Shown here: one piece after another, positions 1 through 64,000 of the stretch
Layout of the letters: each line of letters starts with the position of its first letter
Position numbering within the stretch: position 1 is the stretch's first letter
Assembly: GCF_017569205.1 (NCBI RefSeq)
Contig: NZ_CP071870.1
Span: forward strand, 3,224,001-3,288,000
DNA length: 64,000 nucleotides
Reading direction: 5' to 3'
Source of the DNA: Propioniciclava sp. MC1595
GTDB taxonomy: Bacteria; Actinomycetota; Actinomycetes; Propionibacteriales; Propionibacteriaceae
Made by a program: the position numbers and the translations under genes
Notes under the pieces: model-generated
What the model saw: only the letters and a program-made list of their open reading frames with translations
Told to the model about the DNA's origin: nothing
Databases searched by the model: none

Positions 1-27
1 CCTGCGCAGAAGACCCCGAGCAGGGCG

Positions 28-630
28 GTGGCCGGCGAGCGGCTCCGCGCCGCCTGGAACGCCCTGCTGCCCGGCCACGACGCCCTCCGGGACGACCTGC
101 TCGCCCGCTGGGGCGAGCCCCACCGGCGCTACCACGACCAGCGCCACCTCGCCTCCTGCCTCGCGGCGCTGGCGGCGCTGGCCTGCGACGACCACCTCGT
201 CCACCTCGCGGCCTGGTTCCACGACGCGGTGTACGACGGCGTCCCCGGCCAGGACGAGGAGCGCTCGGCCCGGCTCGCGGAGGAAGCCCTCGCCGACGTC
301 CTGCCCGACCACGAGACGGCCGAGGTGGCCCGCCTGGTCCGGCTCACGGCGTCCCACGACCCCGCGCCGGGCGATGCCCGCGGCGCCCAGCTGGTCGACG
401 CCGACCTCGCGATCCTCGGCGCGCTGCCCGGTCGCTACCACGTGTACACCCGCGACGTCCGGCTCGAGTACGACCACGTCGACGACGACGCCTTCGCGGC
501 CGGCCGGGCCGCCGTGCTGCGGCACCTGCTCGCACTCGACCCCCTGTACCAGACGCCGACCGGCGCCCAACTGTGGGCCCGGCAGGCCCACGCCAACATG
601 ACCGCCGAACTGGCCGCGCTCTCGGCCTGA
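28..630 (+). CDS. HD-superfamily metal-dependent phosphohydrolase-like protein
   Basis: About 200 residues. The motifs YHDQRHL near residue 34 and WFHDAVYDG near residue 63 are those of the predicted HD phosphohydrolase family that some databases mislabel as an NMDA-receptor subunit; the paired His-Asp residues should bind a metal. The true substrate of this family is not known. The GTG at 28 is the first start in the window, but the frame stays open to the window edge, so a start further upstream is possible. The gene sits just before glgX on the same strand with a short gap, which need not mean a shared function. Confidence 0.75.
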   Translation: MAGERLRAAWNALLPGHDALRDDLLARWGEPHRRYHDQRHLASCLAALAALACDDHLVHLAAWFHDAVYDGVPGQDEERSARLAEEALADVLPDHETAEVARLVRLTASHDPAPGDARGAQLVDADLAILGALPGRYHVYTRDVRLEYDHVDDDAFAAGRAAVLRHLLALDPLYQTPTGAQLWARQAHANMTAELAALSA

Positions 631-688
631 GCAGGGGTGGTGCCCGGTGATTGGCATCGCGATGGGCCAAGGTGAGACGGTGGGAACC

Positions 689-3198
<2,510 letters not shown>

Positions 3199-3202
<4 letters not shown>

Positions 3203-3612
3203 CCACCACGATCCGCGTCGAGCGCAGCTACGACTGCGAGCCTGCCCGCGTCTGGGACGCCTGGACCAAGCCCGACCTCATGGACCGCTGGTTCTGCCCC
3301 AACCCCGACCTGCGCCTGTCGTCGCACGCCGACGCCCGCGAGGGCGGGGCCTACCGGGTGAACATGGGCGGGGAGTACATCGTCTCGGGCAGCTACACCC
3401 GGCTCGAGGAGCCGGCCGTGCTGCAGTGCACCTGGCAGTGGGAGCACGAGACGCTCACCACGCTGCTGTGCATCGAGCTGGACCCGAACGACGAGGGCGG
3501 CACCGACCTGGTGCTCGTGCACTCCGACTTCACCGACGAGGCCGACGCCGAGGGCACCCGCCAGGGCTGGGAGCTCAGCCTCGACCGGCTGGCCCAGCTG
3601 CTGGCGGGCTGA
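3199..3612 (+). CDS. SRPBCC / AHSA1-family protein
   Basis: A 137-residue protein of the START-like (AHSA1, SRPBCC) fold, with the usual N-terminal pattern RSYDCEPARVWDAWT and a C-terminal helix beginning GWELSLDRL. Members bind hydrophobic ligands or act as Aha1-like domains; the ligand here cannot be predicted. It overlaps glgX by four bases and has AGGAGG 5 nt before the ATG. It converges on the ABC permease gene with only 3 bp between stop codons. Confidence 0.8.
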
Positions 3613-3615
3613 TCC

Positions 3616-4596
3616 TCACTCGGTGACGTCGCGGCGCCGGAACACCGCCAGCGACACCACGCACGCCAGGGCGACGGCGACGAGCAGGTAGACCGTGCCC
3701 TGCCCCAGCGAGATCGTCCTCTCGAGCCACTCGGTCTCCATGCCCTGCGGCGTCATGCGCTGCACCGGCACCGAGTAGGTGTAGCTGCCCAGCAGGAAGG
3801 CCTGCACGTTGTTCTCGGGCAGCAGGCCGGTCAGCCGGTCGAACCCGGGGATGGCCATCAGGATGCCCAACATGCCCTGGGCGAACAGGTAGGCCAGCGG
3901 CACCGCCACGGCGGCCACGGTGCTGCGGAACACGACCGCCAGGCCCGCCCCGACCAGCGCCATCATGGCCCCGAACAGGACGCCCCGGCCGGCGGCCTGC
4001 AGCGGTCCGACCCAGCTGCCCACGGCGTCCGCGCCCTGGTGGGCGGCCACGGCGCCCCACGCGGTGAGCAGGCCGACCAGCAGCACGACGGCGCTGACCA
4101 CCGCCCCGGCGAGCGCGACGACGACCATCTTGGACGCCCACACGCGCGGCCGCGACGGGACGAAGGTGAGCCACGTGGCCAGGGAGCCGCTGCGGAACTC
4201 GGCGCCCCAGAAGGAGGCGGCCATCAGGATGAGGAACAGCCCCGCGGTGGCGCTGGCACCGACGGTGGCGGTGCTGGTCGCGGCCTCCCACGTCATCGGC
4301 TGGGGGTAGAACCACTCGGGCAGGGGCTCGGGCTGGTCGCAGACGTCGGCGGGCGCGTCGGCGGGGGCGCTGGCCCGGCAGAAGGCCTCCTCCTGCTCGT
4401 GGTTCTCGACCCAGTAGGCGTGCTGCTCGGCGTAGGCGATCTTTCCCTGCGCGACGACGGCGGCCTCGGGCGGGCGGGTGGCGACGACGATCGACCAGCA
4501 CATCGTGGCGAGGATGGCGAGGAGGCCCAGCAGGGCCACCCACAGGCCGCGGCGGGCGACCCAGCGGTGGGTCTCGGCACCGATCAGGCGGATCAT
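3616..4596 (-). CDS. ABC-2 type transporter permease
   Basis: Integral membrane protein of 326 residues. One segment lies near residues 18-42; an extracytoplasmic loop of about 75 residues with two cysteines follows, then five to six more hydrophobic segments (for example TAGLFLILMAASF and TVYLLVAVALACVVSLAVF). This is the layout of ABC-2 exporter permeases that pair with a separate ATPase. The start ATG overlaps the stop of the ATPase gene (ATGA, 4593-4596), so both are made together. Likely cargo (drug, lipid or peptide) cannot be told. Confidence 0.8.
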   Translation of the reverse strand: MIRLIGAETHRWVARRGLWVALLGLLAILATMCWSIVVATRPPEAAVVAQGKIAYAEQHAYWVENHEQEEAFCRASAPADAPADVCDQPEPLPEWFYPQPMTWEAATSTATVGASATAGLFLILMAASFWGAEFRSGSLATWLTFVPSRPRVWASKMVVVALAGAVVSAVVLLVGLLTAWGAVAAHQGADAVGSWVGPLQAAGRGVLFGAMMALVGAGLAVVFRSTVAAVAVPLAYLFAQGMLGILMAIPGFDRLTGLLPENNVQAFLLGSYTYSVPVQRMTPQGMETEWLERTISLGQGTVYLLVAVALACVVSLAVFRRRDVTE

Positions 4597-5567
4597 GACG
4601 CCACCTCCAGAGCGGTGTGGTTGTGCTGGGTGGCGGTGAGGTGCTCGCGCTCGGTGAGCGACAGGAACACCTGCTCGAGGGAGTCGACGGCCACGGTGAG
4701 CTCGGAGGGCCACAGGTCGGCCGACCCGAGCAGGCGGGCGACGGCGGTCGGGTCGACCGAGCCGCCGGGGCGTCCGACGACGAGGGCACCGTCGGCGGCG
4801 GGGCTGACCTCGTAGGAGGCGTCCATGAGGACGCGGGCCGCGGCGTCGGTCGGCTTCACGACGACGCGCACGCGGCCGCCACCGCCGAGGAGCTCGCTGA
4901 CGTGGCCCGAGCGCAGCAGGCGCCCGCGGCCGATGATGCTGACGGTGTCGGCGACCTGCTGCACCTCGGCGAGGAGGTGGGAGCTCACCACGACCGTGCG
5001 CCCGGCGTCGGCCAGCGAGCGCATCGTGGTGCGCACCTCGTGGATGCCGGCGGGGTCGAGGCCGTTGGTGGGCTCGTCGAAGATGAGCAGCTCGGGGTCC
5101 TTGAGCAGGGTGGAGGCGATCGCCAGCCGCTGCTTCATGCCGAGGGAGTAGCGACCCACGTCGTCGCGGGCCCGGGCCGCCAGACCCACCTGCTCGAGCA
5201 CCTCGCCGACGCGCGCCACGGGGACGCCGACCGCCCGGGCCAGCAGGGCCAGGTTCGTGTGGGCCGACATGGTGGGGAAGAACTTGGGCGACTCGACGAT
5301 CGCGCCGACGCGGTCGATGACCTGCGGCAGCTCGTCGGGGACCGTGTGGCCGAGCACCTCCATCGTCCCGGAGTCGGGGCGCAGCAGCCCCAGCAGCATG
5401 CGCAGGGCGGTGGTCTTGCCCGAGCCGTTGGGGCCGAGGAGGGCGTGGACGCCGCCGCGCGGGACCGCGAGGTCGAGCCCAGCGACGGCGACGGTCGCGC
5501 CGTGGCGGAACGTCTTGCGCAGGTCGTGGGTGGAGACGGCCAGGCCGCCCAGGGGTGTGGTGCTCAT
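4593..5567 (-). CDS. ABC transporter ATP-binding protein
   Basis: Complete ABC ATPase of 324 residues: Walker A GPNGSGKTT near residue 45, signature YSLGMKQRLA, Walker B LLIFDEPTNGLD, and a switch His in VVSSHLL. The C-terminal extension of about 100 residues is typical of DrrA/CcmA-type exporter ATPases. I took the second Met (5567, MSTTPLGG) as start; the Met at 5579 would add four residues. It heads a two-gene operon with the permease. Confidence 0.88.
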   Translation of the reverse strand: MSTTPLGGLAVSTHDLRKTFRHGATVAVAGLDLAVPRGGVHALLGPNGSGKTTALRMLLGLLRPDSGTMEVLGHTVPDELPQVIDRVGAIVESPKFFPTMSAHTNLALLARAVGVPVARVGEVLEQVGLAARARDDVGRYSLGMKQRLAIASTLLKDPELLIFDEPTNGLDPAGIHEVRTTMRSLADAGRTVVVSSHLLAEVQQVADTVSIIGRGRLLRSGHVSELLGGGGRVRVVVKPTDAAARVLMDASYEVSPAADGALVVGRPGGSVDPTAVARLLGSADLWPSELTVAVDSLEQVFLSLTEREHLTATQHNHTALEVAS

Positions 5568-5663
5568 GGGTCCATCCAAGTCCGGACGCCCTTGTCACGG
5601 AACAGCCCACGGGCGGGTTCGGCGGGGGTCGTCTCCGACCACGGGATGGGTCCGCTCCCGAGA

Positions 5664-5683
5664 CACTCCCCCCGACGGGAGTG
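5664..5683. promoter_or_regulatory. Inverted repeat between divergent ABC and amidase genes
   Basis: CACTCCC and GGGAGTG, separated by 6 nt, lie in the 213-bp gap between the divergently read ABC ATPase and amidase genes. This may be an operator. It resembles the CACCCG-N3-CGGGTG sites further along but has a longer spacer. Confidence 0.25.
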
Positions 5684-5780
5684 ATCGGGGTATGTTGACC
5701 ACCATCACACTGCAACCCTTTCCGGGGCTCGCACGTCTGGAGGGGTGACAGTACGTACTCCACGGATGAGGGACCCCACG

Positions 5781-7615
5781 ATGATCCGCCCCCCTCCATC
5801 GCCATCACCGCCGCACTCACCCTGGTCCTCGGCCTCGTCGCCGTGCCGACCGGACAGGCCGCCCCGCCCGACCATGCGGCCGGCCCCGCCCACGTCGCCG
5901 AGCACCGCGCCGCCCTGCGCACGGCGTCCGGAGACCTCGGCCTGCCCGGCAACGCCGTCGCCGCCGAGCGGCGGGGCACGACGGGGAAGCCGGCGGTGCA
6001 GACCGCCCGCCAGGAGTCGACCGACGACGTTACGGTCGCCGCGGTCGTGCTGCCCGACGGGGACGTGCCCGAGCAGGTGTGGGTGCGCGGCATCCGGGAC
6101 GGGGTCGCCGACGCGTGGACCGACCTGCCCCTCGACACCACCGGCGACGACGTCGCCACCGACCCAATGATCCTGACCGGCGTCGACGCGGTCGAGGTCG
6201 CCACGGTGGGCTCCGAGCCGGTGCGCGCCGAGCTGGTCGTGCAGACGTCGTCGGTCACGGCGTCCGACATCACGGCGTCGGACTACGCGTGGGACCACCC
6301 GCAGATCCTGAGTCGCCGCGCCTGGCAGGCCGATGAGTCGATCGTGCAGCACCCGTACCTGCGCGGTGAGGTGACCGGCGCGATGATCCACCACACCGCC
6401 GGGACGAACGCCTACACCGCCGCCGAGGTGCCGGCGATCCTGCGCTCGATCCAGGCGCGGCACGTCAACGGCCGCGGCTGGAAGGACATGGGCTACAACT
6501 TCCTGGTCGACCGCTTCGGGCGGGCCTGGGAGGGTCGCGGCGGCGGCGTCAACCAGCCCATCGAGGCCGGCCACGCCTGGGACGTCACCAACAGCCGCGT
6601 GTTTGGCATCTCGCTGATGGGCAACTACGAGGAGGTCCGCCCGCCGGCCGCGATGATCGAGAAGGCCAACCAGGTCATCGCCCGGAAGCTGCAGATGCAC
6701 GACGTCGACCCCTACGGCGAGACGTACGGCTCGGGCGGTCAGGACGGCGGGTCCACGTGGCTGCCGGCCATTTCCGGCCATCGCGACGAGAACGCCACCC
6801 TGTGCCCCGGCCGCTACGTGTACTCACAGATGGGCACCATCCGCGCGCGCGTGAAGGAGATCATGGGGACGACCCGGTTCCCGCGGTTCCGCGACGTGCC
6901 GGTGGGCATGCAGTTCGAGCCCGACATGCGCTGGCTCGCCGCCCGCAACGTGTCGACGGGCTGGTCCGACGGCACATACCGCCCGCTGCAGCCCATCGCC
7001 CGGGACGCCATGGCCGCCTTCCTCTACCGGCTCGCCGGGTCCCCCGAGTGGGTCGCGCCGGAGGAGTCGCCCTTCACCGACGTCCCCGTCGGCGTGGCGT
7101 TCTACCACGAGATCACCTGGCTGGCCGCGACCCGCATCACCACCGGGTACGCCGACGGGACCTTCCGTCCGTACGACCCCGTGAACCGGGACGCCATGGC
7201 CGCCTACCTCTACCGCCTGTACGGCAAGCCTGCGGGCAAGCCGGTGACGCACGAGTTCGTCGACGTGGACCCGATCAACCCGTTCGCCGTCGAGATCGCG
7301 TGGCTGGCCGGCTCGGGCGTGACCACCGGCTGGGAGGACGGCACCTACCGCCCGCGGAACCCGGTCAACCGCGACGCCATGGCCGCCTTCATGCACCGCG
7401 CCGTCACCACCTTCGGCGACCCGGTGGTCGTGATCCCGGAACCCGAGCCGGAGCCTGAGCCGACGCCCACGCCTGAGCCGACCCCGGACCCGACGCCGAG
7501 TCCGGACCCGACCCCCGGCCCGTCGCCCGATCCGACGCCGACGCCGGAGCCCACGCCCCCGCCGACGCCCGACCCCTCGACGAGCCCGTCGCCGACGCCG
7601 ACCCCCGCCGGGTAG
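5781..7615 (+). pseudogene. Secreted N-acetylmuramoyl-L-alanine amidase with three SLH-like repeats (apparent frameshift)
   Basis: The body from about 5795 encodes a signal-peptide core (AITAALTLVLGLVAVPTGQA), an amidase_2/PGRP domain with Zn ligands in MIHHTAG, SGHRDE and TLCPGR, three SLH-like repeats (each GW.DGTYRP..NRDAMAAFxYR), and a Pro/Thr-rich tail. It should cut peptidoglycan at the cell surface. That frame has no start. The ATG at 5781 (GAGGGA 8 nt upstream) lies one base out of phase; a seventh C in the C6 run at 5789-5794 would restore M-I-R-P-P-S-I-A-I-T, a normal signal peptide. I therefore list it as a one-base frameshift: sequencing error, phase variation or true loss. The tail lacks LPXTG, so anchoring would rest on the repeats. 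Confidence 0.75.
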
Positions 7616-7616
7616 G

Positions 7617-8852
7617 TCAGGCGGCGTCGCGCGCGGCCACGAAGGCGGCCACGCAGGCGCGGACGTCCTCGGTGCTGTGCGCCGCGGACAGCTGCACCCG
7701 GATGCGCGCCTTGCCGCGCGGCACCACCGGGAAGCTGAACGGGATCACGTAGACCCCGCTCTCGCGCAGCATGTGGTCGGCGATCGTGCCGGCCAGGCGC
7801 GCGCCGTCCTCGCCGGGGAACATCACCGGCGTGATCGGGTGCGGCGGCACGTCGTCGGGTCGCACGGCCGCGGACTCCACGCCCGCGAACGGGTCGAGGT
7901 CGAAGCCCGCCTCCGTCATCAGCTCGCGGAACAGGAGCGTGTTCTCGATCACGCGGGCCCGCCCGTCGGCGCTGCCCTCGATGAGCTCGAGCGCGGCCGC
8001 GGAGCCAGCGACGACCGTGGGGGCCACCGAGTTGGAGAACAGGTAGGGCCGGGCACGCTGGCGCAGCAGCTCGACGATGTCCGCGTGGGCGCTCACGTAG
8101 CCGCCGGACGCCCCACCCAGGGCCTTGCCGAGGGTGCCGGTGATGATGTCGACGCGGTCCATCACGCCGAAGAGTTCGGGGGTGCCGCGGCCGCCCTCGC
8201 CGACGAAGCCCACGGCGTGGGAGTCGTCGACGAGCACGAGCGCGTCGTGGGCCTCGGCCATGTCGCAGATCTCGCGCAGGGGCGCGTAGGCGCCGTCCAT
8301 GGAGAAGACGCCGTCAGTGACGATGACCTTGAACCGGGCACCGGACGCCGCCTCGAGCTGGGCGGCGAGGTCGGTCATGTCGGCGTTGCGGTAGCGGTAC
8401 CGCTGGGCCTTGCACAGGCGGACGCCGTCGATGATCGAGGCGTGGTTCAGCTCGTCGGAGATGATGGCGTCCTCGGGCCCGAAGAGGGCCTCGAAGACGC
8501 CGCCGTTGGCGTCGAAGCAGGAGCTGAACAGGATCGTGTCGTCGGTGCCCAGGAACGCCGAGATGCGCTGCTCCAGCTCGCGGTGCGGGGTCTGGGTGCC
8601 GCAGATGAAGCGGACCGACGCCATCCCGAAGCCGAAGTCGTCCAGACCGGCGTGCGCGGCCGCGATGATCCGGTCGTTGTCGGCCAGCCCGAGATAGTTG
8701 TTGGCGCAGAAGTTGAGCACGGGGGCGTCGGAGCTCGTGACCCCGATGGAGGCCGACTGGGGCGTCGTGATCACCCGCTCACGCTTGGTCAGGCCGGCCG
8801 ACTCGATCTCGGCCAGGGTGGCCTTGAGGTGGCCCTCGAATGCTCCGTACAT
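7617..8852 (-). CDS. kbl: Glycine C-acetyltransferase (2-amino-3-ketobutyrate CoA ligase)
   Basis: PLP enzyme of 411 residues that splits 2-amino-3-ketobutyrate with CoA into glycine and acetyl-CoA. The alpha-oxoamine synthase hallmarks are present: [28 protein letters not shown], and the Schiff-base Lys in [13 protein letters not shown]. It lies 10 bp downstream of tdh, forming the threonine-to-glycine pathway as one operon. It converges on the amidase gene with a single base between stops. Confidence 0.93.
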
Positions 8853-8862
8853 GGTTGTCCCT

Positions 8863-9900
8863 TCAGCTCCAGTCGAGGATGACCTTGCCGCACTGCCCGG
8901 CGCGGGCGGTGGCGAAGGCCTCCTCCCAGTCCTCGGCGGCGAAGCGGTGCGTGATGACCGAGCGCACGGCGTCCTTGAGGCCGTCCGACGTCGACAGCAT
9001 CGAGGTCATCAGGTACCAGGTCTCGAACATCTCGCGACCGTAGATGCCCTTGATCGTCAGCATGTGGGTGATGACCTTGCCCCAGTTGATGGCGTAGTCG
9101 GACGCCGGCAGGCCCAGCATGGCGATCTTGCCGCCGTGGTTCATGTTGTCGATCATCTCGGCGACGGCCTGGGGGGCACCCGACATCTCCAGGCCGATGT
9201 CGAAGCCCTCCTTCATGCCCAGCCCCAGCTGCACGTCGCGCAGGCGGGTGGTGCCGGAGTTGACGACGAGGTCGGCGCCGGCGGCGTCCGCCAGCTCGAG
9301 CCGGAAGTCCGACAGGTCCGTGACCACGATGTTGCGCGCGCCCGCGTGCCGGGCGATCGCGGCGGCCATCACGCCGATGGGTCCGGCGCCGGTGACCAGC
9401 ACGTCCTCGCCGACCATCGGCCACTGCAGCGCCGTGTGGGTCGCGTTGCCGAGCGGGTCGAAGACCGCGCCGAGGTCGGGGTCGACCCAGTCGGGGTGCT
9501 TCCACACGTTCTCGACCGGCAGGACGACGTAGTCGGCGAAAGCGCCGTCGGTGTTGACGCCGAGGCCGACGGTCCGGATGCACTGGTGGCGGCGTCCGGC
9601 CCGGCAGTTGCGGCAGTAGCCGCAGACGATGTGGCCCTCGCCGCTCACCTTGTCACCGGGCTGGAGCTCCTTGACGTCCTGGCCGACCTCGACGATCTCG
9701 CCGTAGAACTCGTGCCCGATCGTCTGGGGAGCGTTCACCATGGAGGCGGCCCAGTCGTCCCACTGCTGCAGGTGCAGGTCGGTGCCGCACAGGCCCGCGC
9801 GCAGGACGCGGATCTTCACGTCCCAGTCGCCGCAGGTGGGTTCGGGGCGGTCCACGAGTTCCAGACCCGGGCCCGCTTGCATCTTCGCCAGCGCTCGCAT
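8863..9900 (-). CDS. tdh: L-threonine 3-dehydrogenase
   Basis: Zinc medium-chain dehydrogenase of about 345 residues that oxidises L-threonine to 2-amino-3-ketobutyrate with NAD+. Visible are the catalytic-zinc region GLCGTDLHL with [10 protein letters not shown], the structural-zinc cysteines in [15 protein letters not shown], and the NAD fold [14 protein letters not shown]. The start at 9900 (MRALAKM) fits the family; in-frame ATGs at 9909 and 9912 are alternatives. With kbl it forms the classical two-step threonine degradation operon. Confidence 0.92.
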
Positions 9901-9942
9901 GCCGCCCATCATGGCACGGGCCCGGTCTGGTGATCCCCCTCG

Positions 9943-11912
9943 TCAGCGACTGCTGAACGGCGAGACCTTCGGGGGTGTGAACACCGGACTCTTGGCCATG
10001 CGGTGCATGAACGCAGCCATCGCATCCCGGTTCACCGGCTGCAAGGGGCGGTACTCCTTGGAGCCGTCCGGCATGCTCCATCCGGTCGAGATCCCCTGGC
10101 TCGCCAGCCAAGCCATCTCCTTGTAGAAGGCCGTGGTCGGCGTGATGTCCTTGAACGGCGACACCTTCGGCGGTGTGAACGTCGGACTTCCCGCGAGCCG
10201 GTACATGAACGCAGCCATCGCATCCCGGTTCACCGGCTGCATCGGCCGGTACTCCTTGCCGCCTGCAACGTCCCAGCCCGTCGAGATCTTCTTCTCCGCC
10301 ATCCAGCACATGTCCTGGAAGAACGCCATGCCCTCCGGGACGTCTGCGAACGGAACTGATGCGTCGAACGTGTGTGTCCATTCTGAGGGGCCGTCGACGC
10401 GCACGCTGGGGTCGTCTGACCAGGCACCGATGCGCACGTACCCGCTGGCCGGATACCTGCCTGGCGTCAGCTGTCCAGAGATCAGTTGTCCCTGAGCGTC
10501 CCAATGGTCGTACATCAACCCGGTTTGCGGGATCTCGTAGCAGTCACCCGACGCGCCGCACCGGTCTCCGAACGTGACCGAGCCCTTCACCGGGATCGAG
10601 CTCCTGACTGCGTTGGATGTCCCAGCTGCGGAGGAGCCGGCATCGTTGACCGCTACCACGTCGAAGGTGAAGTCCTCCCCCAAGGGCAACCCCGTGAATG
10701 TGGCGGTGGTCGAAGCCACCGTTTGGGTGGCGCCGCTGGGGTGCGCCGTGACCATGTAGCGGGTGGAGAGCCTGGGGTCGGTCACCGACGGCGGCGTCCA
10801 GGTCACGCGAGCTCCGCCGGTCTCGAACGGCTCAGCCTTCACGTTGGACGGGGGGTCCATGACCTGGATCTCACCCCGGTAGACCCCGTCCCGGTCGTTC
10901 CCCGAGGCCAATGTCATGTAGTCACCGACCATCGAGAGACCTGCCGTCTCGTGGTTGAGCTGCCAAGCCACACTGGACGGCGGCACACCGATGGTATCGG
11001 TGACGCGCACCGCGATCTGAACGGACCTCGCGCCCTGAGTAACATCCACCAACTTCGGGCTGAAGTCGAAGCCGGTCGTGACCGGCGCTTCCTTGTCATC
11101 GACCGCTGGGAGACGGGCATCGAGACGCCCACTGATCACGCTGACCGCCTCTGCGCGGTTACCCTTCAGGTCCTCGAGGGGGCCCACCTCGGCGGTCCAC
11201 AGGGCAATCCCGGATCGAGGCGGAAGCGTGACCTTCCATTCGTAGGAGTACGCGTTCCCTGACTGACCAGTTCTTACCCCTTGGCCGAGGCTCAGGACTG
11301 TGCCGGTGTCCGAGCGAAGCACCGCCTGCGGCGCCACAGGACCGCTCGAATCTGAGAAGCCCACGCTGAGTGTCACGGGCTCGCTGACATCACCCGAGTG
11401 CGCGATGTTCCTGCTCAAGATGCCCCAGTCACCATCGGCGGGCTCGAATCGGCGGGATCGAGAACCATGAGAGGAGTCGGGGATCGAAGCTCTGTTCCAC
11501 GATGACCGAGCACGTCAACTGCCCACACCTGGACGCCCCAGTACCCGTACTTCTGACCGTATTCGAGGCCTTCCGGCAGCACCGATGGCGGAAACACGAA
11601 GTCGGCGCGGTGAGTCCCGTCCGTGACGGAGCCAGAGACGCGCGCGAGGTCGACCCCATGCCCCATCGCCTCGTCGCCTTGGGGGAACACGTACGCCCGT
11701 ACGCGTTGCACCTCCGTCGCGTCGGTGACGCGGGCTGTGATACGCAGTGGGGTCCCCTCGGATGGGTCCAACATCTCGGGGGTGAAGCTCATCGACTCGA
11801 CGACGGGGCCTAGCAAGTCATCGGCCGCGCGGACCGGCGCGGCCGAGAGGCCGGTCACGGCCAGGACGAGGGCGAGGACAGCGGCGAGCCAGCGCGCGTG
11901 ACCACGAAACAT
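9943..11912 (-). pseudogene. Secreted FN3/SLH-repeat surface protein split by a frameshift
   Basis: Two open frames on this strand look like one gene. The first (11912 to 11415) starts with a signal peptide (WLAAVLALVLAVTGLSAAPVRA) and ends ...SSPPMVTGAS-stop. The second (11418 to 9943) has only a TTG to start from and continues with Ig-like and FN3 regions and two SLH-like repeats. Adding one G to the GGGG run near 11424-11427 joins them as ...MVTGGILSRNIAHSG. A TTGA stop-restart overlap is the other reading, but the second half would then lack a secretion signal. Probably a cell-wall-bound surface protein; function unknown. A likely -10 (TAGACT, 11934-11939) and AGGGAG precede the start. 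Confidence 0.72.
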
Positions 11913-11933
11913 GACACTCCCTTGGGTCGATGC

Positions 11934-11939
11934 AGTCTA
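11934..11939 (-). promoter_or_regulatory. -10 box of the SLH/FN3 gene
   Basis: TAGACT on the minus strand, about 21 nt before the ATG at 11912, with AGGGAG in between. No clear -35. Confidence 0.4.
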
Positions 11940-12217
11940 CTCGTCCTAGATTCGACTGGCCCCACGCAACGAGTCCTCCCGCAGCAGCACGACCGAGTGA
12001 GGGCCGGACCACCTGCCCAGCCGGGCCCGCGGCGTCCGAAGAATTGTTTTCCACAATTTCGGGGAACCCCCTTGACATTCATCTCTTGCTTGCGTTCTTA
12101 CTAGTCAAAGGCGGATTGAGTGCCACATCGAAATGCCACACAGTCACGGGTTGGTAACGAGTTTGTCGGTGAACTCGAATGGTCAGCGAATGCGCAAGGA
12201 ATGTCAGAGGCGCCTCG
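11940..12217. other. AT-richer intergenic region with inverted repeat
   Basis: Between the divergent SLH/FN3 and DUF222-HNH genes. It contains AATTGT (12042-12047) and ACAATT (12053-12058) as an inverted repeat and a consensus -35 TTGACA (12072-12077) with TTCTTA 17 bp further on. The stretch is clearly lower in GC than its neighbours. No convincing gene was seen in it. Confidence 0.45.
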
Positions 12218-12223
12218 TAGCGT
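12218..12223 (+). promoter_or_regulatory. -10 box of a leaderless DUF222-HNH transcript
   Basis: TAGCGT followed by exactly 7 nt and then ATG at 12231. This places transcription start on the A of the start codon and decides between the ATGs at 12201 and 12231. Confidence 0.55.
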
Positions 12224-12230
12224 GTGCGGT

Positions 12231-13556
12231 ATGGAGATCGAGTTCGCGACCCAGACCGGCGAGGCCCTCGCCGCGGTCGGCCGCGCGCTCGATGCCGCGG
12301 TCGCCGACGACCGGTCGCTGCTGTCCCCCGCGCAGCGGTTGGCGGTGCTGGGCATGGCGGTGGTCGAGGCCGGTCGGCTGCAGTCCCTGCTCGTGTCGCT
12401 GGTGGGCGAGGCCGAGGCCGCCGAGGCGAGCGTGGTCGAGGTGGGCGTCACGACGCGGGGGTGGCTGACCGACACGCACCGCCTGTCCCCCGCCGAGGCG
12501 AGCGGGCTGGTGAAGCAGGCGGGGCGGCTGCAGCGGTTCCCGTTGTTGCGCGAGGCGGCACTCGACGGCGAGGTGCGCCCGCAGCAGGCGAGTGCGATCA
12601 CGCGCGTGCTCGAGACCCTGCCCGACGACTTCTCGCACGCGCAGGTCGCGGCCGCCGAGGTCGAGATGGTGGTGCAGGCGGCGACGTTCCACTCGGTCGA
12701 GCTCGGCCGGCTGGGCCGCCACCTGCTCGACTGCATCGCCCCTGAGGTCGGCGAGGCCGCCGAGGCCAAACGCCTCGAACGCGAGCTCGAGATGGCCCGC
12801 AAGGGGCGCGGCCTCACCTTCACCGACGACGGGCACGGCTCGACCCTGATCAGGGGCCACCTGCCCACCGCCGACGCCGAGCTGCTGCGCGTCCAGGTCG
12901 AGGCGATCGCGCGGCACCGGCACCGGTCTGCGCTCGAGATGCGCGACCCGCTCGCCTCGATCCTGACGCCCACCCAGCGGCGGGCCGACGCGCTCGTCGA
13001 ACTGGCCCGGCTGGCCGCCCTGCACCAGGACGCCCCGGCCCACGGCGGCGACCGCCCCCGCATCAGCGTGGTCATCGACTACGACAGCCTGCTCTCCGAC
13101 TGCGTCGGCGCCGGGCTCGTCGAGCGGGGCGTCGGAATCACCGCCGAACAGCTGCGCCTGCTGGCCTGCGACGCCGACATCCTGCCCGCCGTTCTCGACG
13201 GCGAGGGGGTCCCGCTCGACGTGGGGCGCACGAAGCGGCTCGTGCCACCCGACCTGCGCGTGGCCCTCGTGCTGAGGGATCGTGGGTGCGTCTTCCCCGG
13301 CTGCGACCGACCACCCACCCACGGGGACGCCCACCACATCGTGCCGTGGATCGCCGGGGGCGAGACCTCCCTGACCAACTGCGTGCTGGTCTGCCGACAC
13401 CACCACAACCTGGTCGAACCCCATCCCAACGCGCCGCCGGGCAGCCGGTGGGAGATCCGGCTCGGGCCCGACGGGCTCCCCGAGGTGCTGCCACCAACGC
13501 GGGTGGACCCTGCCCGCGCGCCTCGACGCCACGTCCGGTTCGGGACGGTGGCCTGA
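12231..13556 (+). CDS. DUF222 / HNH endonuclease-domain protein
   Basis: About 441 residues: an N-terminal helical DUF222 region and a C-terminal HNH nuclease domain (RDRGCVFPGCDRPPTHGDAHHIVPWIAGGETSLTNCVLVCRHHHNLVE region, with Cys-x4-Cys, HH and HHH ligands). The family is present in many copies in actinobacteria and is often strain-variable; its role is unknown, and mobile-element or defence links are only guesses. The start is set by the TANNNT box 7 nt upstream. Confidence 0.85.
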   Translation: MEIEFATQTGEALAAVGRALDAAVADDRSLLSPAQRLAVLGMAVVEAGRLQSLLVSLVGEAEAAEASVVEVGVTTRGWLTDTHRLSPAEASGLVKQAGRLQRFPLLREAALDGEVRPQQASAITRVLETLPDDFSHAQVAAAEVEMVVQAATFHSVELGRLGRHLLDCIAPEVGEAAEAKRLERELEMARKGRGLTFTDDGHGSTLIRGHLPTADAELLRVQVEAIARHRHRSALEMRDPLASILTPTQRRADALVELARLAALHQDAPAHGGDRPRISVVIDYDSLLSDCVGAGLVERGVGITAEQLRLLACDADILPAVLDGEGVPLDVGRTKRLVPPDLRVALVLRDRGCVFPGCDRPPTHGDAHHIVPWIAGGETSLTNCVLVCRHHHNLVEPHPNAPPGSRWEIRLGPDGLPEVLPPTRVDPARAPRRHVRFGTVA

Positions 13557-13566
13557 GGTCGAGGGC

Positions 13567-14511
13567 CTACGCCAGGTCGACCCCGAAGTGGGCCCGCGCG
13601 TGCTCCAGCACCTCACGGCGCGCCTCCCTGAACCGTGGGTGGTCACTGAGCAGCTTGCGCTTGACGAAGGGAAAGCCGGCCGCCAGCAGATCCCGCCAGC
13701 ACAGCGAGGGGTTGTAGTGGGGCGGCAGGCCGAAGGATGAGGCATCCCACGCCCAACCGAGCGTCAGGCCCTGCTCGCGCATGAGGGTCGAGAGGCCGAT
13801 CTCGTAACGCACGTTGAGATCGGAACGGTCCGTGGTGGCGGGCAGGTCCGCGAGGAACCCGGCGACGGCGGGGTGGCCGAGGCTGCCGTTGAACTGCAGC
13901 CAGAAGGACTGGAGGTGGTCCGAACCGGTGAGGCCCCGGGTGGCACCGAACACGTCGGCCCCGCTGGCCTCGCCCCGGGACAGGAGTGCAGCGACCTGCC
14001 CCTCATCCCCCAACGGCCCGATGATCGAGTCGTTCGTGAGCAGGACGTGCCGCGCCTCCAGCAGGGTCGGGAAGGCCTCCAGCGCAGCCGCCCACGACCC
14101 GAAGTCGAGCCGGGCGTTGCCGCGGGACACGACGGCCACTCCGGCGGGCAGCTCCGCCGGTGCCTCGACGCGGGCGGCCCGCGACCGCGCGGCCACGATG
14201 ATGCACGGGTAGCCCGCCGCGGCCAGCGCACCCGCCATCCGCACGGCCCACGGACGGACCTCCGCCCCCCGGCTGAACTCCGCGAGCACCGCGACCCGCT
14301 CCCCCGCAGCGATGAGGGCGGCGTCCCCCGCCACCGTGGTCACGGCGGATCCGGTCCGGCGTCGTCGCGCCGCCTCGGCGGCCGTCTCGGCCATCTGGGT
14401 GGCCTGCCAGCCGGCTGCACGGACACGCACCAAGGCCGGTCGGAGGAGGCGGTCGACATCCTTGCTGCGCAGCGCGGCCTCCCCGAGGCGGCGCAGGGGT
14501 GCGGGGGGCAT
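13567..14511 (-). CDS. RgpF-like (rhamnan synthesis F family) protein
   Basis: A 314-residue protein with the RgpF pattern ARLDFGSWAAALE followed by HVLLTNDSIIGPL. Relatives act in making rhamnose-rich wall polysaccharides, usually as putative glycosyltransferase modules. Start at 14511 with AAGGA a few bases upstream. No polysaccharide cluster surrounds it, so it is an isolated copy. It is divergent from the sirtuin gene. Confidence 0.7.
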   Translation of the reverse strand: MPPAPLRRLGEAALRSKDVDRLLRPALVRVRAAGWQATQMAETAAEAARRRRTGSAVTTVAGDAALIAAGERVAVLAEFSRGAEVRPWAVRMAGALAAAGYPCIIVAARSRAARVEAPAELPAGVAVVSRGNARLDFGSWAAALEAFPTLLEARHVLLTNDSIIGPLGDEGQVAALLSRGEASGADVFGATRGLTGSDHLQSFWLQFNGSLGHPAVAGFLADLPATTDRSDLNVRYEIGLSTLMREQGLTLGWAWDASSFGLPPHYNPSLCWRDLLAAGFPFVKRKLLSDHPRFREARREVLEHARAHFGVDLA

Positions 14512-14548
14512 GCCCCGATCCTTCCAGATGCCGGACTGAGCGGTCGCG

Positions 14549-14554
14549 TAGGCT
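14549..14554 (+). promoter_or_regulatory. -10 box of a leaderless sirtuin transcript
   Basis: TAGGCT, then 7 nt, then the GTG start at 14562; no Shine-Dalgarno is present. Confidence 0.5.
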
Positions 14555-14561
14555 CGACGAC

Positions 14562-15383
14562 GTGCCGATCCCCGAACCGACCCCCGCCCAGGTGGAGGCC
14601 GTGGCGTCCGCACTGCGCGGCCGGCGCTGGGTCGCGCTCACGGGGGCGGGCATCTCGACCGACTCCGGCATCCCCGACTACCGCGGGCCCGAGAGCCAGC
14701 CCACCAACCCGATCCAGTACCGCGACTTCATCGGACGCCCCGAGGCCCGGCGTCGCTACTGGTTCCGGTCGATGATGGGGTTCCGCTCCTTCGGCGCCGC
14801 GCACCCCAACCGGGGCCACCAGGCGCTGGCCGCGCTGGGCGTCCCGGTGATCACCCAGAACGTCGACCGCCTGCACTCCGAGGCCGGGTCGCGCGAGGTG
14901 GTCGACCTGCACGGGCTGATCAACCGGGTGATCTGCCTCGACTGCGGCGACCTGTCCTCGCGGGCCACCCTGCAGACGCGCCTCGAGGCCGCCAACCCGG
15001 GCGTGACGGGCGTGATCCCGGCCGGGTCGGCCGAGCTGCGCCCCGACGGGGACGCCGACATCGCCGACCCCGACGACTTCGTGGTGCCGCCCTGCTCCGT
15101 GTGCGGCGGGATGCTCAAGCCCGACGTCGTGTTCTTCGGCGAGAACGTGCCCAAGCCGCGCGTCGACACGGCCTACGCCCTCGTCGACGCGGCCGGGGCC
15201 CTCCTCGTCGCGGGCTCGAGCCTCACCGTGATGTCCGGCCTCCGGTTCGCCCGACACGTGGCCAGGCAGGGCAAGCCGCTCGTCATCGTGAACCACGGGC
15301 CCACCCGGGCCGACGAGATCGCCGACGTCCGCGTCGATGCGGGCACCTCGCCCACCCTGGTGGCGCTAGCGTCTGCGCTGTGA
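14562..15383 (+). CDS. Sir2-family NAD-dependent protein deacylase
   Basis: A 273-residue sirtuin. Visible are the NAD site GAGISTDSGIPDYRG, TQNVDRLH, the catalytic His in DLHG, and a Zn ribbon made of CLDCG and CSVCGG with an inserted loop. It should remove acetyl or other acyl groups from lysines, giving nicotinamide and O-acyl-ADP-ribose. Its stop overlaps the GTG of the next gene, a GNAT acetyltransferase, which makes a writer/eraser pair thinkable but unproven. Confidence 0.88.
   Translation: MPIPEPTPAQVEAVASALRGRRWVALTGAGISTDSGIPDYRGPESQPTNPIQYRDFIGRPEARRRYWFRSMMGFRSFGAAHPNRGHQALAALGVPVITQNVDRLHSEAGSREVVDLHGLINRVICLDCGDLSSRATLQTRLEAANPGVTGVIPAGSAELRPDGDADIADPDDFVVPPCSVCGGMLKPDVVFFGENVPKPRVDTAYALVDAAGALLVAGSSLTVMSGLRFARHVARQGKPLVIVNHGPTRADEIADVRVDAGTSPTLVALASAL
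15367..15372 (+). promoter_or_regulatory. -10 box of a leaderless GNAT transcript
   Basis: TAGCGT, then 7 nt, then the GTG at 15380. It lies inside the end of the sirtuin gene, so the GNAT gene may have its own promoter despite the overlap. Confidence 0.4.
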
Positions 15384-16477
15384 TCCAGATCCACCGCGTC
15401 CCGACGCCGCCCGCTCGGGACGCCGAGCCGCACCCCGTCGTCCACGCCCTCGCCGACGTCGAGGCCGAGGTGCTCCGCGACCTCGTGGGCCACGACGACT
15501 TCTCCGAGTCCGCCCGGGCGCGCACCGCTAGGCTGTTCGGGTCCGACTACGCCGACCAGCCCCACTGGGTGGCCCTCGTCGACGGCACCGACCCCGCGAC
15601 GTGCGCCCCCGCCGACGTGCTGGGCTTCGCCTCGATGATCCTCATGCGGAAGCAGGACCTCCAGACCGCCCAGGTCTGGGTCGGCGTCCGGCCGGGCGCG
15701 CGCAGCCGCGGCATCGGGCGCGCGCTGTTCGAGGCCGCCCTCGCCGAGGGGATCGCCCACGGCCGCACGGTGTGGCAGGCCTACGCCGACTCCCCCGACG
15801 CGACCGGACGCCCCGACGCGATCGTGCCCACCAGCGGGGCCGGCGCCGTCGACCCCGACAGGCCCGCCTCGCGGTGGCTCGTCGCCGACGGCTGGACCCT
15901 CGAGCTCTGCGAGACCCCTAGCCGCCTCGACCTGACCCCTGACCTGCTGCGGCGCGCGGCGTCCGCGCTCGAGGAGGGGGCGGACAGCGACGGCTACGTG
16001 CTGGCGTCGTGGGGCGACTCGACCCCGCCCGAGCACCGCGAGGGCGTGTGCCGGGTGATGGAGCGCATGTCGACCGACCCGCCCGCCGGCGGCATGGAGT
16101 ACGACCCCAGCGTCTGGACGCCGGAGCGGCTCGTCGACTCGGAGCACCGTCAGGTGGTGGCCGGTCAGCGATCCGTCGTGACGGTCGCCCTGCACGCGGG
16201 GACCGGGGAAGTCGCCGCCTACACGCACCTGGCCTGGCCCGAGGAGAACCCCGCGGGCGTCTGGCAGGAGGAGACCCTCGTGCTGCCGCACCACCGCGGC
16301 CACGGCCTCGGGATGTGGACGAAGCTCGCCAACCTCGCCCGCCTGGTCGAGGCCAACCCCGAGGCGCGCCGCGTGCACACGTGGAACGCCGTCGAGAACC
16401 GCCCGATGCTCGCCATCAACGACGCGCTGGGATTCGTGCCCGTCGGCGTCGAGGGGTGCTGGCAGAAGAGGCTCTGA
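15380..16477 (+). CDS. Tandem-domain GNAT acetyltransferase
   Basis: A 365-residue protein with two GNAT folds. The first carries the acetyl-CoA loop VRPGARSRGIGRALFE near residue 100; the second has LPHHRGHGLGMWTKLANL near residue 300 followed by TWNAVENRPMLAINDALGF. Tandem GNATs of this type acetylate small amines or antibiotics such as mycothiol-path intermediates; the substrate here is unknown. The GTG start overlaps the sirtuin stop (GTGA). A strong hairpin follows. Confidence 0.8.
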   Translation: MIQIHRVPTPPARDAEPHPVVHALADVEAEVLRDLVGHDDFSESARARTARLFGSDYADQPHWVALVDGTDPATCAPADVLGFASMILMRKQDLQTAQVWVGVRPGARSRGIGRALFEAALAEGIAHGRTVWQAYADSPDATGRPDAIVPTSGAGAVDPDRPASRWLVADGWTLELCETPSRLDLTPDLLRRAASALEEGADSDGYVLASWGDSTPPEHREGVCRVMERMSTDPPAGGMEYDPSVWTPERLVDSEHRQVVAGQRSVVTVALHAGTGEVAAYTHLAWPEENPAGVWQEETLVLPHHRGHGLGMWTKLANLARLVEANPEARRVHTWNAVENRPMLAINDALGFVPVGVEGCWQKRL

Positions 16478-16494
16478 GCGACACCCACCAACGG

Positions 16495-16534
16495 CGGACG
16501 CCCCGCCCCCCACGCACGGGGGACGGGGCGTCCG
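16495..16534. terminator. Bidirectional hairpin terminator
   Basis: CGGACGCCCCG pairs with CGGGGCGTCCG, extended by C/G runs, around a short loop. It lies between the convergent GNAT gene and the SLH fragment. No U-tract follows on either side. Confidence 0.65.
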
Positions 16535-16549
16535 GTGTGTCGGTGACCG

Positions 16550-16969
16550 TCAGCCGACGACCTGGGGGACGCCCAGGTTGTCGACGAAGCGGTACAGGAA
16601 GGCAGCCATCGCGTCACGGTTGATGGCGTCCAGCGGACGGTAGGTCTTGTCGTTCCAACCCTTCGAGATGCCGGCGTCGGCGAGCCAGGTGATCTCGTCG
16701 TAGAACGCCGTCTTCGTGGTGACGTCGACGAACGGGGAGGCCGCCGGGGCGTCCCAGGTGGGCTCCCCCGCCATGCGGTAGAGGAAGGCCGCCATGGCGT
16801 CACGGTTGATCGGCTCCCACGGGCGGAAGGTCCCGTCGTCCCAACCGGTCGAAATGCCGGTGTCGGCCAGCCAGGTGATCTCCTTGTGGTAGGGATCGGT
16901 CGGCTTGACGTCACCTTGCCACGGCGGCGCCGCGTCGTCCACGAATCCGGCGCAGAAGGGTTTTGACAA
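16550..16969 (-). pseudogene. 5'-truncated SLH-repeat fragment
   Basis: Encodes two full SLH-like repeats (ITWLADTGISTGWDDGTFRP and a second copy) and ends at ...GVPQVVG. The frame opens just after a stop, at a TTG, and overlaps the 3' end of the membrane-protein gene 16911-17462 in another phase. There is no signal peptide or functional domain, and the first repeat lacks its usual beginning. It looks like the tail of a third SLH surface protein whose 5' part was lost when it came to lie behind the membrane-protein gene. Confidence 0.65.
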
Positions 16970-17462
16970 TCACAACGATGGGCGAGTGACGCGAGAGGAG
17001 CAGGTAACCGGCGGTGACAAGCCCGATCGCCGCCGGGAGGGCCAGCCGGGCGTGGTGGGCGGCCCACGCCAGCGGGCCCCACGGCCGGGACTGCCCCGCC
17101 TCGGGGCCCACCTGGGCCCCCACGAGCAGGGCCGGCGTCCACAGGTACGCCCCCAGCAGCACGCCGAGGAGGGCGCCGGACCACGCGATCGTGCGGGCTC
17201 CCCACGCGAGCTTCCCGCTGCCCGCGCGCCGCATCGACCACAGGAAGAACCGGTGGCTGACCCATGCCGCCACGAGCGCGAGCGGGATCGCCCAGGGCTG
17301 GGGCAGGCGACCGGTGTCCCACGCGAACTCGGAGTTCATCACCATGCGCCGCAGTACGTCGAGCGAGCCCATCACCGACGCGGCCACCGCGACCCAGCTG
17401 ATGCCCACCGCGAAGTGGGCCAGCAGCGCGAGCACGACGTCGACGAACTTCCTGGAGGTCAC
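16911..17462 (-). CDS. Four-helix membrane protein, unknown function
   Basis: A 183-residue protein with about four hydrophobic segments (for example VVLALLAHFAVGISWVAVAA, GALLGVLLGAYLWTPALLVG, ALPAAIGLVTAGYLLL) and a basic C-terminal tail. No family recognised. The GTG start at 17462 follows a TAGGAT box by 6 nt. Its last 59 bases overlap the SLH fragment in another frame, so its natural C-terminus may also have been altered there. Confidence 0.6.
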   Translation of the reverse strand: MTSRKFVDVVLALLAHFAVGISWVAVAASVMGSLDVLRRMVMNSEFAWDTGRLPQPWAIPLALVAAWVSHRFFLWSMRRAGSGKLAWGARTIAWSGALLGVLLGAYLWTPALLVGAQVGPEAGQSRPWGPLAWAAHHARLALPAAIGLVTAGYLLLSRHSPIVVIVKTLLRRIRGRRGAAVAR

Positions 17463-17468
17463 GCGCCG

Positions 17469-17474
17469 ATCCTA
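17469..17474 (-). promoter_or_regulatory. -10 box of a leaderless membrane-protein transcript
   Basis: TAGGAT on the minus strand, 6 nt before the GTG at 17462. Confidence 0.45.
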
Positions 17475-17515
17475 GTCGCGGGTCGGGCGGAGCCGCGGAG
17501 GCCCCGCCCGACCGG

Positions 17516-18724
17516 TCAGCCCTTCACGCAGAGCAGCGTCCGCAGGCGCGCCACGACGTCGACGAGGTCACGCTGGTCGTCGATGACCGAGTCGATGTCC
17601 TTGTACGCCGCCGGGATCTCGTCGACCACGCCGGCGTCCTTGCGGCACTCGATGCCCGCGGTCTGGGCCGCGAGGTCGTCCGCGGTGAACTGCCGGCGCG
17701 CGGCGTTCCGCGACATCCGGCGTCCGGCGCCGTGGGACGCCGACTCGTACGACGCCGGGTTGCCCAGCCCGCGCACGATGTAGGACCCCGTCCCCATCGA
17801 GCCCGGGATGACGCCCAGGTTGCCCTTGCCGGCCCGGATCGCGCCCTTGCGGGTCACGACCAGCTCGGTGTCGTCGTACGTCTCCACCGCCACGTAGTTG
17901 TGGTGGCAGCGGATCGGCTCGTCGAACGCGATGCCGTCAATGCGGTGCCGCAGCTCGTCGGTGACCGACCGCAGGATCACGTCGCGGTTGAGCAGCGCGT
18001 AGTCCTGCGCCCACCACAGGTCGTGGAGGTAGGCGTCCATCTGCGGCGTCCCGGACAGGAACACCGACAGGTCGCGGTCGACCAGGCCCTGGTTGTGGGC
18101 CAGGCCCTGCGCCCGCTCCATGTGCACCTGCGCGAGCTGGTTGCCCGTGCCGCGCGAGCCGGAGTGCAGGGTCACCCACACCCGGTCGTCGTCGCCGGCG
18201 CACAGCTCGATGAAGTGGTTGCCTCCACCCAGCGTGCCGACCTGCGTCGAGGCCTTGGACGCCGCGGGCGCCCACTTCCCGCGCACCAGCTCGTGGGCCT
18301 TGAGCCCCTCGAACCGGTCGAGGATGGTCGCGTAGCGCCGGCCGAGGTCGTCGTGCAGACCGACCGCGCGCGGCTCGCCCTTGTGCGCGCCGAACCCGAC
18401 CGGGACGCCCCGCTCGATCCCGCGGCGCAGCACGCCCAGGTCGTCGGGCAGCTGGTCGGGGCGCAGGTTCGTGCGCACCGCGGTCATGCCGCAGCCGATG
18501 TCGACACCCACGGCCGCCGGGGCGACCGCCTGGTTCATGGCGATGACGGAGCCGACGGTGGCCCCCTTGCCGTAGTGCACGTCCGGCATCACGCGGACGC
18601 CGTGCGTCCAGGGCAGCTCGGCGACGTTGCGCAGCTGGGCGCGTGCGGACTCCTCGATGCCGGCCTCCTCGGCCCACATCAAGGTGTTGTCGGTGCCGGT
18701 CAGCGGCACCGGGAAACGGTTCAT
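17516..18724 (-). CDS. rtcB: RtcB-family RNA ligase
   Basis: A 402-residue GTP-dependent RNA ligase that joins 2',3'-cyclic phosphate (or 3'-phosphate) and 5'-OH RNA ends. Metal-binding and catalytic motifs are visible: MPDVHYGKG, GVDIGCGM, LGGGNHFIE, LHSGSRG, CHHNYV, and the guanylylated His in SHGAGRRMSR. Start at 18724 with AGGAGG 6 nt upstream. It stands alone; no archease or Rtc regulator is next to it. In bacteria RtcB repairs tRNA or rRNA after toxin cleavage. Confidence 0.92.
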   Translation of the reverse strand: MNRFPVPLTGTDNTLMWAEEAGIEESARAQLRNVAELPWTHGVRVMPDVHYGKGATVGSVIAMNQAVAPAAVGVDIGCGMTAVRTNLRPDQLPDDLGVLRRGIERGVPVGFGAHKGEPRAVGLHDDLGRRYATILDRFEGLKAHELVRGKWAPAASKASTQVGTLGGGNHFIELCAGDDDRVWVTLHSGSRGTGNQLAQVHMERAQGLAHNQGLVDRDLSVFLSGTPQMDAYLHDLWWAQDYALLNRDVILRSVTDELRHRIDGIAFDEPIRCHHNYVAVETYDDTELVVTRKGAIRAGKGNLGVIPGSMGTGSYIVRGLGNPASYESASHGAGRRMSRNAARRQFTADDLAAQTAGIECRKDAGVVDEIPAAYKDIDSVIDDQRDLVDVVARLRTLLCVKG

Positions 18725-19110
18725 GTCGTCCTCCTGTTGGTGGTGGTGTGCGTGCAACAGGGCATGGATCCGGCTCACGCCGGGGTGGTGGCACGGTGGT
18801 GCCGCAGGAGAGAGTCGCGATCCAGGCCCTCGGTCAGCGCTGGGGCTGGCCGAACTCGGGCAGGCCACACCCACGACGCTGCATCGTCGCGCGTTCGCGA
18901 CGGAGCGGTCGGGTGGCCTTCATCGTGTGACTCTTCCTGCGGTGTGCCCGGCTCCCCGGGCGGGCCGCCCGCGTTCGGGCAGCCCTCCAGCTTTCCAGAA
19001 GGCCCCCGCCGGCCGCAAGAAGGGAGGACGTCCACCCGGGGGACCTACCCTCCCCCGGACCGCTGCCAGAGTTCCCGAAAACGGCCCGGACCACGGGGAA
19101 CGGGGTGAGA
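18725..19110. other. Long gap between rtcB and globin genes
   Basis: 386 bp. Apart from a possible 29-codon reading frame at 18834-18923 (minus), I see no gene, tRNA or repeat. It must hold the promoters of the divergent rtcB and globin genes, but no clear -35/-10 pair was found. Confidence 0.4.
18834..18923 (-). CDS. Possible 29-residue basic peptide upstream of rtcB
   Basis: ATG at 18923 preceded by CAGGAAGAG; the product is very basic (MKATRPLRRERA...) and ends with TGA at 18834, 109 bp before rtcB on the same strand. It could be a leader peptide or a small gene. Support is the ribosome-binding-like site and position only. Confidence 0.3.
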   Translation of the reverse strand: MKATRPLRRERATMQRRGCGLPEFGQPQR

Positions 19111-19521
19111 ATGAGGGACATGGACGCCGCACCCGATTTGGCCGAGGAGGAGACGTTCTACGACCGGATCGGGGGCGCGCCGGCGTTCCGTCGGCTCATC
19201 GGGGAGTTCTTCAGCGAGGTGCGCAAGGAACCGGAACTCGCCGCCCTCTACCCCCAGGACGACTGGGACGGCGCCGAGAACCGCCTGCTGATGTTCTTCG
19301 AGCAGTACTGGGGCGGGCCGATGACCTATTCGCGCACCCGCGGGGCGCCCATGCTGAAGATGCGCCACATGCCGTACAAGGTCACGGCGCGCATGGCCCA
19401 GCGCTGGGCCGACTGCATGGACCGCGCGATCGACACCCTCGCCCTCGCCGAGGAGGACGCCCGCCTCCTGCGCGACTACGTCGAGCGCGGCTGCCGCTAC
19501 CTGATCAACGCCGACGAGTGA
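19111..19521 (+). CDS. glbO: Group II truncated hemoglobin
   Basis: About 136 residues of the 2-on-2 globin fold. RIGGAPAFRRLIGEFF starts the A/B helices, FFEQYWGGPMTYS is the CD region, the proximal His lies in LKMRHMPY, and the G8 Trp in AQRWADCM is the group II hallmark. It binds O2/NO and may help with redox stress. ATG at 19111 is preferred; ATG at 19120 is possible. Its stop lies one base from the stop of the next, convergent gene. Confidence 0.87.
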   Translation: MRDMDAAPDLAEEETFYDRIGGAPAFRRLIGEFFSEVRKEPELAALYPQDDWDGAENRLLMFFEQYWGGPMTYSRTRGAPMLKMRHMPYKVTARMAQRWADCMDRAIDTLALAEEDARLLRDYVERGCRYLINADE

Positions 19522-19522
19522 C

Positions 19523-20185
19523 TCACGCCCCCGTCCCCGGCTCGGCCGGGGCGCTCGGCGTGCTCGGGACCGGGGTCCCGGCGGTCGGGCTGTCGGTCGG
19601 GGTGGTCGGTTCCGTCGGCGCCGGCGTCTCGCTCGGGGTCGGTTCCGCGGACGCCCCGGGCTGCGGCTCAGCGGGGCTGGGGGTGGCGAGCATAGGGTCG
19701 GCCGTGACCGGGTCCTGCGTGGCGCTCTCAGACGCCGCGGGTGCGGCCTCGTCGGCCACCTCGGCCCCCGCGGCGGCCGGACGCTGGACCGTGACGACCC
19801 GCACGCGCTCGACGGTCGTGCCGGGCTCGCCCGCCAGCGAGGTGCCCGTGGCCTTCTCCAGGCCCGTGATGGCGCCCAGCGCGACGACGAACGCCACCAG
19901 CGCCGTCAGCAGGACGCCGGCGACCAGATTCGCCCGCCGCGGGGTCAGCGCGCCCAACGCGTGCCAGGTGCGCTGCAGCCCGAAGGTGTACAGCGCGGTC
20001 GAGAAGGCGCCGATGACCGAGCCGAGCGCGGCGCCGGTCAGGGTGCCGGCCGTGCCGAGGTGCGAACCGATCACGGCCGAGGTCACCGCGGCCAGCGCGC
20101 CGGCCGCGAGGGCGGTCACCGACAGCGTCAGGACCGGCTTCTCGATCGTGGGTTCGTCGGGGGTGTCAGGGATGGTGCTGCTCAT
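19523..20185 (-). CDS. Membrane protein with long Pro/Thr/Ser tail, unknown
   Basis: A 220-residue protein: cytoplasmic start, about three hydrophobic segments between residues 18 and 105 (LSVTALAAGALAAVTSAVIG; a Gly/Ala-rich pair; LVAGVLLTALVAFVVALGAI), then 110 residues rich in Pro, Thr, Glu and Ala, probably extended outside the cell. No family recognised. The start at 20185 is the first ATG of the frame. Confidence 0.6.
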   Translation of the reverse strand: MSSTIPDTPDEPTIEKPVLTLSVTALAAGALAAVTSAVIGSHLGTAGTLTGAALGSVIGAFSTALYTFGLQRTWHALGALTPRRANLVAGVLLTALVAFVVALGAITGLEKATGTSLAGEPGTTVERVRVVTVQRPAAAGAEVADEAAPAASESATQDPVTADPMLATPSPAEPQPGASAEPTPSETPAPTEPTTPTDSPTAGTPVPSTPSAPAEPGTGA

Positions 20186-20281
20186 GGTCCTTCCACGGTA
20201 AGTCGGCCCCCGCCGGGTTGTCGCGCGGTTTCCTCGGCCCGTGGTCCCCGATCCGGGCGCGCCGCTACGACTGTGGTCGTA

Positions 20282-20653
20282 CTAACCAATTCCGCGTTGG
20301 CGCCACCCCGCCACGACCGCGTCCACGTCGACCAGCCGCACGATGATGCGCCGGCCGGTCTCCGGGCGGCGGTAGTAGTCACGGATCCGCTCGTTCAGCG
20401 CCTCGCACCGCTCGCGGACCTCCGCCTCCGAGCGGCAGTCGGCCACGGCGTCCGTGATGCCCTCGACCTCGCGGCGCAGCGCGAGCGGCCCCGGCAGGAC
20501 CGCATCGAGGTTCTCGGCCTTGATCTTGGCCTTGATCCACCAGTCCTCGGAGGAGTCGAGCTCGAGCGGCTTGCCGGCGCCGGGGAGGTTGTCGAACTCG
20601 CCGCGTTCCATGGCCTCCCGGATCTGCCGGTCGATCCAGTTCTCGAACTGCAT
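20282..20653 (-). CDS. DUF1992 (DnaJC28-like) protein
   Basis: A 123-residue protein with the DUF1992 signature FENWIDRQIREAMERGEFDNLPGAGKPL near the start. Human DNAJC28 carries the same domain; the bacterial role is unknown. The ATG at 20653 overlaps the folP stop by one base (TGATG), implying coupled translation; a GTG lies directly before it. Confidence 0.8.
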   Translation of the reverse strand: MQFENWIDRQIREAMERGEFDNLPGAGKPLELDSSEDWWIKAKIKAENLDAVLPGPLALRREVEGITDAVADCRSEAEVRERCEALNERIRDYYRRPETGRRIIVRLVDVDAVVAGWRQRGIG

Positions 20654-21576
20654 CACGCCCCCCGCGGCTCGCCGCGCACCGCCACCGCGGGCGGGCGGTC
20701 CCCGCGCACGGACGCCACCATGTCGAGCACCCGCCGCGTCGCCCGCACGTCGTGCGTGCGGAACACCGTCGCCCCCAGCCAGGCCGCCACCGCGGTCGCG
20801 GCGAGCGACCCCTCGAGGCGCTCGTCGGCGGGCAGGTCGAGGGTCTCACCCACGAAGTCCTTGCGCGAGATGGCCTGCAGCACGGGGTACCCCAGCGACG
20901 CCACCGACGCCGTGGCCCGCAGCACCCGCAGCGAGTTACGGGTCGTCTTGCCGAAGTCGAGCGTCGGGTCGACCAGCACACCCTCGGGCCGGACGCCCGC
21001 AGCCACCGCCCGCGCCGCGCCCACGGCGAGCCCGTCCAGCACCGAGCGGACGACGTCGTCGGGGTCGTCGCCGTAGCTCACGTCCACCGGGTCGGTGCGC
21101 GGCGGCAACCCACCCGTGTGCGAGACGACATAGCCCGCGCCCAGCTCGGCGGCCGCGTGCACCAGGTCGGGGTCGGCCCCGGCCCAGGTGTCGTTGACCA
21201 GGTCGACGCCGGCGTCACGGCAGGCGTCCACGACCTCGGTGCGCCACGTGTCCAAGCTCAGGACCAGGTCGGGGAAGCGCTCGCGCGCGGCCTCCAGGAA
21301 CGGGCGGACCCGCGCCACCTCGGTGGGCACGTCCACCCACTCCCCCTCCTGGCCCGCCCGGACGCCGCCCACGTCGACGATGTCGGCACCGGACGCCACG
21401 GCCGCGGCGAGGGCGTCCAGTGCGGGTTCGAGGGCGTCGGCACCCGCGGTGACGAAGAAGGAGTCCCGGGTGCGGTTCACGATCGCCATCACGGCCGGAC
21501 GCCCCGCGTCGAAGCGCCGCCCCCGCAGCACGAGGGCGGGGGTGGTGGGCAGGTCGACCGGGATCAGCGCGGGCAC
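20653..21576 (-). CDS. folP2: Dihydropteroate synthase family protein, FolP2 type
   Basis: A 307-residue TIM-barrel of the DHPS family: AIVNRTRDSFF, DIVDVGGVRAG, LSLDTWR, DLVNDTWAG, VDPTLDFGK and AISRKDFVGETL. The sequence follows mycobacterial FolP2 (AIVNRTPDSFY, VDVGGVKAG, VDTWRA, NDTWGG) rather than classical FolP1 (GIxNVTPDSFSDGG). FolP2 of mycobacteria is reported to lack DHPS activity, so this is probably not the main folate enzyme. GTG start at 21576; a CACAAT box lies 6 nt upstream. Coupled to the DUF1992 gene. Confidence 0.8.
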   Translation of the reverse strand: MPALIPVDLPTTPALVLRGRRFDAGRPAVMAIVNRTRDSFFVTAGADALEPALDALAAAVASGADIVDVGGVRAGQEGEWVDVPTEVARVRPFLEAARERFPDLVLSLDTWRTEVVDACRDAGVDLVNDTWAGADPDLVHAAAELGAGYVVSHTGGLPPRTDPVDVSYGDDPDDVVRSVLDGLAVGAARAVAAGVRPEGVLVDPTLDFGKTTRNSLRVLRATASVASLGYPVLQAISRKDFVGETLDLPADERLEGSLAATAVAAWLGATVFRTHDVRATRRVLDMVASVRGDRPPAVAVRGEPRGA

Positions 21577-21617
21577 GCCCCCATTGTGCGCACCCGGGGA
21601 CAAGACCCGGCAACCCA

Positions 21618-21647
21618 TTGCCGTTCGCGACGAGCCACCCCTAGCGT
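21618..21647 (+). promoter_or_regulatory. Promoter of the GNAT gene at 21672
   Basis: TTGCCG, 18 bp, TAGCGT (21642-21647), then AAGGAG before the GTG at 21672. Confidence 0.5.
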
Positions 21648-21671
21648 TGCTTGAACGAGTGAAGGAGTTGT

Positions 21672-22118
21672 GTGACCATCCCATCCCGTGTCTACGCCCT
21701 CTCCCGCAGCGCCGCGGCCGAGTGGCTCGAATCGACCGACACCCACCGCGCCCGTCGCGCGCTGGAGTCGGACCTGGACTTCGTGGCCGACCTCCACGCC
21801 CTGGAGTTCCCCACCACCTACGCCACCGCACACGGCCTCGTGCACGACCCCGACCTGCTCACCTTCGTGGTCGAGCGCGACGGCACCCCCATCGGGTACG
21901 CATCGGGTCACGTCACCACCGACGGCGCGGGCCAGCTCGACTACATGGCCGTCGTCCCCGACGCCCGTGGGGTCGGGGACGGGCACGTCCTGCTCGCAGC
22001 CACCCTCGCCGCCCTCTTCGCCGAGGCGGACCTCGACGAGCTGCGCCTCGCGGTCGAGGAACACCGCAAGCCGGCGATCCGCTTCTACGAGAAGCACGGC
22101 TTCACGCGCGTGCACTGA
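21672..22118 (+). CDS. GNAT family N-acetyltransferase
   Basis: A 148-residue single GNAT domain ending with the usual AIRFYEKHGFTR. The acetyl-CoA loop is diverged (VVPDARGVGDGHVLL). Substrate unknown. The GTG start has AAGGAG 6 nt upstream. It converges on the small gene at 22125. Confidence 0.75.
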   Translation: MTIPSRVYALSRSAAAEWLESTDTHRARRALESDLDFVADLHALEFPTTYATAHGLVHDPDLLTFVVERDGTPIGYASGHVTTDGAGQLDYMAVVPDARGVGDGHVLLAATLAALFAEADLDELRLAVEEHRKPAIRFYEKHGFTRVH

Positions 22119-22124
22119 GGCCGC

Positions 22125-22307
22125 TCAGCGGTCGAGCTCGGCGATCACCACGAAGTTGAAGTCGGTGCGGCGCCCCTCGCTGAGGTAGCAGCTCACCCAC
22201 ACTCGGAGGGGTACTCGTCGGCGCGGGCAGGGGTCGTGAACGCAGCGAAGGCGCCGGCGGTGGCGAACAGGCCGACCGCAGCGGTCGCAGCAATGGACTT
22301 TCTTCAT
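22125..22307 (-). pseudogene. Small secreted protein gene with two offsetting frame errors
   Basis: The open frame gives 60 residues starting MKKVHCCDRC. The +1 frame across its middle reads S-I-A-A-T-A-A-V-G-L-F-A-T-A-G then AFAAFTTPARADEYPSEC, an ideal signal peptide with an A-x-A cleavage site. The original frame resumes for SCYLSEGRRTDFNFVVIAELDR. The simplest view is a secreted peptide of about 60 residues whose sequence here has one extra base near the fourth codon and one missing base at the GGG near 22200. GAGGAG lies 9 nt before the ATG. If the 60-residue frame is real, it would be a Cys/Arg-rich peptide instead. Confidence 0.5.
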
Positions 22308-22446
22308 GGTGGTGGTGCTCCTCGGGGTACAGGTTGGGGGAAGGGACGACAACGACGGTGCGCCCGCAACCCGGGATGGGAAGGGTGAACTCTCCACCTG
22401 TGGATGCAGGATGGAGGATGATGACCAGTGAGAAAGGGGTTCCACG

Positions 22447-23457
22447 ATGGATTTCCGCCACTTGGGCAACTCGGGCCTGAAGATCTCCGAGATCATCTAC
22501 GGCAACTGGCTGACCCACGGGTCGCAGGTCGAGAACGACGCCGCCACAGCGTGCGTGCGCGCGGCGCTGGACGCCGGGATCACCAGCTTCGACACCGCCG
22601 ACGTGTACGCCAACACCGTCGCCGAGTCGGTGCTGGGTGACGCCCTGGCCGGCGAGCGCCGCGAGAGCCTGGAGATCTTCACGAAGGTCTACTGGCCGAC
22701 CGGGCCCAAGGGCCACAACGACGTCGGGCTGTCCCGCAAGCACATCATGGAGTCGATCAACGGCTCGCTGAAACGCCTGCGCACCGACTACGTCGACCTC
22801 TACCAGGCCCACCGCTACGACCACGAGACCCCGCTCGAGGAGACCATGCAGGCCTTCGCCGACGTGGTCCGGCAAGGCAAGGCGCTCTACATCGGCGTCA
22901 GCGAGTGGACCGCCGACCAGATCCGGGCCGGGCACGCGCTGGCCAAGCACCTCGGCGTCCAGCTCATCTCGAGCCAGCCGCAGTACTCGATGCTGTGGCG
23001 CGTGATCGAGGGCGAGGTCGTGCCGACCTGCCGCGAGCTCGGGGTCAGCCAGATCGTGTGGTCGCCGATCGCGCAGGGCGTCCTGACCGGCAAGTACCTG
23101 CCCGGTCAGCCGCTGCCCGAGGGCTCGCGCGCCACCGACACGAAGGGCGGGGCGAACATGATCGCCCGCTTCATGAACGACGACGTGCTCGGCCGCGTCC
23201 AGAAGCTGAAGCCGATCGCCGACGACCTGGGCATCTCCATGGCCCAGCTCGCCGTCGCGTGGGTGCTCGGCAACGACAACGTGGCCGGCGCGATCATCGG
23301 CGCCTCCCGTCCCGAGCAGGTCGTCGAGAACGTCAAGGCGAGCGGCGTGGTGCTGGACGCCGGCGTCCGGGCCGCGATCGACGAGGCCCTGGGCGACGTC
23401 GTACAGGCCGACCCGGGGATGACCGCGAAGACCGCCCCGGCGTCCCGGCCCGCCTGA
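22447..23457 (+). CDS. Aldo/keto reductase (Kv-beta-like)
   Basis: A 336-residue NADPH-dependent reductase. The catalytic tetrad is complete: Asp49, Tyr54, Lys80 and His122 (FDTADVYANT, FTKVYW, YQAHRYD). The C-terminus ASRPEQVVENV binds cofactor phosphate. It resembles the AKR6/YghZ group that reduces aldehydes. AGAAAGGGG lies upstream of the ATG. The physiological substrate is unknown; no operon partner. Confidence 0.88.
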   Translation: MDFRHLGNSGLKISEIIYGNWLTHGSQVENDAATACVRAALDAGITSFDTADVYANTVAESVLGDALAGERRESLEIFTKVYWPTGPKGHNDVGLSRKHIMESINGSLKRLRTDYVDLYQAHRYDHETPLEETMQAFADVVRQGKALYIGVSEWTADQIRAGHALAKHLGVQLISSQPQYSMLWRVIEGEVVPTCRELGVSQIVWSPIAQGVLTGKYLPGQPLPEGSRATDTKGGANMIARFMNDDVLGRVQKLKPIADDLGISMAQLAVAWVLGNDNVAGAIIGASRPEQVVENVKASGVVLDAGVRAAIDEALGDVVQADPGMTAKTAPASRPA

Positions 23458-23466
23458 GGGGGACTC

Positions 23467-23490
23467 AACCGAAACGCACGCTGACTCGTC
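23467..23490 (+). promoter_or_regulatory. Possible ECF-type autoregulated promoter
   Basis: AACC, 16 bp, CGTC directly before the sigma gene (ATG at 23500) fits the AAC/CGTC pattern common to ECF promoters, suggesting the sigma factor drives its own operon. Confidence 0.4.
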
Positions 23491-23499
23491 CTCCTCGGC

Positions 23500-24018
23500 A
23501 TGACGGCCACCGACCAGGATGCGGGGTTCACCGCGTTCGTGCAGGCCCACACCGGGTCCCTGCACCACACGGCCTACCTGCTCACCGGCAACCGTCAGGC
23601 CGCCGACGACCTCCTGCAGGACGCCCTGCTGAAGACGTGGCTCGCCTGGCGGAAGATCGACCAGCGCGCGGCGTGGGCGTACACGCGGAAGGTGATGGTG
23701 ACCCTCACCACCGACCGCTGGCGCCGGCGCCGCTACGAGGCGATCACGATCGACATCGACGACCGCCGCCGCGATCCGGGCGGCGAGGCGGGGTTCGAGG
23801 GCGTCGAGGACCGGGCGTTCATCGTCCGCCAGCTCGCGGGGCTCACGCCCCACGAGCGCGCGATGGTGGTGCTGCGCTACTACGCCGACCTCTCCGAGGC
23901 CGACGTGGCAGAGCAGCTCGGCGTCTCGGTCGGCACCGTCAAGTCCACCTGTTCGCGTGCGCTCGCCCGCCTCCGTTCTCGCGGAGGGGCCGCGCCGGCC
24001 ACGAGGAGCCTGTCATGA
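23500..24018 (+). CDS. SigE-family ECF RNA polymerase sigma factor
   Basis: A 172-residue group IV sigma factor with region 2 (TAYLLTGNRQAADDLLQDALLKTWLAW) and region 4 (LTPHERAMVVLRYYADLSEADVAEQLGVSVGTVKS). It belongs to the actinobacterial SigE-like set (for example Streptomyces SigE family members) that respond to envelope stress. Its stop overlaps the next start (ATGA at 24015). The operon continues with a membrane-anchored protein, probably the regulator, and a lipoprotein. Confidence 0.88.
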   Translation: MTATDQDAGFTAFVQAHTGSLHHTAYLLTGNRQAADDLLQDALLKTWLAWRKIDQRAAWAYTRKVMVTLTTDRWRRRRYEAITIDIDDRRRDPGGEAGFEGVEDRAFIVRQLAGLTPHERAMVVLRYYADLSEADVAEQLGVSVGTVKSTCSRALARLRSRGGAAPATRSLS

Positions 24019-25013
24019 CCCCCATCGACGAGAACGAGCTCCGCGACGAGCTGTGGTTCGCCGAACCGGCCTCCGGCCCCGACCCGGACGCCCTCGGTGC
24101 GGCCGTCCTGTCCCGTGGCCGCGCCGTCCGCCGGCGCCGGGTCGCCCTCGCGTCGGCGGCGACGGTCGCCGTGGTCGCCCTCGCCGGCGTCGGGATCGTG
24201 AACCTGCTGCCGGGCACCGGCCAGACCGCGGTCCCCGCCCAGACCGCCCCGGCGTCCCCGTCGGTCGACCCGACCCCGGGCCCCACCGCGGTCACGCCCA
24301 GCCCCAGCGCGACCTCCCGCCCGAGCGGCACCCCCTCGCCGCGGCCGAGCGCCACCCCGAGCGGCACGCCCAGCCCCGGCCCGAGCACGAGCGAACGGCC
24401 GGGTGCGCCCCACACGGGCGTCATCCCGGCCGACTTCGGCACCGCCCTGGCCGACCGGCCGCTGCCGCGGGAGAACGAGACGGGTACCGACGAGCTCGGC
24501 CCGTTCGAGCCCCAGAGCCTGCCCATCGTGTGCGCGAGCAGCACCGAGATCGACCTGCCGTCGTTGGGCGGTCTGGAGGCCTCGCGCCTGCGCGGCCGGA
24601 TCGAGGCGGGCGACGCGTCCGCGCTCGACGGCGTCCTGCTGTTCCGGTCCGAGGCGGAGGCAATGGCCTTCATGGCCGAGCTGCAGCAGAAGATCGGCGC
24701 CTGCGCGCCGGTCGGCGAGCCGGGCCCGAACATCGGGACGCCGGAGGACCCGATCATCGAGCGGACGCTGATGGCGAGCTCCACCGAGCCGGGCCTCGTC
24801 GCCGACACGTTCACGGTGCGCTACTGGACCGAGCGCGAACTCGACGGGACCTGGCACGAGGCCCCCGGCGGCACCCTCGACCTCTGGGGACGCTCCGGGC
24901 GCCTGGTCGCGATCCACTCGACCTCGGGCGAGTACGTGGGCGACCCCCACGAGGAGGCTGCGGCCGACCTGCCCCCCGCCCAGGTCCTGGCCGACCTGCT
25001 GGCGATGGCGTGA
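24015..25013 (+). CDS. Membrane-anchored probable anti-sigma/sensor protein
   Basis: 332 residues: cytoplasmic head of about 45 residues (DELRDELWFAEP), one membrane span (LASAATVAVVALAGVGIVNLL), a Pro/Ser/Thr linker of about 75 residues, and an outer domain from about residue 130. The outer domain shares the pattern FRSEAEAMAFMAELQQKIGAC with the lipoprotein encoded next (FTDAAAAQAFMAELGTQLAAC). Layout and coupling to the sigma gene point to an anti-sigma or co-sensor role; no ZAS zinc motif is present. Confidence 0.65.
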   Translation: MTPIDENELRDELWFAEPASGPDPDALGAAVLSRGRAVRRRRVALASAATVAVVALAGVGIVNLLPGTGQTAVPAQTAPASPSVDPTPGPTAVTPSPSATSRPSGTPSPRPSATPSGTPSPGPSTSERPGAPHTGVIPADFGTALADRPLPRENETGTDELGPFEPQSLPIVCASSTEIDLPSLGGLEASRLRGRIEAGDASALDGVLLFRSEAEAMAFMAELQQKIGACAPVGEPGPNIGTPEDPIIERTLMASSTEPGLVADTFTVRYWTERELDGTWHEAPGGTLDLWGRSGRLVAIHSTSGEYVGDPHEEAAADLPPAQVLADLLAMA

Positions 25014-25069
25014 CCGATCGCGGCGCCCCCGGGTGAGAGACTGGGGGCGTCCGCGACGAGAGGTGACCG

Positions 25070-25894
25070 ATGAAGCGCAGTGCCCTGGCAGCCACGACCC
25101 TGGCGGTGCTCGCCCTGACGGCCTGCACCGGCCAGTCGGGGGCGGCGACGCCGAGCCCGACGCCCGTGGTGACCCCCACCGCGCTGCCCACGTCGACGGC
25201 CACCCCGGCACTCACGCCGCAGCCGGTGGAGTCGGGCACGACGACCACACCCAGCGCCGCCCCGAGCGCGACGCCGCCGAAGCGCACCGCCGCCCCGCAC
25301 ACCCCGCGGCCCACCCCGACCGCAGACAACGAGATCCCCGGCGCCCTGGGCACCCTGCCCGAGGGCTTCTCCCTCCCCGAGGAGGACCGCCCCGGCGACG
25401 AGGAGGTCTCGGCGTTCACGACCGCCGTCTGGCGTGCCTCCTGCCCCGACCGGGTGCTGACCCTCGCGTCGGCGTCCGGGATCACGGCCACCCGCGTGAA
25501 GGAGTCGGTCGGCCCCGAGCACGTCGTGGGCAACGGCCTGTTCGTGTTCACGGACGCCGCGGCCGCCCAGGCGTTCATGGCCGAGCTGGGCACCCAGCTG
25601 GCCGCCTGCGCCGCGGAGGGCCCCGACAGCGACAACTGGCGCACGGTCCAGGCCACCGACCCCCTGGCCGACCTCGGTGAGGAGGGCCTGCAGGTGCGCC
25701 AGTGGTCGGAGTGGGACACCGGCGAGGGCTGGGTGGTCGCCCCGGGGGCATCCCTGCAGTACCTCGCCCGCGAGGGCCGCTACGTCGCGCTCACCTACGA
25801 GGGCGGCGAGTACCAGGGTGATCCCGCCGACCTCCCCGACGTCGTCACCGACGCCGAGACCCGTATCACCGTGATGCTGGACCAGCTGGGCTGA
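25070..25894 (+). CDS. Lipoprotein paralogous to the upstream sensor domain
   Basis: 274 residues with a signal peptide and lipobox LTAC (Cys near residue 19), a Pro/Thr-rich linker, and a C-terminal domain related to the outer domain of the preceding protein, including two shared cysteines. It probably sits on the outer face of the membrane and senses or binds something with its neighbour. Start ATG at 25070 follows GAGAGGTGA. A strong hairpin ends the operon. Confidence 0.68.
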   Translation: MKRSALAATTLAVLALTACTGQSGAATPSPTPVVTPTALPTSTATPALTPQPVESGTTTTPSAAPSATPPKRTAAPHTPRPTPTADNEIPGALGTLPEGFSLPEEDRPGDEEVSAFTTAVWRASCPDRVLTLASASGITATRVKESVGPEHVVGNGLFVFTDAAAAQAFMAELGTQLAACAAEGPDSDNWRTVQATDPLADLGEEGLQVRQWSEWDTGEGWVVAPGASLQYLAREGRYVALTYEGGEYQGDPADLPDVVTDAETRITVMLDQLG

Positions 25895-25930
25895 CCCCCG
25901 GGGCGCGATTCGGCACGGCAGGGGCCAGGC

Positions 25931-25960
25931 CCTGCTCGCCGTCGGGTGACGGCGAGCAGG
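25931..25960. terminator. Bidirectional terminator, perfect 13-bp stem
   Basis: CCTGCTCGCCGTC pairs fully with GACGGCGAGCAGG around the loop GGGT, between the convergent lipoprotein gene and the sugar-isomerase operon. Confidence 0.8.
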
Positions 25961-25964
25961 TACG

Positions 25965-26813
<849 letters not shown>

Positions 26814-26816
26814 GGT

Positions 26817-27983
26817 TCAGCTCCTCGTCTCGAACTTGCCCTCGGCGGAGATGCGCTCGTTCAGCTGGGCGAGGTAGGCGTCCTCGTCGAAGTCCTCGAG
26901 GGACACCTCCTGGCCGGTCCAGCTGGACAGGTGGATCGCGTTCGCGAGGCGGACGCCGTGGATGCCGTCGGCACCCGGGGCCAGCAGCTCCTCCTCGCCG
27001 TGGACCGCGGCGGCGAAGTTCCGCATGACCTCGCAGTGCTGGGCACCCCAGACGTTGCCGTACTCCTTGGTCTCCTCGCTCATGAGCTCGGAGCGGTCGA
27101 GCTGGCCCGTGAAGAGCTTCGCGACGGCGTCCATGCCCATGTTCTGGCTCATGACCTCCTCGTCCTCCTTCAGACGGGTGATCTTCACGGTGTTCGAGCC
27201 GTCGACGACGATCTTGCCCTTGTCGCACAGGATCTCGAGGCGGTCGGTGCCGTCGATGTCGTGCACGCAGGTGATGAACGTGCCGGTCGCGCCGTCGCCG
27301 AAGTCGACGAGCGCGTTGACCTCGTCCTCGACCTCGATGTCACGCCTGAAGCCGTAGGCGACCTTGGCGAACACGCTCTTCGGCACGCCACAGATCCACT
27401 GCCACAGGTCGAGCTGGTGGGGGGCCTGGTTGACCAGGACGCCGCCGCCCTCGCCGCCCCACGTCGCCCGCCACTCGGACTGCGCGTAGTACGGCTGCGG
27501 GCGCCACCAGGTGGTGATGATCCACGAGGTGTGGCGCAGCTTGCCCAGCTCGCCGGAGTCCATGAGGGCCTTGAGGTCCTTGTACAGCGGGTTGGTGCGC
27601 TGGTTGAAGAACACGCCGAACTTGAGCTCGGGCTTGGACGCCGCGTACTCGATCAGCTCGTTGGCCTGCTTGGTGTAGACGCCGACCGGCTTCTCGACCA
27701 GGGCGTGGATGCCCTGTTGGAGGGCGTAGATGCCCATCTCGGGGTGCAGGTAGTGCGGGACGGTCGTGACCACGGCGTCGACCTCGCCGGAGTCGATCAT
27801 CTCCTTGTAGTCGGCGTAGAACGGGACGCCGTAGGCGTCGGCCTGCTCCTTCTTCTCGGGCAGGATGTCGCAGATCGCACCGATGCGCATGTTCGGGACC
27901 ATCTCGGCGTCCAGGAACTTGGCGTACATGCCGCCCTCAGCACCCAGGCCGATGATGCCCAACCGGACCTTGTCCTCCGCCAT
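26817..27983 (-). CDS. Gfo/Idh/MocA family oxidoreductase
   Basis: A 388-residue NAD(P)-dependent dehydrogenase: Rossmann start RLGIIGLGAEG, the conserved EKPVGV segment with catalytic Lys, and the C-terminal GGGVLVNQAPHQLDLWQW region with the usual His. Start taken at 27983, where AAGGAG lies 7 nt upstream; an upstream Met at 28001 is less likely. It ends 3 bp before the isomerase gene. Confidence 0.87.
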   Translation of the reverse strand: MAEDKVRLGIIGLGAEGGMYAKFLDAEMVPNMRIGAICDILPEKKEQADAYGVPFYADYKEMIDSGEVDAVVTTVPHYLHPEMGIYALQQGIHALVEKPVGVYTKQANELIEYAASKPELKFGVFFNQRTNPLYKDLKALMDSGELGKLRHTSWIITTWWRPQPYYAQSEWRATWGGEGGGVLVNQAPHQLDLWQWICGVPKSVFAKVAYGFRRDIEVEDEVNALVDFGDGATGTFITCVHDIDGTDRLEILCDKGKIVVDGSNTVKITRLKEDEEVMSQNMGMDAVAKLFTGQLDRSELMSEETKEYGNVWGAQHCEVMRNFAAAVHGEEELLAPGADGIHGVRLANAIHLSSWTGQEVSLEDFDEDAYLAQLNERISAEGKFETRS

Positions 27984-28084
27984 TGCACAGCTCCTTGTCA
28001 TGTGGTTGTGGAATTCAGACTAGGTCGGCACGACCTCCCGGGGGCGAGGCCCCGGAAAGTTGCCGCAGGTTGCTCGAGGCGCCG

Positions 28085-29098
28085 TCAGAAACCGGAGACC
28101 TGGTAGGTCGCCTTGAGGATCTGCAGGGACTTCATCGCCTCGGCGGGACTGATCCAGAAGGGTTCCGGGTCGTCCACCTTCGCGTAGAAGTCGCGCACGA
28201 GGAGTTCGTGGGAGACCCCCCAGTACGAGCGACCGCCCGACGGCGCCTGGCGCTCCTCGTAGCGGTCGGTGCCCCGGCCGTCCTTCCAGGTGACGCTCAG
28301 CCCGTTGCGCAGCGACACGTAGGCGTTGTCGCAGTCCAGCTCGAGCTCGACCGGCCGGTGCTGCGGCGCGGTCAACGTCGCGTAGAACGCGGTCTTGAGC
28401 CCCGAGGCGTGCGTCAGCAGCATCTCGGCGGTGTCCTCGACCTCGCTGACGTCGCCGAACCGGTGGGTCGCCACGTGGCCGGCCACGTCGACGACGTCGC
28501 CCATGAACCACTGCACCAGGTCGAGGGTGTGGATCGCCTGGTTGATCAGCAGGCCGCCGCCCGACTCCTCCCGGGAGCCGCGCCACGGCTTGGCCTTGTA
28601 GTAGTCGGCGGTGCGCGTCCACACCACGGAGGCGTAGGCGCCGTGCACCGCGCCGAGCTCGCCCGAGTCGAGCAGCCGGCGGAGCTCCTGGCTCGCGACG
28701 TTGTACCGGTTCTGGAAGCAGATACCGACCTTCGGCGAGGTCAGGCCCTGCGCCTCGCGCCGGGCCATCACGTCGACCAACCGCTGGCCGTCCTCGATGG
28801 ACGCCGCCAGCGGCTTCTCCTGGATGACGTGGACGCCCCGCTCGAGGGCCTCCAGCGTCGGGGTGATGTGCTGGTGGTGCGGGGTGGTGATGTGCACGAC
28901 GTCGGGTGCGACGGCGTCCACGAGCTCGGCGACCGACGCGAACGCCGGGACGCCCAGGGCTGCGGTCGCCGCCTCGCGGCGCTCGGCGTCCGTGTCGACC
29001 ACGCCGACCAGGTCGACGCCCTCGATGCACACGATCGCCTCGTGGTGGATGATCGCGACGTCGCCCCACCCGACGATGGCCGCACGGCTCACCGCCAT
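28085..29098 (-). CDS. Gfo/Idh/MocA family oxidoreductase, second copy
   Basis: A 337-residue paralogue of the downstream dehydrogenase: RAAIVGWGDVA start, IQEKPLAASIE with the catalytic Lys, and GGGLLINQAIHTLDLVQWF. The ATG at 29098 lies inside the end of the preceding isomerase gene (10-bp overlap). Two different dehydrogenases in one operon suggest oxidation at one carbon and later reduction after epimerisation. Confidence 0.87.
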   Translation of the reverse strand: MAVSRAAIVGWGDVAIIHHEAIVCIEGVDLVGVVDTDAERREAATAALGVPAFASVAELVDAVAPDVVHITTPHHQHITPTLEALERGVHVIQEKPLAASIEDGQRLVDVMARREAQGLTSPKVGICFQNRYNVASQELRRLLDSGELGAVHGAYASVVWTRTADYYKAKPWRGSREESGGGLLINQAIHTLDLVQWFMGDVVDVAGHVATHRFGDVSEVEDTAEMLLTHASGLKTAFYATLTAPQHRPVELELDCDNAYVSLRNGLSVTWKDGRGTDRYEERQAPSGGRSYWGVSHELLVRDFYAKVDDPEPFWISPAEAMKSLQILKATYQVSGF

Positions 29099-29934
29099 GA
29101 GATGCCCTGCTCGCGGAAGATGCCGGTGATGGCGTCGTACGCCGTCGTCCACAGGTCGGGGCCGCACAGGCCGCCGAACGCGTCGAAGTCGCCCAGGTGG
29201 GGCTCGATGGAGAAGAACCCGTCGTAGCCGTCGGCGGCGAGCGCGGCCACGAGCTCGCGGACCTGGCCGTCGCCCTCGCCGGCCGGCAGCACCTTGTTGT
29301 GCCCGTTGGCATCCATCTCGGTGCCCGAGGCGTCCTTGACGTGGATGTAGTCGGTGTACTCGCGCACCTGCGGGTAGGCCTCGTCGAACGGCTTCACGCC
29401 GCACTGCACGTAGTTGGCCGGGTCGAAGATCGCGCGGTAGTTCGGGGAGTCCATCGCCGTGACCAGCTCGACCACGCGCTCGGGGGTGTCCCCGTAGATG
29501 TCCTTCTCGTTCTCGTGCAGCATCGTGACGCCGCCGGCCTCGGCGAGGCGGACGAACGCGCGCGTGCGGTCCATGACCTCGTCGCGGTACTGCTCCGGGT
29601 CCTCGCCCTGGGGGATGAAGAAGCTGAACATCCGGATGTAGCCACAGCCGAAGAACTTCGCGACCTCCACGGCGTGGGCGGAGCGCTTGAGGTGCTCCTC
29701 GAACGGGTCGGTGATGACGATCTTGCCGATGTCGGAGCCGACCGAGCTCAGGCGGATGCCCGCGGCGTCCAGCTTCGCCTTGGCCTCGTCGAGCTGCTCG
29801 GGGGTCAGGTCGAGGACCTTGGTGCCCCAGGCACTGCGGAACTCGACGTGCTTGATGCCGAGCTTGGTCAGCAGGGCGATCTGTTCGTCGAGGTCCCGGG
29901 AGATCTCGTCGGCGAATCCGGTCAATGTCCACAT
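29089..29934 (-). CDS. Sugar phosphate isomerase/epimerase, first gene of the operon
   Basis: 281 residues, same fold as the product of 25965-26813 but only distantly similar. Motifs LHENEKDIYG, AIFDPANYVQCG, YIHVKDA and FSIEPH hold the expected metal ligands. I start at 29934 (MWTLTGFADEI), preceded by GAGGAG, rather than at 29985. No regulator or transporter gene is attached to the operon, so substrate and inducer cannot be read from context. Confidence 0.82.
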   Translation of the reverse strand: MWTLTGFADEISRDLDEQIALLTKLGIKHVEFRSAWGTKVLDLTPEQLDEAKAKLDAAGIRLSSVGSDIGKIVITDPFEEHLKRSAHAVEVAKFFGCGYIRMFSFFIPQGEDPEQYRDEVMDRTRAFVRLAEAGGVTMLHENEKDIYGDTPERVVELVTAMDSPNYRAIFDPANYVQCGVKPFDEAYPQVREYTDYIHVKDASGTEMDANGHNKVLPAGEGDGQVRELVAALAADGYDGFFSIEPHLGDFDAFGGLCGPDLWTTAYDAITGIFREQGISWR

Positions 29935-30013
29935 GGGCGTGCTCCTCAGCGTCGATGCGGTGGGCTCTGGATTCACTCTAACCACGTCCCACGTTCCCGG
30001 AGCGGGGTTGCCG

Positions 30014-31333
30014 TCAGTGGCCTCGACGCCGCACCACCGTGAGCGCGCTGGCCGCCGCCCACGCGACGAGCGCCAGCAGTCCGATGTTGCGCAGGGTGAG
30101 GAACAGCAGTGCCCGGTCGGTCAGCGGGCTCCGCTGGAGGAGGTGGTCGTAGTACACGGGGTACACGGCGGTCGTCAGGGTGCACAGGCCCAGCCCGAGG
30201 GCGAAGGTGACCAGCGATGGACCCAGCGGCGGGGCGTCCGGGCCGCCGCGGAACGCGAACCCGACCAGCACCGCCAAGGGTGCGGCGAGCCAGACCAGGT
30301 ACTGGGGGCTGAGCGCGCGCGAGGTGACCACGAACGTGCCGACGAGCACGAGCGCGAGCCAGGCGATCGTCCGCGGGTCGGCCCCGCGCCAGAACCACCA
30401 TGCGAGCAGGGCCACGCACGCTACGGCCCCGACGAGCGCGGCGACCTGGGCGACCCCGATCCAGCCGGCGACCGACGGGCCGACCAGCTCGTAGGCCTTG
30501 AACGTCGAGTACCAGACCCGGTACGCCGGGTCGTCGGCCCAAGCCTGCATCGGCAGCGTCGCCGGGACGGCCTCGATCTGCAGCCCCCGGTCGCGCTGGT
30601 AGGCCAGCGGGCTGAGCAGGCGGTCCCACCCCGCGACGGCGAGGCTGACCGCGACGAGCGCGATGCCGGTGGCGGCCAGGCCGAGCGCGGGTGCCGCGAC
30701 ACTCACCCTCCTGACACGGGAACGGGCTCCGGAGGTGTCTCGCGCGTCAGGAAGGTGAGTGTCGCGGCGGCCCAGCGTGAGCGGGAACAGCACGATCGGC
30801 CACACCTTCAGGCCCGTGCCCAGGCCCACCAGGACGGACGCCGCCACGCGTCGGCCCTCCATGGCCAGCAGGACCGCCGCCCCGGCCACCACCGCGGGGA
30901 GGAGGTCGAAGCGGAGCAGCACGAGCGGCCCGAGGGCGGACGTGAGGCCCACCCAGGCGAGCACGGCGACGGGGCCGAGCCGGCGTCCGAGGAGGAGGGC
31001 GAAGGCGGCGTCGGCCAGGGCGGTCATCACGACCACCGCCTGGCGGTAGGCCTCGTAGTCGGTGGCGCCCAGTTCCCAGGGCAGGAGCAGGAGCAGCGCC
31101 GCGGGGGTCGGGTACTCGAGCAGGACGCCGGCCACCCCGCCGCCCGTGCGGGCGAGCTCCTGGGCGGTGAGGAAGTAGTAGTAGGTGTCGCCGTACTGGG
31201 CCGGGACCACGACCCAGGCCCACACCGACAGCAGCTTCGCCGCCCCCCACACCACCACGAGGGTGAGCACGAGCGCGGCCGCGGCGGGCGCGTCGGCGCC
31301 CCAGCGCGGACGGCGGTCGGCGACCAGCGTCAC
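30014..31333 (-). CDS. GT87-family (DUF2029) polyprenyl-linked glycosyltransferase-like membrane protein
   Basis: 439 residues with about ten hydrophobic segments. The early loop YGDTYYYFLTAQELARTG and FDLLPAV fit the GT87 mannosyltransferase group of actinobacteria, which act on lipid-linked sugars at the outer membrane face. The loop GRRDTHLPDARDTSGARSR is unusually charged. The GTG start overlaps the stop of the upstream small gene (GTGA). Confidence 0.68.
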   Translation of the reverse strand: MTLVADRRPRWGADAPAAAALVLTLVVVWGAAKLLSVWAWVVVPAQYGDTYYYFLTAQELARTGGGVAGVLLEYPTPAALLLLLPWELGATDYEAYRQAVVVMTALADAAFALLLGRRLGPVAVLAWVGLTSALGPLVLLRFDLLPAVVAGAAVLLAMEGRRVAASVLVGLGTGLKVWPIVLFPLTLGRRDTHLPDARDTSGARSRVRRVSVAAPALGLAATGIALVAVSLAVAGWDRLLSPLAYQRDRGLQIEAVPATLPMQAWADDPAYRVWYSTFKAYELVGPSVAGWIGVAQVAALVGAVACVALLAWWFWRGADPRTIAWLALVLVGTFVVTSRALSPQYLVWLAAPLAVLVGFAFRGGPDAPPLGPSLVTFALGLGLCTLTTAVYPVYYDHLLQRSPLTDRALLFLTLRNIGLLALVAWAAASALTVVRRRGH

Positions 31334-31728
31334 TCCTTGCCGACCATCCCGAAGTCGGTGCCCTCGTAGCCGTCGGGGCGGTCGTCCCAGCCGGTGGGGT
31401 CGAAGGCGCGGCGGCCGCGGCCGAGGGCGTCCCGATCGAGGACCTCGGGCCCGGGGCCGAACGAGGGGGTCGAGGGGGCGGCCTGCTGCTGCGGGGGCAG
31501 CCACGGGGCGGGCGGCGGCTCGGGCGTGTTCGCGAGCATCGCCTCCTCCCACGGGTCGCGCTCGGGTTCGACGGCCGGGCGGGGCGGGGCCGGCGGCGTC
31601 CGGTCGGGGGTGGACGGCGGGTGCAGCTGGGTGTTGCGGCGGGTCGACACCAAGACGAGAACGACGAGCACCGCGAGAGCGATGAGCAGGCCGACCCCGA
31701 AGATCAGCAACAACGTGGGAGCAGCCAT
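31330..31728 (-). CDS. Single-span membrane protein with Pro-rich tail, unknown
   Basis: 132 residues: an N-terminal membrane span (LLLIFGVGLLIALAVLVVLVLV) followed by a cytoplasmic or extended Pro-rich region and an acidic end (DGYEGTDFGMVGKE). Translationally coupled to the GT87 gene, so it may be an accessory subunit. No family recognised. Confidence 0.62.
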   Translation of the reverse strand: MAAPTLLLIFGVGLLIALAVLVVLVLVSTRRNTQLHPPSTPDRTPPAPPRPAVEPERDPWEEAMLANTPEPPPAPWLPPQQQAAPSTPSFGPGPEVLDRDALGRGRRAFDPTGWDDRPDGYEGTDFGMVGKE

Positions 31729-31780
31729 GTGCGACGTTCCTTTCCGATTGGCCCCAGCCTACCGACCGCCGACGGTGTGG

Positions 31781-31811
31781 GCCGGGCGCCCCCGCGGAGG
31801 GTGCGCCCGGC
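31781..31811. terminator. Hairpin terminator after the nuclease remnant
   Basis: GCCGGGCGC pairs with GCGCCCGGC, with extra C/G pairs towards the loop, just past the nuclease stop and before the membrane-protein start. Confidence 0.6.
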
Positions 31812-31836
31812 CCGGGCTCGTGTGTCGGTCAGGGCG

Positions 31837-33288
31837 TCAGTTCTTGCCCTTGCCCTTGGCGTTGCCCCGGTTGCCGGTGTCCAGGCCGACGACGATCGGG
31901 TCGTGGTCGGAGCTGGCGAACGGGTTCGCAGTGTGGAAGTCCACGACGTCGTAGTTGCGTCGGCTGTACTGGAAGGCAATCGACTCGTCCCCGTTGATGT
32001 CCCACACCGCGGCACCGGTGACCAGGCGCTGGGCCGCCTTGTTGGCGAAGACGTGGTCGAGGGACCCGAGACGGCCCGAGAACTGGTAGGACGCTGACGT
32101 CGGCTCATACTCCTTGGCCAGGTTCACATAGCCCTGGGCCTCGATAATCTGCACCGGTGTCTCCTTGCTGTAGGCGTTGAAGTCGCCCATCAGGAAGATC
32201 GCCTCGTCACCGAACATCTCGGACGCCCACGCCGTCAGCTGGCGTGCCTGCGCCTCGCGCGACGGGTTGGCCAGGCCCTGGCCGGTCTGGTCGTCCGCGC
32301 CGGAGCCCTTGCTCTTGAAGTGGTTGGCGATCGCGACGAACGGCTTGCCGGTGTTGCGTGCCTTGAACTTCTGCGCCAGTGGATAGCGGGCGTCGGCGAA
32401 CGCTTCGTCGATGTCGATCAGCGACGGGCCGAGCAGTTGGACGGTCTGCGGGTTGTAGATGAACGCCGTCCGGATGACGTCCTCGTTGGGACCGGTCACC
32501 ACCGGGGAGGGGGCGAACGCCCAACGCGTCCCGCCCGCCGCCTGGTTGAGGGCAGCGACCAGGTCGGCGAGGGCCTTGTCACGCGGCTGGCCGGCGAGAT
32601 AGGTGATGGCGGCGGAGTTCTCGATCTCCATCAGGGCCAGCACGTCGGCGTCCATCGTGTTGATGGCCGAGACGATCTTCTCCTTCTGGTCGGCGAACGC
32701 CTCGGCGCTCCACGCCCCGCGGACCTGGCAGAAGTCGGTGGCCACCTCGTTGCCATCACGGTCGAGGAAGGCCCCGCAGCCGGCCTCGTCCTTGCCGAGG
32801 TCGTCGAAGTAGTTGAGCACGTTGAACGCACCCAGGGTGATGTTGCCGCCCACCTCGGGGACCGTGACCTCGCGGTCGTTCTCGGACGCCACCGGGATGT
32901 CGGGGTCGTCGTGGCCGACGACCTGCCCGGTGGGCTGGTAGTTCCATTGGAAGCGGTAGTCCAGGATCACCGGCTGGCTGAAGGTGACCTGCGACGCCGT
33001 GCGCATCGGCGTGGCGGCCGACAGGTACGGGAGCGGCGAGTCCTCCGCGGGAATGGTGTCGGTGAACCGGGTGTAGTCCCAGGAGGAGCCGTCGTCCAGG
33101 GTGATGTACAACTCCTGGTTCGCGGCCTCGTACGCCGTCGCCGCGGCGCCGGGCTCGACGACCTCGGTGGCCTGGTACAGGGGCTCATCGCCGACGGCGA
33201 GGCCGAGCTGGCCGAAGCGGTTGAGCTGGAAGTTGTTGGTGATCGTGTAGGTGCCCTGCGGGTGCACGAGCATGCCCTCGTAGCGCTC
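31837..33288 (-). pseudogene. 5'-truncated secreted endonuclease/exonuclease/phosphatase-family nuclease (ExeM/NucH-like)
   Basis: The frame encodes the C-terminal part of a large extracellular DNase: linker ERYEGMLVHPQG, the EEP domain starting GAFNVLNYFDD, ADVLALMEIEN, AIANHFKSKG, LMGDFNAYSKETP, LDHVFAN and SSDHDPIVVGL. Family members carry several hundred more N-terminal residues, including the signal peptide. Here similarity stops at a TAG (33289-33291), exactly where the neighbouring transporter remnant begins. The nuclease domain itself looks intact but cannot be secreted as it stands. Confidence 0.8.
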
Positions 33289-33302
33289 CTAACCTCGCCC
33301 CG
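33289..33302. other. Breakpoint joining two 5'-truncated genes
   Basis: The nuclease (minus) and transporter (plus) both lose their 5' ends within about 14 bp here. A deletion between two divergent genes, or an assembly join, would give this picture. No IS end or repeat is visible at the point. Confidence 0.65.
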
Positions 33303-33917
33303 GTGGCGGTGGCGCAGGGCGAGGAGGGCCAGTCCGAGGGCAAGCTGCCGAAGTGGCTCTCCACCACGCCCGGCACCCTGCTCGTCGTCGGCACGGTCGT
33401 CTTCATCTCGATCCAGATCAACAACTTCACCGGCGGCGTCCTCAACACGTTCGTGGTCGCGCTCCTCTTCGGCATCGCCCTGCGGGCCACCGGCATCCTC
33501 AAGCCCGGCATCCTCAACGGCATCGACGCCTACGGTCTGATGATGCTCGCCATCATGATCCTGGTCTTCGGCCCGCTGGCGTCCGTCAAGCCCGCCGACG
33601 TCGCCGAGTTGGCGTTCCCGCTTCTCATCGCCTTCCTCTTCGGGATCGTCGGCATCGCGCTGTTCGCCGGCCTCACCGGCAAGCTGCTGGGCTACAGCGT
33701 CCCGATGTCGATCGCGATCGGGCTCACCTCCCTCTACGGCTTCCCAGGCACGATGATCCTGTCGCAGGAGGCCGCGCGGGGCGCCGGCGAGACTCCGGAA
33801 GAGGTCGCCGCGATCGAGGGCGAGATCCTGCCCAAGATGATCGTCGCGGGCTTCTCGACCGTCACCATCACGTCCGTCATCGTCACCGGCATCATCGCAA
33901 GCCGCATCGGCTCCTGA
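33303..33917 (+). pseudogene. 5'-truncated multi-pass membrane transporter
   Basis: About 200 residues with six hydrophobic segments (TLLVVGTVVFISIQINN; LNTFVVALLFGIALRA; GLMMLAIMILVFGPL; AFPLLIAFLFGIVGIALFAGL; MSIAIGLTSLYGFPGTMIL; TVTITSVIVTGIIASRI). It looks like the second half of a symporter-like protein; I cannot name the family. The GTG at 33303 is only the first start in a frame that runs on into sequence antisense to the nuclease, so the real start is missing. Confidence 0.65.
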
Positions 33918-33955
33918 CGCTGCCTGCCCCACCACGCCCTCGGAAAGGAAACCCC

Positions 33956-34102
33956 ATGCCACTGGCTCCCGTGGAGTACGCGGTGATCGCGTTCGACGGC
34001 ACCAGCGTGACCGGCGAAGTCGCCCCGGCCGAGGTCGCCGAAGCCGCCCTGTCCACCCACCTCTCCCCCACCGATGCACCGACCAGCCAGGAGCCAGCAT
34101 GA
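33956..34102 (+). CDS. Shortened DUF6325-like small protein
   Basis: 48 residues. The start APVEYAVIAFDGTSVTGEVAPA matches the beginning of DUF6325 proteins (about 130-150 residues), but the rest is replaced by a short low-complexity tail. AAAGGA lies 6 nt before the ATG, and the stop overlaps the next start (ATGA). DUF6325 and SHOCT proteins are commonly adjacent in actinobacteria, so the neighbourhood supports the call. It may be a decayed copy that is kept for translational coupling. Confidence 0.55.
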   Translation: MPLAPVEYAVIAFDGTSVTGEVAPAEVAEAALSTHLSPTDAPTSQEPA

Positions 34103-34437
34103 TTCGTCAACGCCGCCGGGGTCCCGGCCTCATCGGGACTGCCGCCCGCACCGCCGTCATCGCCGGCACCGCCACCAAGGTCTCCGGGAATGTCGCCGCC
34201 AAGCAGTCGGCTCAGGCCGAACAGGCCGCCCTGGCCGAGCAGGCGAGGATCCAGCAGGCCGTCGCCCAGCAGGTCGCCGCCACGCAGCCGCCCGCGCCGC
34301 CCGCGCCGGCCACACCGGTCCCGCCGGCGTCCGGGGACGTCCTGGACGGCCTGGAGCGGCTGGCCGCCCTGCACCAGCAGGGCGCGCTGACCGACGTGGA
34401 GTTCTCTGCCGCGAAGGCGAAGCTGCTCGGACTCTGA
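34099..34437 (+). CDS. SHOCT-domain protein
   Basis: 112 residues: a basic/glycine-rich start (RRRGPGLIGTAARTAVIAGTATKVSG), an Ala/Gln helix, a Pro linker and a C-terminal SHOCT motif (DVLDGLERLAALHQQGALTDVEFSAAKAKLLGL region). SHOCT domains are short oligomerisation helices. The start overlaps the DUF6325-like stop. Typical member of actinobacterial general-stress clusters. Confidence 0.78.
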   Translation: MIRQRRRGPGLIGTAARTAVIAGTATKVSGNVAAKQSAQAEQAALAEQARIQQAVAQQVAATQPPAPPAPATPVPPASGDVLDGLERLAALHQQGALTDVEFSAAKAKLLGL

Positions 34438-34449
34438 GCCGAGAGGGCG

Positions 34450-34680
34450 TCAGCCCTTCTTGCGTCGCAGCAGGAGCCCGGTCGCCAAACCGGCCAGGAA
34501 CATGATCGTCAGGGTCGTCCACTGCGGTGCCGTGAACGTGAAGGTCAACAGGTCGACCTGCGCCGGTGCGCGGTTCTGCAGGATGAAGGCGATCGCGAGC
34601 ACCGCGATCACCACGCCCAGCCAGACCCGCGGGTTCGTCGCCAGTCCGCGCCAGAAGTCCCCGCCCTCTTGAGCGCCCAT
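34450..34680 (-). CDS. LapA-like (DUF1049) membrane protein
   Basis: 76 residues, two membrane spans (VWLGVVIAVLAIAFILQNRA and TLTIMFLAGLATGLLLRRKKG), the LapA/DUF1049 pattern in which ILQN..PV is conserved. AGGAGG lies 5 nt before the ATG at 34680. LapA-type proteins help keep envelope integrity. Confidence 0.78.
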   Translation of the reverse strand: MGAQEGGDFWRGLATNPRVWLGVVIAVLAIAFILQNRAPAQVDLLTFTFTAPQWTTLTIMFLAGLATGLLLRRKKG

Positions 34681-34753
34681 GGCTTCCTCCTGTGGTGTGC
34701 TCCGCCCGGAGGCGGATGAGGCCATGATGCCAGCGGACGCCGGCGCGGCGAAT

Positions 34754-34768
34754 CACCCGCACCGGGTG
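34754..34768 (+). promoter_or_regulatory. CACCCG-N3-CGGGTG site before DUF1269-glsA-ATPase
   Basis: CACCCG CAC CGGGTG, perfect arms. A CACGAT -10 box (34792-34797) starts 31 bp after its centre, predicting a transcript from about 34805. Confidence 0.6.
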
Positions 34769-34848
34769 GTGACAGGCCGGGCATCCGTGGACACGATGGA
34801 CACAGACACCCCCGCTCAGACCCGCGGGGCTGGGAAGAGAGGCAACAC

Positions 34849-35331
34849 ATGTCGGAACTCATCATCATCGGTTACGACGACCACCTGCAGGCTGAGAAGG
34901 CGCACGACCGCGTCCTCGAGCTGCAGCGCGACCACATCGTGAAGCTCGCCGGCCTCGCGGTCGTCCGCGTGGACGACGACGGCAAGAAGCACGTCGACAC
35001 CCCGGCCAAGGGCCTCGTGGGGACCGGCGCGGCGTCCGGCGCCCTGTGGGGCATGCTCATCGGGCTGCTCTTCCTCGTGCCCGGCGTCGGCCTGGTCCTG
35101 GGTGGCCTCTGGGGCGCGCTCATGGGCCGCCTGGGCAAGGCGGGCATCGACGACGCGTTCCGCGACCGAGTCGAGGGACTCCTGGAGCCCGGCAAGGCGG
35201 CCGTGGTCGTGCTCGCCACCAAGCTGACCGAGGACAAGTTCGCCGCCAGCATGGGCGAGTTCGGCGGCACCGTGCTGAAGACGTCGCTGTCTGACGAGGA
35301 CGAGAAGGCCCTGGCCGAGGAACTCGCCTGA
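34849..35331 (+). CDS. DUF1269 membrane-associated protein
   Basis: 160 residues. ELIIIGYDDHLQAEKAHDRVLEL starts the DUF1269 domain; a glycine-rich membrane hairpin follows (GLVGTGAASGALWGMLIGLLFLVPGVGLVLGG). Members are general-stress proteins of unknown action. GAAGAGAGG lies before the ATG. First gene of an operon with glutaminase (5-bp gap) and the P-type ATPase-like gene. Confidence 0.82.
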   Translation: MSELIIIGYDDHLQAEKAHDRVLELQRDHIVKLAGLAVVRVDDDGKKHVDTPAKGLVGTGAASGALWGMLIGLLFLVPGVGLVLGGLWGALMGRLGKAGIDDAFRDRVEGLLEPGKAAVVVLATKLTEDKFAASMGEFGGTVLKTSLSDEDEKALAEELA

Positions 35332-35336
35332 GTCCC

Positions 35337-36314
35337 ATGCCAGCCACCGGGTTCGTCTCGACCGGACACCTGCCCGCCGCCGCGTCCGTGGCGGCGGCGG
35401 TGCGGGAGGCCCACGCGCGGTTCCGGGGCACCTCAGACGGCAGCCCGTCGACGGTCTACCCGGCGCTGGGCCGCGCCGACCCGGACGCCTTCGGCATCTG
35501 CCTCGTCGACGTGGACGGGGAGTCCCACGCTGTCGGGGCCGTGGACACGCCCTTCACGATCATGAGCGTCGCGAAGCCGTTCGTCTTCGCGCTCGCCTGC
35601 CGCGCCCGGGGTGCGGAGCGCGTGCGTGAGCTGGTCGGCGTCGACGCGACCGGCCTGCCCTTCAACTCGGTCGCGGCCGTGGAGGGCAGCCCGGACGGCC
35701 GCACCAACCCGATGGTGAACGCGGGGGCGATCCAGACGACGGCCCTCGTCCCGGGCGCGACGCCCGACGAGCGGTGGGCCGCCATCTCCGACGGACTCTC
35801 CGCCTTCGCCGGACGCCCCCTCGAGCTGGACGCCGAAGTGTACGCGTCGGCGTCCGCCACCAACGACGTCAACCGGGCGCTCGCCTGGCTGCTGAACGTC
35901 CGCGGCAGGATGACGGGGGACCCGGACGTGGCGCTCGACCTGTACACGCGGCAGAGCGCCCTGGCGGTGACCGCGCGCGACCTGGCGGTGATGGGGGCCA
36001 CGCTCGCCGACGGAGGGGTGAACCCGCTGACGAAAGAGCAGGTGCTGCCCGCCGAGCTGTGCCACCACGTGCTGGCGGTCATGGTGGTCGCCGGGCTGTA
36101 CGAGAGCTCCGGCGACTGGTTCTACCGCGTCGGGTTGCCCGCCAAGAGCGGCATCGGCGGCGGCATCGTCACCGTGTCCCCCGGCAAGGGCGGCCTCGGC
36201 ACGTACTCCCCACCGCTGGACGCCGCCGGCAACAGCGTCCGCGGGCAGCTCGTGGCACGCCACCTGTCCGCCGGGCTGGGGCTGGACCTGCTGGCGTCCG
36301 CCCCGGCGCCGTGA
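35337..36314 (+). CDS. glsA: Glutaminase A
   Basis: 325 residues of the serine-dependent beta-lactamase-like glutaminase family; converts L-glutamine to glutamate and ammonia. The S-x-x-K pair is Ser77/Lys80 (TIMSVAKPF), with NPMVNAGAI, ASATNDVNRALAWLL, YTRQSALAVTARDLA and the VGLPAKSGIGGGI loop all in place. Released ammonia can buffer acid, as shown for E. coli YbaS, and the stress-type neighbours fit that use. Confidence 0.9.
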   Translation: MPATGFVSTGHLPAAASVAAAVREAHARFRGTSDGSPSTVYPALGRADPDAFGICLVDVDGESHAVGAVDTPFTIMSVAKPFVFALACRARGAERVRELVGVDATGLPFNSVAAVEGSPDGRTNPMVNAGAIQTTALVPGATPDERWAAISDGLSAFAGRPLELDAEVYASASATNDVNRALAWLLNVRGRMTGDPDVALDLYTRQSALAVTARDLAVMGATLADGGVNPLTKEQVLPAELCHHVLAVMVVAGLYESSGDWFYRVGLPAKSGIGGGIVTVSPGKGGLGTYSPPLDAAGNSVRGQLVARHLSAGLGLDLLASAPAP

Positions 36315-36327
36315 CGAGGGGGCTGGC

Positions 36328-38724
36328 ATGGCGGGCACGTTCACCGGCCTGACCGAGTCCGAGGCACGGGTCCGGCTCGCAGCCGGCCAGGACAACACCA
36401 CGAACCTCAAGCCGCTGCGCACCCTGCACCAGGCCCGCCGGGAGAGCATCTTCACGGTGTTCAACCTGAACTTCGTGGGCCTCGCCCTGATCCTGGTGCT
36501 GTTGTCGGAGTGGATCGGCGCGGCCCTGACGATCCTGCTGTTCGCGATCTCGCTGTCGCTGCGCACGCTGCAGGAGTCGCTCGCCGCGAGACGCATCGCG
36601 GCTGTGCGGGACGCCGCGCACGTCCGCGCCACCGTCATCCGCGACGGACGCCCCCGGCTGGTCGACAGCGACCACATCGTGCCCGGGGACCTGCTGGTCG
36701 TCTCCCCGGGCGACCAGTTCCAGGTCGACGGCGTCGTGGCCGCCGGCAGCGTGCTGGTCGACGCCTCAGTCGTCACCGGACGCCGCGGCTGGACCCGCTG
36801 CCAGGCCGGCGACGAGGTGTTCGCGGGCAGCGTCTGCCTGTCGGGCAAGGGCCGCTACGTGGCCACGCGCGTCGGTCCGGACCGGACGATCCACGCGCGC
36901 CTGGCCCAGCGGACGGCGCTGGCGTCGCGACCCACCCCGCTGGAACGCCTCGTGGCGAAGATCCTCACGGCCCTGCTCGTCGTCGTCGTGGTGTACGCGA
37001 CCATCCTCCTGGCCAAGTACTTCCGCCTCGACGTGGGCGAGCCGGGCGACGCCTTCGTGGACGCCGCCCCGGTCATCTTCTCGCTGGCCCCCACCGGCCT
37101 GTACCTCATGATCATCGTCTCCTACGCCATCGGCACCGCCGACCTGGCCCGGATCGGGGCGGTGGTGCAGAGCGCCCGGTCGGTGGAGCTCCTCGCCGAG
37201 TCGACCGTGCTGTGCGTCACCGACGTCGGCCTGCTGTCGGGCACGTCGATGCGCGTCGAGCCGCTGCCGCGGCCCGAGGACGCCGGGGACGAGGCCTGGC
37301 CGGACCCCGCCGAGTTGCACCGCATCCTGGGGGACATAGGGCGCAGCACGTCCCAGAGCACGCCCGTCTCCGCGATCGTCGCCCGGTCGTTCGAGGGCGA
37401 GGGGCGGGCCCTCGTCGTGGAGGCACCCCACCTGGCCACCCTTGGCTGGACGGGCCTGGCCTTCGACGACCCCGACGACCCCCACCTGTACGTGATCGGC
37501 GAGCCCCGCGTCTTCGGCGTCCCGTCGGCCGCCGACGAGGCGCTGGTCCTGGCGCGGGGTCCAGTCGACGCCCCCCTCGCGGACGCCGACGGCCGACCTC
37601 ACCTGCCCGCCGGGCTCGTGCCGCTCTGCGTGGTCGAACGCCGCCGCCACCTCCACCCGGACGCCCCGGCCGTGGTGCGCGACTTCGTGGCCTCCGGCGT
37701 CCGGCTCAAGGTGTTCTCCACCGAGGATCCCGACGCGGTGCTCGTCACGCTGCGCGAGGCCGGGCTCACGGCGTCCGACGAGCGTGACCTGCTGCCCGGC
37801 GGCGGGCTCTCCCGCTCCGGGCTCGAGGCTATCCCGCGCGAGCAGTGGGCGGCCGCCGCGCGCGACCACCGCCTCTTCGGCGGGCTGACCCCCGACCAGG
37901 TGGGCGAACTCGTGGCCCTGCTGCGCGCCGGCGGTGACCGCGTGACCGTGGTGGGTGACGGCCTGAGCGACCTGCCCGCGATGCAGGAGGCCCACCTGTC
38001 GGTGGCCCAGCAGGCGAGCTCGCAGGCCGCGCTGGGCCTGGCCGACATCGTGCTGCTGAACGACTCCCCCGGCGTGCTGCTGTCGGTGCTCCACCGCGGT
38101 CAGGCGATCGTGCGCGGCCTGCTCGACGTGATGAAGCTCAACCTCTCCATGGTGGTCTGCTCGGCGTTGCTGATCGGGTTCGTGCGCCTGTTCGGCGTGG
38201 GGTTCCCCTATGTGGCGGGGCAGGGGTCGATCATCTCGATCCTCGCGGTCACGATCCCGTCGGTGCTGCTGCCGCTGTGGGCGCGACCGGGGCCGGTCTC
38301 GAGCCGGCGGTACCCGCTGGTCCTGGCCCGGTTCGTCGTCCCGGCGGGGGTGCTGCTCAGCCTGGCCACGTTCGGCGTCTACCTCGTGTTCGTGTCACGC
38401 ACGTCCGACGTGCGGCTGGCCCAACTCGCCGTCACCTACACGCTGCTCTACGCGGGGCTGGCGTTGTCGGTGCTGGTCCAGCCGCCGCGGCTCCGCCGCC
38501 CCGTGCGGGCCGGCGCCGCCCCGGCCCGCGACTGGCGGGCCACCGTGCTGGCGGCGACCCTGGCGCTGGTGGGCACGCTGGTGCCCCTGGTGCCGCTTGC
38601 CCGCCGCCAGTACCGGATCGACTTCCTGCCGCACCCGACCGACTACCTCATCGTGCTCGGGGCGGTCGCCGGCTGGGCGCTCGTGCTGCACCTCGTCTGG
38701 CGTGCCTTCCCGCGCGTCGATTGA
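36328..38724 (+). CDS. P-type ATPase-like protein (CtpE scaffold) with degenerate catalytic motifs
   Basis: 798 residues, the length and layout of mycobacterial CtpE (Ca2+-type P-ATPase): actuator domain, M4 region, P and N domains, and at least eight membrane spans. The catalytic signatures are broken. TGES of the actuator is TGRRG (150-154). The phosphorylation motif DKTGTLT is DVGLLSG (Asp299 kept; Lys, Thr and Gly lost). PEGL of M4 is PTGL. GDGxND is GDGLSD near residue 543. The frame is intact and reads well, so this is probably a maintained pseudo-ATPase with a regulatory or binding role rather than an ion pump. Confidence 0.8.
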   Translation: MAGTFTGLTESEARVRLAAGQDNTTNLKPLRTLHQARRESIFTVFNLNFVGLALILVLLSEWIGAALTILLFAISLSLRTLQESLAARRIAAVRDAAHVRATVIRDGRPRLVDSDHIVPGDLLVVSPGDQFQVDGVVAAGSVLVDASVVTGRRGWTRCQAGDEVFAGSVCLSGKGRYVATRVGPDRTIHARLAQRTALASRPTPLERLVAKILTALLVVVVVYATILLAKYFRLDVGEPGDAFVDAAPVIFSLAPTGLYLMIIVSYAIGTADLARIGAVVQSARSVELLAESTVLCVTDVGLLSGTSMRVEPLPRPEDAGDEAWPDPAELHRILGDIGRSTSQSTPVSAIVARSFEGEGRALVVEAPHLATLGWTGLAFDDPDDPHLYVIGEPRVFGVPSAADEALVLARGPVDAPLADADGRPHLPAGLVPLCVVERRRHLHPDAPAVVRDFVASGVRLKVFSTEDPDAVLVTLREAGLTASDERDLLPGGGLSRSGLEAIPREQWAAAARDHRLFGGLTPDQVGELVALLRAGGDRVTVVGDGLSDLPAMQEAHLSVAQQASSQAALGLADIVLLNDSPGVLLSVLHRGQAIVRGLLDVMKLNLSMVVCSALLIGFVRLFGVGFPYVAGQGSIISILAVTIPSVLLPLWARPGPVSSRRYPLVLARFVVPAGVLLSLATFGVYLVFVSRTSDVRLAQLAVTYTLLYAGLALSVLVQPPRLRRPVRAGAAPARDWRATVLAATLALVGTLVPLVPLARRQYRIDFLPHPTDYLIVLGAVAGWALVLHLVWRAFPRVD

Positions 38725-38745
38725 CCCCGCTTCAGCAGCGCCGCC

Positions 38746-39555
38746 TCAGCCGCGCTTGAGGCGGGCGGCCGTCGCCCCGTCCGCGCGCCGCAGCTCGAGG
38801 TTGTCCCCCTCGACGCTGACGGTGGCCGCCGACTCCAGGGCGGCGACCAGGGCGGCCTCCTGCTCCATGACGCCGGCCGGCTCGGCGCACGCCATCCGCG
38901 TCGACATGAAGGGCCCGAGCTTGATCGCGGTCCCGTCGAGCGTGTAGCCGCTGTTCAGCCGGTTGCAGCCCGCGGTGCCGCTCACCGAGTCGTCGGTGAA
39001 CTCGAACGTCGGCGTCGTGCCCTCGATCGGGCTCACCACGGCGGAGGCGCCGTCGTGGTAGCCGAGCACCTGCCACGTGCCGGCCAGTTCCTCCGACTGC
39101 GCGGAGAACGCGACCAGCGCCTTGCCCGCCTCGTCGCTCAGGGTCAGCCGGTCGGCCGCCAGCGCGAAGGTGCGCGCGGCGCCCAAGGAGGTCAGGAACG
39201 CCGCCTCCTGCGCCATGACGGCCTCGTCGCACGCGATCATCGTGGACGCGACGGCCGCGTCGATGCGGATCTCGGTGCCCGTCGTGGAGTACCGGGTGGT
39301 GAAGCGGTTGCAGCCGCCCGAACCCGTCAGCGCGCCATCCGCGCCGAACGCGGCCGTCAGCGTGCTGTCGGCGGCGGGCGGCGCACCGTCGAGGTCCGCC
39401 ACCTCCCACCGCGTGTCCGCCAGGGGCGACGCGGGCGTGGTCGGCTCCGGCGTCCGGGCCGGCTCGGGCGAGGCCACCCCACCGGCACAGGCCGTGGTGG
39501 CCAGCGCCACCAGCAGCGCGAGGGCGCCCACCCGGCGGATCCGTCCTCTTGTCAT
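38746..39555 (-). CDS. Lipoprotein with two META (HslJ-like) domains
   Basis: 269 residues. Signal peptide with lipobox TTAC (Cys23), a short Pro/Thr linker, then two META domains, each with the hallmark SGGCNRF / AGCNRLNSGY and a later Cys-containing helix (MIACDEAVMAQE, RMACAEPAGVMEQE). META proteins such as HslJ are linked to heat shock and stress. It is exported and lipid-anchored. Its first ATG at 39555 follows a perfect GC palindrome. Confidence 0.83.
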   Translation of the reverse strand: MTRGRIRRVGALALLVALATTACAGGVASPEPARTPEPTTPASPLADTRWEVADLDGAPPAADSTLTAAFGADGALTGSGGCNRFTTRYSTTGTEIRIDAAVASTMIACDEAVMAQEAAFLTSLGAARTFALAADRLTLSDEAGKALVAFSAQSEELAGTWQVLGYHDGASAVVSPIEGTTPTFEFTDDSVSGTAGCNRLNSGYTLDGTAIKLGPFMSTRMACAEPAGVMEQEAALVAALESAATVSVEGDNLELRRADGATAARLKRG

Positions 39556-39575
39556 GTCGACCTCCCAATCTTCCG

Positions 39576-39591
39576 GGCCCGCGCGCGGGCC
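39576..39591. terminator. 16-bp perfect GC palindrome between HtrA and META genes
   Basis: GGCCCGCGCGCGGGCC. Lies downstream of the htrA-like stop (39609) and just upstream of the META gene on the same strand. It may act as a terminator or attenuator; no U-tract. Confidence 0.4.
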
Positions 39592-39608
39592 GCATCGTCG
39601 TGCTTGTG

Positions 39609-40643
<1,035 letters not shown>

Positions 40644-40646
40644 GGC

Positions 40647-42302
40647 TCAGCCCACGACCGGCAGGTAGCCCGGGCCGAGCGGGATGCCGAGCAGGAACCA
40701 CGCGAGGAACAGGACGGTCCAGACCACGAAGATCGTCACCGAGTACGGCAGCATCAGCGCCACCACGGTGCCGATGCCAGCCTTCCGCTGGTAGCGCGCC
40801 GCGATCGTGGCGATGAACGGCAGGTACACCATCAGGGGCGTCAGCGCGTTCACCGGGGAGTCGGCGAGCCGGTAGGCCGCCAGCAGGGTCTGCGGCGCCA
40901 CGCCCAGCCTCATGAACAGCGGCACGAAGATGGGCGCGAAGATCGCCCACTTCGGCAGCGCGCCCGGCATGATGAAGTCGAGCAGCACGATCACCACGAT
41001 GAAGCCCAGCAGCAGCGGCACCGCGCCGATGTTGGCCGTCTCGAGCAACTCCGCCAGCGCTCCGGCGAGCACGCGCGGCATGTTCGTCCAGTTGAAGAAC
41101 GCGATGAACTGGGCGATCATCAGCAGCATCAGCACCATGCCCCCCAGACCCGAGAAGGTCTTGGTGATGGCCTTGATCACGTCGCCGCTGCTCGTCATGG
41201 TGCGTGCGCCCACGCCGTAGCAGATGCCCGACACCAGGAACATCAGCATGATGATGAACAGCAGGCTGTCCATGAACGGCGAATTGCCGATGATGTTGCC
41301 CGTCTCGGGGTCACGCAGGGGCGCGCCCGGCGGGAAGGTGGCCAGCGCCACGATCGCCACCACCAGGCCGAACCCGATGAGCGCGAACCGGGAGCCGCGC
41401 TTGTCGGCCTCGGGGGCGATGTCGGCGGCGTCCGTGTGCCCGGCCGTGCCCTCGGACGGGTCCCATGTGCCCAACCGGGGCTCCACGATCTTCTCGGTGA
41501 CCACGGCCGCCGCGAACGCGAGGATCAGCGACATGGCGACCATGTAGTACCAGTTGGCCACGATCGTGATCGGCTCGCCGCCAGCCAGGGCGATCGCTTC
41601 GTTGGCGATCTCCGTGATCATCGCGTCCGTGGGCGTGAGCGAGATGTTGACCATGAAGATCGCCGCCACGCCGGCGAAGCCGGACGCCAACCCGGCCAGC
41701 GGGTGCCGGCCGACACTGGCGAACGCGGCCGCCGACAGCGGGATCAAGATGAGGTAGCCGGCGTCGGAGGCGACCGACGACAGGACGCCCACCAGGATCA
41801 GGATGAAGCTGAGCGCCCAGCGGGGCGAGGCGCCCACCAGCTTGCGGATGAGCGAGCCCAGCAGCCCCGACTCCTCGGAGACCCCGGCGCCCATCATCGC
41901 GATGAACGTGACCGCCACGACGCCAAAGCCCGCGAAGTTGCTGACGAAGGAGGAGAAGATGAACCGGATGCCCTCAGTCGAGAGCAGGCTCTTGATCGGG
42001 ATCGTCTCCTCGACGATCGTCCAGTCCGCCTGGTAGGGCCCCTCGGGCGCGATCATGCCCGGCTGGGTGGTGTCCTCGTAGTAGTCGTGCTGCGGGGCCC
42101 CCTGCTCCACCGGGACGGCGATCTGCTCGGTGATGGAGACCCCGGCCAGGGCGAGCCCCCACGACAGCGCGATGATCAGCAGGATGAGGTACCCGAACAT
42201 CAGCGCCGGGGGCGGCACCTTGTTGCCCAGCCGCTCGATCGCGGCGAGCATCCCCTTCTCGGGCGGGCCGGACGCCTCGACCGTCGGCTCGGCGGTGCTC
42301 AT
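40647..42302 (-). CDS. AbgT-family p-aminobenzoyl-glutamate/peptide transporter
   Basis: 551 residues, twelve to thirteen membrane spans. Recognised by PPPALMFGYLILLIIALSW, SSVASDAGYLILIPLSAAAF, NISLTPTDAMITEIANE and SPVNALTPLMVYLPFI, all typical AbgT sequences. Members import p-aminobenzoyl-glutamate or export sulfonamides. Here it is coupled (ATGA) to an M17 aminopeptidase instead of the abgAB hydrolases, so short peptides may be its cargo. Confidence 0.88.
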   Translation of the reverse strand: MSTAEPTVEASGPPEKGMLAAIERLGNKVPPPALMFGYLILLIIALSWGLALAGVSITEQIAVPVEQGAPQHDYYEDTTQPGMIAPEGPYQADWTIVEETIPIKSLLSTEGIRFIFSSFVSNFAGFGVVAVTFIAMMGAGVSEESGLLGSLIRKLVGASPRWALSFILILVGVLSSVASDAGYLILIPLSAAAFASVGRHPLAGLASGFAGVAAIFMVNISLTPTDAMITEIANEAIALAGGEPITIVANWYYMVAMSLILAFAAAVVTEKIVEPRLGTWDPSEGTAGHTDAADIAPEADKRGSRFALIGFGLVVAIVALATFPPGAPLRDPETGNIIGNSPFMDSLLFIIMLMFLVSGICYGVGARTMTSSGDVIKAITKTFSGLGGMVLMLLMIAQFIAFFNWTNMPRVLAGALAELLETANIGAVPLLLGFIVVIVLLDFIMPGALPKWAIFAPIFVPLFMRLGVAPQTLLAAYRLADSPVNALTPLMVYLPFIATIAARYQRKAGIGTVVALMLPYSVTIFVVWTVLFLAWFLLGIPLGPGYLPVVG

Positions 42303-43792
42303 GGCTCGCCTCGGGGCACCCGGAAGTTGAGGGCGAGGTCGACCAGCAGGCGGGCCCCGAACCCCGTCGTGCCCTTGTTGCGCCACTTCACCGCGGAGCC
42401 CGATTGGGCGGTACCGGCGATGTCGATGTGCGCCCAGGGCACGCCGCCCACGAACTCGTTGAGGAACAGCGCGGCCGTGATCGACCCGGCGTTCGGGCCG
42501 CCCATGTTGCGCAGGTCGGCGATGCCGGAATCCAGCTCTCCGCGGTAGCGCTGCGCCAGGGGCAGCTCCCACACCGGCTCGTCGACCCGCTCGGCAGACG
42601 CCTTGACCTGGTCGACCAGGCCCGCGTCGTTGCCCAGCACACCGGCGATCTCCGTGCCGAACGTGCGCAGGCACGCACCCGTGAGGGTGGCGATGTCGAC
42701 GATGGCGTCCACAGGCTCCTCGGTGGCGAGCACGATGGCGTCAGCCATGACGAGGCGACCCTCGGCGTCGGTGTTGATGACCTCGACGGTCTTGCCGCCT
42801 CGCATCACGATGATGTCGCCCATCCGCAGTGCCGACCCGCCGGGCATGTTGTCGGTGCACATCAGGTAGCCGGTGACCTGGCAGGTGCAGCCCAGGTCGC
42901 GCAGCGTCGTCATCGCGCCGAGGATCGCGGCCGCACCGGTCATGTCGTTCTTCATGGTGGCGTGCACCTCGTCACCCGGCTTGAGGGCCAGGCCGCCGGC
43001 GTCGTACATGATGCCCTTCCCGACGAGCGCCAAGCGGCCGGCCGGCTCGCCCTCGGGGCGGTAGACGAGCTTGACCATGACGGGCGGCTCCGTGCTGCCC
43101 AGGTTCACGCCGAGCAGGCCGCCGCAGCCCAGTTCGACGAGCGCCTGCTCATCGAAGACCTCGACCTCCAGCCCGGCCGCAGAGCCCACCTCGGTGGCAA
43201 CCTCGCCGAGCCGGGTGGCGGTGAGGATTCCGCCCGGCAGCCCGGAGAGGTCGCGGGTCAGCTTGGTCGCGCGCACGAGGACCTCGCCCCGCGCCAGGCC
43301 CGCCGACAGCGCATCGTTGCGCACGGGGTCCGCCACGAGGGTCAGCGAGGCCAGCATCGCATCGGGGCCGTCGGCGCCGAGCCGGTGGACGTAGCGGGCG
43401 AGCGCCGCGCCCTCGACGGCGGCCGCCGCGGCGTCGTCATCCGGCACCGCCGTCTCGGGCAGCACCAGGGCCAGGTCGACCTGGCCGGGGACCGCTCGAG
43501 CGAAATGGGAGGCCGCGTCCCGCAACACCGCGGCGTCGGCGTTCGCCCGGTCACCGGCGCCGACCAGGACGACCACCGACTCCGCGCCGGGCAGCACGAG
43601 GGTCTTCCCCGGCTCCGGTGCGAAGCCGAGTGCGGCCACCCGGGCCGCATCCAGGCCGGACGCCGTGGGCGGCTCCTCCCCGGTGAACACGAGGTGGCCG
43701 ACTGCTCCCCCGGACGGGGCGACGTCGCTGACGGACAGCCCCAGCTGGCGTCGGGGAAGGGTGAACGGGGGGTACGGCGCTCTGTGTGTCAT
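42299..43792 (-). CDS. pepA: M17 leucyl aminopeptidase
   Basis: About 497 residues. The C-terminal catalytic domain shows VGKGIMYDAGG (metal Lys and Asp), MKNDMTGAAAILGAM, NTDAEGRL with its Asp and Glu ligands, and the RTFGTEIAGVLGN loop. It removes N-terminal residues from peptides in the cytoplasm. The family usually has ITFDSGG and DMGGAA, so the active-site loops are slightly diverged. Start at 43792 is supported by TAGCGT 7 nt upstream (leaderless). First gene of pepA-abgT-htrA. Confidence 0.88.
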   Translation of the reverse strand: MTHRAPYPPFTLPRRQLGLSVSDVAPSGGAVGHLVFTGEEPPTASGLDAARVAALGFAPEPGKTLVLPGAESVVVLVGAGDRANADAAVLRDAASHFARAVPGQVDLALVLPETAVPDDDAAAAAVEGAALARYVHRLGADGPDAMLASLTLVADPVRNDALSAGLARGEVLVRATKLTRDLSGLPGGILTATRLGEVATEVGSAAGLEVEVFDEQALVELGCGGLLGVNLGSTEPPVMVKLVYRPEGEPAGRLALVGKGIMYDAGGLALKPGDEVHATMKNDMTGAAAILGAMTTLRDLGCTCQVTGYLMCTDNMPGGSALRMGDIIVMRGGKTVEVINTDAEGRLVMADAIVLATEEPVDAIVDIATLTGACLRTFGTEIAGVLGNDAGLVDQVKASAERVDEPVWELPLAQRYRGELDSGIADLRNMGGPNAGSITAALFLNEFVGGVPWAHIDIAGTAQSGSAVKWRNKGTTGFGARLLVDLALNFRVPRGEP

Positions 43793-43799
43793 GGTCAGG

Positions 43800-43805
43800 A
43801 CGCTA
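43800..43805 (-). promoter_or_regulatory. -10 box of the leaderless pepA operon
   Basis: TAGCGT (minus strand), 7 nt before the ATG at 43792; no -35, but the CACCCG-N3-CGGGTG site takes that place. Confidence 0.6.
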
Positions 43806-43828
43806 GGAATCGCGCGCCTGCGGGGCAT

Positions 43829-43843
43829 CACCCGTGGCGGGTG
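43829..43843 (-). promoter_or_regulatory. CACCCG-N3-CGGGTG site before pepA
   Basis: Best copy of the shared motif: CATCACCCG TGG CGGGTGATG is a perfect 9-bp inverted repeat (43826-43846). Its centre is 44 bp from the predicted start point and 31 bp from the -10 box. Confidence 0.65.
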
Positions 43844-43923
43844 ATGTGCCGTCCGGCCGGTGCGGGCAGGCTCACCGGTGGCAGCGGGGCGACCGCGGCC
43901 GCACGAGGGAAGGCCTGAGAACC

Positions 43924-45486
43924 GTGAGCGCTGCCGTGATCACCCTGATCGTGCTGGGCGCCACGGTCGCGTTCTTCGTGTGGGACCGCCTCCCGGTGAT
44001 GGTGGTGGCCCTCTGCGTGCCGGTGGCCCTGTGGGCCACCGGCGTTCTCGACCTCGGCGAGGCCTTCGCCGGGTTCGGTGACCCGACGATCATCTTCATC
44101 GCGTCGCTGTTCGTCGTCAGCGAGGCGCTGGACGCCGCGGGCGTCACCACGTGGGTGGGGGGCGTCGCGCTCCGGCTGGCCGGCGAGAGCCGCGTCCGCC
44201 TCGTGGTGGTCATCCTGCTCCTGGTGGCCGTGGTGACCGCGGTCATCACGCCCAACGGGTCGGTCGCGGCACTGACCCCCGTCGTGGTGGTGCTGGCGAT
44301 CCGCGCCAGGCGCTCGCCGTCGGAGCTGCTCATGCCGCTCGCGTTCGGTGCGCACGCGGGCTCGCTACTCATGCTGACCGGCTCGCCGGTGAACCTCGTG
44401 ATCGCCGACTACGCCGAGGCGGCCGGCGTCGGCCCGTTCGGGCTGTTCGCGTTCGCGGCCGCGGGCGTCCCCCTCGTGCTGGCGACGATCATCGTCGTGG
44501 TGCTGCTCGGCCCCCGCCTGATCCCGCACCGGACGCCCGGCCGGTCGCTGCGCGACCTGGGTGGCCAGGCCGCCGTCCTCTCCGAGCACTACGCGCTGGG
44601 CGACGACGAGCCCGTCCGCCTCAGCCGCGGCGTCGGCGTCATCGAGGCCGTCATCCCGCCACGGTCGGCGTTCGTCGGCGACACCGCCTACCCGGGCATG
44701 CCCACCGAGAGCGGACGCCTCGTCGTGCGCGCCGTGCAGCACAGGGGCGAGGACGTGGGGGCCAAGCACACCCTGCACGCCGGGGACACCCTGCTGTTCC
44801 AGGGCGCGTGGGAGGACTTGGCCGAGGCGGCGCAGGATCCCGACATCCTGATCGTGGACGACCCCGAACTGGTGCGCCGGCAGGCCGTGCCGCTCGGCAC
44901 CGGCGCCAAGCGGACGCTGGTGATCCTCCTGGCGATGATCGTGCTGCTCGCCACCAATGTCGTGCCCGCCGCCATCGCCGGGCTGCTCGCCGCGCTGGCC
45001 GTCATCGTCACGCGCGTCCTCACCGTCCGCCAGGTCTACGCCGGCATCGGGTGGACGACCGTGATCCTCGTCGGGGGGCTGATGTCCCTTTCGGCGGCCA
45101 TGGTGAAGAGCGGCGCCGCCGAGCAACTGGCCGACGGGCTCGTCACGATGGTCGGTGAGGCGGGGCCCTACGCCCTGCTGGCGGGCCTGTTCGTGGTCAC
45201 CGCTGTGCTGGGGCAGCTGATCAGCAACATGGCCACGGCCTTCATCGTCGTCCCGGTCGGGCTGGCCGCAGCCGCCGAGATGGGGATCTCGCCGGCGCCC
45301 GTCCTGATGGCCATCGCCGTGTTCGCCGCCGCCGCCCTGCTCACCCCCGTGGCCACGCCCGCGAACCTCGTCGTGATGGAGGCCGCCGGCTACCGCTTCG
45401 GCGACTACTGGAAGCTCGGCCTCGTGCTCATCGTGCTGTACGGCCTGGTCGGCATCTTCCTGGTGCCGATCCTCTGGCCGTTCTGA
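43924..45486 (+). CDS. SLC13/DASS-type anion transporter with RCK-C-like insert
   Basis: 520 residues. Two halves of membrane spans (N-half with TAVITPNGSVAALTPVVVVLA and TGSPVNLVIADYAE; C-half with LGQLISNMATAFIVVPVG and TPVATPANLVVMEAAGY) flank a cytoplasmic TrkA-C-like region near residues 205-315 (EAVIPPRSAFVGDTA ... GDTLLFQGAWEDL). This is the layout of the SLC13-like permeases for sulfate or dicarboxylates. GTG at 43924 with GGGAAGG upstream. Reads away from pepA. Confidence 0.82.
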   Translation: MSAAVITLIVLGATVAFFVWDRLPVMVVALCVPVALWATGVLDLGEAFAGFGDPTIIFIASLFVVSEALDAAGVTTWVGGVALRLAGESRVRLVVVILLLVAVVTAVITPNGSVAALTPVVVVLAIRARRSPSELLMPLAFGAHAGSLLMLTGSPVNLVIADYAEAAGVGPFGLFAFAAAGVPLVLATIIVVVLLGPRLIPHRTPGRSLRDLGGQAAVLSEHYALGDDEPVRLSRGVGVIEAVIPPRSAFVGDTAYPGMPTESGRLVVRAVQHRGEDVGAKHTLHAGDTLLFQGAWEDLAEAAQDPDILIVDDPELVRRQAVPLGTGAKRTLVILLAMIVLLATNVVPAAIAGLLAALAVIVTRVLTVRQVYAGIGWTTVILVGGLMSLSAAMVKSGAAEQLADGLVTMVGEAGPYALLAGLFVVTAVLGQLISNMATAFIVVPVGLAAAAEMGISPAPVLMAIAVFAAAALLTPVATPANLVVMEAAGYRFGDYWKLGLVLIVLYGLVGIFLVPILWPF

Positions 45487-45489
45487 CCC

Positions 45490-48219
45490 CTACTCGGCGG
45501 CCGCCGGCTCGGGCAGCAGGCCCAACTGGCGAGCCATCCGCACCGCCTCGCGGCGGGAGCCCACCCCGAGCTTGCGGTGCACCGACTTGAGGTGCTGCTT
45601 GACCGTGTTGACCGAGATGTCGAGCGCGTCGGCGATCTCGGCGTTGGATCGCATGGTGGGCAGGTAGGCCAGGACCGCCAGCTCCCGCTCGGTCAGCGCC
45701 TCGACGGGCCGCGCCGGGGCGGCCGGTGTGCCCTGGGCGTCGCGCGCCTCGAGCAGGGCGTCGACGAAGTCCGCGTGCCTCCCGTCGACCTCGCGGTGGC
45801 GCACGAGGATCGCCTGCAGGCGCGGGCTGGGATTCCTGAACGGGGTTGTGAGCCCCGCACCGTGCGCCAGCTCGATGGCCTCGCCGATCGCCTCGGTGGC
45901 GAGCGCGTCGTGGCGCATCTGGTCCTCGGCGAACGCGATCGCGATCCAGGCCAGCACGCTGATGGTGGCCGGACGCCGCACGACGTCGGCGAGGACCTCC
46001 CGGACCCGCTCCGGCTGGCCGGAGGCCAGCAGCACGTGGGCACGGACGATCCGCAGCGGGTCCACCTCCAGCGCCGTGGCCTCGGACGGCGCGGCTGCAC
46101 CGGTGGCCCCGGCGGCGCGGGCCGCTTCTGCCCAGACTGCTTCCCGGCGGTCGTGCTCGGCGAGGATTCGTTGCGCACCCTCGACCGACCGGTTGACCTG
46201 CAGCTCAGCGAGGGCCGCGACCGACGCCCACAGCCGCACCGCGTAGACCAGTCCGGGGTACGCGGCCAGGTGGTCGGCGGCCCGCGCGAGTTCGCGCGCG
46301 GCACCGGCCGGGTCGCCGACGTGCTGGGCCGCGCGGCACCGGAGCAGCATCAGGACAGCCGTCGTGAACGGGTCGTGTCCGCGGGCCGCCGCCTCCTGGC
46401 CCGCCTTGAGGTACCGCATCAGGTCGGCGGTGTCGCCCCTCTGCAGGGCCAGGATGGCCGACGCCAGCCAGGCGGTCTGCGTCTCGGACGCGGTCGGGCC
46501 CCCGAGTTCGGTCGCGAGCGCCCGGGCAGCCTGCGCCAGCGTCTGCGCGTCGGTGATGTCTCCGCTGATGGACAACGCCACGGCCATGTTCCCCGTCCGC
46601 CACACGTCGTCGTAGCCGCTGAGCGGACTCCTCGTGTCGGCCCTGTCTGCCTCCCGCAGCGCGGCCACCGCCGCCAACGGCCGGCCGAACCACAGGTGCC
46701 CCAGGCCGACCATGCTGAGCGGCGCCCCCCGGTGGCACGCCCACCCCGGCGCATCCTCGGCGTCGAGACCCGCGAGCAGGTCCACGGCGTCGAGCGCAGC
46801 CCGCGTCATCGCCGCGGCGTCCCCGGCGGCGCGGGCGAGCAAGGACTCCATCATGCGCGTGTTCAGCAGGGCGACCGAGCGGTCCGGTTCGTCGAGGCCG
46901 CCGAGCAGCGGGGCGGCGCGTTCGACCAGCGACGTCGCCGCCGCGTACTCGTGGCGGCCCAGTGCAGCCGCTGCACGGATCAGGAGGACCGGGCCGTGCT
47001 GGGCGGGCCCCAGGTCGGGGATCCGGTCCAGCGTCAGCCCGAGGAGGTCCGTGCTCGCGTGGAGGAGTTCGACCGTGCCCGAACGCAGGGCCACCCGGAT
47101 GGCCAAGGACCAGTCGCCGCTGGCGATGGCATGATCCAACGCGGTCAGCCACTCCCCCTGTCCCTCGAACCAGTCGCTAGCGCGGGCGTGCAACTCACGC
47201 ATCAGGGCCGGATCGATCCGCCGCAGCCGCGCCCGGAGCATCTGCAGCAGCAGGGGGTGGTACCGGAACCAGCCCGTGTCGGAGAGCTCCGCCACGAGCG
47301 GCGCCTCCCCGAGCCGCTCCCGCAGCGTGTCGACCAGTGAGGAATCGCCGGTCAGCGCGACCGCGAGGGGCCCACAGATGCGATCAGCGACGCAGGTGCG
47401 GGTCAGCACATCGAACAGCTCGGCCCCGAGGCTGTGCTCCAGTTCTTCGGTCAGGTAGCCCGCGACCATTGGCTGCTCGCCCCGGAAGCCGGCCAGCGCC
47501 TTCCGGGGGTCCGGCGCGCCCGACATGGTGAGCAACGCCAGACGCAGGCCGGCCACCCAGCCCCCACTCACCCTCAGCAACTCGTCCACGAGCACGTCGT
47601 CGGCCATCAGGCCGTGTGCCTCGACGAGGTCGCCGATCTCCTCCCGGCGGAACTCCAGGTCCGCGGCGCGCACCTCGCCCAGGCGTCCGGCCAACCGGTG
47701 ACGATGGAGCGCGAGGACGGGCACGTGCCGGGAGATGAGCACGGTGTGCATGCCTGCGGGAGGGATCCGCAGGAAGTGGTCGAGGCCGGCCAGCGCGTCC
47801 GCCCCCAGCTCGTGGACGTCGTCCAGTACGAGGACGACCTCGTGACCGCCGACGCGGTCGCGCAGCACATCGATGAACGCCGGCTCGATCGTCCCCGGCG
47901 GCTGCAGTTCACCCAACGTGAGCTCGCCCAGGGACGATGCGAGGGCAGCGATGATCGCCGACCAGAGTCGGGACGGGGTGTCCAGCGTCTTGTCGAGGGT
48001 GACCCAGGCCACCGGGCCCGGAACCTGACCCCCACGGATCCAGGCGGTGACGGCGTTCGTCTTGCCCGTACCCGGGCCCCCGGTGACCAGGGTGAGCGGG
48101 AGCGTCGCAGCGTCATCGAGCAGGTGGATGAGGCGTGGGCGAGCCACGTGGAACGGGGACGGCTGTGGCGCCGAGAGCCTGGCGATGCTCAGGCCGACCG
48201 GAGCCTCGAAACGCTGCAT
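45490..48219 (-). CDS. MalT-like large LuxR-family transcription activator (LAL type)
   Basis: 909 residues: N-terminal STAND/AAA ATPase with P-loop GGPGTGKT (47-54) and Walker B VVLVLDDVHEL; a long TPR-like helical sensor region; C-terminal LuxR HTH (LTERELAVLAYLPTMRSNAEIADALDISVNTVKQHL). Such proteins bind ATP and an effector, oligomerise and activate transcription. Start taken at 48219; ATG at 48255 is the alternative. It lies 50 bp after the small gene at 48270 and converges on the SLC13 gene. Its gene neighbourhood carries six similar inverted-repeat promoters, one before its own operon. Confidence 0.88.
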   Translation of the reverse strand: MQRFEAPVGLSIARLSAPQPSPFHVARPRLIHLLDDAATLPLTLVTGGPGTGKTNAVTAWIRGGQVPGPVAWVTLDKTLDTPSRLWSAIIAALASSLGELTLGELQPPGTIEPAFIDVLRDRVGGHEVVLVLDDVHELGADALAGLDHFLRIPPAGMHTVLISRHVPVLALHRHRLAGRLGEVRAADLEFRREEIGDLVEAHGLMADDVLVDELLRVSGGWVAGLRLALLTMSGAPDPRKALAGFRGEQPMVAGYLTEELEHSLGAELFDVLTRTCVADRICGPLAVALTGDSSLVDTLRERLGEAPLVAELSDTGWFRYHPLLLQMLRARLRRIDPALMRELHARASDWFEGQGEWLTALDHAIASGDWSLAIRVALRSGTVELLHASTDLLGLTLDRIPDLGPAQHGPVLLIRAAAALGRHEYAAATSLVERAAPLLGGLDEPDRSVALLNTRMMESLLARAAGDAAAMTRAALDAVDLLAGLDAEDAPGWACHRGAPLSMVGLGHLWFGRPLAAVAALREADRADTRSPLSGYDDVWRTGNMAVALSISGDITDAQTLAQAARALATELGGPTASETQTAWLASAILALQRGDTADLMRYLKAGQEAAARGHDPFTTAVLMLLRCRAAQHVGDPAGAARELARAADHLAAYPGLVYAVRLWASVAALAELQVNRSVEGAQRILAEHDRREAVWAEAARAAGATGAAAPSEATALEVDPLRIVRAHVLLASGQPERVREVLADVVRRPATISVLAWIAIAFAEDQMRHDALATEAIGEAIELAHGAGLTTPFRNPSPRLQAILVRHREVDGRHADFVDALLEARDAQGTPAAPARPVEALTERELAVLAYLPTMRSNAEIADALDISVNTVKQHLKSVHRKLGVGSRREAVRMARQLGLLPEPAAAE

Positions 48220-48269
48220 GGGTGGGACATCCCTCGATCGTGCGAACGCTGTCATGGACAGGTTATCGT

Positions 48270-48713
48270 TCAGTCCTTGGTGGGGCACCACGCATCCGGT
48301 CGCAAGTGGACCTCCCTCACCTCGAGGGCCATCTCCTCCAGCCGCGCGAGCACGGCGAAGAGGGCGTCCTGGTCCGCCACTGCCACCTCGAGCGTCGTGC
48401 ACACCGCCTCATCAAGCGACGCGGCGCCGAACTCGGGGGCGAGGTAGTCGGCCACGTAGCCCTCGACCTGGATGCGCGCGGTCGCGGAGGGGGCGCCGTT
48501 CGGCTGGCGTGGCAGCAGGCGTTCGACGTCCTCGACGGCCACCCCCGCCATGTGGAGTCGTTCGAGGAAGCCGAGGAGCGAGGCCATGTCGGGCACGGTC
48601 CCCCACAGCAACCGGGCGCCGGCGGCCGGGCTCTCGACGAAACCATCGAGTTCCTCGCGCACGGCAGAGGGCAGTTCGCCTCGGACACCGATCCGGACAT
48701 GGAGGGCGGTCAC
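48270..48713 (-). CDS. Unknown protein co-transcribed with the LuxR regulator
   Basis: 147 residues with no family I recognise. It appears to be two similar halves of about 70 residues (RIGVRGELPSAVREELDGFV...; IQVEGYVADYLAPEF...TTLEVAVADQDALFAVLARLEEMALEVREVHL), like a duplicated alpha/beta ligand-binding fold. I favour the GTG at 48713 because GACGAT lies exactly 7 nt upstream and the inverted-repeat site sits 44 bp away, as for pepA; the ATG at 48722 would overlap the -10. It may supply the signal for the regulator encoded behind it. Confidence 0.55.
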   Translation of the reverse strand: MTALHVRIGVRGELPSAVREELDGFVESPAAGARLLWGTVPDMASLLGFLERLHMAGVAVEDVERLLPRQPNGAPSATARIQVEGYVADYLAPEFGAASLDEAVCTTLEVAVADQDALFAVLARLEEMALEVREVHLRPDAWCPTKD

Positions 48714-48749
48714 GGTCCCCATCGTCACGGAGGTCCTGTCCGGCCGCAT

Positions 48750-48764
48750 CCCCCTTGTCGGGTC
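48750..48764 (-). promoter_or_regulatory. CACCCG-N3-CGGGTG-like site before the LuxR operon
   Basis: CCCCCT TGT CGGGTC, an imperfect copy whose flanks ATC...AT match the other sites. Centre 31 bp before the GACGAT box and 44 bp before the GTG at 48713. Suggests self-control of the regulator. Confidence 0.45.
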
Positions 48765-48796
48765 ATTCGGAGAGCGACCTCCCCGTTACCTTTCTG

Positions 48797-48819
48797 GTGA
48801 CCCCGTAGGGCGGGGTTAC
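48797..48819. repeat. Inverted repeat near the IS110 left side
   Basis: GTGACCCCG and CGGGGTTAC with a 5-nt spacer (8 of 9 pairs). It may be a second, divergent site for the same regulator, a terminator, or belong to the IS. Confidence 0.35.
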
Positions 48820-48829
48820 GGTCGCCGGG

Positions 48830-49001
48830 CCCGGCATGACTTACTGCCCCTGTCTCACGCATGATCCGGGGGTGTTGTCACCGGGCCTGGTGGCGCCAGA
48901 TGACCGCTGATAGGGACACGGCCTCAACACAGGTCTCTTCGTAACGTGGGTGCCGGCAGCTGACGCATCACCACTCCGACGACCGTCGTTTCGATGGAAG
49001 G
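48830..49001 (+). ncRNA. Candidate IS110 bridge-RNA region
   Basis: About 170 nt of non-coding sequence directly before the IS110 transposase. In IS110-group elements this non-coding end encodes the bridge RNA that pairs with donor and target DNA. Several short stem-loops can be drawn (for example around 48870-48895), but I cannot fold it here or identify the pairing loops. Confidence 0.3.
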
Positions 49002-50306
49002 ATGGTGGCCGTCATGCACAACGACCTCGGCTTCGACATCTGGTGCGGGCTCGACGTGGGCAAGCAAGCCCACCATGCCTGCGCCCTCGACGCCGCCGGC
49101 AAGAAGGTGTTCGACAAGCCCTTGCCGCAGGACCAGTCCAAGCTCGAAGACTTGTTCACGAGGCTGTCCGAGCACGGTCGGGTGTTGGTGATCGTCGACC
49201 AGCCCAACACGATCGGCGCGCTGCCCATCGCCGTCGCCCGGTCGATGGGCATCCAGGTCGCCTACCTGCCAGGCCTCGCGATGCGAAGGGCCGCCGATCT
49301 CTATCCGGGCAACGCGAAGACCGACGCGCGCGACGCGTTCGTCATCGCCGACGCCGCTCGAACGATGCCGCACACCCTTCGCCGGGTCGACCTGGGCGAA
49401 GAGACCTTGGCGGAGTTGAAGGTTCTGGTCGGGTTCGATGAGGACCTGGCTGCGGAAGCGACTCGGTTGTCGAACCGGATCCGGGGACTGCTCACGCAGA
49501 TCCATCCCGCGCTGGAACGCGTTGTCGGACCCCGATTGGCCACCAGGCAAGGCCTCGCTGTGATCGAGCAGCTCGGCGGACCCCAAGGCATGACCGCAGC
49601 ATCGAAGTCCAAGCTGCTGCGGGTCATCACCAAAGCCAACCCGCGTCACGCCCAGAACTTCGCCGACGCCATCACCCAGGCCCTGTCCGAGCAGACCGTT
49701 GTTGTTGCCGGGACTGCCGCGGCCGAACAGGTTCTGCCGAAGCTCGCCGCTTCCCTGCGCCAGACGTTGGACCAGCGCTCCGAGTTGGCTGCGCAGGTCG
49801 AGAAGGTCGTTGATGCTCACCCTCTTGCCGAGGTCCTGACCTCGATGCCAGGCGTCGGGGTCAGGACCGCAGCACGGATCCTGCTCGACGTTGGCGACGC
49901 CTCCTTGTTCCCGACCGCCGGACACCTGGCCGCCTACGCCGGCCTCGCACCCGTCACGCACCGCTCCGGAACCAGCATCCGGGGCGAGTTCCCAGCCAGA
50001 TCGGGAAACAAGCACCTCAAACGGGCCCTGTTCCTGTCATCGTCCGCCGCGCTCAGATCCGATCCCGTCAGCAGGGCCTACTACGACCGGAAACGAGCCC
50101 AAGGCAAGAAACACAACGCCGCACTCATCTGCCGCGATCCGCGCGACCTGGCCCGGAAGTGCTACTCGCGGTTTGTCCCGCCGACGGTGCTCGCAGAATC
50201 GCCGGCGTGGGCGTCGCCGGTTCTCACTTTCGGCCCGCCCGGACAACAGCAGCAAGCAAGCCCCACGAAAGGCTCCTCTTGGGGGACGCGGCAACGTCCA
50301 GCCTGA
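49002..50306 (+). CDS. IS110-family transposase
   Basis: 434 residues. N-terminal RuvC-like DEDD domain with Asp in IWCGLDVGK, VIVDQPNTIGALPIAVA and KTDARDAFVIADAAR; C-terminal Tnp_20 domain with LTSMPGVGVRTAARILLDVGD, and the catalytic Ser in the FPARSGNKHLKRALFLS region. The end after KKHNAALIC departs from the usual LARRRCDVL..ML tail, so the last 50 or so residues may be altered. The upstream GTG/ATG pair at 49002-49016 gives a choice of starts. Confidence 0.88.
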   Translation: MVAVMHNDLGFDIWCGLDVGKQAHHACALDAAGKKVFDKPLPQDQSKLEDLFTRLSEHGRVLVIVDQPNTIGALPIAVARSMGIQVAYLPGLAMRRAADLYPGNAKTDARDAFVIADAARTMPHTLRRVDLGEETLAELKVLVGFDEDLAAEATRLSNRIRGLLTQIHPALERVVGPRLATRQGLAVIEQLGGPQGMTAASKSKLLRVITKANPRHAQNFADAITQALSEQTVVVAGTAAAEQVLPKLAASLRQTLDQRSELAAQVEKVVDAHPLAEVLTSMPGVGVRTAARILLDVGDASLFPTAGHLAAYAGLAPVTHRSGTSIRGEFPARSGNKHLKRALFLSSSAALRSDPVSRAYYDRKRAQGKKHNAALICRDPRDLARKCYSRFVPPTVLAESPAWASPVLTFGPPGQQQQASPTKGSSWGTRQRPA

Positions 50307-50327
50307 ATGCCGCGCCGCTGGCTCAGA

Positions 50328-51893
50328 TCAGAGCAACGCACCGATCACGCTGAAGACAATCAGAATCCCCAGGATGATCCCGGCCAAGGGCAGCAGCCAC
50401 TTGAGGTAGGTGTCGAAGCGCACTTTCGCCAGGACCAGGGAGGCCATCAGGATTGCATTGGTGGGCATCATCATCGACAGCCAGCCGCCGAAAGAACTGT
50501 AGATCGTCACCACGAGGGAACGGTCCACGCCAGCGAAGTCCGCCAGTGGTGCGAGGATCGGCATCACCAACGCCATGCCGGCTGAACCGGCCCCGACGAG
50601 GAATCCCAGCGGTAGGGAGATCACCGCAAGCAACAGGGTGAAGACGATCTCGCTGCGGCCCGCCACGAAACCCTCCATGGCGTTGAGCACTGTGTCGAGG
50701 GTCTGGGTGTTGGTCAGGATCACCGCCACCGCGCGCGCGAACGCCACCAGGAACGCGGGACCGGTGAAGTCCACAATCCCCTTCATGAAGTGCTTGCTGA
50801 TCCCCGCCTCGCCCAGCCCACCCACGAGGCCGGCGATGAGCGCCATCACCATGAACATCGCGGTCAGCTCCGGCAGCCACCAGCCCAGCTCCCACGGGAA
50901 CGGGTTGACCAGGGTCTCGTGCGTGACCGGGTCGACGGCGGTGTTGTTCAGGATCGAACCCCAGGGCACGATCGAGAAGGCGAGCAGCAGGAAGGCGAAG
51001 GCTGTCAAGGCCAGGACGATCTTCTGCCGCGTCGTGAGGGGTTCGATGACGGCGGAGTCGGCGCTGCGCGCCACCTCGGCGTCGATCGCAGAAATGCCGA
51101 CGAGGGACGCCTCCGGATCGGCCTTCACCCGCCGGGCGTAGCGCAGCGTGTAGACAATCATCACGGTGGTGACAACCACGAGCGTCACCAAGCGCAAGAC
51201 GATGCCGTCGCCGATGGAGATCCCGGCGGCGTCGGAACCGATGCCGATGCGGAAGGGGGTGACCGTGGAGCCGATCACCCCCATCGAGGGTGCCACCCCC
51301 AGGACCGCGACCGCCACCAACCGGTCATAGCGCAACGCGAGCATCAGTGGGACCACCAATGCGTAGAACCCGAGTTGTTCGTCGGACCAGGTCATCACCG
51401 AGCCCAGCAGAGCGAACAGGATGCTCAGCACGATGATGAGCACGTCCCCGCGGGCACGCAGCCGGAAGGCGAGCAGCGAGATTCCGCGGTCCATGGCTCC
51501 GGTGGCGAACACCACCGTCATGAAACCGCCGATGGCGAGGATGAACAGGAAAACCTGCGCCGAGCCGAACAGCACGCCGCTGTTGAACGGCCCCACGTGT
51601 CCGGCCGCATTCTGGATGCCGTACAGACCGTTGATCGGCGACAGCAGCAGGTCCTGGATCCGTTCGGCTGTGTCGAGCGGGGACGGCACCTCATGGTAGG
51701 AGCCCGGCACGGGACGCCCGTCGACGTCGAACTCATACTCGCCCGAAGGGATGAAGAAGGCGGCGAGCCAGACCGCCACGATCACCCCGACCAGAATGCT
51801 CAATGCTGAAGGGAAGGCACTCTTCTTCTCCTCAGCCGGCTCGACTGAGGGATCCGCTGCCTTTTGGTCGATGGTCATCTCATCGGGGGTCAT
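50328..51893 (-). CDS. YfcC-family (C4-dicarboxylate/arginine-ornithine antiporter-like) transporter
   Basis: 521 residues, about twelve membrane spans. Signature segments: FPSALSILVGVIVAVWLAAFFIPSGEYEF, FLFILAIGGFMTVVFATGAMDRGI, PFRIGIGSDAAGIS and PLGFLVGAGSAGMALVMPILAPLADFAGV. The substrate of YfcC proteins is poorly known; amino acids or peptides are likely given the M20 peptidase gene with which it overlaps (ATGA at 51890). The IS110 element lies directly after the stop. Confidence 0.82.
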   Translation of the reverse strand: MTPDEMTIDQKAADPSVEPAEEKKSAFPSALSILVGVIVAVWLAAFFIPSGEYEFDVDGRPVPGSYHEVPSPLDTAERIQDLLLSPINGLYGIQNAAGHVGPFNSGVLFGSAQVFLFILAIGGFMTVVFATGAMDRGISLLAFRLRARGDVLIIVLSILFALLGSVMTWSDEQLGFYALVVPLMLALRYDRLVAVAVLGVAPSMGVIGSTVTPFRIGIGSDAAGISIGDGIVLRLVTLVVVTTVMIVYTLRYARRVKADPEASLVGISAIDAEVARSADSAVIEPLTTRQKIVLALTAFAFLLLAFSIVPWGSILNNTAVDPVTHETLVNPFPWELGWWLPELTAMFMVMALIAGLVGGLGEAGISKHFMKGIVDFTGPAFLVAFARAVAVILTNTQTLDTVLNAMEGFVAGRSEIVFTLLLAVISLPLGFLVGAGSAGMALVMPILAPLADFAGVDRSLVVTIYSSFGGWLSMMMPTNAILMASLVLAKVRFDTYLKWLLPLAGIILGILIVFSVIGALL

Positions 51894-53254
51894 CGCACTG
51901 CCCACCTCTCTGCAATCTCGTGGAAGAACAGGGCCTCGGCGAGGGTGGCCCTGCGCCACTCGTCGATGAGCACACGCTCGTCGGGCCCGTGGATATTGGC
52001 GAAGCTGTCGGTAGCACCGAAGACGAAGATCGCTGCTTCGGGGATGGCGTCGGCGATGGCCTTGACCAGCGGGATCGCCCCTCCCGTGGCGGTCTGTACG
52101 GTCGTGCCCGACCACGCGGCGTCCATGGCTGCCACCATGGCGTCCCCGGCCGCCCCGGTCGGCGACGTGCGAAAGCCGTCACCCGTCGCCCCGGCGGTGA
52201 TGGTGAGGGGGACCCCGAAGGGTCGCTGAGCCGCCAGGTGAGCGACCACGGCGGCCTGCGCCTCCGCAGCGGGTTGCTCCGGGTGGACGCGCACGTTGAG
52301 GAGCGCCCGCGCCTGCGCCTGGACCGACGCCGGTGCGCCGTCTACTGCGGGAGCGTCGATCCCCAGGACGGTGATGGCGGGTCCGCTCCAGATCTTCGAG
52401 CCGAGACCGCCGGTCCCCACGATCGACAGGCCGGGCTCGATCTCGGCCAGCGCCCGGAACTCCTCGTCGGTGTACGTCTCGCCAGGCCACTCTTCGCGGC
52501 GCAGGCCAGCCACGGCGACGTTGCCGTGGTCGTCCCAGAGCGTCGTCAGGGCTCGCAGCAACACGATCAGGGCGTCCGGGGCGGCGCCACCGTATTGCCC
52601 GGAGTGCTTGCCACCGGCCAAGGTGCGAACCTCGACGGTGATGCGGGCGTCGCCGCGCAGGGACACGGTCAGCGACGGCTGCCCTGCCCGGATACTGCCA
52701 CCGTCGGCGATGAGGATGGCATCGGCGCGGAAGTGCTCGGGATGCCGCGACGGGAATCCCTCCTCGAGCGGACTGCCAACCTCCTCCTGGCCCTCGATCA
52801 GCACCTTGATGGTCACCGGCGGTCTGCCACCCCAGGCACGCAGTGCGCCGACATGAACCAGGACGTTGGCCTTGGTGTCGGCCGCCCCCCTTCCGAAGAT
52901 GGCGCCGTCACGCTCGGTAGCCTCGAACGGCGGCGAGGTCCACTCCGCCTCGTCACCGGCCCCGACGATGTCGTAGTGGCTGTAGAGCAGGACGGTGGGA
53001 GACCCTTCCGGGCCGGGGATGGTTCCGGTGATGATGGGCGCGGTTCCGGGGAGCTCGAGATCCCGGATGTCCCTGACACCGGCGTCGCGGAGCAGGTCCA
53101 CCACGGCGTCGTGTGCTGCCAGGATCGCGGGCCGGGTGTGTGGGGGGTAACCCCACTCGGAAACGGACGGGATGGCGACCAGCCGGGCAAGATCATCCTT
53201 CAACCCCGGCATGAGCGCGGCGACCGCTTCGGTGAGGTTGGACTGCATTGTCAT
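51890..53254 (-). CDS. M20-family metallopeptidase (dipeptidase-like)
   Basis: 454 residues. Metal and catalytic motifs: LLYSHYDIVGAG (His, Asp), GRGAADTKAN, IEGQEEVGSP (Glu-Glu), and a late His in IHGPDE. It probably splits dipeptides or N-acyl amino acids. ATG at 53254 is supported by GACCCT 7 nt upstream (leaderless) and the regulatory site beyond it. With the transporter it forms a second peptidase-transporter pair like pepA-abgT. Confidence 0.86.
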   Translation of the reverse strand: MTMQSNLTEAVAALMPGLKDDLARLVAIPSVSEWGYPPHTRPAILAAHDAVVDLLRDAGVRDIRDLELPGTAPIITGTIPGPEGSPTVLLYSHYDIVGAGDEAEWTSPPFEATERDGAIFGRGAADTKANVLVHVGALRAWGGRPPVTIKVLIEGQEEVGSPLEEGFPSRHPEHFRADAILIADGGSIRAGQPSLTVSLRGDARITVEVRTLAGGKHSGQYGGAAPDALIVLLRALTTLWDDHGNVAVAGLRREEWPGETYTDEEFRALAEIEPGLSIVGTGGLGSKIWSGPAITVLGIDAPAVDGAPASVQAQARALLNVRVHPEQPAAEAQAAVVAHLAAQRPFGVPLTITAGATGDGFRTSPTGAAGDAMVAAMDAAWSGTTVQTATGGAIPLVKAIADAIPEAAIFVFGATDSFANIHGPDERVLIDEWRRATLAEALFFHEIAERWAVR

Positions 53255-53291
53255 GCCGCTCAGGGTCCCACGCTGCGTGCGCGCTGATCAT

Positions 53292-53306
53292 CCCCCGAAG
53301 GGGGTG
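53292..53306 (-). promoter_or_regulatory. CACCCG-N3-CGGGTG-like site before M20-yfcC
   Basis: CCCCCG AAG GGGGTG; centre 44-45 bp before the ATG at 53254 and 31-32 bp before the GACCCT box (53262-53267). Confidence 0.5.
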
Positions 53307-53324
53307 AGGAATGGTCGAACCTGG

Positions 53325-53497
53325 CACACCCTCTCGGGCCATTGCCGGCCGTAGTCCCGCATCGCGGTGTAGCCGTCGGTGTCGGTGGTGAACTGGCCTC
53401 CACCAACGATGATCTCGTCGGCGGTCATCACCTCGATGGTGGCCGTCCGCTTGTGCGGATCCATCCCGATCACGACCCGTGGCATGTCCTGACTCAT
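53325..53497 (-). mobile_element. Remnant of a second IS110-family transposase (N-terminal part)
   Basis: Starting at ATG 53497 the frame gives MSQDMPRVVIGMDPHKRTAT, then an ADEIIVGGGQFTTDTDGYTAM stretch and YGRQWPERV, the usual first 57 or so residues of another IS110 subgroup. After the codons for WPERV similarity ends and the frame soon stops. The rest of the element is gone; the break lies just upstream of the M20 promoter. Confidence 0.7.
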
Positions 53498-53855
53498 GAT
53501 GTGCCCCCTTCCCCTTGTCCAATGAGGTTTCGGGCATGGGAGGGCACCGCTTCTACGAGCAGAGCATTCCCTTCTTTAGCCTCTCCCGCCCGTCGTCGGT
53601 GACCGGGGCAGCGCAGTCCAAATGAGAGTCACACGCGCCTTCATCGTGGACAGCCGCAAACGAGAGCGACCACCCCGGACACCTGAACCGAGCCTCGGCC
53701 AAGACCCGATCTACCGTCAATGAAACTAGAAGCCTCTCCCGGCGCCGAGTCGATGTCCTGTTCGCCATGCTCAGAAACCGCGAGCCCTACCGGGCCCCCA
53801 ACCCGACGCCACAACCCCTCGCAGCTTGACGAGAAACATAGGGACACCCCCCCCT
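53498..53855. other. Gap with probable IS110 non-coding end
   Basis: 358 bp between the IS110 remnant and the cardiolipin synthase gene. The part next to 53497 is probably the old left end (bridge-RNA region) of the remnant. It is lower in GC than the flanks. No gene is supported. Confidence 0.4.
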
Positions 53856-55295
53856 TCACAGCAGGTTCGAGAAGAGCCGGGACGCCGAATTGCGCAGGCG
53901 GCGTCCGCGACCCCACGACCGGACCTCGTCGAGGGTGAGTTCCCGGCAGTCGCGCAGGTCGTCGAGGAACAACTGCTCGTGTCGGGCCGCGACCTCGGGG
54001 TCGTAGACCCAGACCATCAGCTCCTTGTTGATGCGCAGGCTGCGGATGTCGAGGTTGAGCGTGCCGACCGCGCACGCCGTGCCGTCGATGGTCAGCGACT
54101 TTGCGTGGAAGAACCCCTTCTCCCATTGCCAGATGCGGCCGCCGGCGGCCAGGAACGGTTCGAAGAAGGACTCCGCGGCCCACCACGGGATCTTCTTGTC
54201 GATCCAGGACGTCGTCATCAGGTCGACCCGGACGCCCCCCGCCGCGGCGTTGACGAGGGCGTCCAGCGTGCTCTGGTCGGGGACGAAGTAAGGGGACTGG
54301 AGCAGGACGCGGTCCCGCGCGCCCGAGATGGCGAGCTGGTAGGAGCGGGTCAGCGTGTGCCAGGGGTCGTCGTAGCCGTGGTGGACGGTGTGCACCATGA
54401 TGTCCCCGCTGGGCAGCGACGGGTCGGGGTAGTAGCGCGCGTCGAACAGGTCCTCCCCGTGCGCCTCCAGCCACCGGATGTCGAAGAGCTTCTCCAGGTC
54501 CGCCACGCCGGGGCCGGTGATCCGCATGCCGGTGTCGCGCCACCCCGGGAACCGCTTGCCGCCGTCGATGTACTCCTGCGCGACGTTGAAGCCGCCGGTG
54601 TGGCCGATCTCGGCGTCCACGACCGTGATCTTGCGGTGGTTGCGGTAGTTCAGCCGGGCGAGGCCCGTCACGTCCGCCTTCACGATGGCCCCGGCCTCGG
54701 CCAGGCGCTTCATCTCGTCCTTGGGGTGTCTCAGGCAGCCCAAGAAGTCGTTGAGGATGCGCACCTCGACGCCGGCCGCGAGCCGGTCGAGCAACACCTC
54801 GGTGATGCGTGCGGTGAGCGCGTCCTGCTTCCAGATGAAGTAGCTCATGTGAATGAAGCGCTGCGCCCCGGCCAGGTCGGCGAGGAGGACGTCGAAGTAT
54901 TCCTCGCCGTTGCCGTGGAAGTCGCACGTGCGCACCGGCAGCGGAGGGGTCGCCAGCTTGTGCTCGACGAGATGGATGTTCCGCCGCACCCAGGGCCGGT
55001 CCTCGTCCGACGCGAGGGCGCGGGCCCGCGACCGGTGGGGTCGGTACACGGTGGGCATGAACCGCCCCACCGCCTCCCGGACGCGCCGGGTCGCGGGCGA
55101 CCGCTGCGTGATCTCGGGCCAGTTGCGCCCGAAGAAGAAGTACAGCACCAGGCCGAGCACGGGCAGCGCGATCAGGACGAGCAGCCAGGCCAGCGCCGCG
55201 GTGGGGTTGCGGTCCTCGCTGACGATGAACACGACCACGGCCAGCCAATAAGCCAGCAGCACGGCGTCGATCAGCAACCAGAGTGTCAGGTCCAT
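53856..55295 (-). CDS. cls: Cardiolipin synthase (PLD superfamily)
   Basis: 479 residues: two N-terminal membrane spans (LIDAVLLAYWLAVVVFIV; LAWLLVLIALPVLGLVLYFFF) and two HxK PLD motifs, His220/Lys222 (NHRKITVVD) and His397/Lys399 (FHAKSLTID). It joins two phosphatidylglycerols into cardiolipin. Last gene of the operon hdeD - small membrane gene - cls, 10 bp after the small gene. Confidence 0.9.
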   Translation of the reverse strand: MDLTLWLLIDAVLLAYWLAVVVFIVSEDRNPTAALAWLLVLIALPVLGLVLYFFFGRNWPEITQRSPATRRVREAVGRFMPTVYRPHRSRARALASDEDRPWVRRNIHLVEHKLATPPLPVRTCDFHGNGEEYFDVLLADLAGAQRFIHMSYFIWKQDALTARITEVLLDRLAAGVEVRILNDFLGCLRHPKDEMKRLAEAGAIVKADVTGLARLNYRNHRKITVVDAEIGHTGGFNVAQEYIDGGKRFPGWRDTGMRITGPGVADLEKLFDIRWLEAHGEDLFDARYYPDPSLPSGDIMVHTVHHGYDDPWHTLTRSYQLAISGARDRVLLQSPYFVPDQSTLDALVNAAAGGVRVDLMTTSWIDKKIPWWAAESFFEPFLAAGGRIWQWEKGFFHAKSLTIDGTACAVGTLNLDIRSLRINKELMVWVYDPEVAARHEQLFLDDLRDCRELTLDEVRSWGRGRRLRNSASRLFSNLL

Positions 55296-55305
55296 CGTTT
55301 CCGCT

Positions 55306-55485
55306 TCAGACCAGCACGTCCGTGGACGCCTCGGGCATGAGCAGGCGTCGAACGGCCGATCGGGCCAGCAGCAGGACCAGTATGAGCCCGGTCACGGCGA
55401 AGAAGCTACCCAGGCGGACGCTGTCCCCGAAGGCCAGCACATACACGAAGACGTCGACCACGTCGGCGGCGCTGATCCTTTGCAC
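55306..55485 (-). CDS. Small membrane protein between hdeD and cls
   Basis: 59 residues from a GTG at 55485 with GAAGGA about 9 nt upstream. One long hydrophobic segment (SFFAVTGLILVLLLARSAVRRLL). It fills the gap between hdeD (19 bp) and cls (10 bp), which supports it as a real gene. Unknown function. Confidence 0.6.
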   Translation of the reverse strand: MQRISAADVVDVFVYVLAFGDSVRLGSFFAVTGLILVLLLARSAVRRLLMPEASTDVLV

Positions 55486-55504
55486 GGCGGGGATCCTTCG
55501 GGGG

Positions 55505-56065
55505 TCAGGCAGTGGGGTCCGCGCCGGGCTTGCCCGGGCGGACCCTGCCGACGGCGATGAGCGTGAGTCCCTCGAGCAGCGTCTGGACGGCCAACAGCGT
55601 TCCGAGCAGCATGAGGGTGGCGGTTCCGAGGTTGAACAGTACGTAGAACCCCAGGCCCAGCGAGACCAGCCCGCTGATGAAGAGCACCACCTTGCCCTCG
55701 CTCTCCCGGAACGCCCACACCATGCGCGTCAGGCCGGCGGCGAAGAACGCCATGCCGGCCGCCAAGGTCAGCGCCAGGGCACCGACCACCGGGTTGCGCA
55801 GGATGAACAGGCCCATCACGGTCAGGAAGGCCCCGCCGAGGACGGCCGAGAAGAACCCGCCCGAGCGGATCCGGAACAGGGAGCCGATGAGCAGCACGAC
55901 GCCCGAGATCAGGTTGGTCCAGCCGATGACAAGCACCTGGAAGGCCGTGGCCCAGACGGCGTTCCCGAGGAGGACGATGCCGGCCGCGACGAGCAGCAGG
56001 CCGAGGATGACGTCCCACGCGGTGCGCTTGGCGACCGGGGTGGTGGTGCTGGTGGTCGTCGACAT
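55505..56065 (-). CDS. HdeD-family (DUF308) membrane protein
   Basis: 186 residues, six short membrane spans in three pairs (DVILGLLLVAAGIVLLG; WTNLISGVVLLIGSL; GALALTLAAGMAFFAAGLTRMVWA). HdeD helps acid resistance at high cell density in E. coli. AAAGGA precedes the ATG. The gene heads the operon with cls and follows a CACCCG-N3-CGGGTG site. Confidence 0.85.
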   Translation of the reverse strand: MSTTTSTTTPVAKRTAWDVILGLLLVAAGIVLLGNAVWATAFQVLVIGWTNLISGVVLLIGSLFRIRSGGFFSAVLGGAFLTVMGLFILRNPVVGALALTLAAGMAFFAAGLTRMVWAFRESEGKVVLFISGLVSLGLGFYVLFNLGTATLMLLGTLLAVQTLLEGLTLIAVGRVRPGKPGADPTA

Positions 56066-56123
56066 GGGAGTCCTTTCTGCGACGCGATGGTCTCAGTCTG
56101 GTTGCCGGTCGTCGCTGGGGAAC

Positions 56124-56138
56124 CACCCGCACGGGGTG
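56124..56138 (-). promoter_or_regulatory. CACCCG-N3-CGGGTG site before hdeD-cls
   Basis: CACCCG CAC GGGGTG. A CAGACT box (56095-56100) starts 31 bp after the centre, predicting a 22-nt leader with AAAGGA. Confidence 0.55.
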
Positions 56139-56193
56139 ATCTGTCCGGCGAGTGAGATTCTGCGTGTCGCGCGGGGTGCCAGTTGTTCTCTGG

Positions 56194-57138
56194 TCATGCC
56201 GGGGTCGCGTCCGTGGGCACCGGGGCGTGGGCGGCGACGTGTCCGGGATGGGTGGCGATCCACGCGGCGACGACCAGCACGAGGCTGGCGAACAGGTTGA
56301 GGAACAGCATCAGCACGATGACGCTGCCGAAGACGGCCACGGCCGCGCTGTCGGCGAAAGATCCCAGCAGGAAGGTGGCGGCGTACTCGAGCGCCGCCAG
56401 GCCGATCGACCCGATGGCCGCGCCCTGCGCGCGCACGGGCACCGGAACCCGCTGCTCGGGCATCACGGTGAACAGGAACCAGAACAGGGCGAACCCACCG
56501 CCCGCCGTGACGACCAACGACGCCAGGGCCGACCCGAGCTCGGGGACCGGCACGCCGACCACGGCTAGGAGCCGCCCGACCAAGGAACGCAGCGACGTCA
56601 CCATGCTGCTGGCCAGCATGGTGAGCAGGACGAGCAGGAACAGCCCGAACAGCATGCCGAGTTCGCGCGCCATCTGCCGCAGGAACCCCACCGCCCCCTG
56701 GCCGACGTCGAGGTCCGCCTCGTCCGGCTGAACCTCAAAGGCCGGCCGGAGTTGCACGCGGACGCCGACCTGCAGGTGCATCACCCACTTGGCGCCCGCC
56801 CAGGCGGCACCGACGAGGCCGACGATGCCGACGGCCTGCCAGCTGTGGAAGGCCTGGTCGATGATGGTGGCCACCTGGTCGCCGAGCACGCCGCCGGCGT
56901 CCACGTCGAGGTTCGCGACGAGCCAGGCGCGGACGAGGTCGGCGAGGTTGGGCCTCAGGATGGTCGCTGTCAGTCCCAGCGCCGCGAACGCGACCATCAG
57001 GATCGGCACCATCGACAACACCGAGAAGTACGTGATCGCCGCCGCGAACTGGATACCGAACCGGCCGAGGAACCGCTGCGCCGCCCGGACGCCGTGGGCG
57101 ACGAACGGCCACGCCAGAACGGCCTCGACCACCTTCAC
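56194..57138 (-). CDS. YihY/BrkB-family inner membrane protein
   Basis: 314 residues with six membrane spans and the family signature GRFGIQFAAAITYFSVLSMVPILMVAFAALG near residue 30, and FLFLVLLTMLASSMVTS / GGGFALFWFLFTVMPEQRVPVP-type segments later. Once annotated as RNase BN; true role is unknown, possibly transport. The GTG at 57138 lies 2 bp after the DMT gene stop and lacks a clear ribosome-binding site, so coupling is likely. Confidence 0.78.
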   Translation of the reverse strand: MKVVEAVLAWPFVAHGVRAAQRFLGRFGIQFAAAITYFSVLSMVPILMVAFAALGLTATILRPNLADLVRAWLVANLDVDAGGVLGDQVATIIDQAFHSWQAVGIVGLVGAAWAGAKWVMHLQVGVRVQLRPAFEVQPDEADLDVGQGAVGFLRQMARELGMLFGLFLLVLLTMLASSMVTSLRSLVGRLLAVVGVPVPELGSALASLVVTAGGGFALFWFLFTVMPEQRVPVPVRAQGAAIGSIGLAALEYAATFLLGSFADSAAVAVFGSVIVLMLFLNLFASLVLVVAAWIATHPGHVAAHAPVPTDATPA

Positions 57139-57140
57139 GT

Positions 57141-58031
57141 TCAGGACGCCGCGGAGACCGGCACCGCGTTCGTGTGGCGGGAGAGCAGGGCGACGCCGCT
57201 CATGGACACGGTCGCGCTGACCAGCATGAGGGCCACGCCGAGGGCGGTGTAATTGACGCCCTCGCCGAGGACCGCGACGCCGAAGACGACCGAGGCGAGT
57301 GGCCCGACGACGTTCACGGCTCCGACGACCGACTCCGCTGCGCCGGTGGCGTAGCCCTGCTGAACGAACGCGGTGCCGATGAGGGCCCCGACGAGGACCA
57401 GGACGGCGAGCACCCAGAAGATGACCGAGCCACGCCACTCGCCCCGCGCGACGTACTCACCGAGTGCCTTGACGACGCCGGCCTCGAACCCGAAGATCGC
57501 AGCGCCGGCGGACGCCCAGGCGAGGCTGCGCAGGCGGGTGGGGCCGAAGCGCCCCAGCAGGGCGATGCCTGCCGCCAGCGCGTACCCGATGATGGTGCCG
57601 GTGATGAGCCCGGTCTCGACGAACTCCTCGCGGTCGGGCCCCTGCCAGATGGCCAGCAACGCGAAACCGCTGGTCCCGGCGATGGTGATCGCCACGGCAC
57701 GCCAGGTGACCGGCGAGACGGATCGCCGGCTCAGCCGGCTCGTCAGCAGCACCGTCCACGGCACGGACAACACCGCCAGCGGCTGGGTGATCGTGACCGG
57801 GGCCAGCATGAGGGCCCCGATGGCGACGACGGCGCCGGCGCCATTCGCGGCCAGGCCCAACCACCAGCGCGGCGAGCGGATGAGCGACCGGAACTGGTCG
57901 CCGCTGAGTTCCGTCTTCGCACCGGACCCGCCCTGTTGGCCCACCTCGTGGTGCTGCACGGTGGCCGCGATCGCGATGAGCAGGGAAGAGACCACCATCA
58001 GCGCGACAGCGAGGGGGATGTTCTGGGGCAT
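57141..58031 (-). CDS. DMT-superfamily transporter (NIPA/EamA-like)
   Basis: 296 residues, nine to ten membrane spans in two repeats (NIPLAVALMVVSSLLIAIAATVQH; VVAIGALMLAPVTITQPLAVLSVPWTVLLTSRL; VFGVAVLGEGVNYTALGVALMLVSATVSM). The pattern SSLLIAIAATVQH...APVTITQPL is that of NIPA-like DMT proteins; magnesium or small-molecule transport is possible. GGAGG 8 nt before the ATG at 58031. Confidence 0.75.
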   Translation of the reverse strand: MPQNIPLAVALMVVSSLLIAIAATVQHHEVGQQGGSGAKTELSGDQFRSLIRSPRWWLGLAANGAGAVVAIGALMLAPVTITQPLAVLSVPWTVLLTSRLSRRSVSPVTWRAVAITIAGTSGFALLAIWQGPDREEFVETGLITGTIIGYALAAGIALLGRFGPTRLRSLAWASAGAAIFGFEAGVVKALGEYVARGEWRGSVIFWVLAVLVLVGALIGTAFVQQGYATGAAESVVGAVNVVGPLASVVFGVAVLGEGVNYTALGVALMLVSATVSMSGVALLSRHTNAVPVSAAS

Positions 58032-58138
58032 GAGGCGTTCCTCCGACGACACCAACGACGACACGAACCGGCTGCGCCGGTGGCGCGGCCGTACCAGCCG
58101 TGCCGCATGACTTTTCCACCATCGGGCCCCGGGGGCAT

Positions 58139-58153
58139 CACCCGCGGAGGGTG
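58139..58153 (-). promoter_or_regulatory. CACCCG-N3-CGGGTG site before the DMT-brkB pair
   Basis: CACCCG CGG AGGGTG. AAAAGT (58110-58115) starts 31 bp after the centre, predicting a leader of about 71 nt. It is also downstream of the hydrolase operon end, so a terminator role cannot be excluded. Confidence 0.45.
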
Positions 58154-58262
58154 GCTCCCCGGCTCGCCGAACCGTTGCGCGAGGGCGTGCCGAGCTCGGC
58201 GTGGAGAGCAGGCGCGACGCCATCCGGGTGTCGCGGGGTACCGCCCACCCGGGGCGCGGCGG

Positions 58263-60422
58263 TCAGGTGTCGTCCAGGTAGGTTCGCACCCGGCGCACCG
58301 TGGCGCGGTGCACCGACCAGGCGATCGCCAGCGTCGCCACTCCGGACGCCGTCAGGTAAGCCCCCAGCACCCAGCGCAGTAGCCGAGCGCCGAACCCCGG
58401 CACGGTCGGCAGCAGGACGCCGACGGCGAGGGCGAGGATCCCCTCGGCGACGAGCCAGGCGCGATGCCCCGGCACGCGCGGCGCCTTCCACGCGGCGAAC
58501 AGCGCGGACGCCCCGCGTACCAGCGCCCAGCCCGCCAACGCCCAGGTCAGCACGCCGACGGCGAGGGCGTCCTGCACGACCAGCAGGCCGGCGAAAAGCA
58601 GGCTCACCGCGCCGATCAGCAGCCAGGCCAGCCACCCGGCGCCCCCGCGCCGCAGGCCGACGGCCCCCACGATCGTCTGGATGGCCTCGATGAGCAGCCA
58701 CACCGCGAAGCCCCACACGACCACCCGCACCGGGAGGGTCACCGGCAGCAGCAGGAGCAAGAGCCCGCCGACCAGGGCCAGGACGCCGTGGCGCACCAGC
58801 TGCGCGTTCGCGCCGCCGAGCAGGCGGCGGGCCAGGCCGATCGTCCCGTCCGAGGGGGCGATCGGCGCGACGTCCCGTTCGGTCGGGGCCGCGGGGACGG
58901 GCTCGCCCAGGACGATCGCCGCGGCAGCGTCCGGGGCCCGGTAGGGGAAGCGCTCGGCGCCGTCGACCTCGACGATGGTCGCCCCCGGCTCCGCGTGGGC
59001 ACGCTCGAGGAGCCAATCCCGGGGGGTGATGGCGTCCGCCGCCGGCAGGACCAGCGTGACGGGGCCGGTCTGGCGGGCGAGGAGGGCCTCGGCGTCCGTC
59101 GTGAGCATGGCGTCCATGCCGCGCAACGCCGGCACGACCTCGGCCTCGAGCCGCTCGCTCGACCGGCGCTGGGCGCGCTCGTCGCGGGCCAGGTCGGCGT
59201 AGGTCTCCCGAGCCGCGAGCAACCGGGCGACGGCCGGGTCGGCGCGCTGGTCGGCCCCCGCCGTCCGCGGATCCACCAGCGCCGGCGAGAACGCGACGAC
59301 CTCGCGCACGTGGGCCGGGCCGGACGCCGCGCACGCCAGCGCTACGCTGCCGCCGAACCCCTGGCCGACGAGCGTGACGGGGGTGTCGCCGAACAGCTCG
59401 GTGACGGTGGCCAGCACGGCCGCGGCGTGGTCCTCGAGGGTGTAGTGCCCCGAGAGCGGCCGGGGGGAATCACCGAAGCCCAGGGCGTCCAGCACGACGA
59501 CCTCGCGCCGCCCGGCGAGACGCTTGGCGACGGGCAGCCAGGGGCGTCCGTCCTCGAGGCCGGGCAGCAGCACGACCGGGTCGCCCGAACCCTCGTGGAA
59601 GCGCACGTGCAGGCGGCGCACCTCGTCGGCGAGGATCTCGCGGGCCACCGTGTCGGGCGCCTTGTCGAGGAGCATGTGGTCAGCCGTGAGCCCGACGATG
59701 CGGCGGATCTCGAGGGCGGGCTTGATGCGCTTGAGCGCCAGGGTCTGGTCGGGGCGGACGATCGGGTCGCGGACGCCCAGCGCGAACACCGTCGGCATGG
59801 TCAGCCGCGGCAGGTCGTCGACGAACGTGGCCCGGGCGATGGTGTTGTCGAGGTTGCGCCGCATGCGATCCCAGTGCGCCGAGACGTCGTCGGTCTTGAG
59901 GAACCCGCCCATCTGTGCCTGCAGCGGCCCGGACGCCGCCCCGAACAGGAGCGTGTCCCGCTCCTTCTGCCGGCCGATGAAGCGCCACAGCCACTGGTAG
60001 AAGCTCGCCTGGACGTAGTGCCAGCCGAACGACGCCCGCGAGTACACCTCCGGCGGCGGGTAGAAGGGTGCCGCCAACAGGAACAGCCGGCGCAGTCGGT
60101 CGGGGTGCGTGGCGGCGTACCGGATCGCGACGTTGCCGCCCATCGAGTAGCCGACCAGGACGAACCGCTCGGTGACGCCGAGGTCGCGCAGCGTGGCGTC
60201 CAGCACGGCCGTGTGCTGGTCGGCCGTGTACTCGATGTCGGGCTTGGGCGACTCACCGAACCCCAGCAGGTCGGGCGCGATGACCCGGTACTCAGGGCCG
60301 ATGGTGTCGATCACGGTCCGCCAGCAAGCCGCGTTGCTGTTGATGCCGTGCAGCAGCACGATGACGGGGCCCTCGCCCTCGTCGTGGCGCACGTACAGGC
60401 GCAGGTCGTCGATCGTCGTCAT
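58263..60422 (-). CDS. Tandem alpha/beta-hydrolase fused to an HdeD-like membrane domain
   Basis: 719 residues in three parts. Residues 1-265: complete alpha/beta hydrolase (oxyanion LLHGIN, nucleophile Ser93 in GYSMGG, acid in GVRDP, His249 in TADHM). Residues 270-500: a second hydrolase fold in which the nucleophile elbow reads GQGFG (Gly355 in place of Ser), so it is probably inactive. Residues 540-719: six membrane spans like HdeD/DUF308. The first part resembles membrane-linked esterases or C-C hydrolases; the substrate is unknown. Last gene of the SQR-like operon. Confidence 0.75.
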   Translation of the reverse strand: MTTIDDLRLYVRHDEGEGPVIVLLHGINSNAACWRTVIDTIGPEYRVIAPDLLGFGESPKPDIEYTADQHTAVLDATLRDLGVTERFVLVGYSMGGNVAIRYAATHPDRLRRLFLLAAPFYPPPEVYSRASFGWHYVQASFYQWLWRFIGRQKERDTLLFGAASGPLQAQMGGFLKTDDVSAHWDRMRRNLDNTIARATFVDDLPRLTMPTVFALGVRDPIVRPDQTLALKRIKPALEIRRIVGLTADHMLLDKAPDTVAREILADEVRRLHVRFHEGSGDPVVLLPGLEDGRPWLPVAKRLAGRREVVVLDALGFGDSPRPLSGHYTLEDHAAAVLATVTELFGDTPVTLVGQGFGGSVALACAASGPAHVREVVAFSPALVDPRTAGADQRADPAVARLLAARETYADLARDERAQRRSSERLEAEVVPALRGMDAMLTTDAEALLARQTGPVTLVLPAADAITPRDWLLERAHAEPGATIVEVDGAERFPYRAPDAAAAIVLGEPVPAAPTERDVAPIAPSDGTIGLARRLLGGANAQLVRHGVLALVGGLLLLLLPVTLPVRVVVWGFAVWLLIEAIQTIVGAVGLRRGGAGWLAWLLIGAVSLLFAGLLVVQDALAVGVLTWALAGWALVRGASALFAAWKAPRVPGHRAWLVAEGILALAVGVLLPTVPGFGARLLRWVLGAYLTASGVATLAIAWSVHRATVRRVRTYLDDT

Positions 60423-60447
60423 CGCCGGGTGACCCTCCGTGCTGCGC

Positions 60448-61065
60448 TCACCGGTAGCTGGCGCGCAGGTCGGCGGTGGACCGGTGCCGGAGTTGGGTCA
60501 CGATGCCGACGACCAGCAGGACGAGGTAGGCCACGTTCAGCCACCAGTGCTCGGAGAGGGCCTGGGCCAGGGTGTCCGGTTCGGCGCCCGACAACGGCAG
60601 CACGCCCATCAGCAGGGCGATGCCGGCCACGATCGCCGAGGCCCCGCCGACCGCCGCCACCAGGATCAACAGGAGCGCCGGCATGTTGGCGGCCAGGGCG
60701 ATGACCACCAGGATCGCCGCCCCGACGAGGCCGGCCACGACGACCACCCACGGCGTGGCCGTGAACAGGGCCGCGGCGCCGCTGCCCAGCGCGTACCCGA
60801 CCGACCCCATGGTGAGGATGACCGCCACCGCGTAGAAGGTGTACGCCAACCCGCCCAGCAGCAGGGCGCCCACGATGGCCCCCACCCAGCCGAGCAGCCC
60901 GGCCAGGGGCGGTTCCCCGGTGAGCAAAGCGACGAGGGCGGCGCCCAGGCCGAAGCCGACGAACGCTCCCCAGACGCCGATCACGGAACGGAGCGCCAGG
61001 TAGCCGCGGAAGCAGAACACGGCCCCGGCCACGATGGCCAGGATGCCCAGCACGGTCTGCGACAT
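60448..61065 (-). CDS. DUF4203/TMEM198-like membrane protein
   Basis: 205 residues, seven hydrophobic segments (TVLGILAIVAGAVFCFRGYLAL; VIGVWGAFVGFGLGAALVALL; LGWVGAIVGALLLGGLAYTFYAVAVIL). The Gly-rich paired helices fit the DUF4203 family. Function unknown. It lies 21 bp after the DsrE2-like gene and 25 bp before the hydrolase fusion. Confidence 0.68.
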   Translation of the reverse strand: MSQTVLGILAIVAGAVFCFRGYLALRSVIGVWGAFVGFGLGAALVALLTGEPPLAGLLGWVGAIVGALLLGGLAYTFYAVAVILTMGSVGYALGSGAAALFTATPWVVVVAGLVGAAILVVIALAANMPALLLILVAAVGGASAIVAGIALLMGVLPLSGAEPDTLAQALSEHWWLNVAYLVLLVVGIVTQLRHRSTADLRASYR

Positions 61066-61086
61066 CCGACGCTCCGATCCGAGGAC

Positions 61087-61725
61087 TCACACGAAGATGA
61101 CCTGGGCGCCCTCGCTCAGCTCGATGAAATCGGCCGCGCTGATGACGTCCTCGACACCATCATAGAGGTCGGTGCGGGCCAGTCCGTTCATGTCGAACGT
61201 CAGCTTGCAGCCCCACAGGTGCCCCCCCGAGGCGACGATGATGTCGAGGAACTCGCGGACACCCGGGATGTCGAGGTCGTCCATCTGCTTCTTCATCATC
61301 TTCGTGGCCATGCCCGTCATGCCGGGGAGCAGGCCCATGACCTGCGGCATCGACATCCCGGGCGCCTGGGGCAGGTGCATCGCCGTGTTGCCCACCATGG
61401 TGAACTTCAGGTCGTCCATCGTCCGTTCCGTGACGAGGTCGAAGCCCCAGAACGTGAAGAAGATGTGGGTTTCGATGCCCTCGCCGAGGGCGGCGTTGGC
61501 CATGATCAGGGCCGGGTAGGCCATGTCGAGGTTGCCCTTGGAGGCGATGAAGCAGATCTTGCGCGGTCCGCTGTAGCCGGACGCCGCGGGCGCGGCCTGC
61601 TCCTGGGGCTCGTCGACCGGGCACTCGGTCCTGTCGCCGTCGCGCCCCTTGGTGCGGGTGGCGCCCTGGGCGGGCCTGTTGTCCCCGAAGTCGGGGATGA
61701 TCGGGGTTTCGAGGATCTCGGTCAC
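61087..61725 (-). CDS. DsrE2-like sulfur-carrier protein
   Basis: 212 residues. After a charged leader the DsrE/DsrF-like fold starts at KICFIASKGNLDMAYPALIMANAALGEG; the Cys in HLWGCKLT is the expected persulfide-carrying residue. DsrE2 proteins pass sulfane sulfur between thiol carriers. It lies 9 bp after the DsrC-like gene, in an operon with an SQR-like flavoprotein, which fits sulfide or persulfide handling. Confidence 0.82.
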   Translation of the reverse strand: MTEILETPIIPDFGDNRPAQGATRTKGRDGDRTECPVDEPQEQAAPAASGYSGPRKICFIASKGNLDMAYPALIMANAALGEGIETHIFFTFWGFDLVTERTMDDLKFTMVGNTAMHLPQAPGMSMPQVMGLLPGMTGMATKMMKKQMDDLDIPGVREFLDIIVASGGHLWGCKLTFDMNGLARTDLYDGVEDVISAADFIELSEGAQVIFV

Positions 61726-61734
61726 GGTGGTCTC

Positions 61735-62052
61735 CTAGACACAGCCCTTGGGCTTGGGCAGCCCGGCGATGTAGCTCATCTTCTTGGCGGGCTTCCCGGG
61801 GAACAGCCGGAACAGCTCCTTCATGTCGAAGCCACCGACGGCCGTGACGCGGCGCAGGGTGGCGGTCTCCTTGCGGGCGGGGTAGTCCTCGCGCAGGAAG
61901 CGGAGCACCTTCCAGTGCTCGTCGGTCAGCTCGTCAATGCCGGCGTAGCCGGCCAGGACGGGGGCGAGCTCCTCGTCCCACTGGTCGTAGACCGTGAGGA
62001 AGCCCTCGTCGTTGACGTCGATCGGACGCCCTCCGATGCGGCAGGTGGGCAT
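61735..62052 (-). CDS. TusE/DsrC/DsvC-family sulfur relay protein
   Basis: 105 residues. Family motifs: DVNDEGFLTVYDQWDEELA, LTDEHWKVLRFLREDY, and the C-terminal arm ending PKGCV with the penultimate Cys. The second arm Cys of true DsrC, 11 residues before the last one, is absent (SYIAGLPKPKG), as in TusE-type or regulatory homologues, so it may carry one sulfur only. It follows the SQR-like gene by 16 bp. Confidence 0.86.
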   Translation of the reverse strand: MPTCRIGGRPIDVNDEGFLTVYDQWDEELAPVLAGYAGIDELTDEHWKVLRFLREDYPARKETATLRRVTAVGGFDMKELFRLFPGKPAKKMSYIAGLPKPKGCV

Positions 62053-62068
62053 GGTTGTACTCCTTGTC

Positions 62069-63355
62069 TCAGTGCGAACGGCGCAGGCCGACCAGGCCCT
62101 TGATGAGGTCGGGGGTGGAGGTGCCGGACGCCTCGTCCTCGACGTTCTTGCCCATGAGGTACATGTCGGTGGTGAACGGCAGCGGGCGACCCTTGAGCAG
62201 GAACTCCCAGTAGATGCCCCGGAAGGCGAGCTTCGCGAGGTGGTTGGCGCGGTTCTCCTTCAGCAGGGCCATCGGCCCCACGCCCGGCAACGGGAACGAC
62301 CCCGTGTACGGCTGGGTCTTGTAGTTGAAGTCGAGCAGCAGTCCCTTGCCGTGGCCCGTCTCGATGAAGCAGTTCGCGTGCCCGTCGAACGAGTGCGTCA
62401 GGGGCTCGCCGGCGAGGTAGTGCGGCCAGTTCTCCATGAAGATGTCGACCGCGAAGTGGGCCACCGAGCCCGCCTTCGACGTCTGCAGCGTGCCGCCGTC
62501 GCCCAGGACGAAGACGTCGGGGTGCGCGAGGCTCTGCATGGTCTGCTGGTTGCACGGCACGAGGTTCATCTCGTCGCCGAGGCCCGAGCGCGCGATGTAG
62601 TCGGGGCCCATGTTCAGCGGGATCGACACCAGCAGGTCGTACGGGATGCGCCGCTCGTCGTAGGAGACCAGCTCCTGGTTCTCGGTGTCGACGCTCTCGA
62701 CGGCGAAGTCGGTCTCCATGTGGATGTCGCGCTTGCCGAACATGCCGCCCAGTTCGCGGGACGCCACGGGCTTGGTGAACGCGCCGTCCAGCGGGGTGAC
62801 GTAGACGATCTCGACCTTGCGCCGGGTGCCGCGCTCGCGGAACCACGCGTCGGCCAGGAACGTGAACTCCAGCGGCGCGACCGGGCACTTGATCGGCATC
62901 TCGGTGATGTGGACCACCAGGCGCCCGCCCGGGAACTCCCGCAGCGCCTCCTTCAGGCGCAGCGACGCCTCGAGGTCGTAGAAGTGGTGGACGCCCGGGC
63001 CGTCGGCCCCCGGCGTCTGGTCGGGGCGCGGCTGGACGCCGGTCGCGATGATCAGCGTGTCGTACTCCAGCGTGCGCTCGCCGGCGAGGTGGACGGCCTT
63101 GGCGTCGGCGTCCACCTTCTCGATCTCGGCCAGGACGAGGTCGATTCCCGGGCGCAGGAACCGGCGCCGCGGCTTCACCACCTGGTCGCGGGTGTAGGTG
63201 CCGAACGGGATGAACAGGTACCCCGGCTGGTAGTGGTGCTCGTCGTCGCGGTCGACGACGGTGATCTGCAGGGCGGAGGGCGGTTCGGTGGCTCGCAGCT
63301 TGTTGGCGACCATCGTGCCGGCGGTACCGCCACCCAGGATGACGATTCTCCTCAT
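62069..63355 (-). CDS. Sulfide:quinone oxidoreductase-like FAD protein
   Basis: 428 residues. N-terminal FAD site VILGGGTAGTMVANKLR, NAD-fold remnant, VFVLGDGGTLQTSKAGSVAHF, and Cys157 (MPIKCPVAP), the cysteine expected in SQR-type enzymes; another lies in NLVPCNQQT. It probably oxidises sulfide or a persulfide and feeds electrons to quinone, with DsrC/DsrE2-like carriers taking the sulfur. GAGGAG precedes the ATG. First gene of the five-gene operon. Confidence 0.85.
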   Translation of the reverse strand: MRRIVILGGGTAGTMVANKLRATEPPSALQITVVDRDDEHHYQPGYLFIPFGTYTRDQVVKPRRRFLRPGIDLVLAEIEKVDADAKAVHLAGERTLEYDTLIIATGVQPRPDQTPGADGPGVHHFYDLEASLRLKEALREFPGGRLVVHITEMPIKCPVAPLEFTFLADAWFRERGTRRKVEIVYVTPLDGAFTKPVASRELGGMFGKRDIHMETDFAVESVDTENQELVSYDERRIPYDLLVSIPLNMGPDYIARSGLGDEMNLVPCNQQTMQSLAHPDVFVLGDGGTLQTSKAGSVAHFAVDIFMENWPHYLAGEPLTHSFDGHANCFIETGHGKGLLLDFNYKTQPYTGSFPLPGVGPMALLKENRANHLAKLAFRGIYWEFLLKGRPLPFTTDMYLMGKNVEDEASGTSTPDLIKGLVGLRRSH

Positions 63356-63389
63356 CGAGGCTCCTCGGGTGCGAGTTTTCGGTGATTCG

Positions 63390-63419
63390 AATATACCCCC
63401 AGGGGTACTTCCACTACAA
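63390..63419 (-). promoter_or_regulatory. Promoter of the sulfur operon
   Basis: Minus strand: TTGTAG (63414-63419), 18 bp, TATATT (63390-63395), about 35 nt before the SQR-like ATG. Best-looking housekeeping promoter in the window. Confidence 0.7.
63394..63407. promoter_or_regulatory. CsoR/CstR-like operator
   Basis: TACCCC CA GGGGTA, a perfect 6-2-6 inverted repeat lying in the -10/-35 spacer. This is the type of G/C-tract operator bound by CsoR-family repressors; the CstR branch senses persulfides and controls SQR-type genes. No csoR/cstR gene is in the window. Confidence 0.6.
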
Positions 63420-63512
63420 GTGGTAAATCACACGCATGTAGTTTTCCCCAGCTGTGCACAATCCTGTGGACAGCGCTCCTCCCGAACAGGCGCCTGACAG
63501 CGGCCGACGCCC

Positions 63513-63518
63513 TAGGGT
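63513..63518 (+). promoter_or_regulatory. -10 box of the leaderless gene at 63526
   Basis: TAGGGT followed by 7 nt and then ATG. Confidence 0.5.
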
Positions 63519-63525
63519 GGAGGTC

Positions 63526-64000
63526 ATGCGCCAGCAGGTGGTCGACGACGTCCTCGTCAGCAAGCACCCCGCCGGCACCGTCGCCGCCGACCTCGCCGCA
63601 CGGCTCGCCGCGGCGTCCACCGACCCGATCCGGCACCTCTACGCTCCCCCGCTGAGCGCCACCCCCGTGCCGGCGCCCGACGGCCGCCTCATCACGCTCT
63701 CCCCCGTCACCGACCCCCTGCCCGAGGACCAGCCCGCGCCCTGGCACGAGGCCGGCGCGCTCCTGGCCCGCCTGCACGCGGTGGCGGTCCCCGACGACCT
63801 TCCCGAGCACGGCGGACGCCTTCAGTTCGAGGCCGCCGTCGCCGAGGCCGACGCGCTCCACCCGGGCGGTTCCACCGACATCCTGCGCGAACTGGGGCTG
63901 CACCTGCTGCAGTCCTGGCCCGTACCCACCCGGGTGGCCGTCGTGCACGGCACCTTCGACCTCGGCCGGCTCGGCCGCCTCCCCGGCACCGAGACCTGGC
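63526..64000 (+). CDS. Phosphotransferase-like (APH fold) protein, cut by the window end
   Basis: The first 158 residues are visible. SKHPAGTVAADLAARL, HEAGALLARLHAV and VAVVHGTFDLGRLG follow the order of aminoglycoside-phosphotransferase-fold proteins. The Brenner motif HGD is HGT here, so the catalytic Asp is missing or shifted. Divergent from the sulfur operon. Function unknown; the 3' part lies outside the window. Confidence 0.55.
   Translation, partial: MRQQVVDDVLVSKHPAGTVAADLAARLAAASTDPIRHLYAPPLSATPVPAPDGRLITLSPVTDPLPEDQPAPWHEAGALLARLHAVAVPDDLPEHGGRLQFEAAVAEADALHPGGSTDILRELGLHLLQSWPVPTRVAVVHGTFDLGRLGRLPGTETW

Follow-up and report, generated by a model that had tools for sequence, protein, structure and literature searches.

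Genes and palindromic sites of the window

The window (the whole 64-kb stretch that was analysed) carries a gene cluster with the following predicted products.

34450..34680, minus strand: small membrane protein with a LapA domain (24 bits in Pfam, below the cut-off of 28)
34849..35331, plus strand: DUF1269 protein
35337..36314, plus strand: glutaminase A
36328..38724, plus strand: P-type ATPase
38746..39531, minus strand: META-domain (HslJ-like) protein, last gene of the M17 operon
39609..40643, minus strand: HtrA/Deg-like serine protease
40647..42302, minus strand: AbgT-family transporter
42299..43792, minus strand: M17 leucyl aminopeptidase-like protein
43936..45486 (start possibly 43924), plus strand: CitMHS/DASS-type transporter
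45490..48219, minus strand: LAL regulator (MalT-like NTPase and LuxR-type HTH), the proposed activator
48270..48713, minus strand: small conserved protein of 147 aa, upstream of the LAL
50328..51803, minus strand: DcuC/YfcC-type transporter
51890..53254, minus strand: M20 dipeptidase-like protein
53856..55295, minus strand: cardiolipin synthase
55505..56065, minus strand: HdeD-like membrane protein (39.7 bits with the NCBIfam HdeD model, whose cut-off is 189)
56194..57138, minus strand: BrkB/YhjD-family membrane protein
57141..58031, minus strand: DMT/NIPA-type transporter

With the chosen start the LAL is 909 aa long, and it has the predicted domain architecture of a LAL of about 900 aa, with an N-terminal NTP-binding domain (Pfam AAA_22/AAA_16 matches) containing a Walker A motif and a C-terminal LuxR-type HTH (Pfam GerE, 4e-16). 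The Walker A sequence G-x-x-GTGKT is invariant across seven aligned LALs, out of nine tried, the two minus-strand ones having been left out. The best solved relative of the LAL family profile is MalT (8bob, E 2e-48), and the window LAL scores below the cut-off of the NCBIfam MalT model (NF003420, 179.2 bits vs 537). The 147-aa protein had no match in Pfam or NCBIfam. A scan of genome contigs for the LAL gave one distant match, on a Caulobacterales contig (26% identity).

When the window was scanned with the 19-mer ATCACCCG-N3-CGGGTGAT, allowing up to three mismatches, six matches and no others were found in the 64 kb, and these are exactly the six sites, at the same centres, that had been picked out in the original prediction. 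Dinucleotide shuffles of the window (100) gave a mean of 0.57 and a maximum of 3 matches, and the reversed pattern matched once in the window itself. A shorter 15-mer (up to two mismatches) is not enriched in the window, with 13 found vs 18.8 expected, which means that the outer bases of the 19-mer are needed for the case. The putative operators are listed with the xAxxxT hexamers beside them, offsets being distances in nt from the centre of the palindrome.

Operator 1: 34752..34770, centre 34761, 1 mismatch, between the divergent LapA-domain gene and DUF1269 operon; CACGAT 34792-34797 (plus strand, offset 31) and, opposite, CATCAT 34729-34724 (minus strand, offset 32) towards the LapA-domain gene
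Operator 2: 43827..43845, centre 43836, perfect match, between the divergent M17 and CitMHS/DASS genes; TAGCGT 43805-43800 (minus strand, offset 31), 7 nt, ATG 43792 and, opposite, CAGGCT 43867-43872 (plus strand, offset 31) towards the DASS/CitMHS transporter
Operator 3: 48748..48766, centre 48757, 3 mismatches, small-ORF/LAL operon; GACGAT 48726-48721 (minus strand, offset 31), 7 nt, GTG 48713
Operator 4: 53290..53308, centre 53299 (53298 in the C5/G5 register), 3 mismatches, M20 peptidase/YfcC-like operon; GACCCT 53267-53262 (minus strand, offset 32), 7 nt, ATG 53254
Operator 5: 56122..56140, centre 56131, 2 mismatches, hdeD-cls operon; CAGACT 56100-56095 (minus strand, offset 31)
Operator 6: 58137..58155, centre 58146, 3 mismatches, DMT-brkB operon; AAAAGT 58115-58110 (minus strand, offset 31)

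A hexamer 31-32 nt from the centre, as proposed earlier, is present at 6/6 sites, and its continuation into 7 nt and a start codon was confirmed at 43792, 48713 and 53254. The six promoters first named hold, but their number does not, the two opposite-side hexamers bringing the candidates to eight.

The same scan of the whole genome gave 25 matches, 14 of them in genes (as called by an ORF picker) and 11 intergenic, the latter comprising the six of the window cluster, four belonging to a paralogous gene cluster (2.306-2.322 Mb) and one elsewhere. This is the comparison with coding DNA suggested at the outset as a way to refute the idea; ten of the eleven intergenic matches fall in the two clusters. 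The reversed pattern gave 21 genomic matches, so lone weak matches carry little meaning. This control is itself imperfect, because TAG occurs in the reversed pattern, which also encounters another codon bias: even for a pattern with 2 bp between the half-sites (N2, up to two mismatches) the reverse gave 11 matches in the whole genome vs 58 for N2 itself, a count made for N2 only. Spacer controls were relied on instead. In the paralogous cluster the same gene kinds and sites are repeated, the counterpart of operator 3 being a site with 4 mismatches.

Promoter geometry and its recurrence in relatives

In the window and its relatives taken together, the hexamer lies at 31-32 nt on 59/65 gene-facing sides vs 34/95 other sides, some of which do face real genes, since gene starts were taken from a simple ORF picker and 'facing' meant a start 38-130 nt away; other 2-nt windows on the same 65 sides contain it in 2.5 cases on average. 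Near-duplicates (>75% identical), in-gene sites and sites near stretch ends had been removed. In a second, non-window set, made up of sites outside genes with up to three mismatches and a named-family gene within 250 nt (38 rows, reduced to 34 by removing near-identical ones), the hexamer was found at 30-32 nt in 33/34 rows facing that gene. The -35 place in the aligned non-window rows reads about ATGCCC. If transcription starts 7 nt after the hexamer, a distance of 31-32 nt would put the centre of the palindrome at about -44, and we infer that the window promoters are activated, with an operator at about -44 and no -35. A -35 is missing anyway in many actinobacterial promoters.

Throughout the class, the putative operator arrangement recurs beside LAL genes, and with this one spacing only. 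At 29 class-wide LAL loci picked without reference to the motif, TCACCC-N5-GGGTGA was found in 27 exact copies vs 2 over 14 other spacers; 17 stretches around LALs gave 23 matches (up to two mismatches) at N3 vs 6 over 12 other spacers, 41 LAL loci with flanks of up to 1.5 kb gave 11 matches at N3 vs 5 at other spacers, and 27 distant loci gave, in the 400 nt that precede the LAL, 8 cores (up to one mismatch) at N5 and 0 at 14 other spacers, all these counts including near-duplicates and related species. In the class-wide set the hexamer distribution also peaks at 31-32 nt (18/31 facing sides, with the same exclusions, definition of facing and uncertainty in gene starts as above). Among promoters picked by DUF1269 homology alone, a site (up to three mismatches) was found in 15/17 close homologues, the window's own included, and the site together with the hexamer at 31-32 nt in 14/17. 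The proposal that the promoters have an operator in common, set a constant distance away from the -10, is thus upheld by other genomes, by protein-selected promoters and by spacing controls.

Close homologues of the DUF1269 protein (≥64%) and of the LAL (E<1e-80) occur together in 13/198 genomes and one alone in 2 and 2, the LAL counts being lower bounds because only 2 to 56 first-look candidates were scored per genome and the LAL of genome G223 was missed. Of 61 near-exact sites (up to one mismatch), 15 have a LAL within 12 kb, with 0.16 expected if they were scattered. In genome G082, which has the DUF1269 protein and only a distant LAL, there is no site at up to three mismatches near the DUF1269 gene. 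Genome G223, with sites before its DUF1269, SHOCT and BrkB genes, was considered as a counterexample and dropped, since its contig carries a LAL of 928 aa and, next to this gene, two sites.

The candidate reader and its rivals

With a probability of roughly three in four, the palindrome is the operator of the cluster-encoded LAL (45490-48219), which would activate promoters lacking a -35 from about -44, its own operon included. What the sequence shows is a conserved inverted repeat, TCACCC-N5-GGGTGA, whose centre keeps a distance of 31-32 nt to an xAxxxT -10, the pair being present on both sides at two window sites and recurring, with this spacing alone, next to LAL genes of the class. Around -44, two HTH domains would sit on the half-sites, whose 11-bp separation is close to one helical turn, and the bound LAL might stand in for the missing -35 and recruit RNA polymerase in the fashion of a class II activator. 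A site for such an activator overlaps the -35 place, near -41.5. Given the symmetry of the box, a single operator could fire two divergent promoters. The LAL would be switched by some signal, perhaps aided by the 147-aa protein encoded in the same operon. The gene set has the appearance of a response to envelope or acid stress that feeds on peptides and glutamine, in view of the HdeD-like protein, cardiolipin synthase, BrkB, HtrA, the HslJ-like protein, glutaminase and the peptidases with transporters, and such a response would be the output of the system. That the LuxR-type protein of the cluster is the likely reader, as first suggested, is supported by the recurrence around LALs in other genomes, the protein being a large MalT-like ATPase.

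Several observations pull against this reading, among them the hexamers on 34/95 non-facing sides, the 58 genomic matches of the N2 pattern, the short asymmetric boxes used by MalT and the frequent lack of a -35 in actinobacterial promoters generally. There is no site at up to three mismatches in 24/41 of the short-flank LAL loci and none in 6/29 of the class set. Of 160 family genomes in which no LAL reached E<1e-30, 20 still have a near-exact match; nine of these matches were opened, of which six are inside genes and three (in G070, G112 and G119) are intergenic and without explanation. Of the 37 near-exact sites in LAL-bearing family genomes, 22 have no LAL within 12 kb, and some are plainly in genes. 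The contrast is weak in an order-level set of 50 genomes chosen to include three known positives, with a near-exact site in 6/17 genomes with a LAL (E<1e-30) vs 5/33 without. A LAL did turn up in one of these five, G223, but G231 has an intergenic site and no LAL was found in it. The LAL is tied to the sites by proximity and by joint occurrence in genomes, and might be one of the targets instead of the protein that reads them.

The best placed of the alternatives, itself unlikely, builds on this last point and has the sites read by a NarL-type response regulator, either a BldM-like orphan or the one that has a kinase-like neighbour beside the module in some genomes, the LAL being just one of its targets. 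BldM of Streptomyces, an activating orphan regulator of this type that governs development and is, according to the authors, a homodimer, binds the Group I box TCACCCG-N2-CGGGTGA, i.e. TCACcCgnncGgGTGA, whose half-sites TCACCCG/CGGGTGA are identical to those of the window box (PMC4125116). Moreover, a NarL-type response regulator and a kinase-like gene adjoin the module in G123, G114 and G013 (the kinase recognized by eye, the regulator by Pfam on the G123 copy only). However, the half-sites are 2 bp apart in the BldM box and 3 bp apart here, and the N2 pattern (up to two mismatches) matches nowhere in the window or the paralogous cluster, where N3 has 5 and 4 matches, respectively; at the 29 class LAL loci N2 gave 0 exact matches vs 16 for N3. 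The module-adjacent regulator was rejected as a general regulator, its orthologue (≥49% identity) having been found in only 4/15 close-LAL genomes, with 15 candidates scored per genome; in the window genome its best relative among the 15 candidates scored has 37% identity.

A shade less probable still is that the LAL, or another protein, acts as a repressor blocking the -35 region. The operator does cover the -35 place, and SCO6993, a characterized LAL, is a repressor of its targets that also binds to the promoter of its own gene (PMC9628970). Against this, the family set has the distance to the -10 fixed at 31-32 nt on almost every gene-facing side, divergent promoters included, and the class set peaks there, a phasing that a blocking site would not need; a -35 place reading about ATGCCC would also leave little for a repressor to block. 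That a GC-rich palindrome is merely similar by chance, in keeping with the unenriched 15-mer and the near-equal genomic counts of the 19-mer and its reverse, can practically be discounted given the clustering, the spacing controls, the fixed -10 offset and the conservation across families.

Relation to known systems and significance

The activator model has the LAL of the cluster as candidate reader, and here too the system differs from that of BldM, whose box is read by an orphan response regulator. MalT of E. coli, the best-known LAL, has a protein architecture like that of the window LAL and uses boxes in several copies; RamA of Corynebacterium glutamicum is a small protein without an ATPase domain. 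In contrast to the window palindrome, the MalT box, which PMC9628970 quotes as GGA[TG]GA, is short and without symmetry, and the candidate targets in the window are not maltose genes. RamA shares with the window system a LuxR-type HTH, G/C runs in its sites and a leaderless target, bca, but its motif is A/T/C-GGGG-N or A/T/C-CCCC-N instead of a long palindrome (PMC4847777). Streptomyces coelicolor has 14 putative LALs (PMC3282765), and SCO6993 and SCO0877/SCO7173 have the architecture of the window protein (PMC9628970; PMC3282765). The protected sequences of SCO6993, as quoted, do not include the window box (PMC9628970), and no box was found in the passages of PMC3282765 examined for SCO0877/SCO7173. 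The claim that no such regulon had been described has to be qualified: a literature search found no description of the N3 box, but the half-sites were already known from BldM.

Actinobacteria have many LALs, but the authors of the SCO6993 study were unable to predict a consensus site for that protein (PMC9628970). Here, a consensus, a promoter geometry and a candidate gene set were derived from sequence over many genomes. It is tempting, at somewhat less than even odds, to see in them a class-wide actinobacterial stress regulon of LAL ATPases, in which one symmetric box at -44 could fire two divergent promoters and the half-site of BldM would be shared under a one-bp spacer code dividing two LuxR-HTH architectures. 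The one-bp difference from the BldM box raises the question of how these two architectures discriminate one half-site.

A conserved operator at a fixed distance from the promoter

The palindrome is a real operator, widely conserved and with a fixed promoter geometry. The six sites of the original prediction hold up. With up to three mismatches, the 19-mer ATCACCCG-N3-CGGGTGAT occurs six times in the window (positions 3224001-3288000 of a genome that is one contig of 3.43 Mb), versus 0.57 expected and a maximum of three in 100 shuffles; for the inner 15-mer alone no enrichment in the window was found. The predicted fixed distance is also seen at all six sites (centres 34761, 43836, 48757, 53299, 56131 and 58146), with an xAxxxT hexamer, the candidate -10, 31-32 nt from the centre on the gene side and, at two sites located between divergent genes, on both sides. 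If transcription begins 7 nt past the hexamer, three window promoters would be leaderless, with the start codon as transcription start. Judging from the sequence, the box likely mediates activation, while repression through the sites is hard to reconcile with so tight a hexamer distance, divergent promoters included.

Genes behind the sites in the window
Likely operon: DUF1269, glutaminase, P-type ATPase
Likely transcription unit: LapA-domain protein
Likely operon: M17 aminopeptidase, AbgT, HtrA-like protease, META protein
Likely transcription unit: CitMHS/DASS transporter
Likely operon: small ORF (48270-48713, minus strand), LAL (45490-48219, minus strand; MalT-like ATPase with a LuxR-type HTH)
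Likely operon: M20 peptidase, YfcC-like transporter
Likely operon: HdeD-like protein, cardiolipin synthase
Likely operon: DMT, BrkB

An IS110-family transposase gene (49002-50306) separates the LAL operon from the M20-YfcC operon. The small ORF encodes a conserved protein of 136-162 aa (also in stretches L001, L050, L051, L055, L056 and L060), mostly found near or directly before LAL. Its two halves look alike, there is no Pfam match in either of the two copies tested, and it is possibly a partner of LAL. Elsewhere in the window (9943-11912 and 16550-16942) are proteins with repeats that may resemble S-layer homology domains.

A second cluster in the same genome

The genome-wide scan proposed with the original prediction gave 25 matches (up to three mismatches). 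Fourteen are intragenic according to our own ORF picker; ten of the 11 intergenic ones fall in two clusters, six in the window and four in a paralogous cluster at 2.306-2.322 Mb, with one elsewhere. Because this second cluster again has META, protease, CitMHS, LAL, small ORF, DUF1269, glutaminase and P-type ATPase genes as well as sites, the site-gene pairing is largely repeated; AbgT was not found there. Its small-ORF/LAL promoter has a four-mismatch version of the site at the corresponding place, but facing these genes no hexamer lies 29-33 nt away. The M17 peptidase (12333-12733 of L001, the stretch holding this cluster) was found as its first 118 residues alone, and retains a perfect operator, a TAGCAT hexamer and a leaderless ATG. 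The second LAL (L001 14333-17342; G000:C1, the genome's contig, about 2310.3-2313.3 kb) is broken into two frames at about the position of residue 283 in the window copy, whose own reading frame is intact. The second LAL may be non-functional, or the break may be a sequence error.

Recurrence in related genomes

A LAL relative (E<1e-30) was found in at least 38 of 198 family genomes. Around the closer LALs (17 stretches of 13-20 kb, 14 genomes), there are 23 sites with up to two mismatches, none with the reversed pattern and six summed over the other spacers (0-12 except 3). The module recurs (CitMHS, DUF1269, small ORF, LAL, glutaminase, AbgT, M17 and META), many of its operons being preceded by sites. 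The hexamer starts at 30, 31 or 32 nt in 33/34 de-duplicated non-window rows (other offsets from 12 to 59, 0-4 each). In a larger set including the window, it lies at 31-32 in 59/65 gene-facing versus 34/95 other sides, several of which do face genes overlooked or clipped by our ORF picker. Of 61 near-exact family sites (up to one mismatch), 15 have a LAL no more than 12 kb away (0.16 expected if scattered), and a near-exact site is present in 21/38 genomes with LAL versus 20/160 without (Fisher 9e-8), figures that are descriptive rather than proof, related genomes not being independent.

Loci were also picked by DUF1269 rather than by the motif. Seventeen close homologues, one of them in the window, come from 15 genomes. 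An upstream site with up to three mismatches is present at 15 of the homologues, and 14 have both site and hexamer at 31-32. The G058 homologue has a four-mismatch site; G082 has none with up to three near its DUF1269 gene, and its sole LAL relative is distant. Close DUF1269 (at least 64%) and close LAL (E<1e-80) are found together in 13 of the 198 genomes and alone in two and two. Sites are weaker or absent at 13 more distant DUF1269 loci from the same list.

Other loci were picked by LAL. At 41 near loci (flanks up to 1.5 kb), there are 11 N3 matches with up to two mismatches versus five over 12 other spacers, and 17/41 have one with up to three. Within 400 nt upstream of the 27 distant LALs among them, the TCACCC-N5-GGGTGA core (up to one mismatch) occurs eight times, and never with 14 other spacers; the 14 close loci have one in total, the small ORF or other genes intervening. 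Class-wide, LAL is found (E<=1e-40) in at least 98 of 344 genomes, and 29 new loci have 27 exact cores versus two over 14 other spacers, a 19-mer match (up to three mismatches) at 23/29, and a hexamer peak again at 31-32 (18/31 facing and 20/59 other sides; no other offset exceeds 2 and 5, respectively). DUF6325-like genes repeatedly adjoin these LALs (12 BLAST hits). At order level the contrast is weak, with a near-exact site in 6/17 genomes with LAL versus 5/33 without (50 picked genomes, three known positives included). Matches of 46-47 bases spanning palindrome, gap and hexamer occur in 7/391 genomes of the order; of the three from another family, two precede DUF1269 genes and one lies between RDD-family and DUF6325 genes.

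Two LAL islands were also observed: seven sites (up to three mismatches) around three LALs within 32 kb in G412 (L092-L093), and eight sites within 20 kb in G101 (L147). The latter tend to CTCACC...GGTGAG, possibly the mark of a distinct LAL subgroup.

The probable reader of the sites

The box very probably belongs to a LAL family. LAL is the regulator observed to recur with the sites, and its HTH is among the best-conserved parts in close relatives (alignment A1 of seven LALs). We put the probability that LAL itself reads the sites at about three in four, because not all LuxR-HTH proteins were covered and, in data of this kind, a target may pass for a regulator. Near-exact intergenic sites in G231, G070, G112 and G119, where no LAL was found, are left unexplained by this reading. 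A NarL-type response regulator adjoining the module in three genomes could be the reader in place of LAL, but its orthologues were found in only 4/15 close-LAL genomes, and in the window genome none was found (best relative 37%).

The window protein is a LAL by architecture. MalT is the best match of the family profile among solved structures; the window LAL scores below the MalT equivalog cut-off, and the LAL box is unlike the MalT box. The BldM Group I box, TCACcCgnncGgGTGA (PMC4125116), is the closest published operator that turned up; it has the same half-sites and a spacer one bp shorter. The sites resemble this box but differ from it in spacing: with up to two mismatches, N2 versus N3 gives 0 versus 5 in the window, 0 versus 4 in the second cluster and 3 versus 53 at the 29 class loci (exact, 0 versus 16). 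Genome-wide, N2 has 58 matches (up to two mismatches; 11 reversed), a count made for N2 alone at this setting. For the LAL SCO6993, the authors report that they could predict no consensus (PMC9628970). In the accessible parts of the open-licence literature, neither the N3 box nor this regulon was found described.

G223, considered as an exception with sites and no LAL, was rejected as such, a LAL with adjoining sites having been found. It has a site cluster (L161 3478-10277; five cores, three of them exact and the others one mismatch off), with sites at 9528 and 10261 preceding SHOCT, DUF1269 and BrkB genes. Since this cluster is on a contig other than that of LAL, the regulon need not be confined to the neighbourhood of LAL. 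As for its role, the window gene set looks like one for envelope or acid stress together with peptide and glutamine use.
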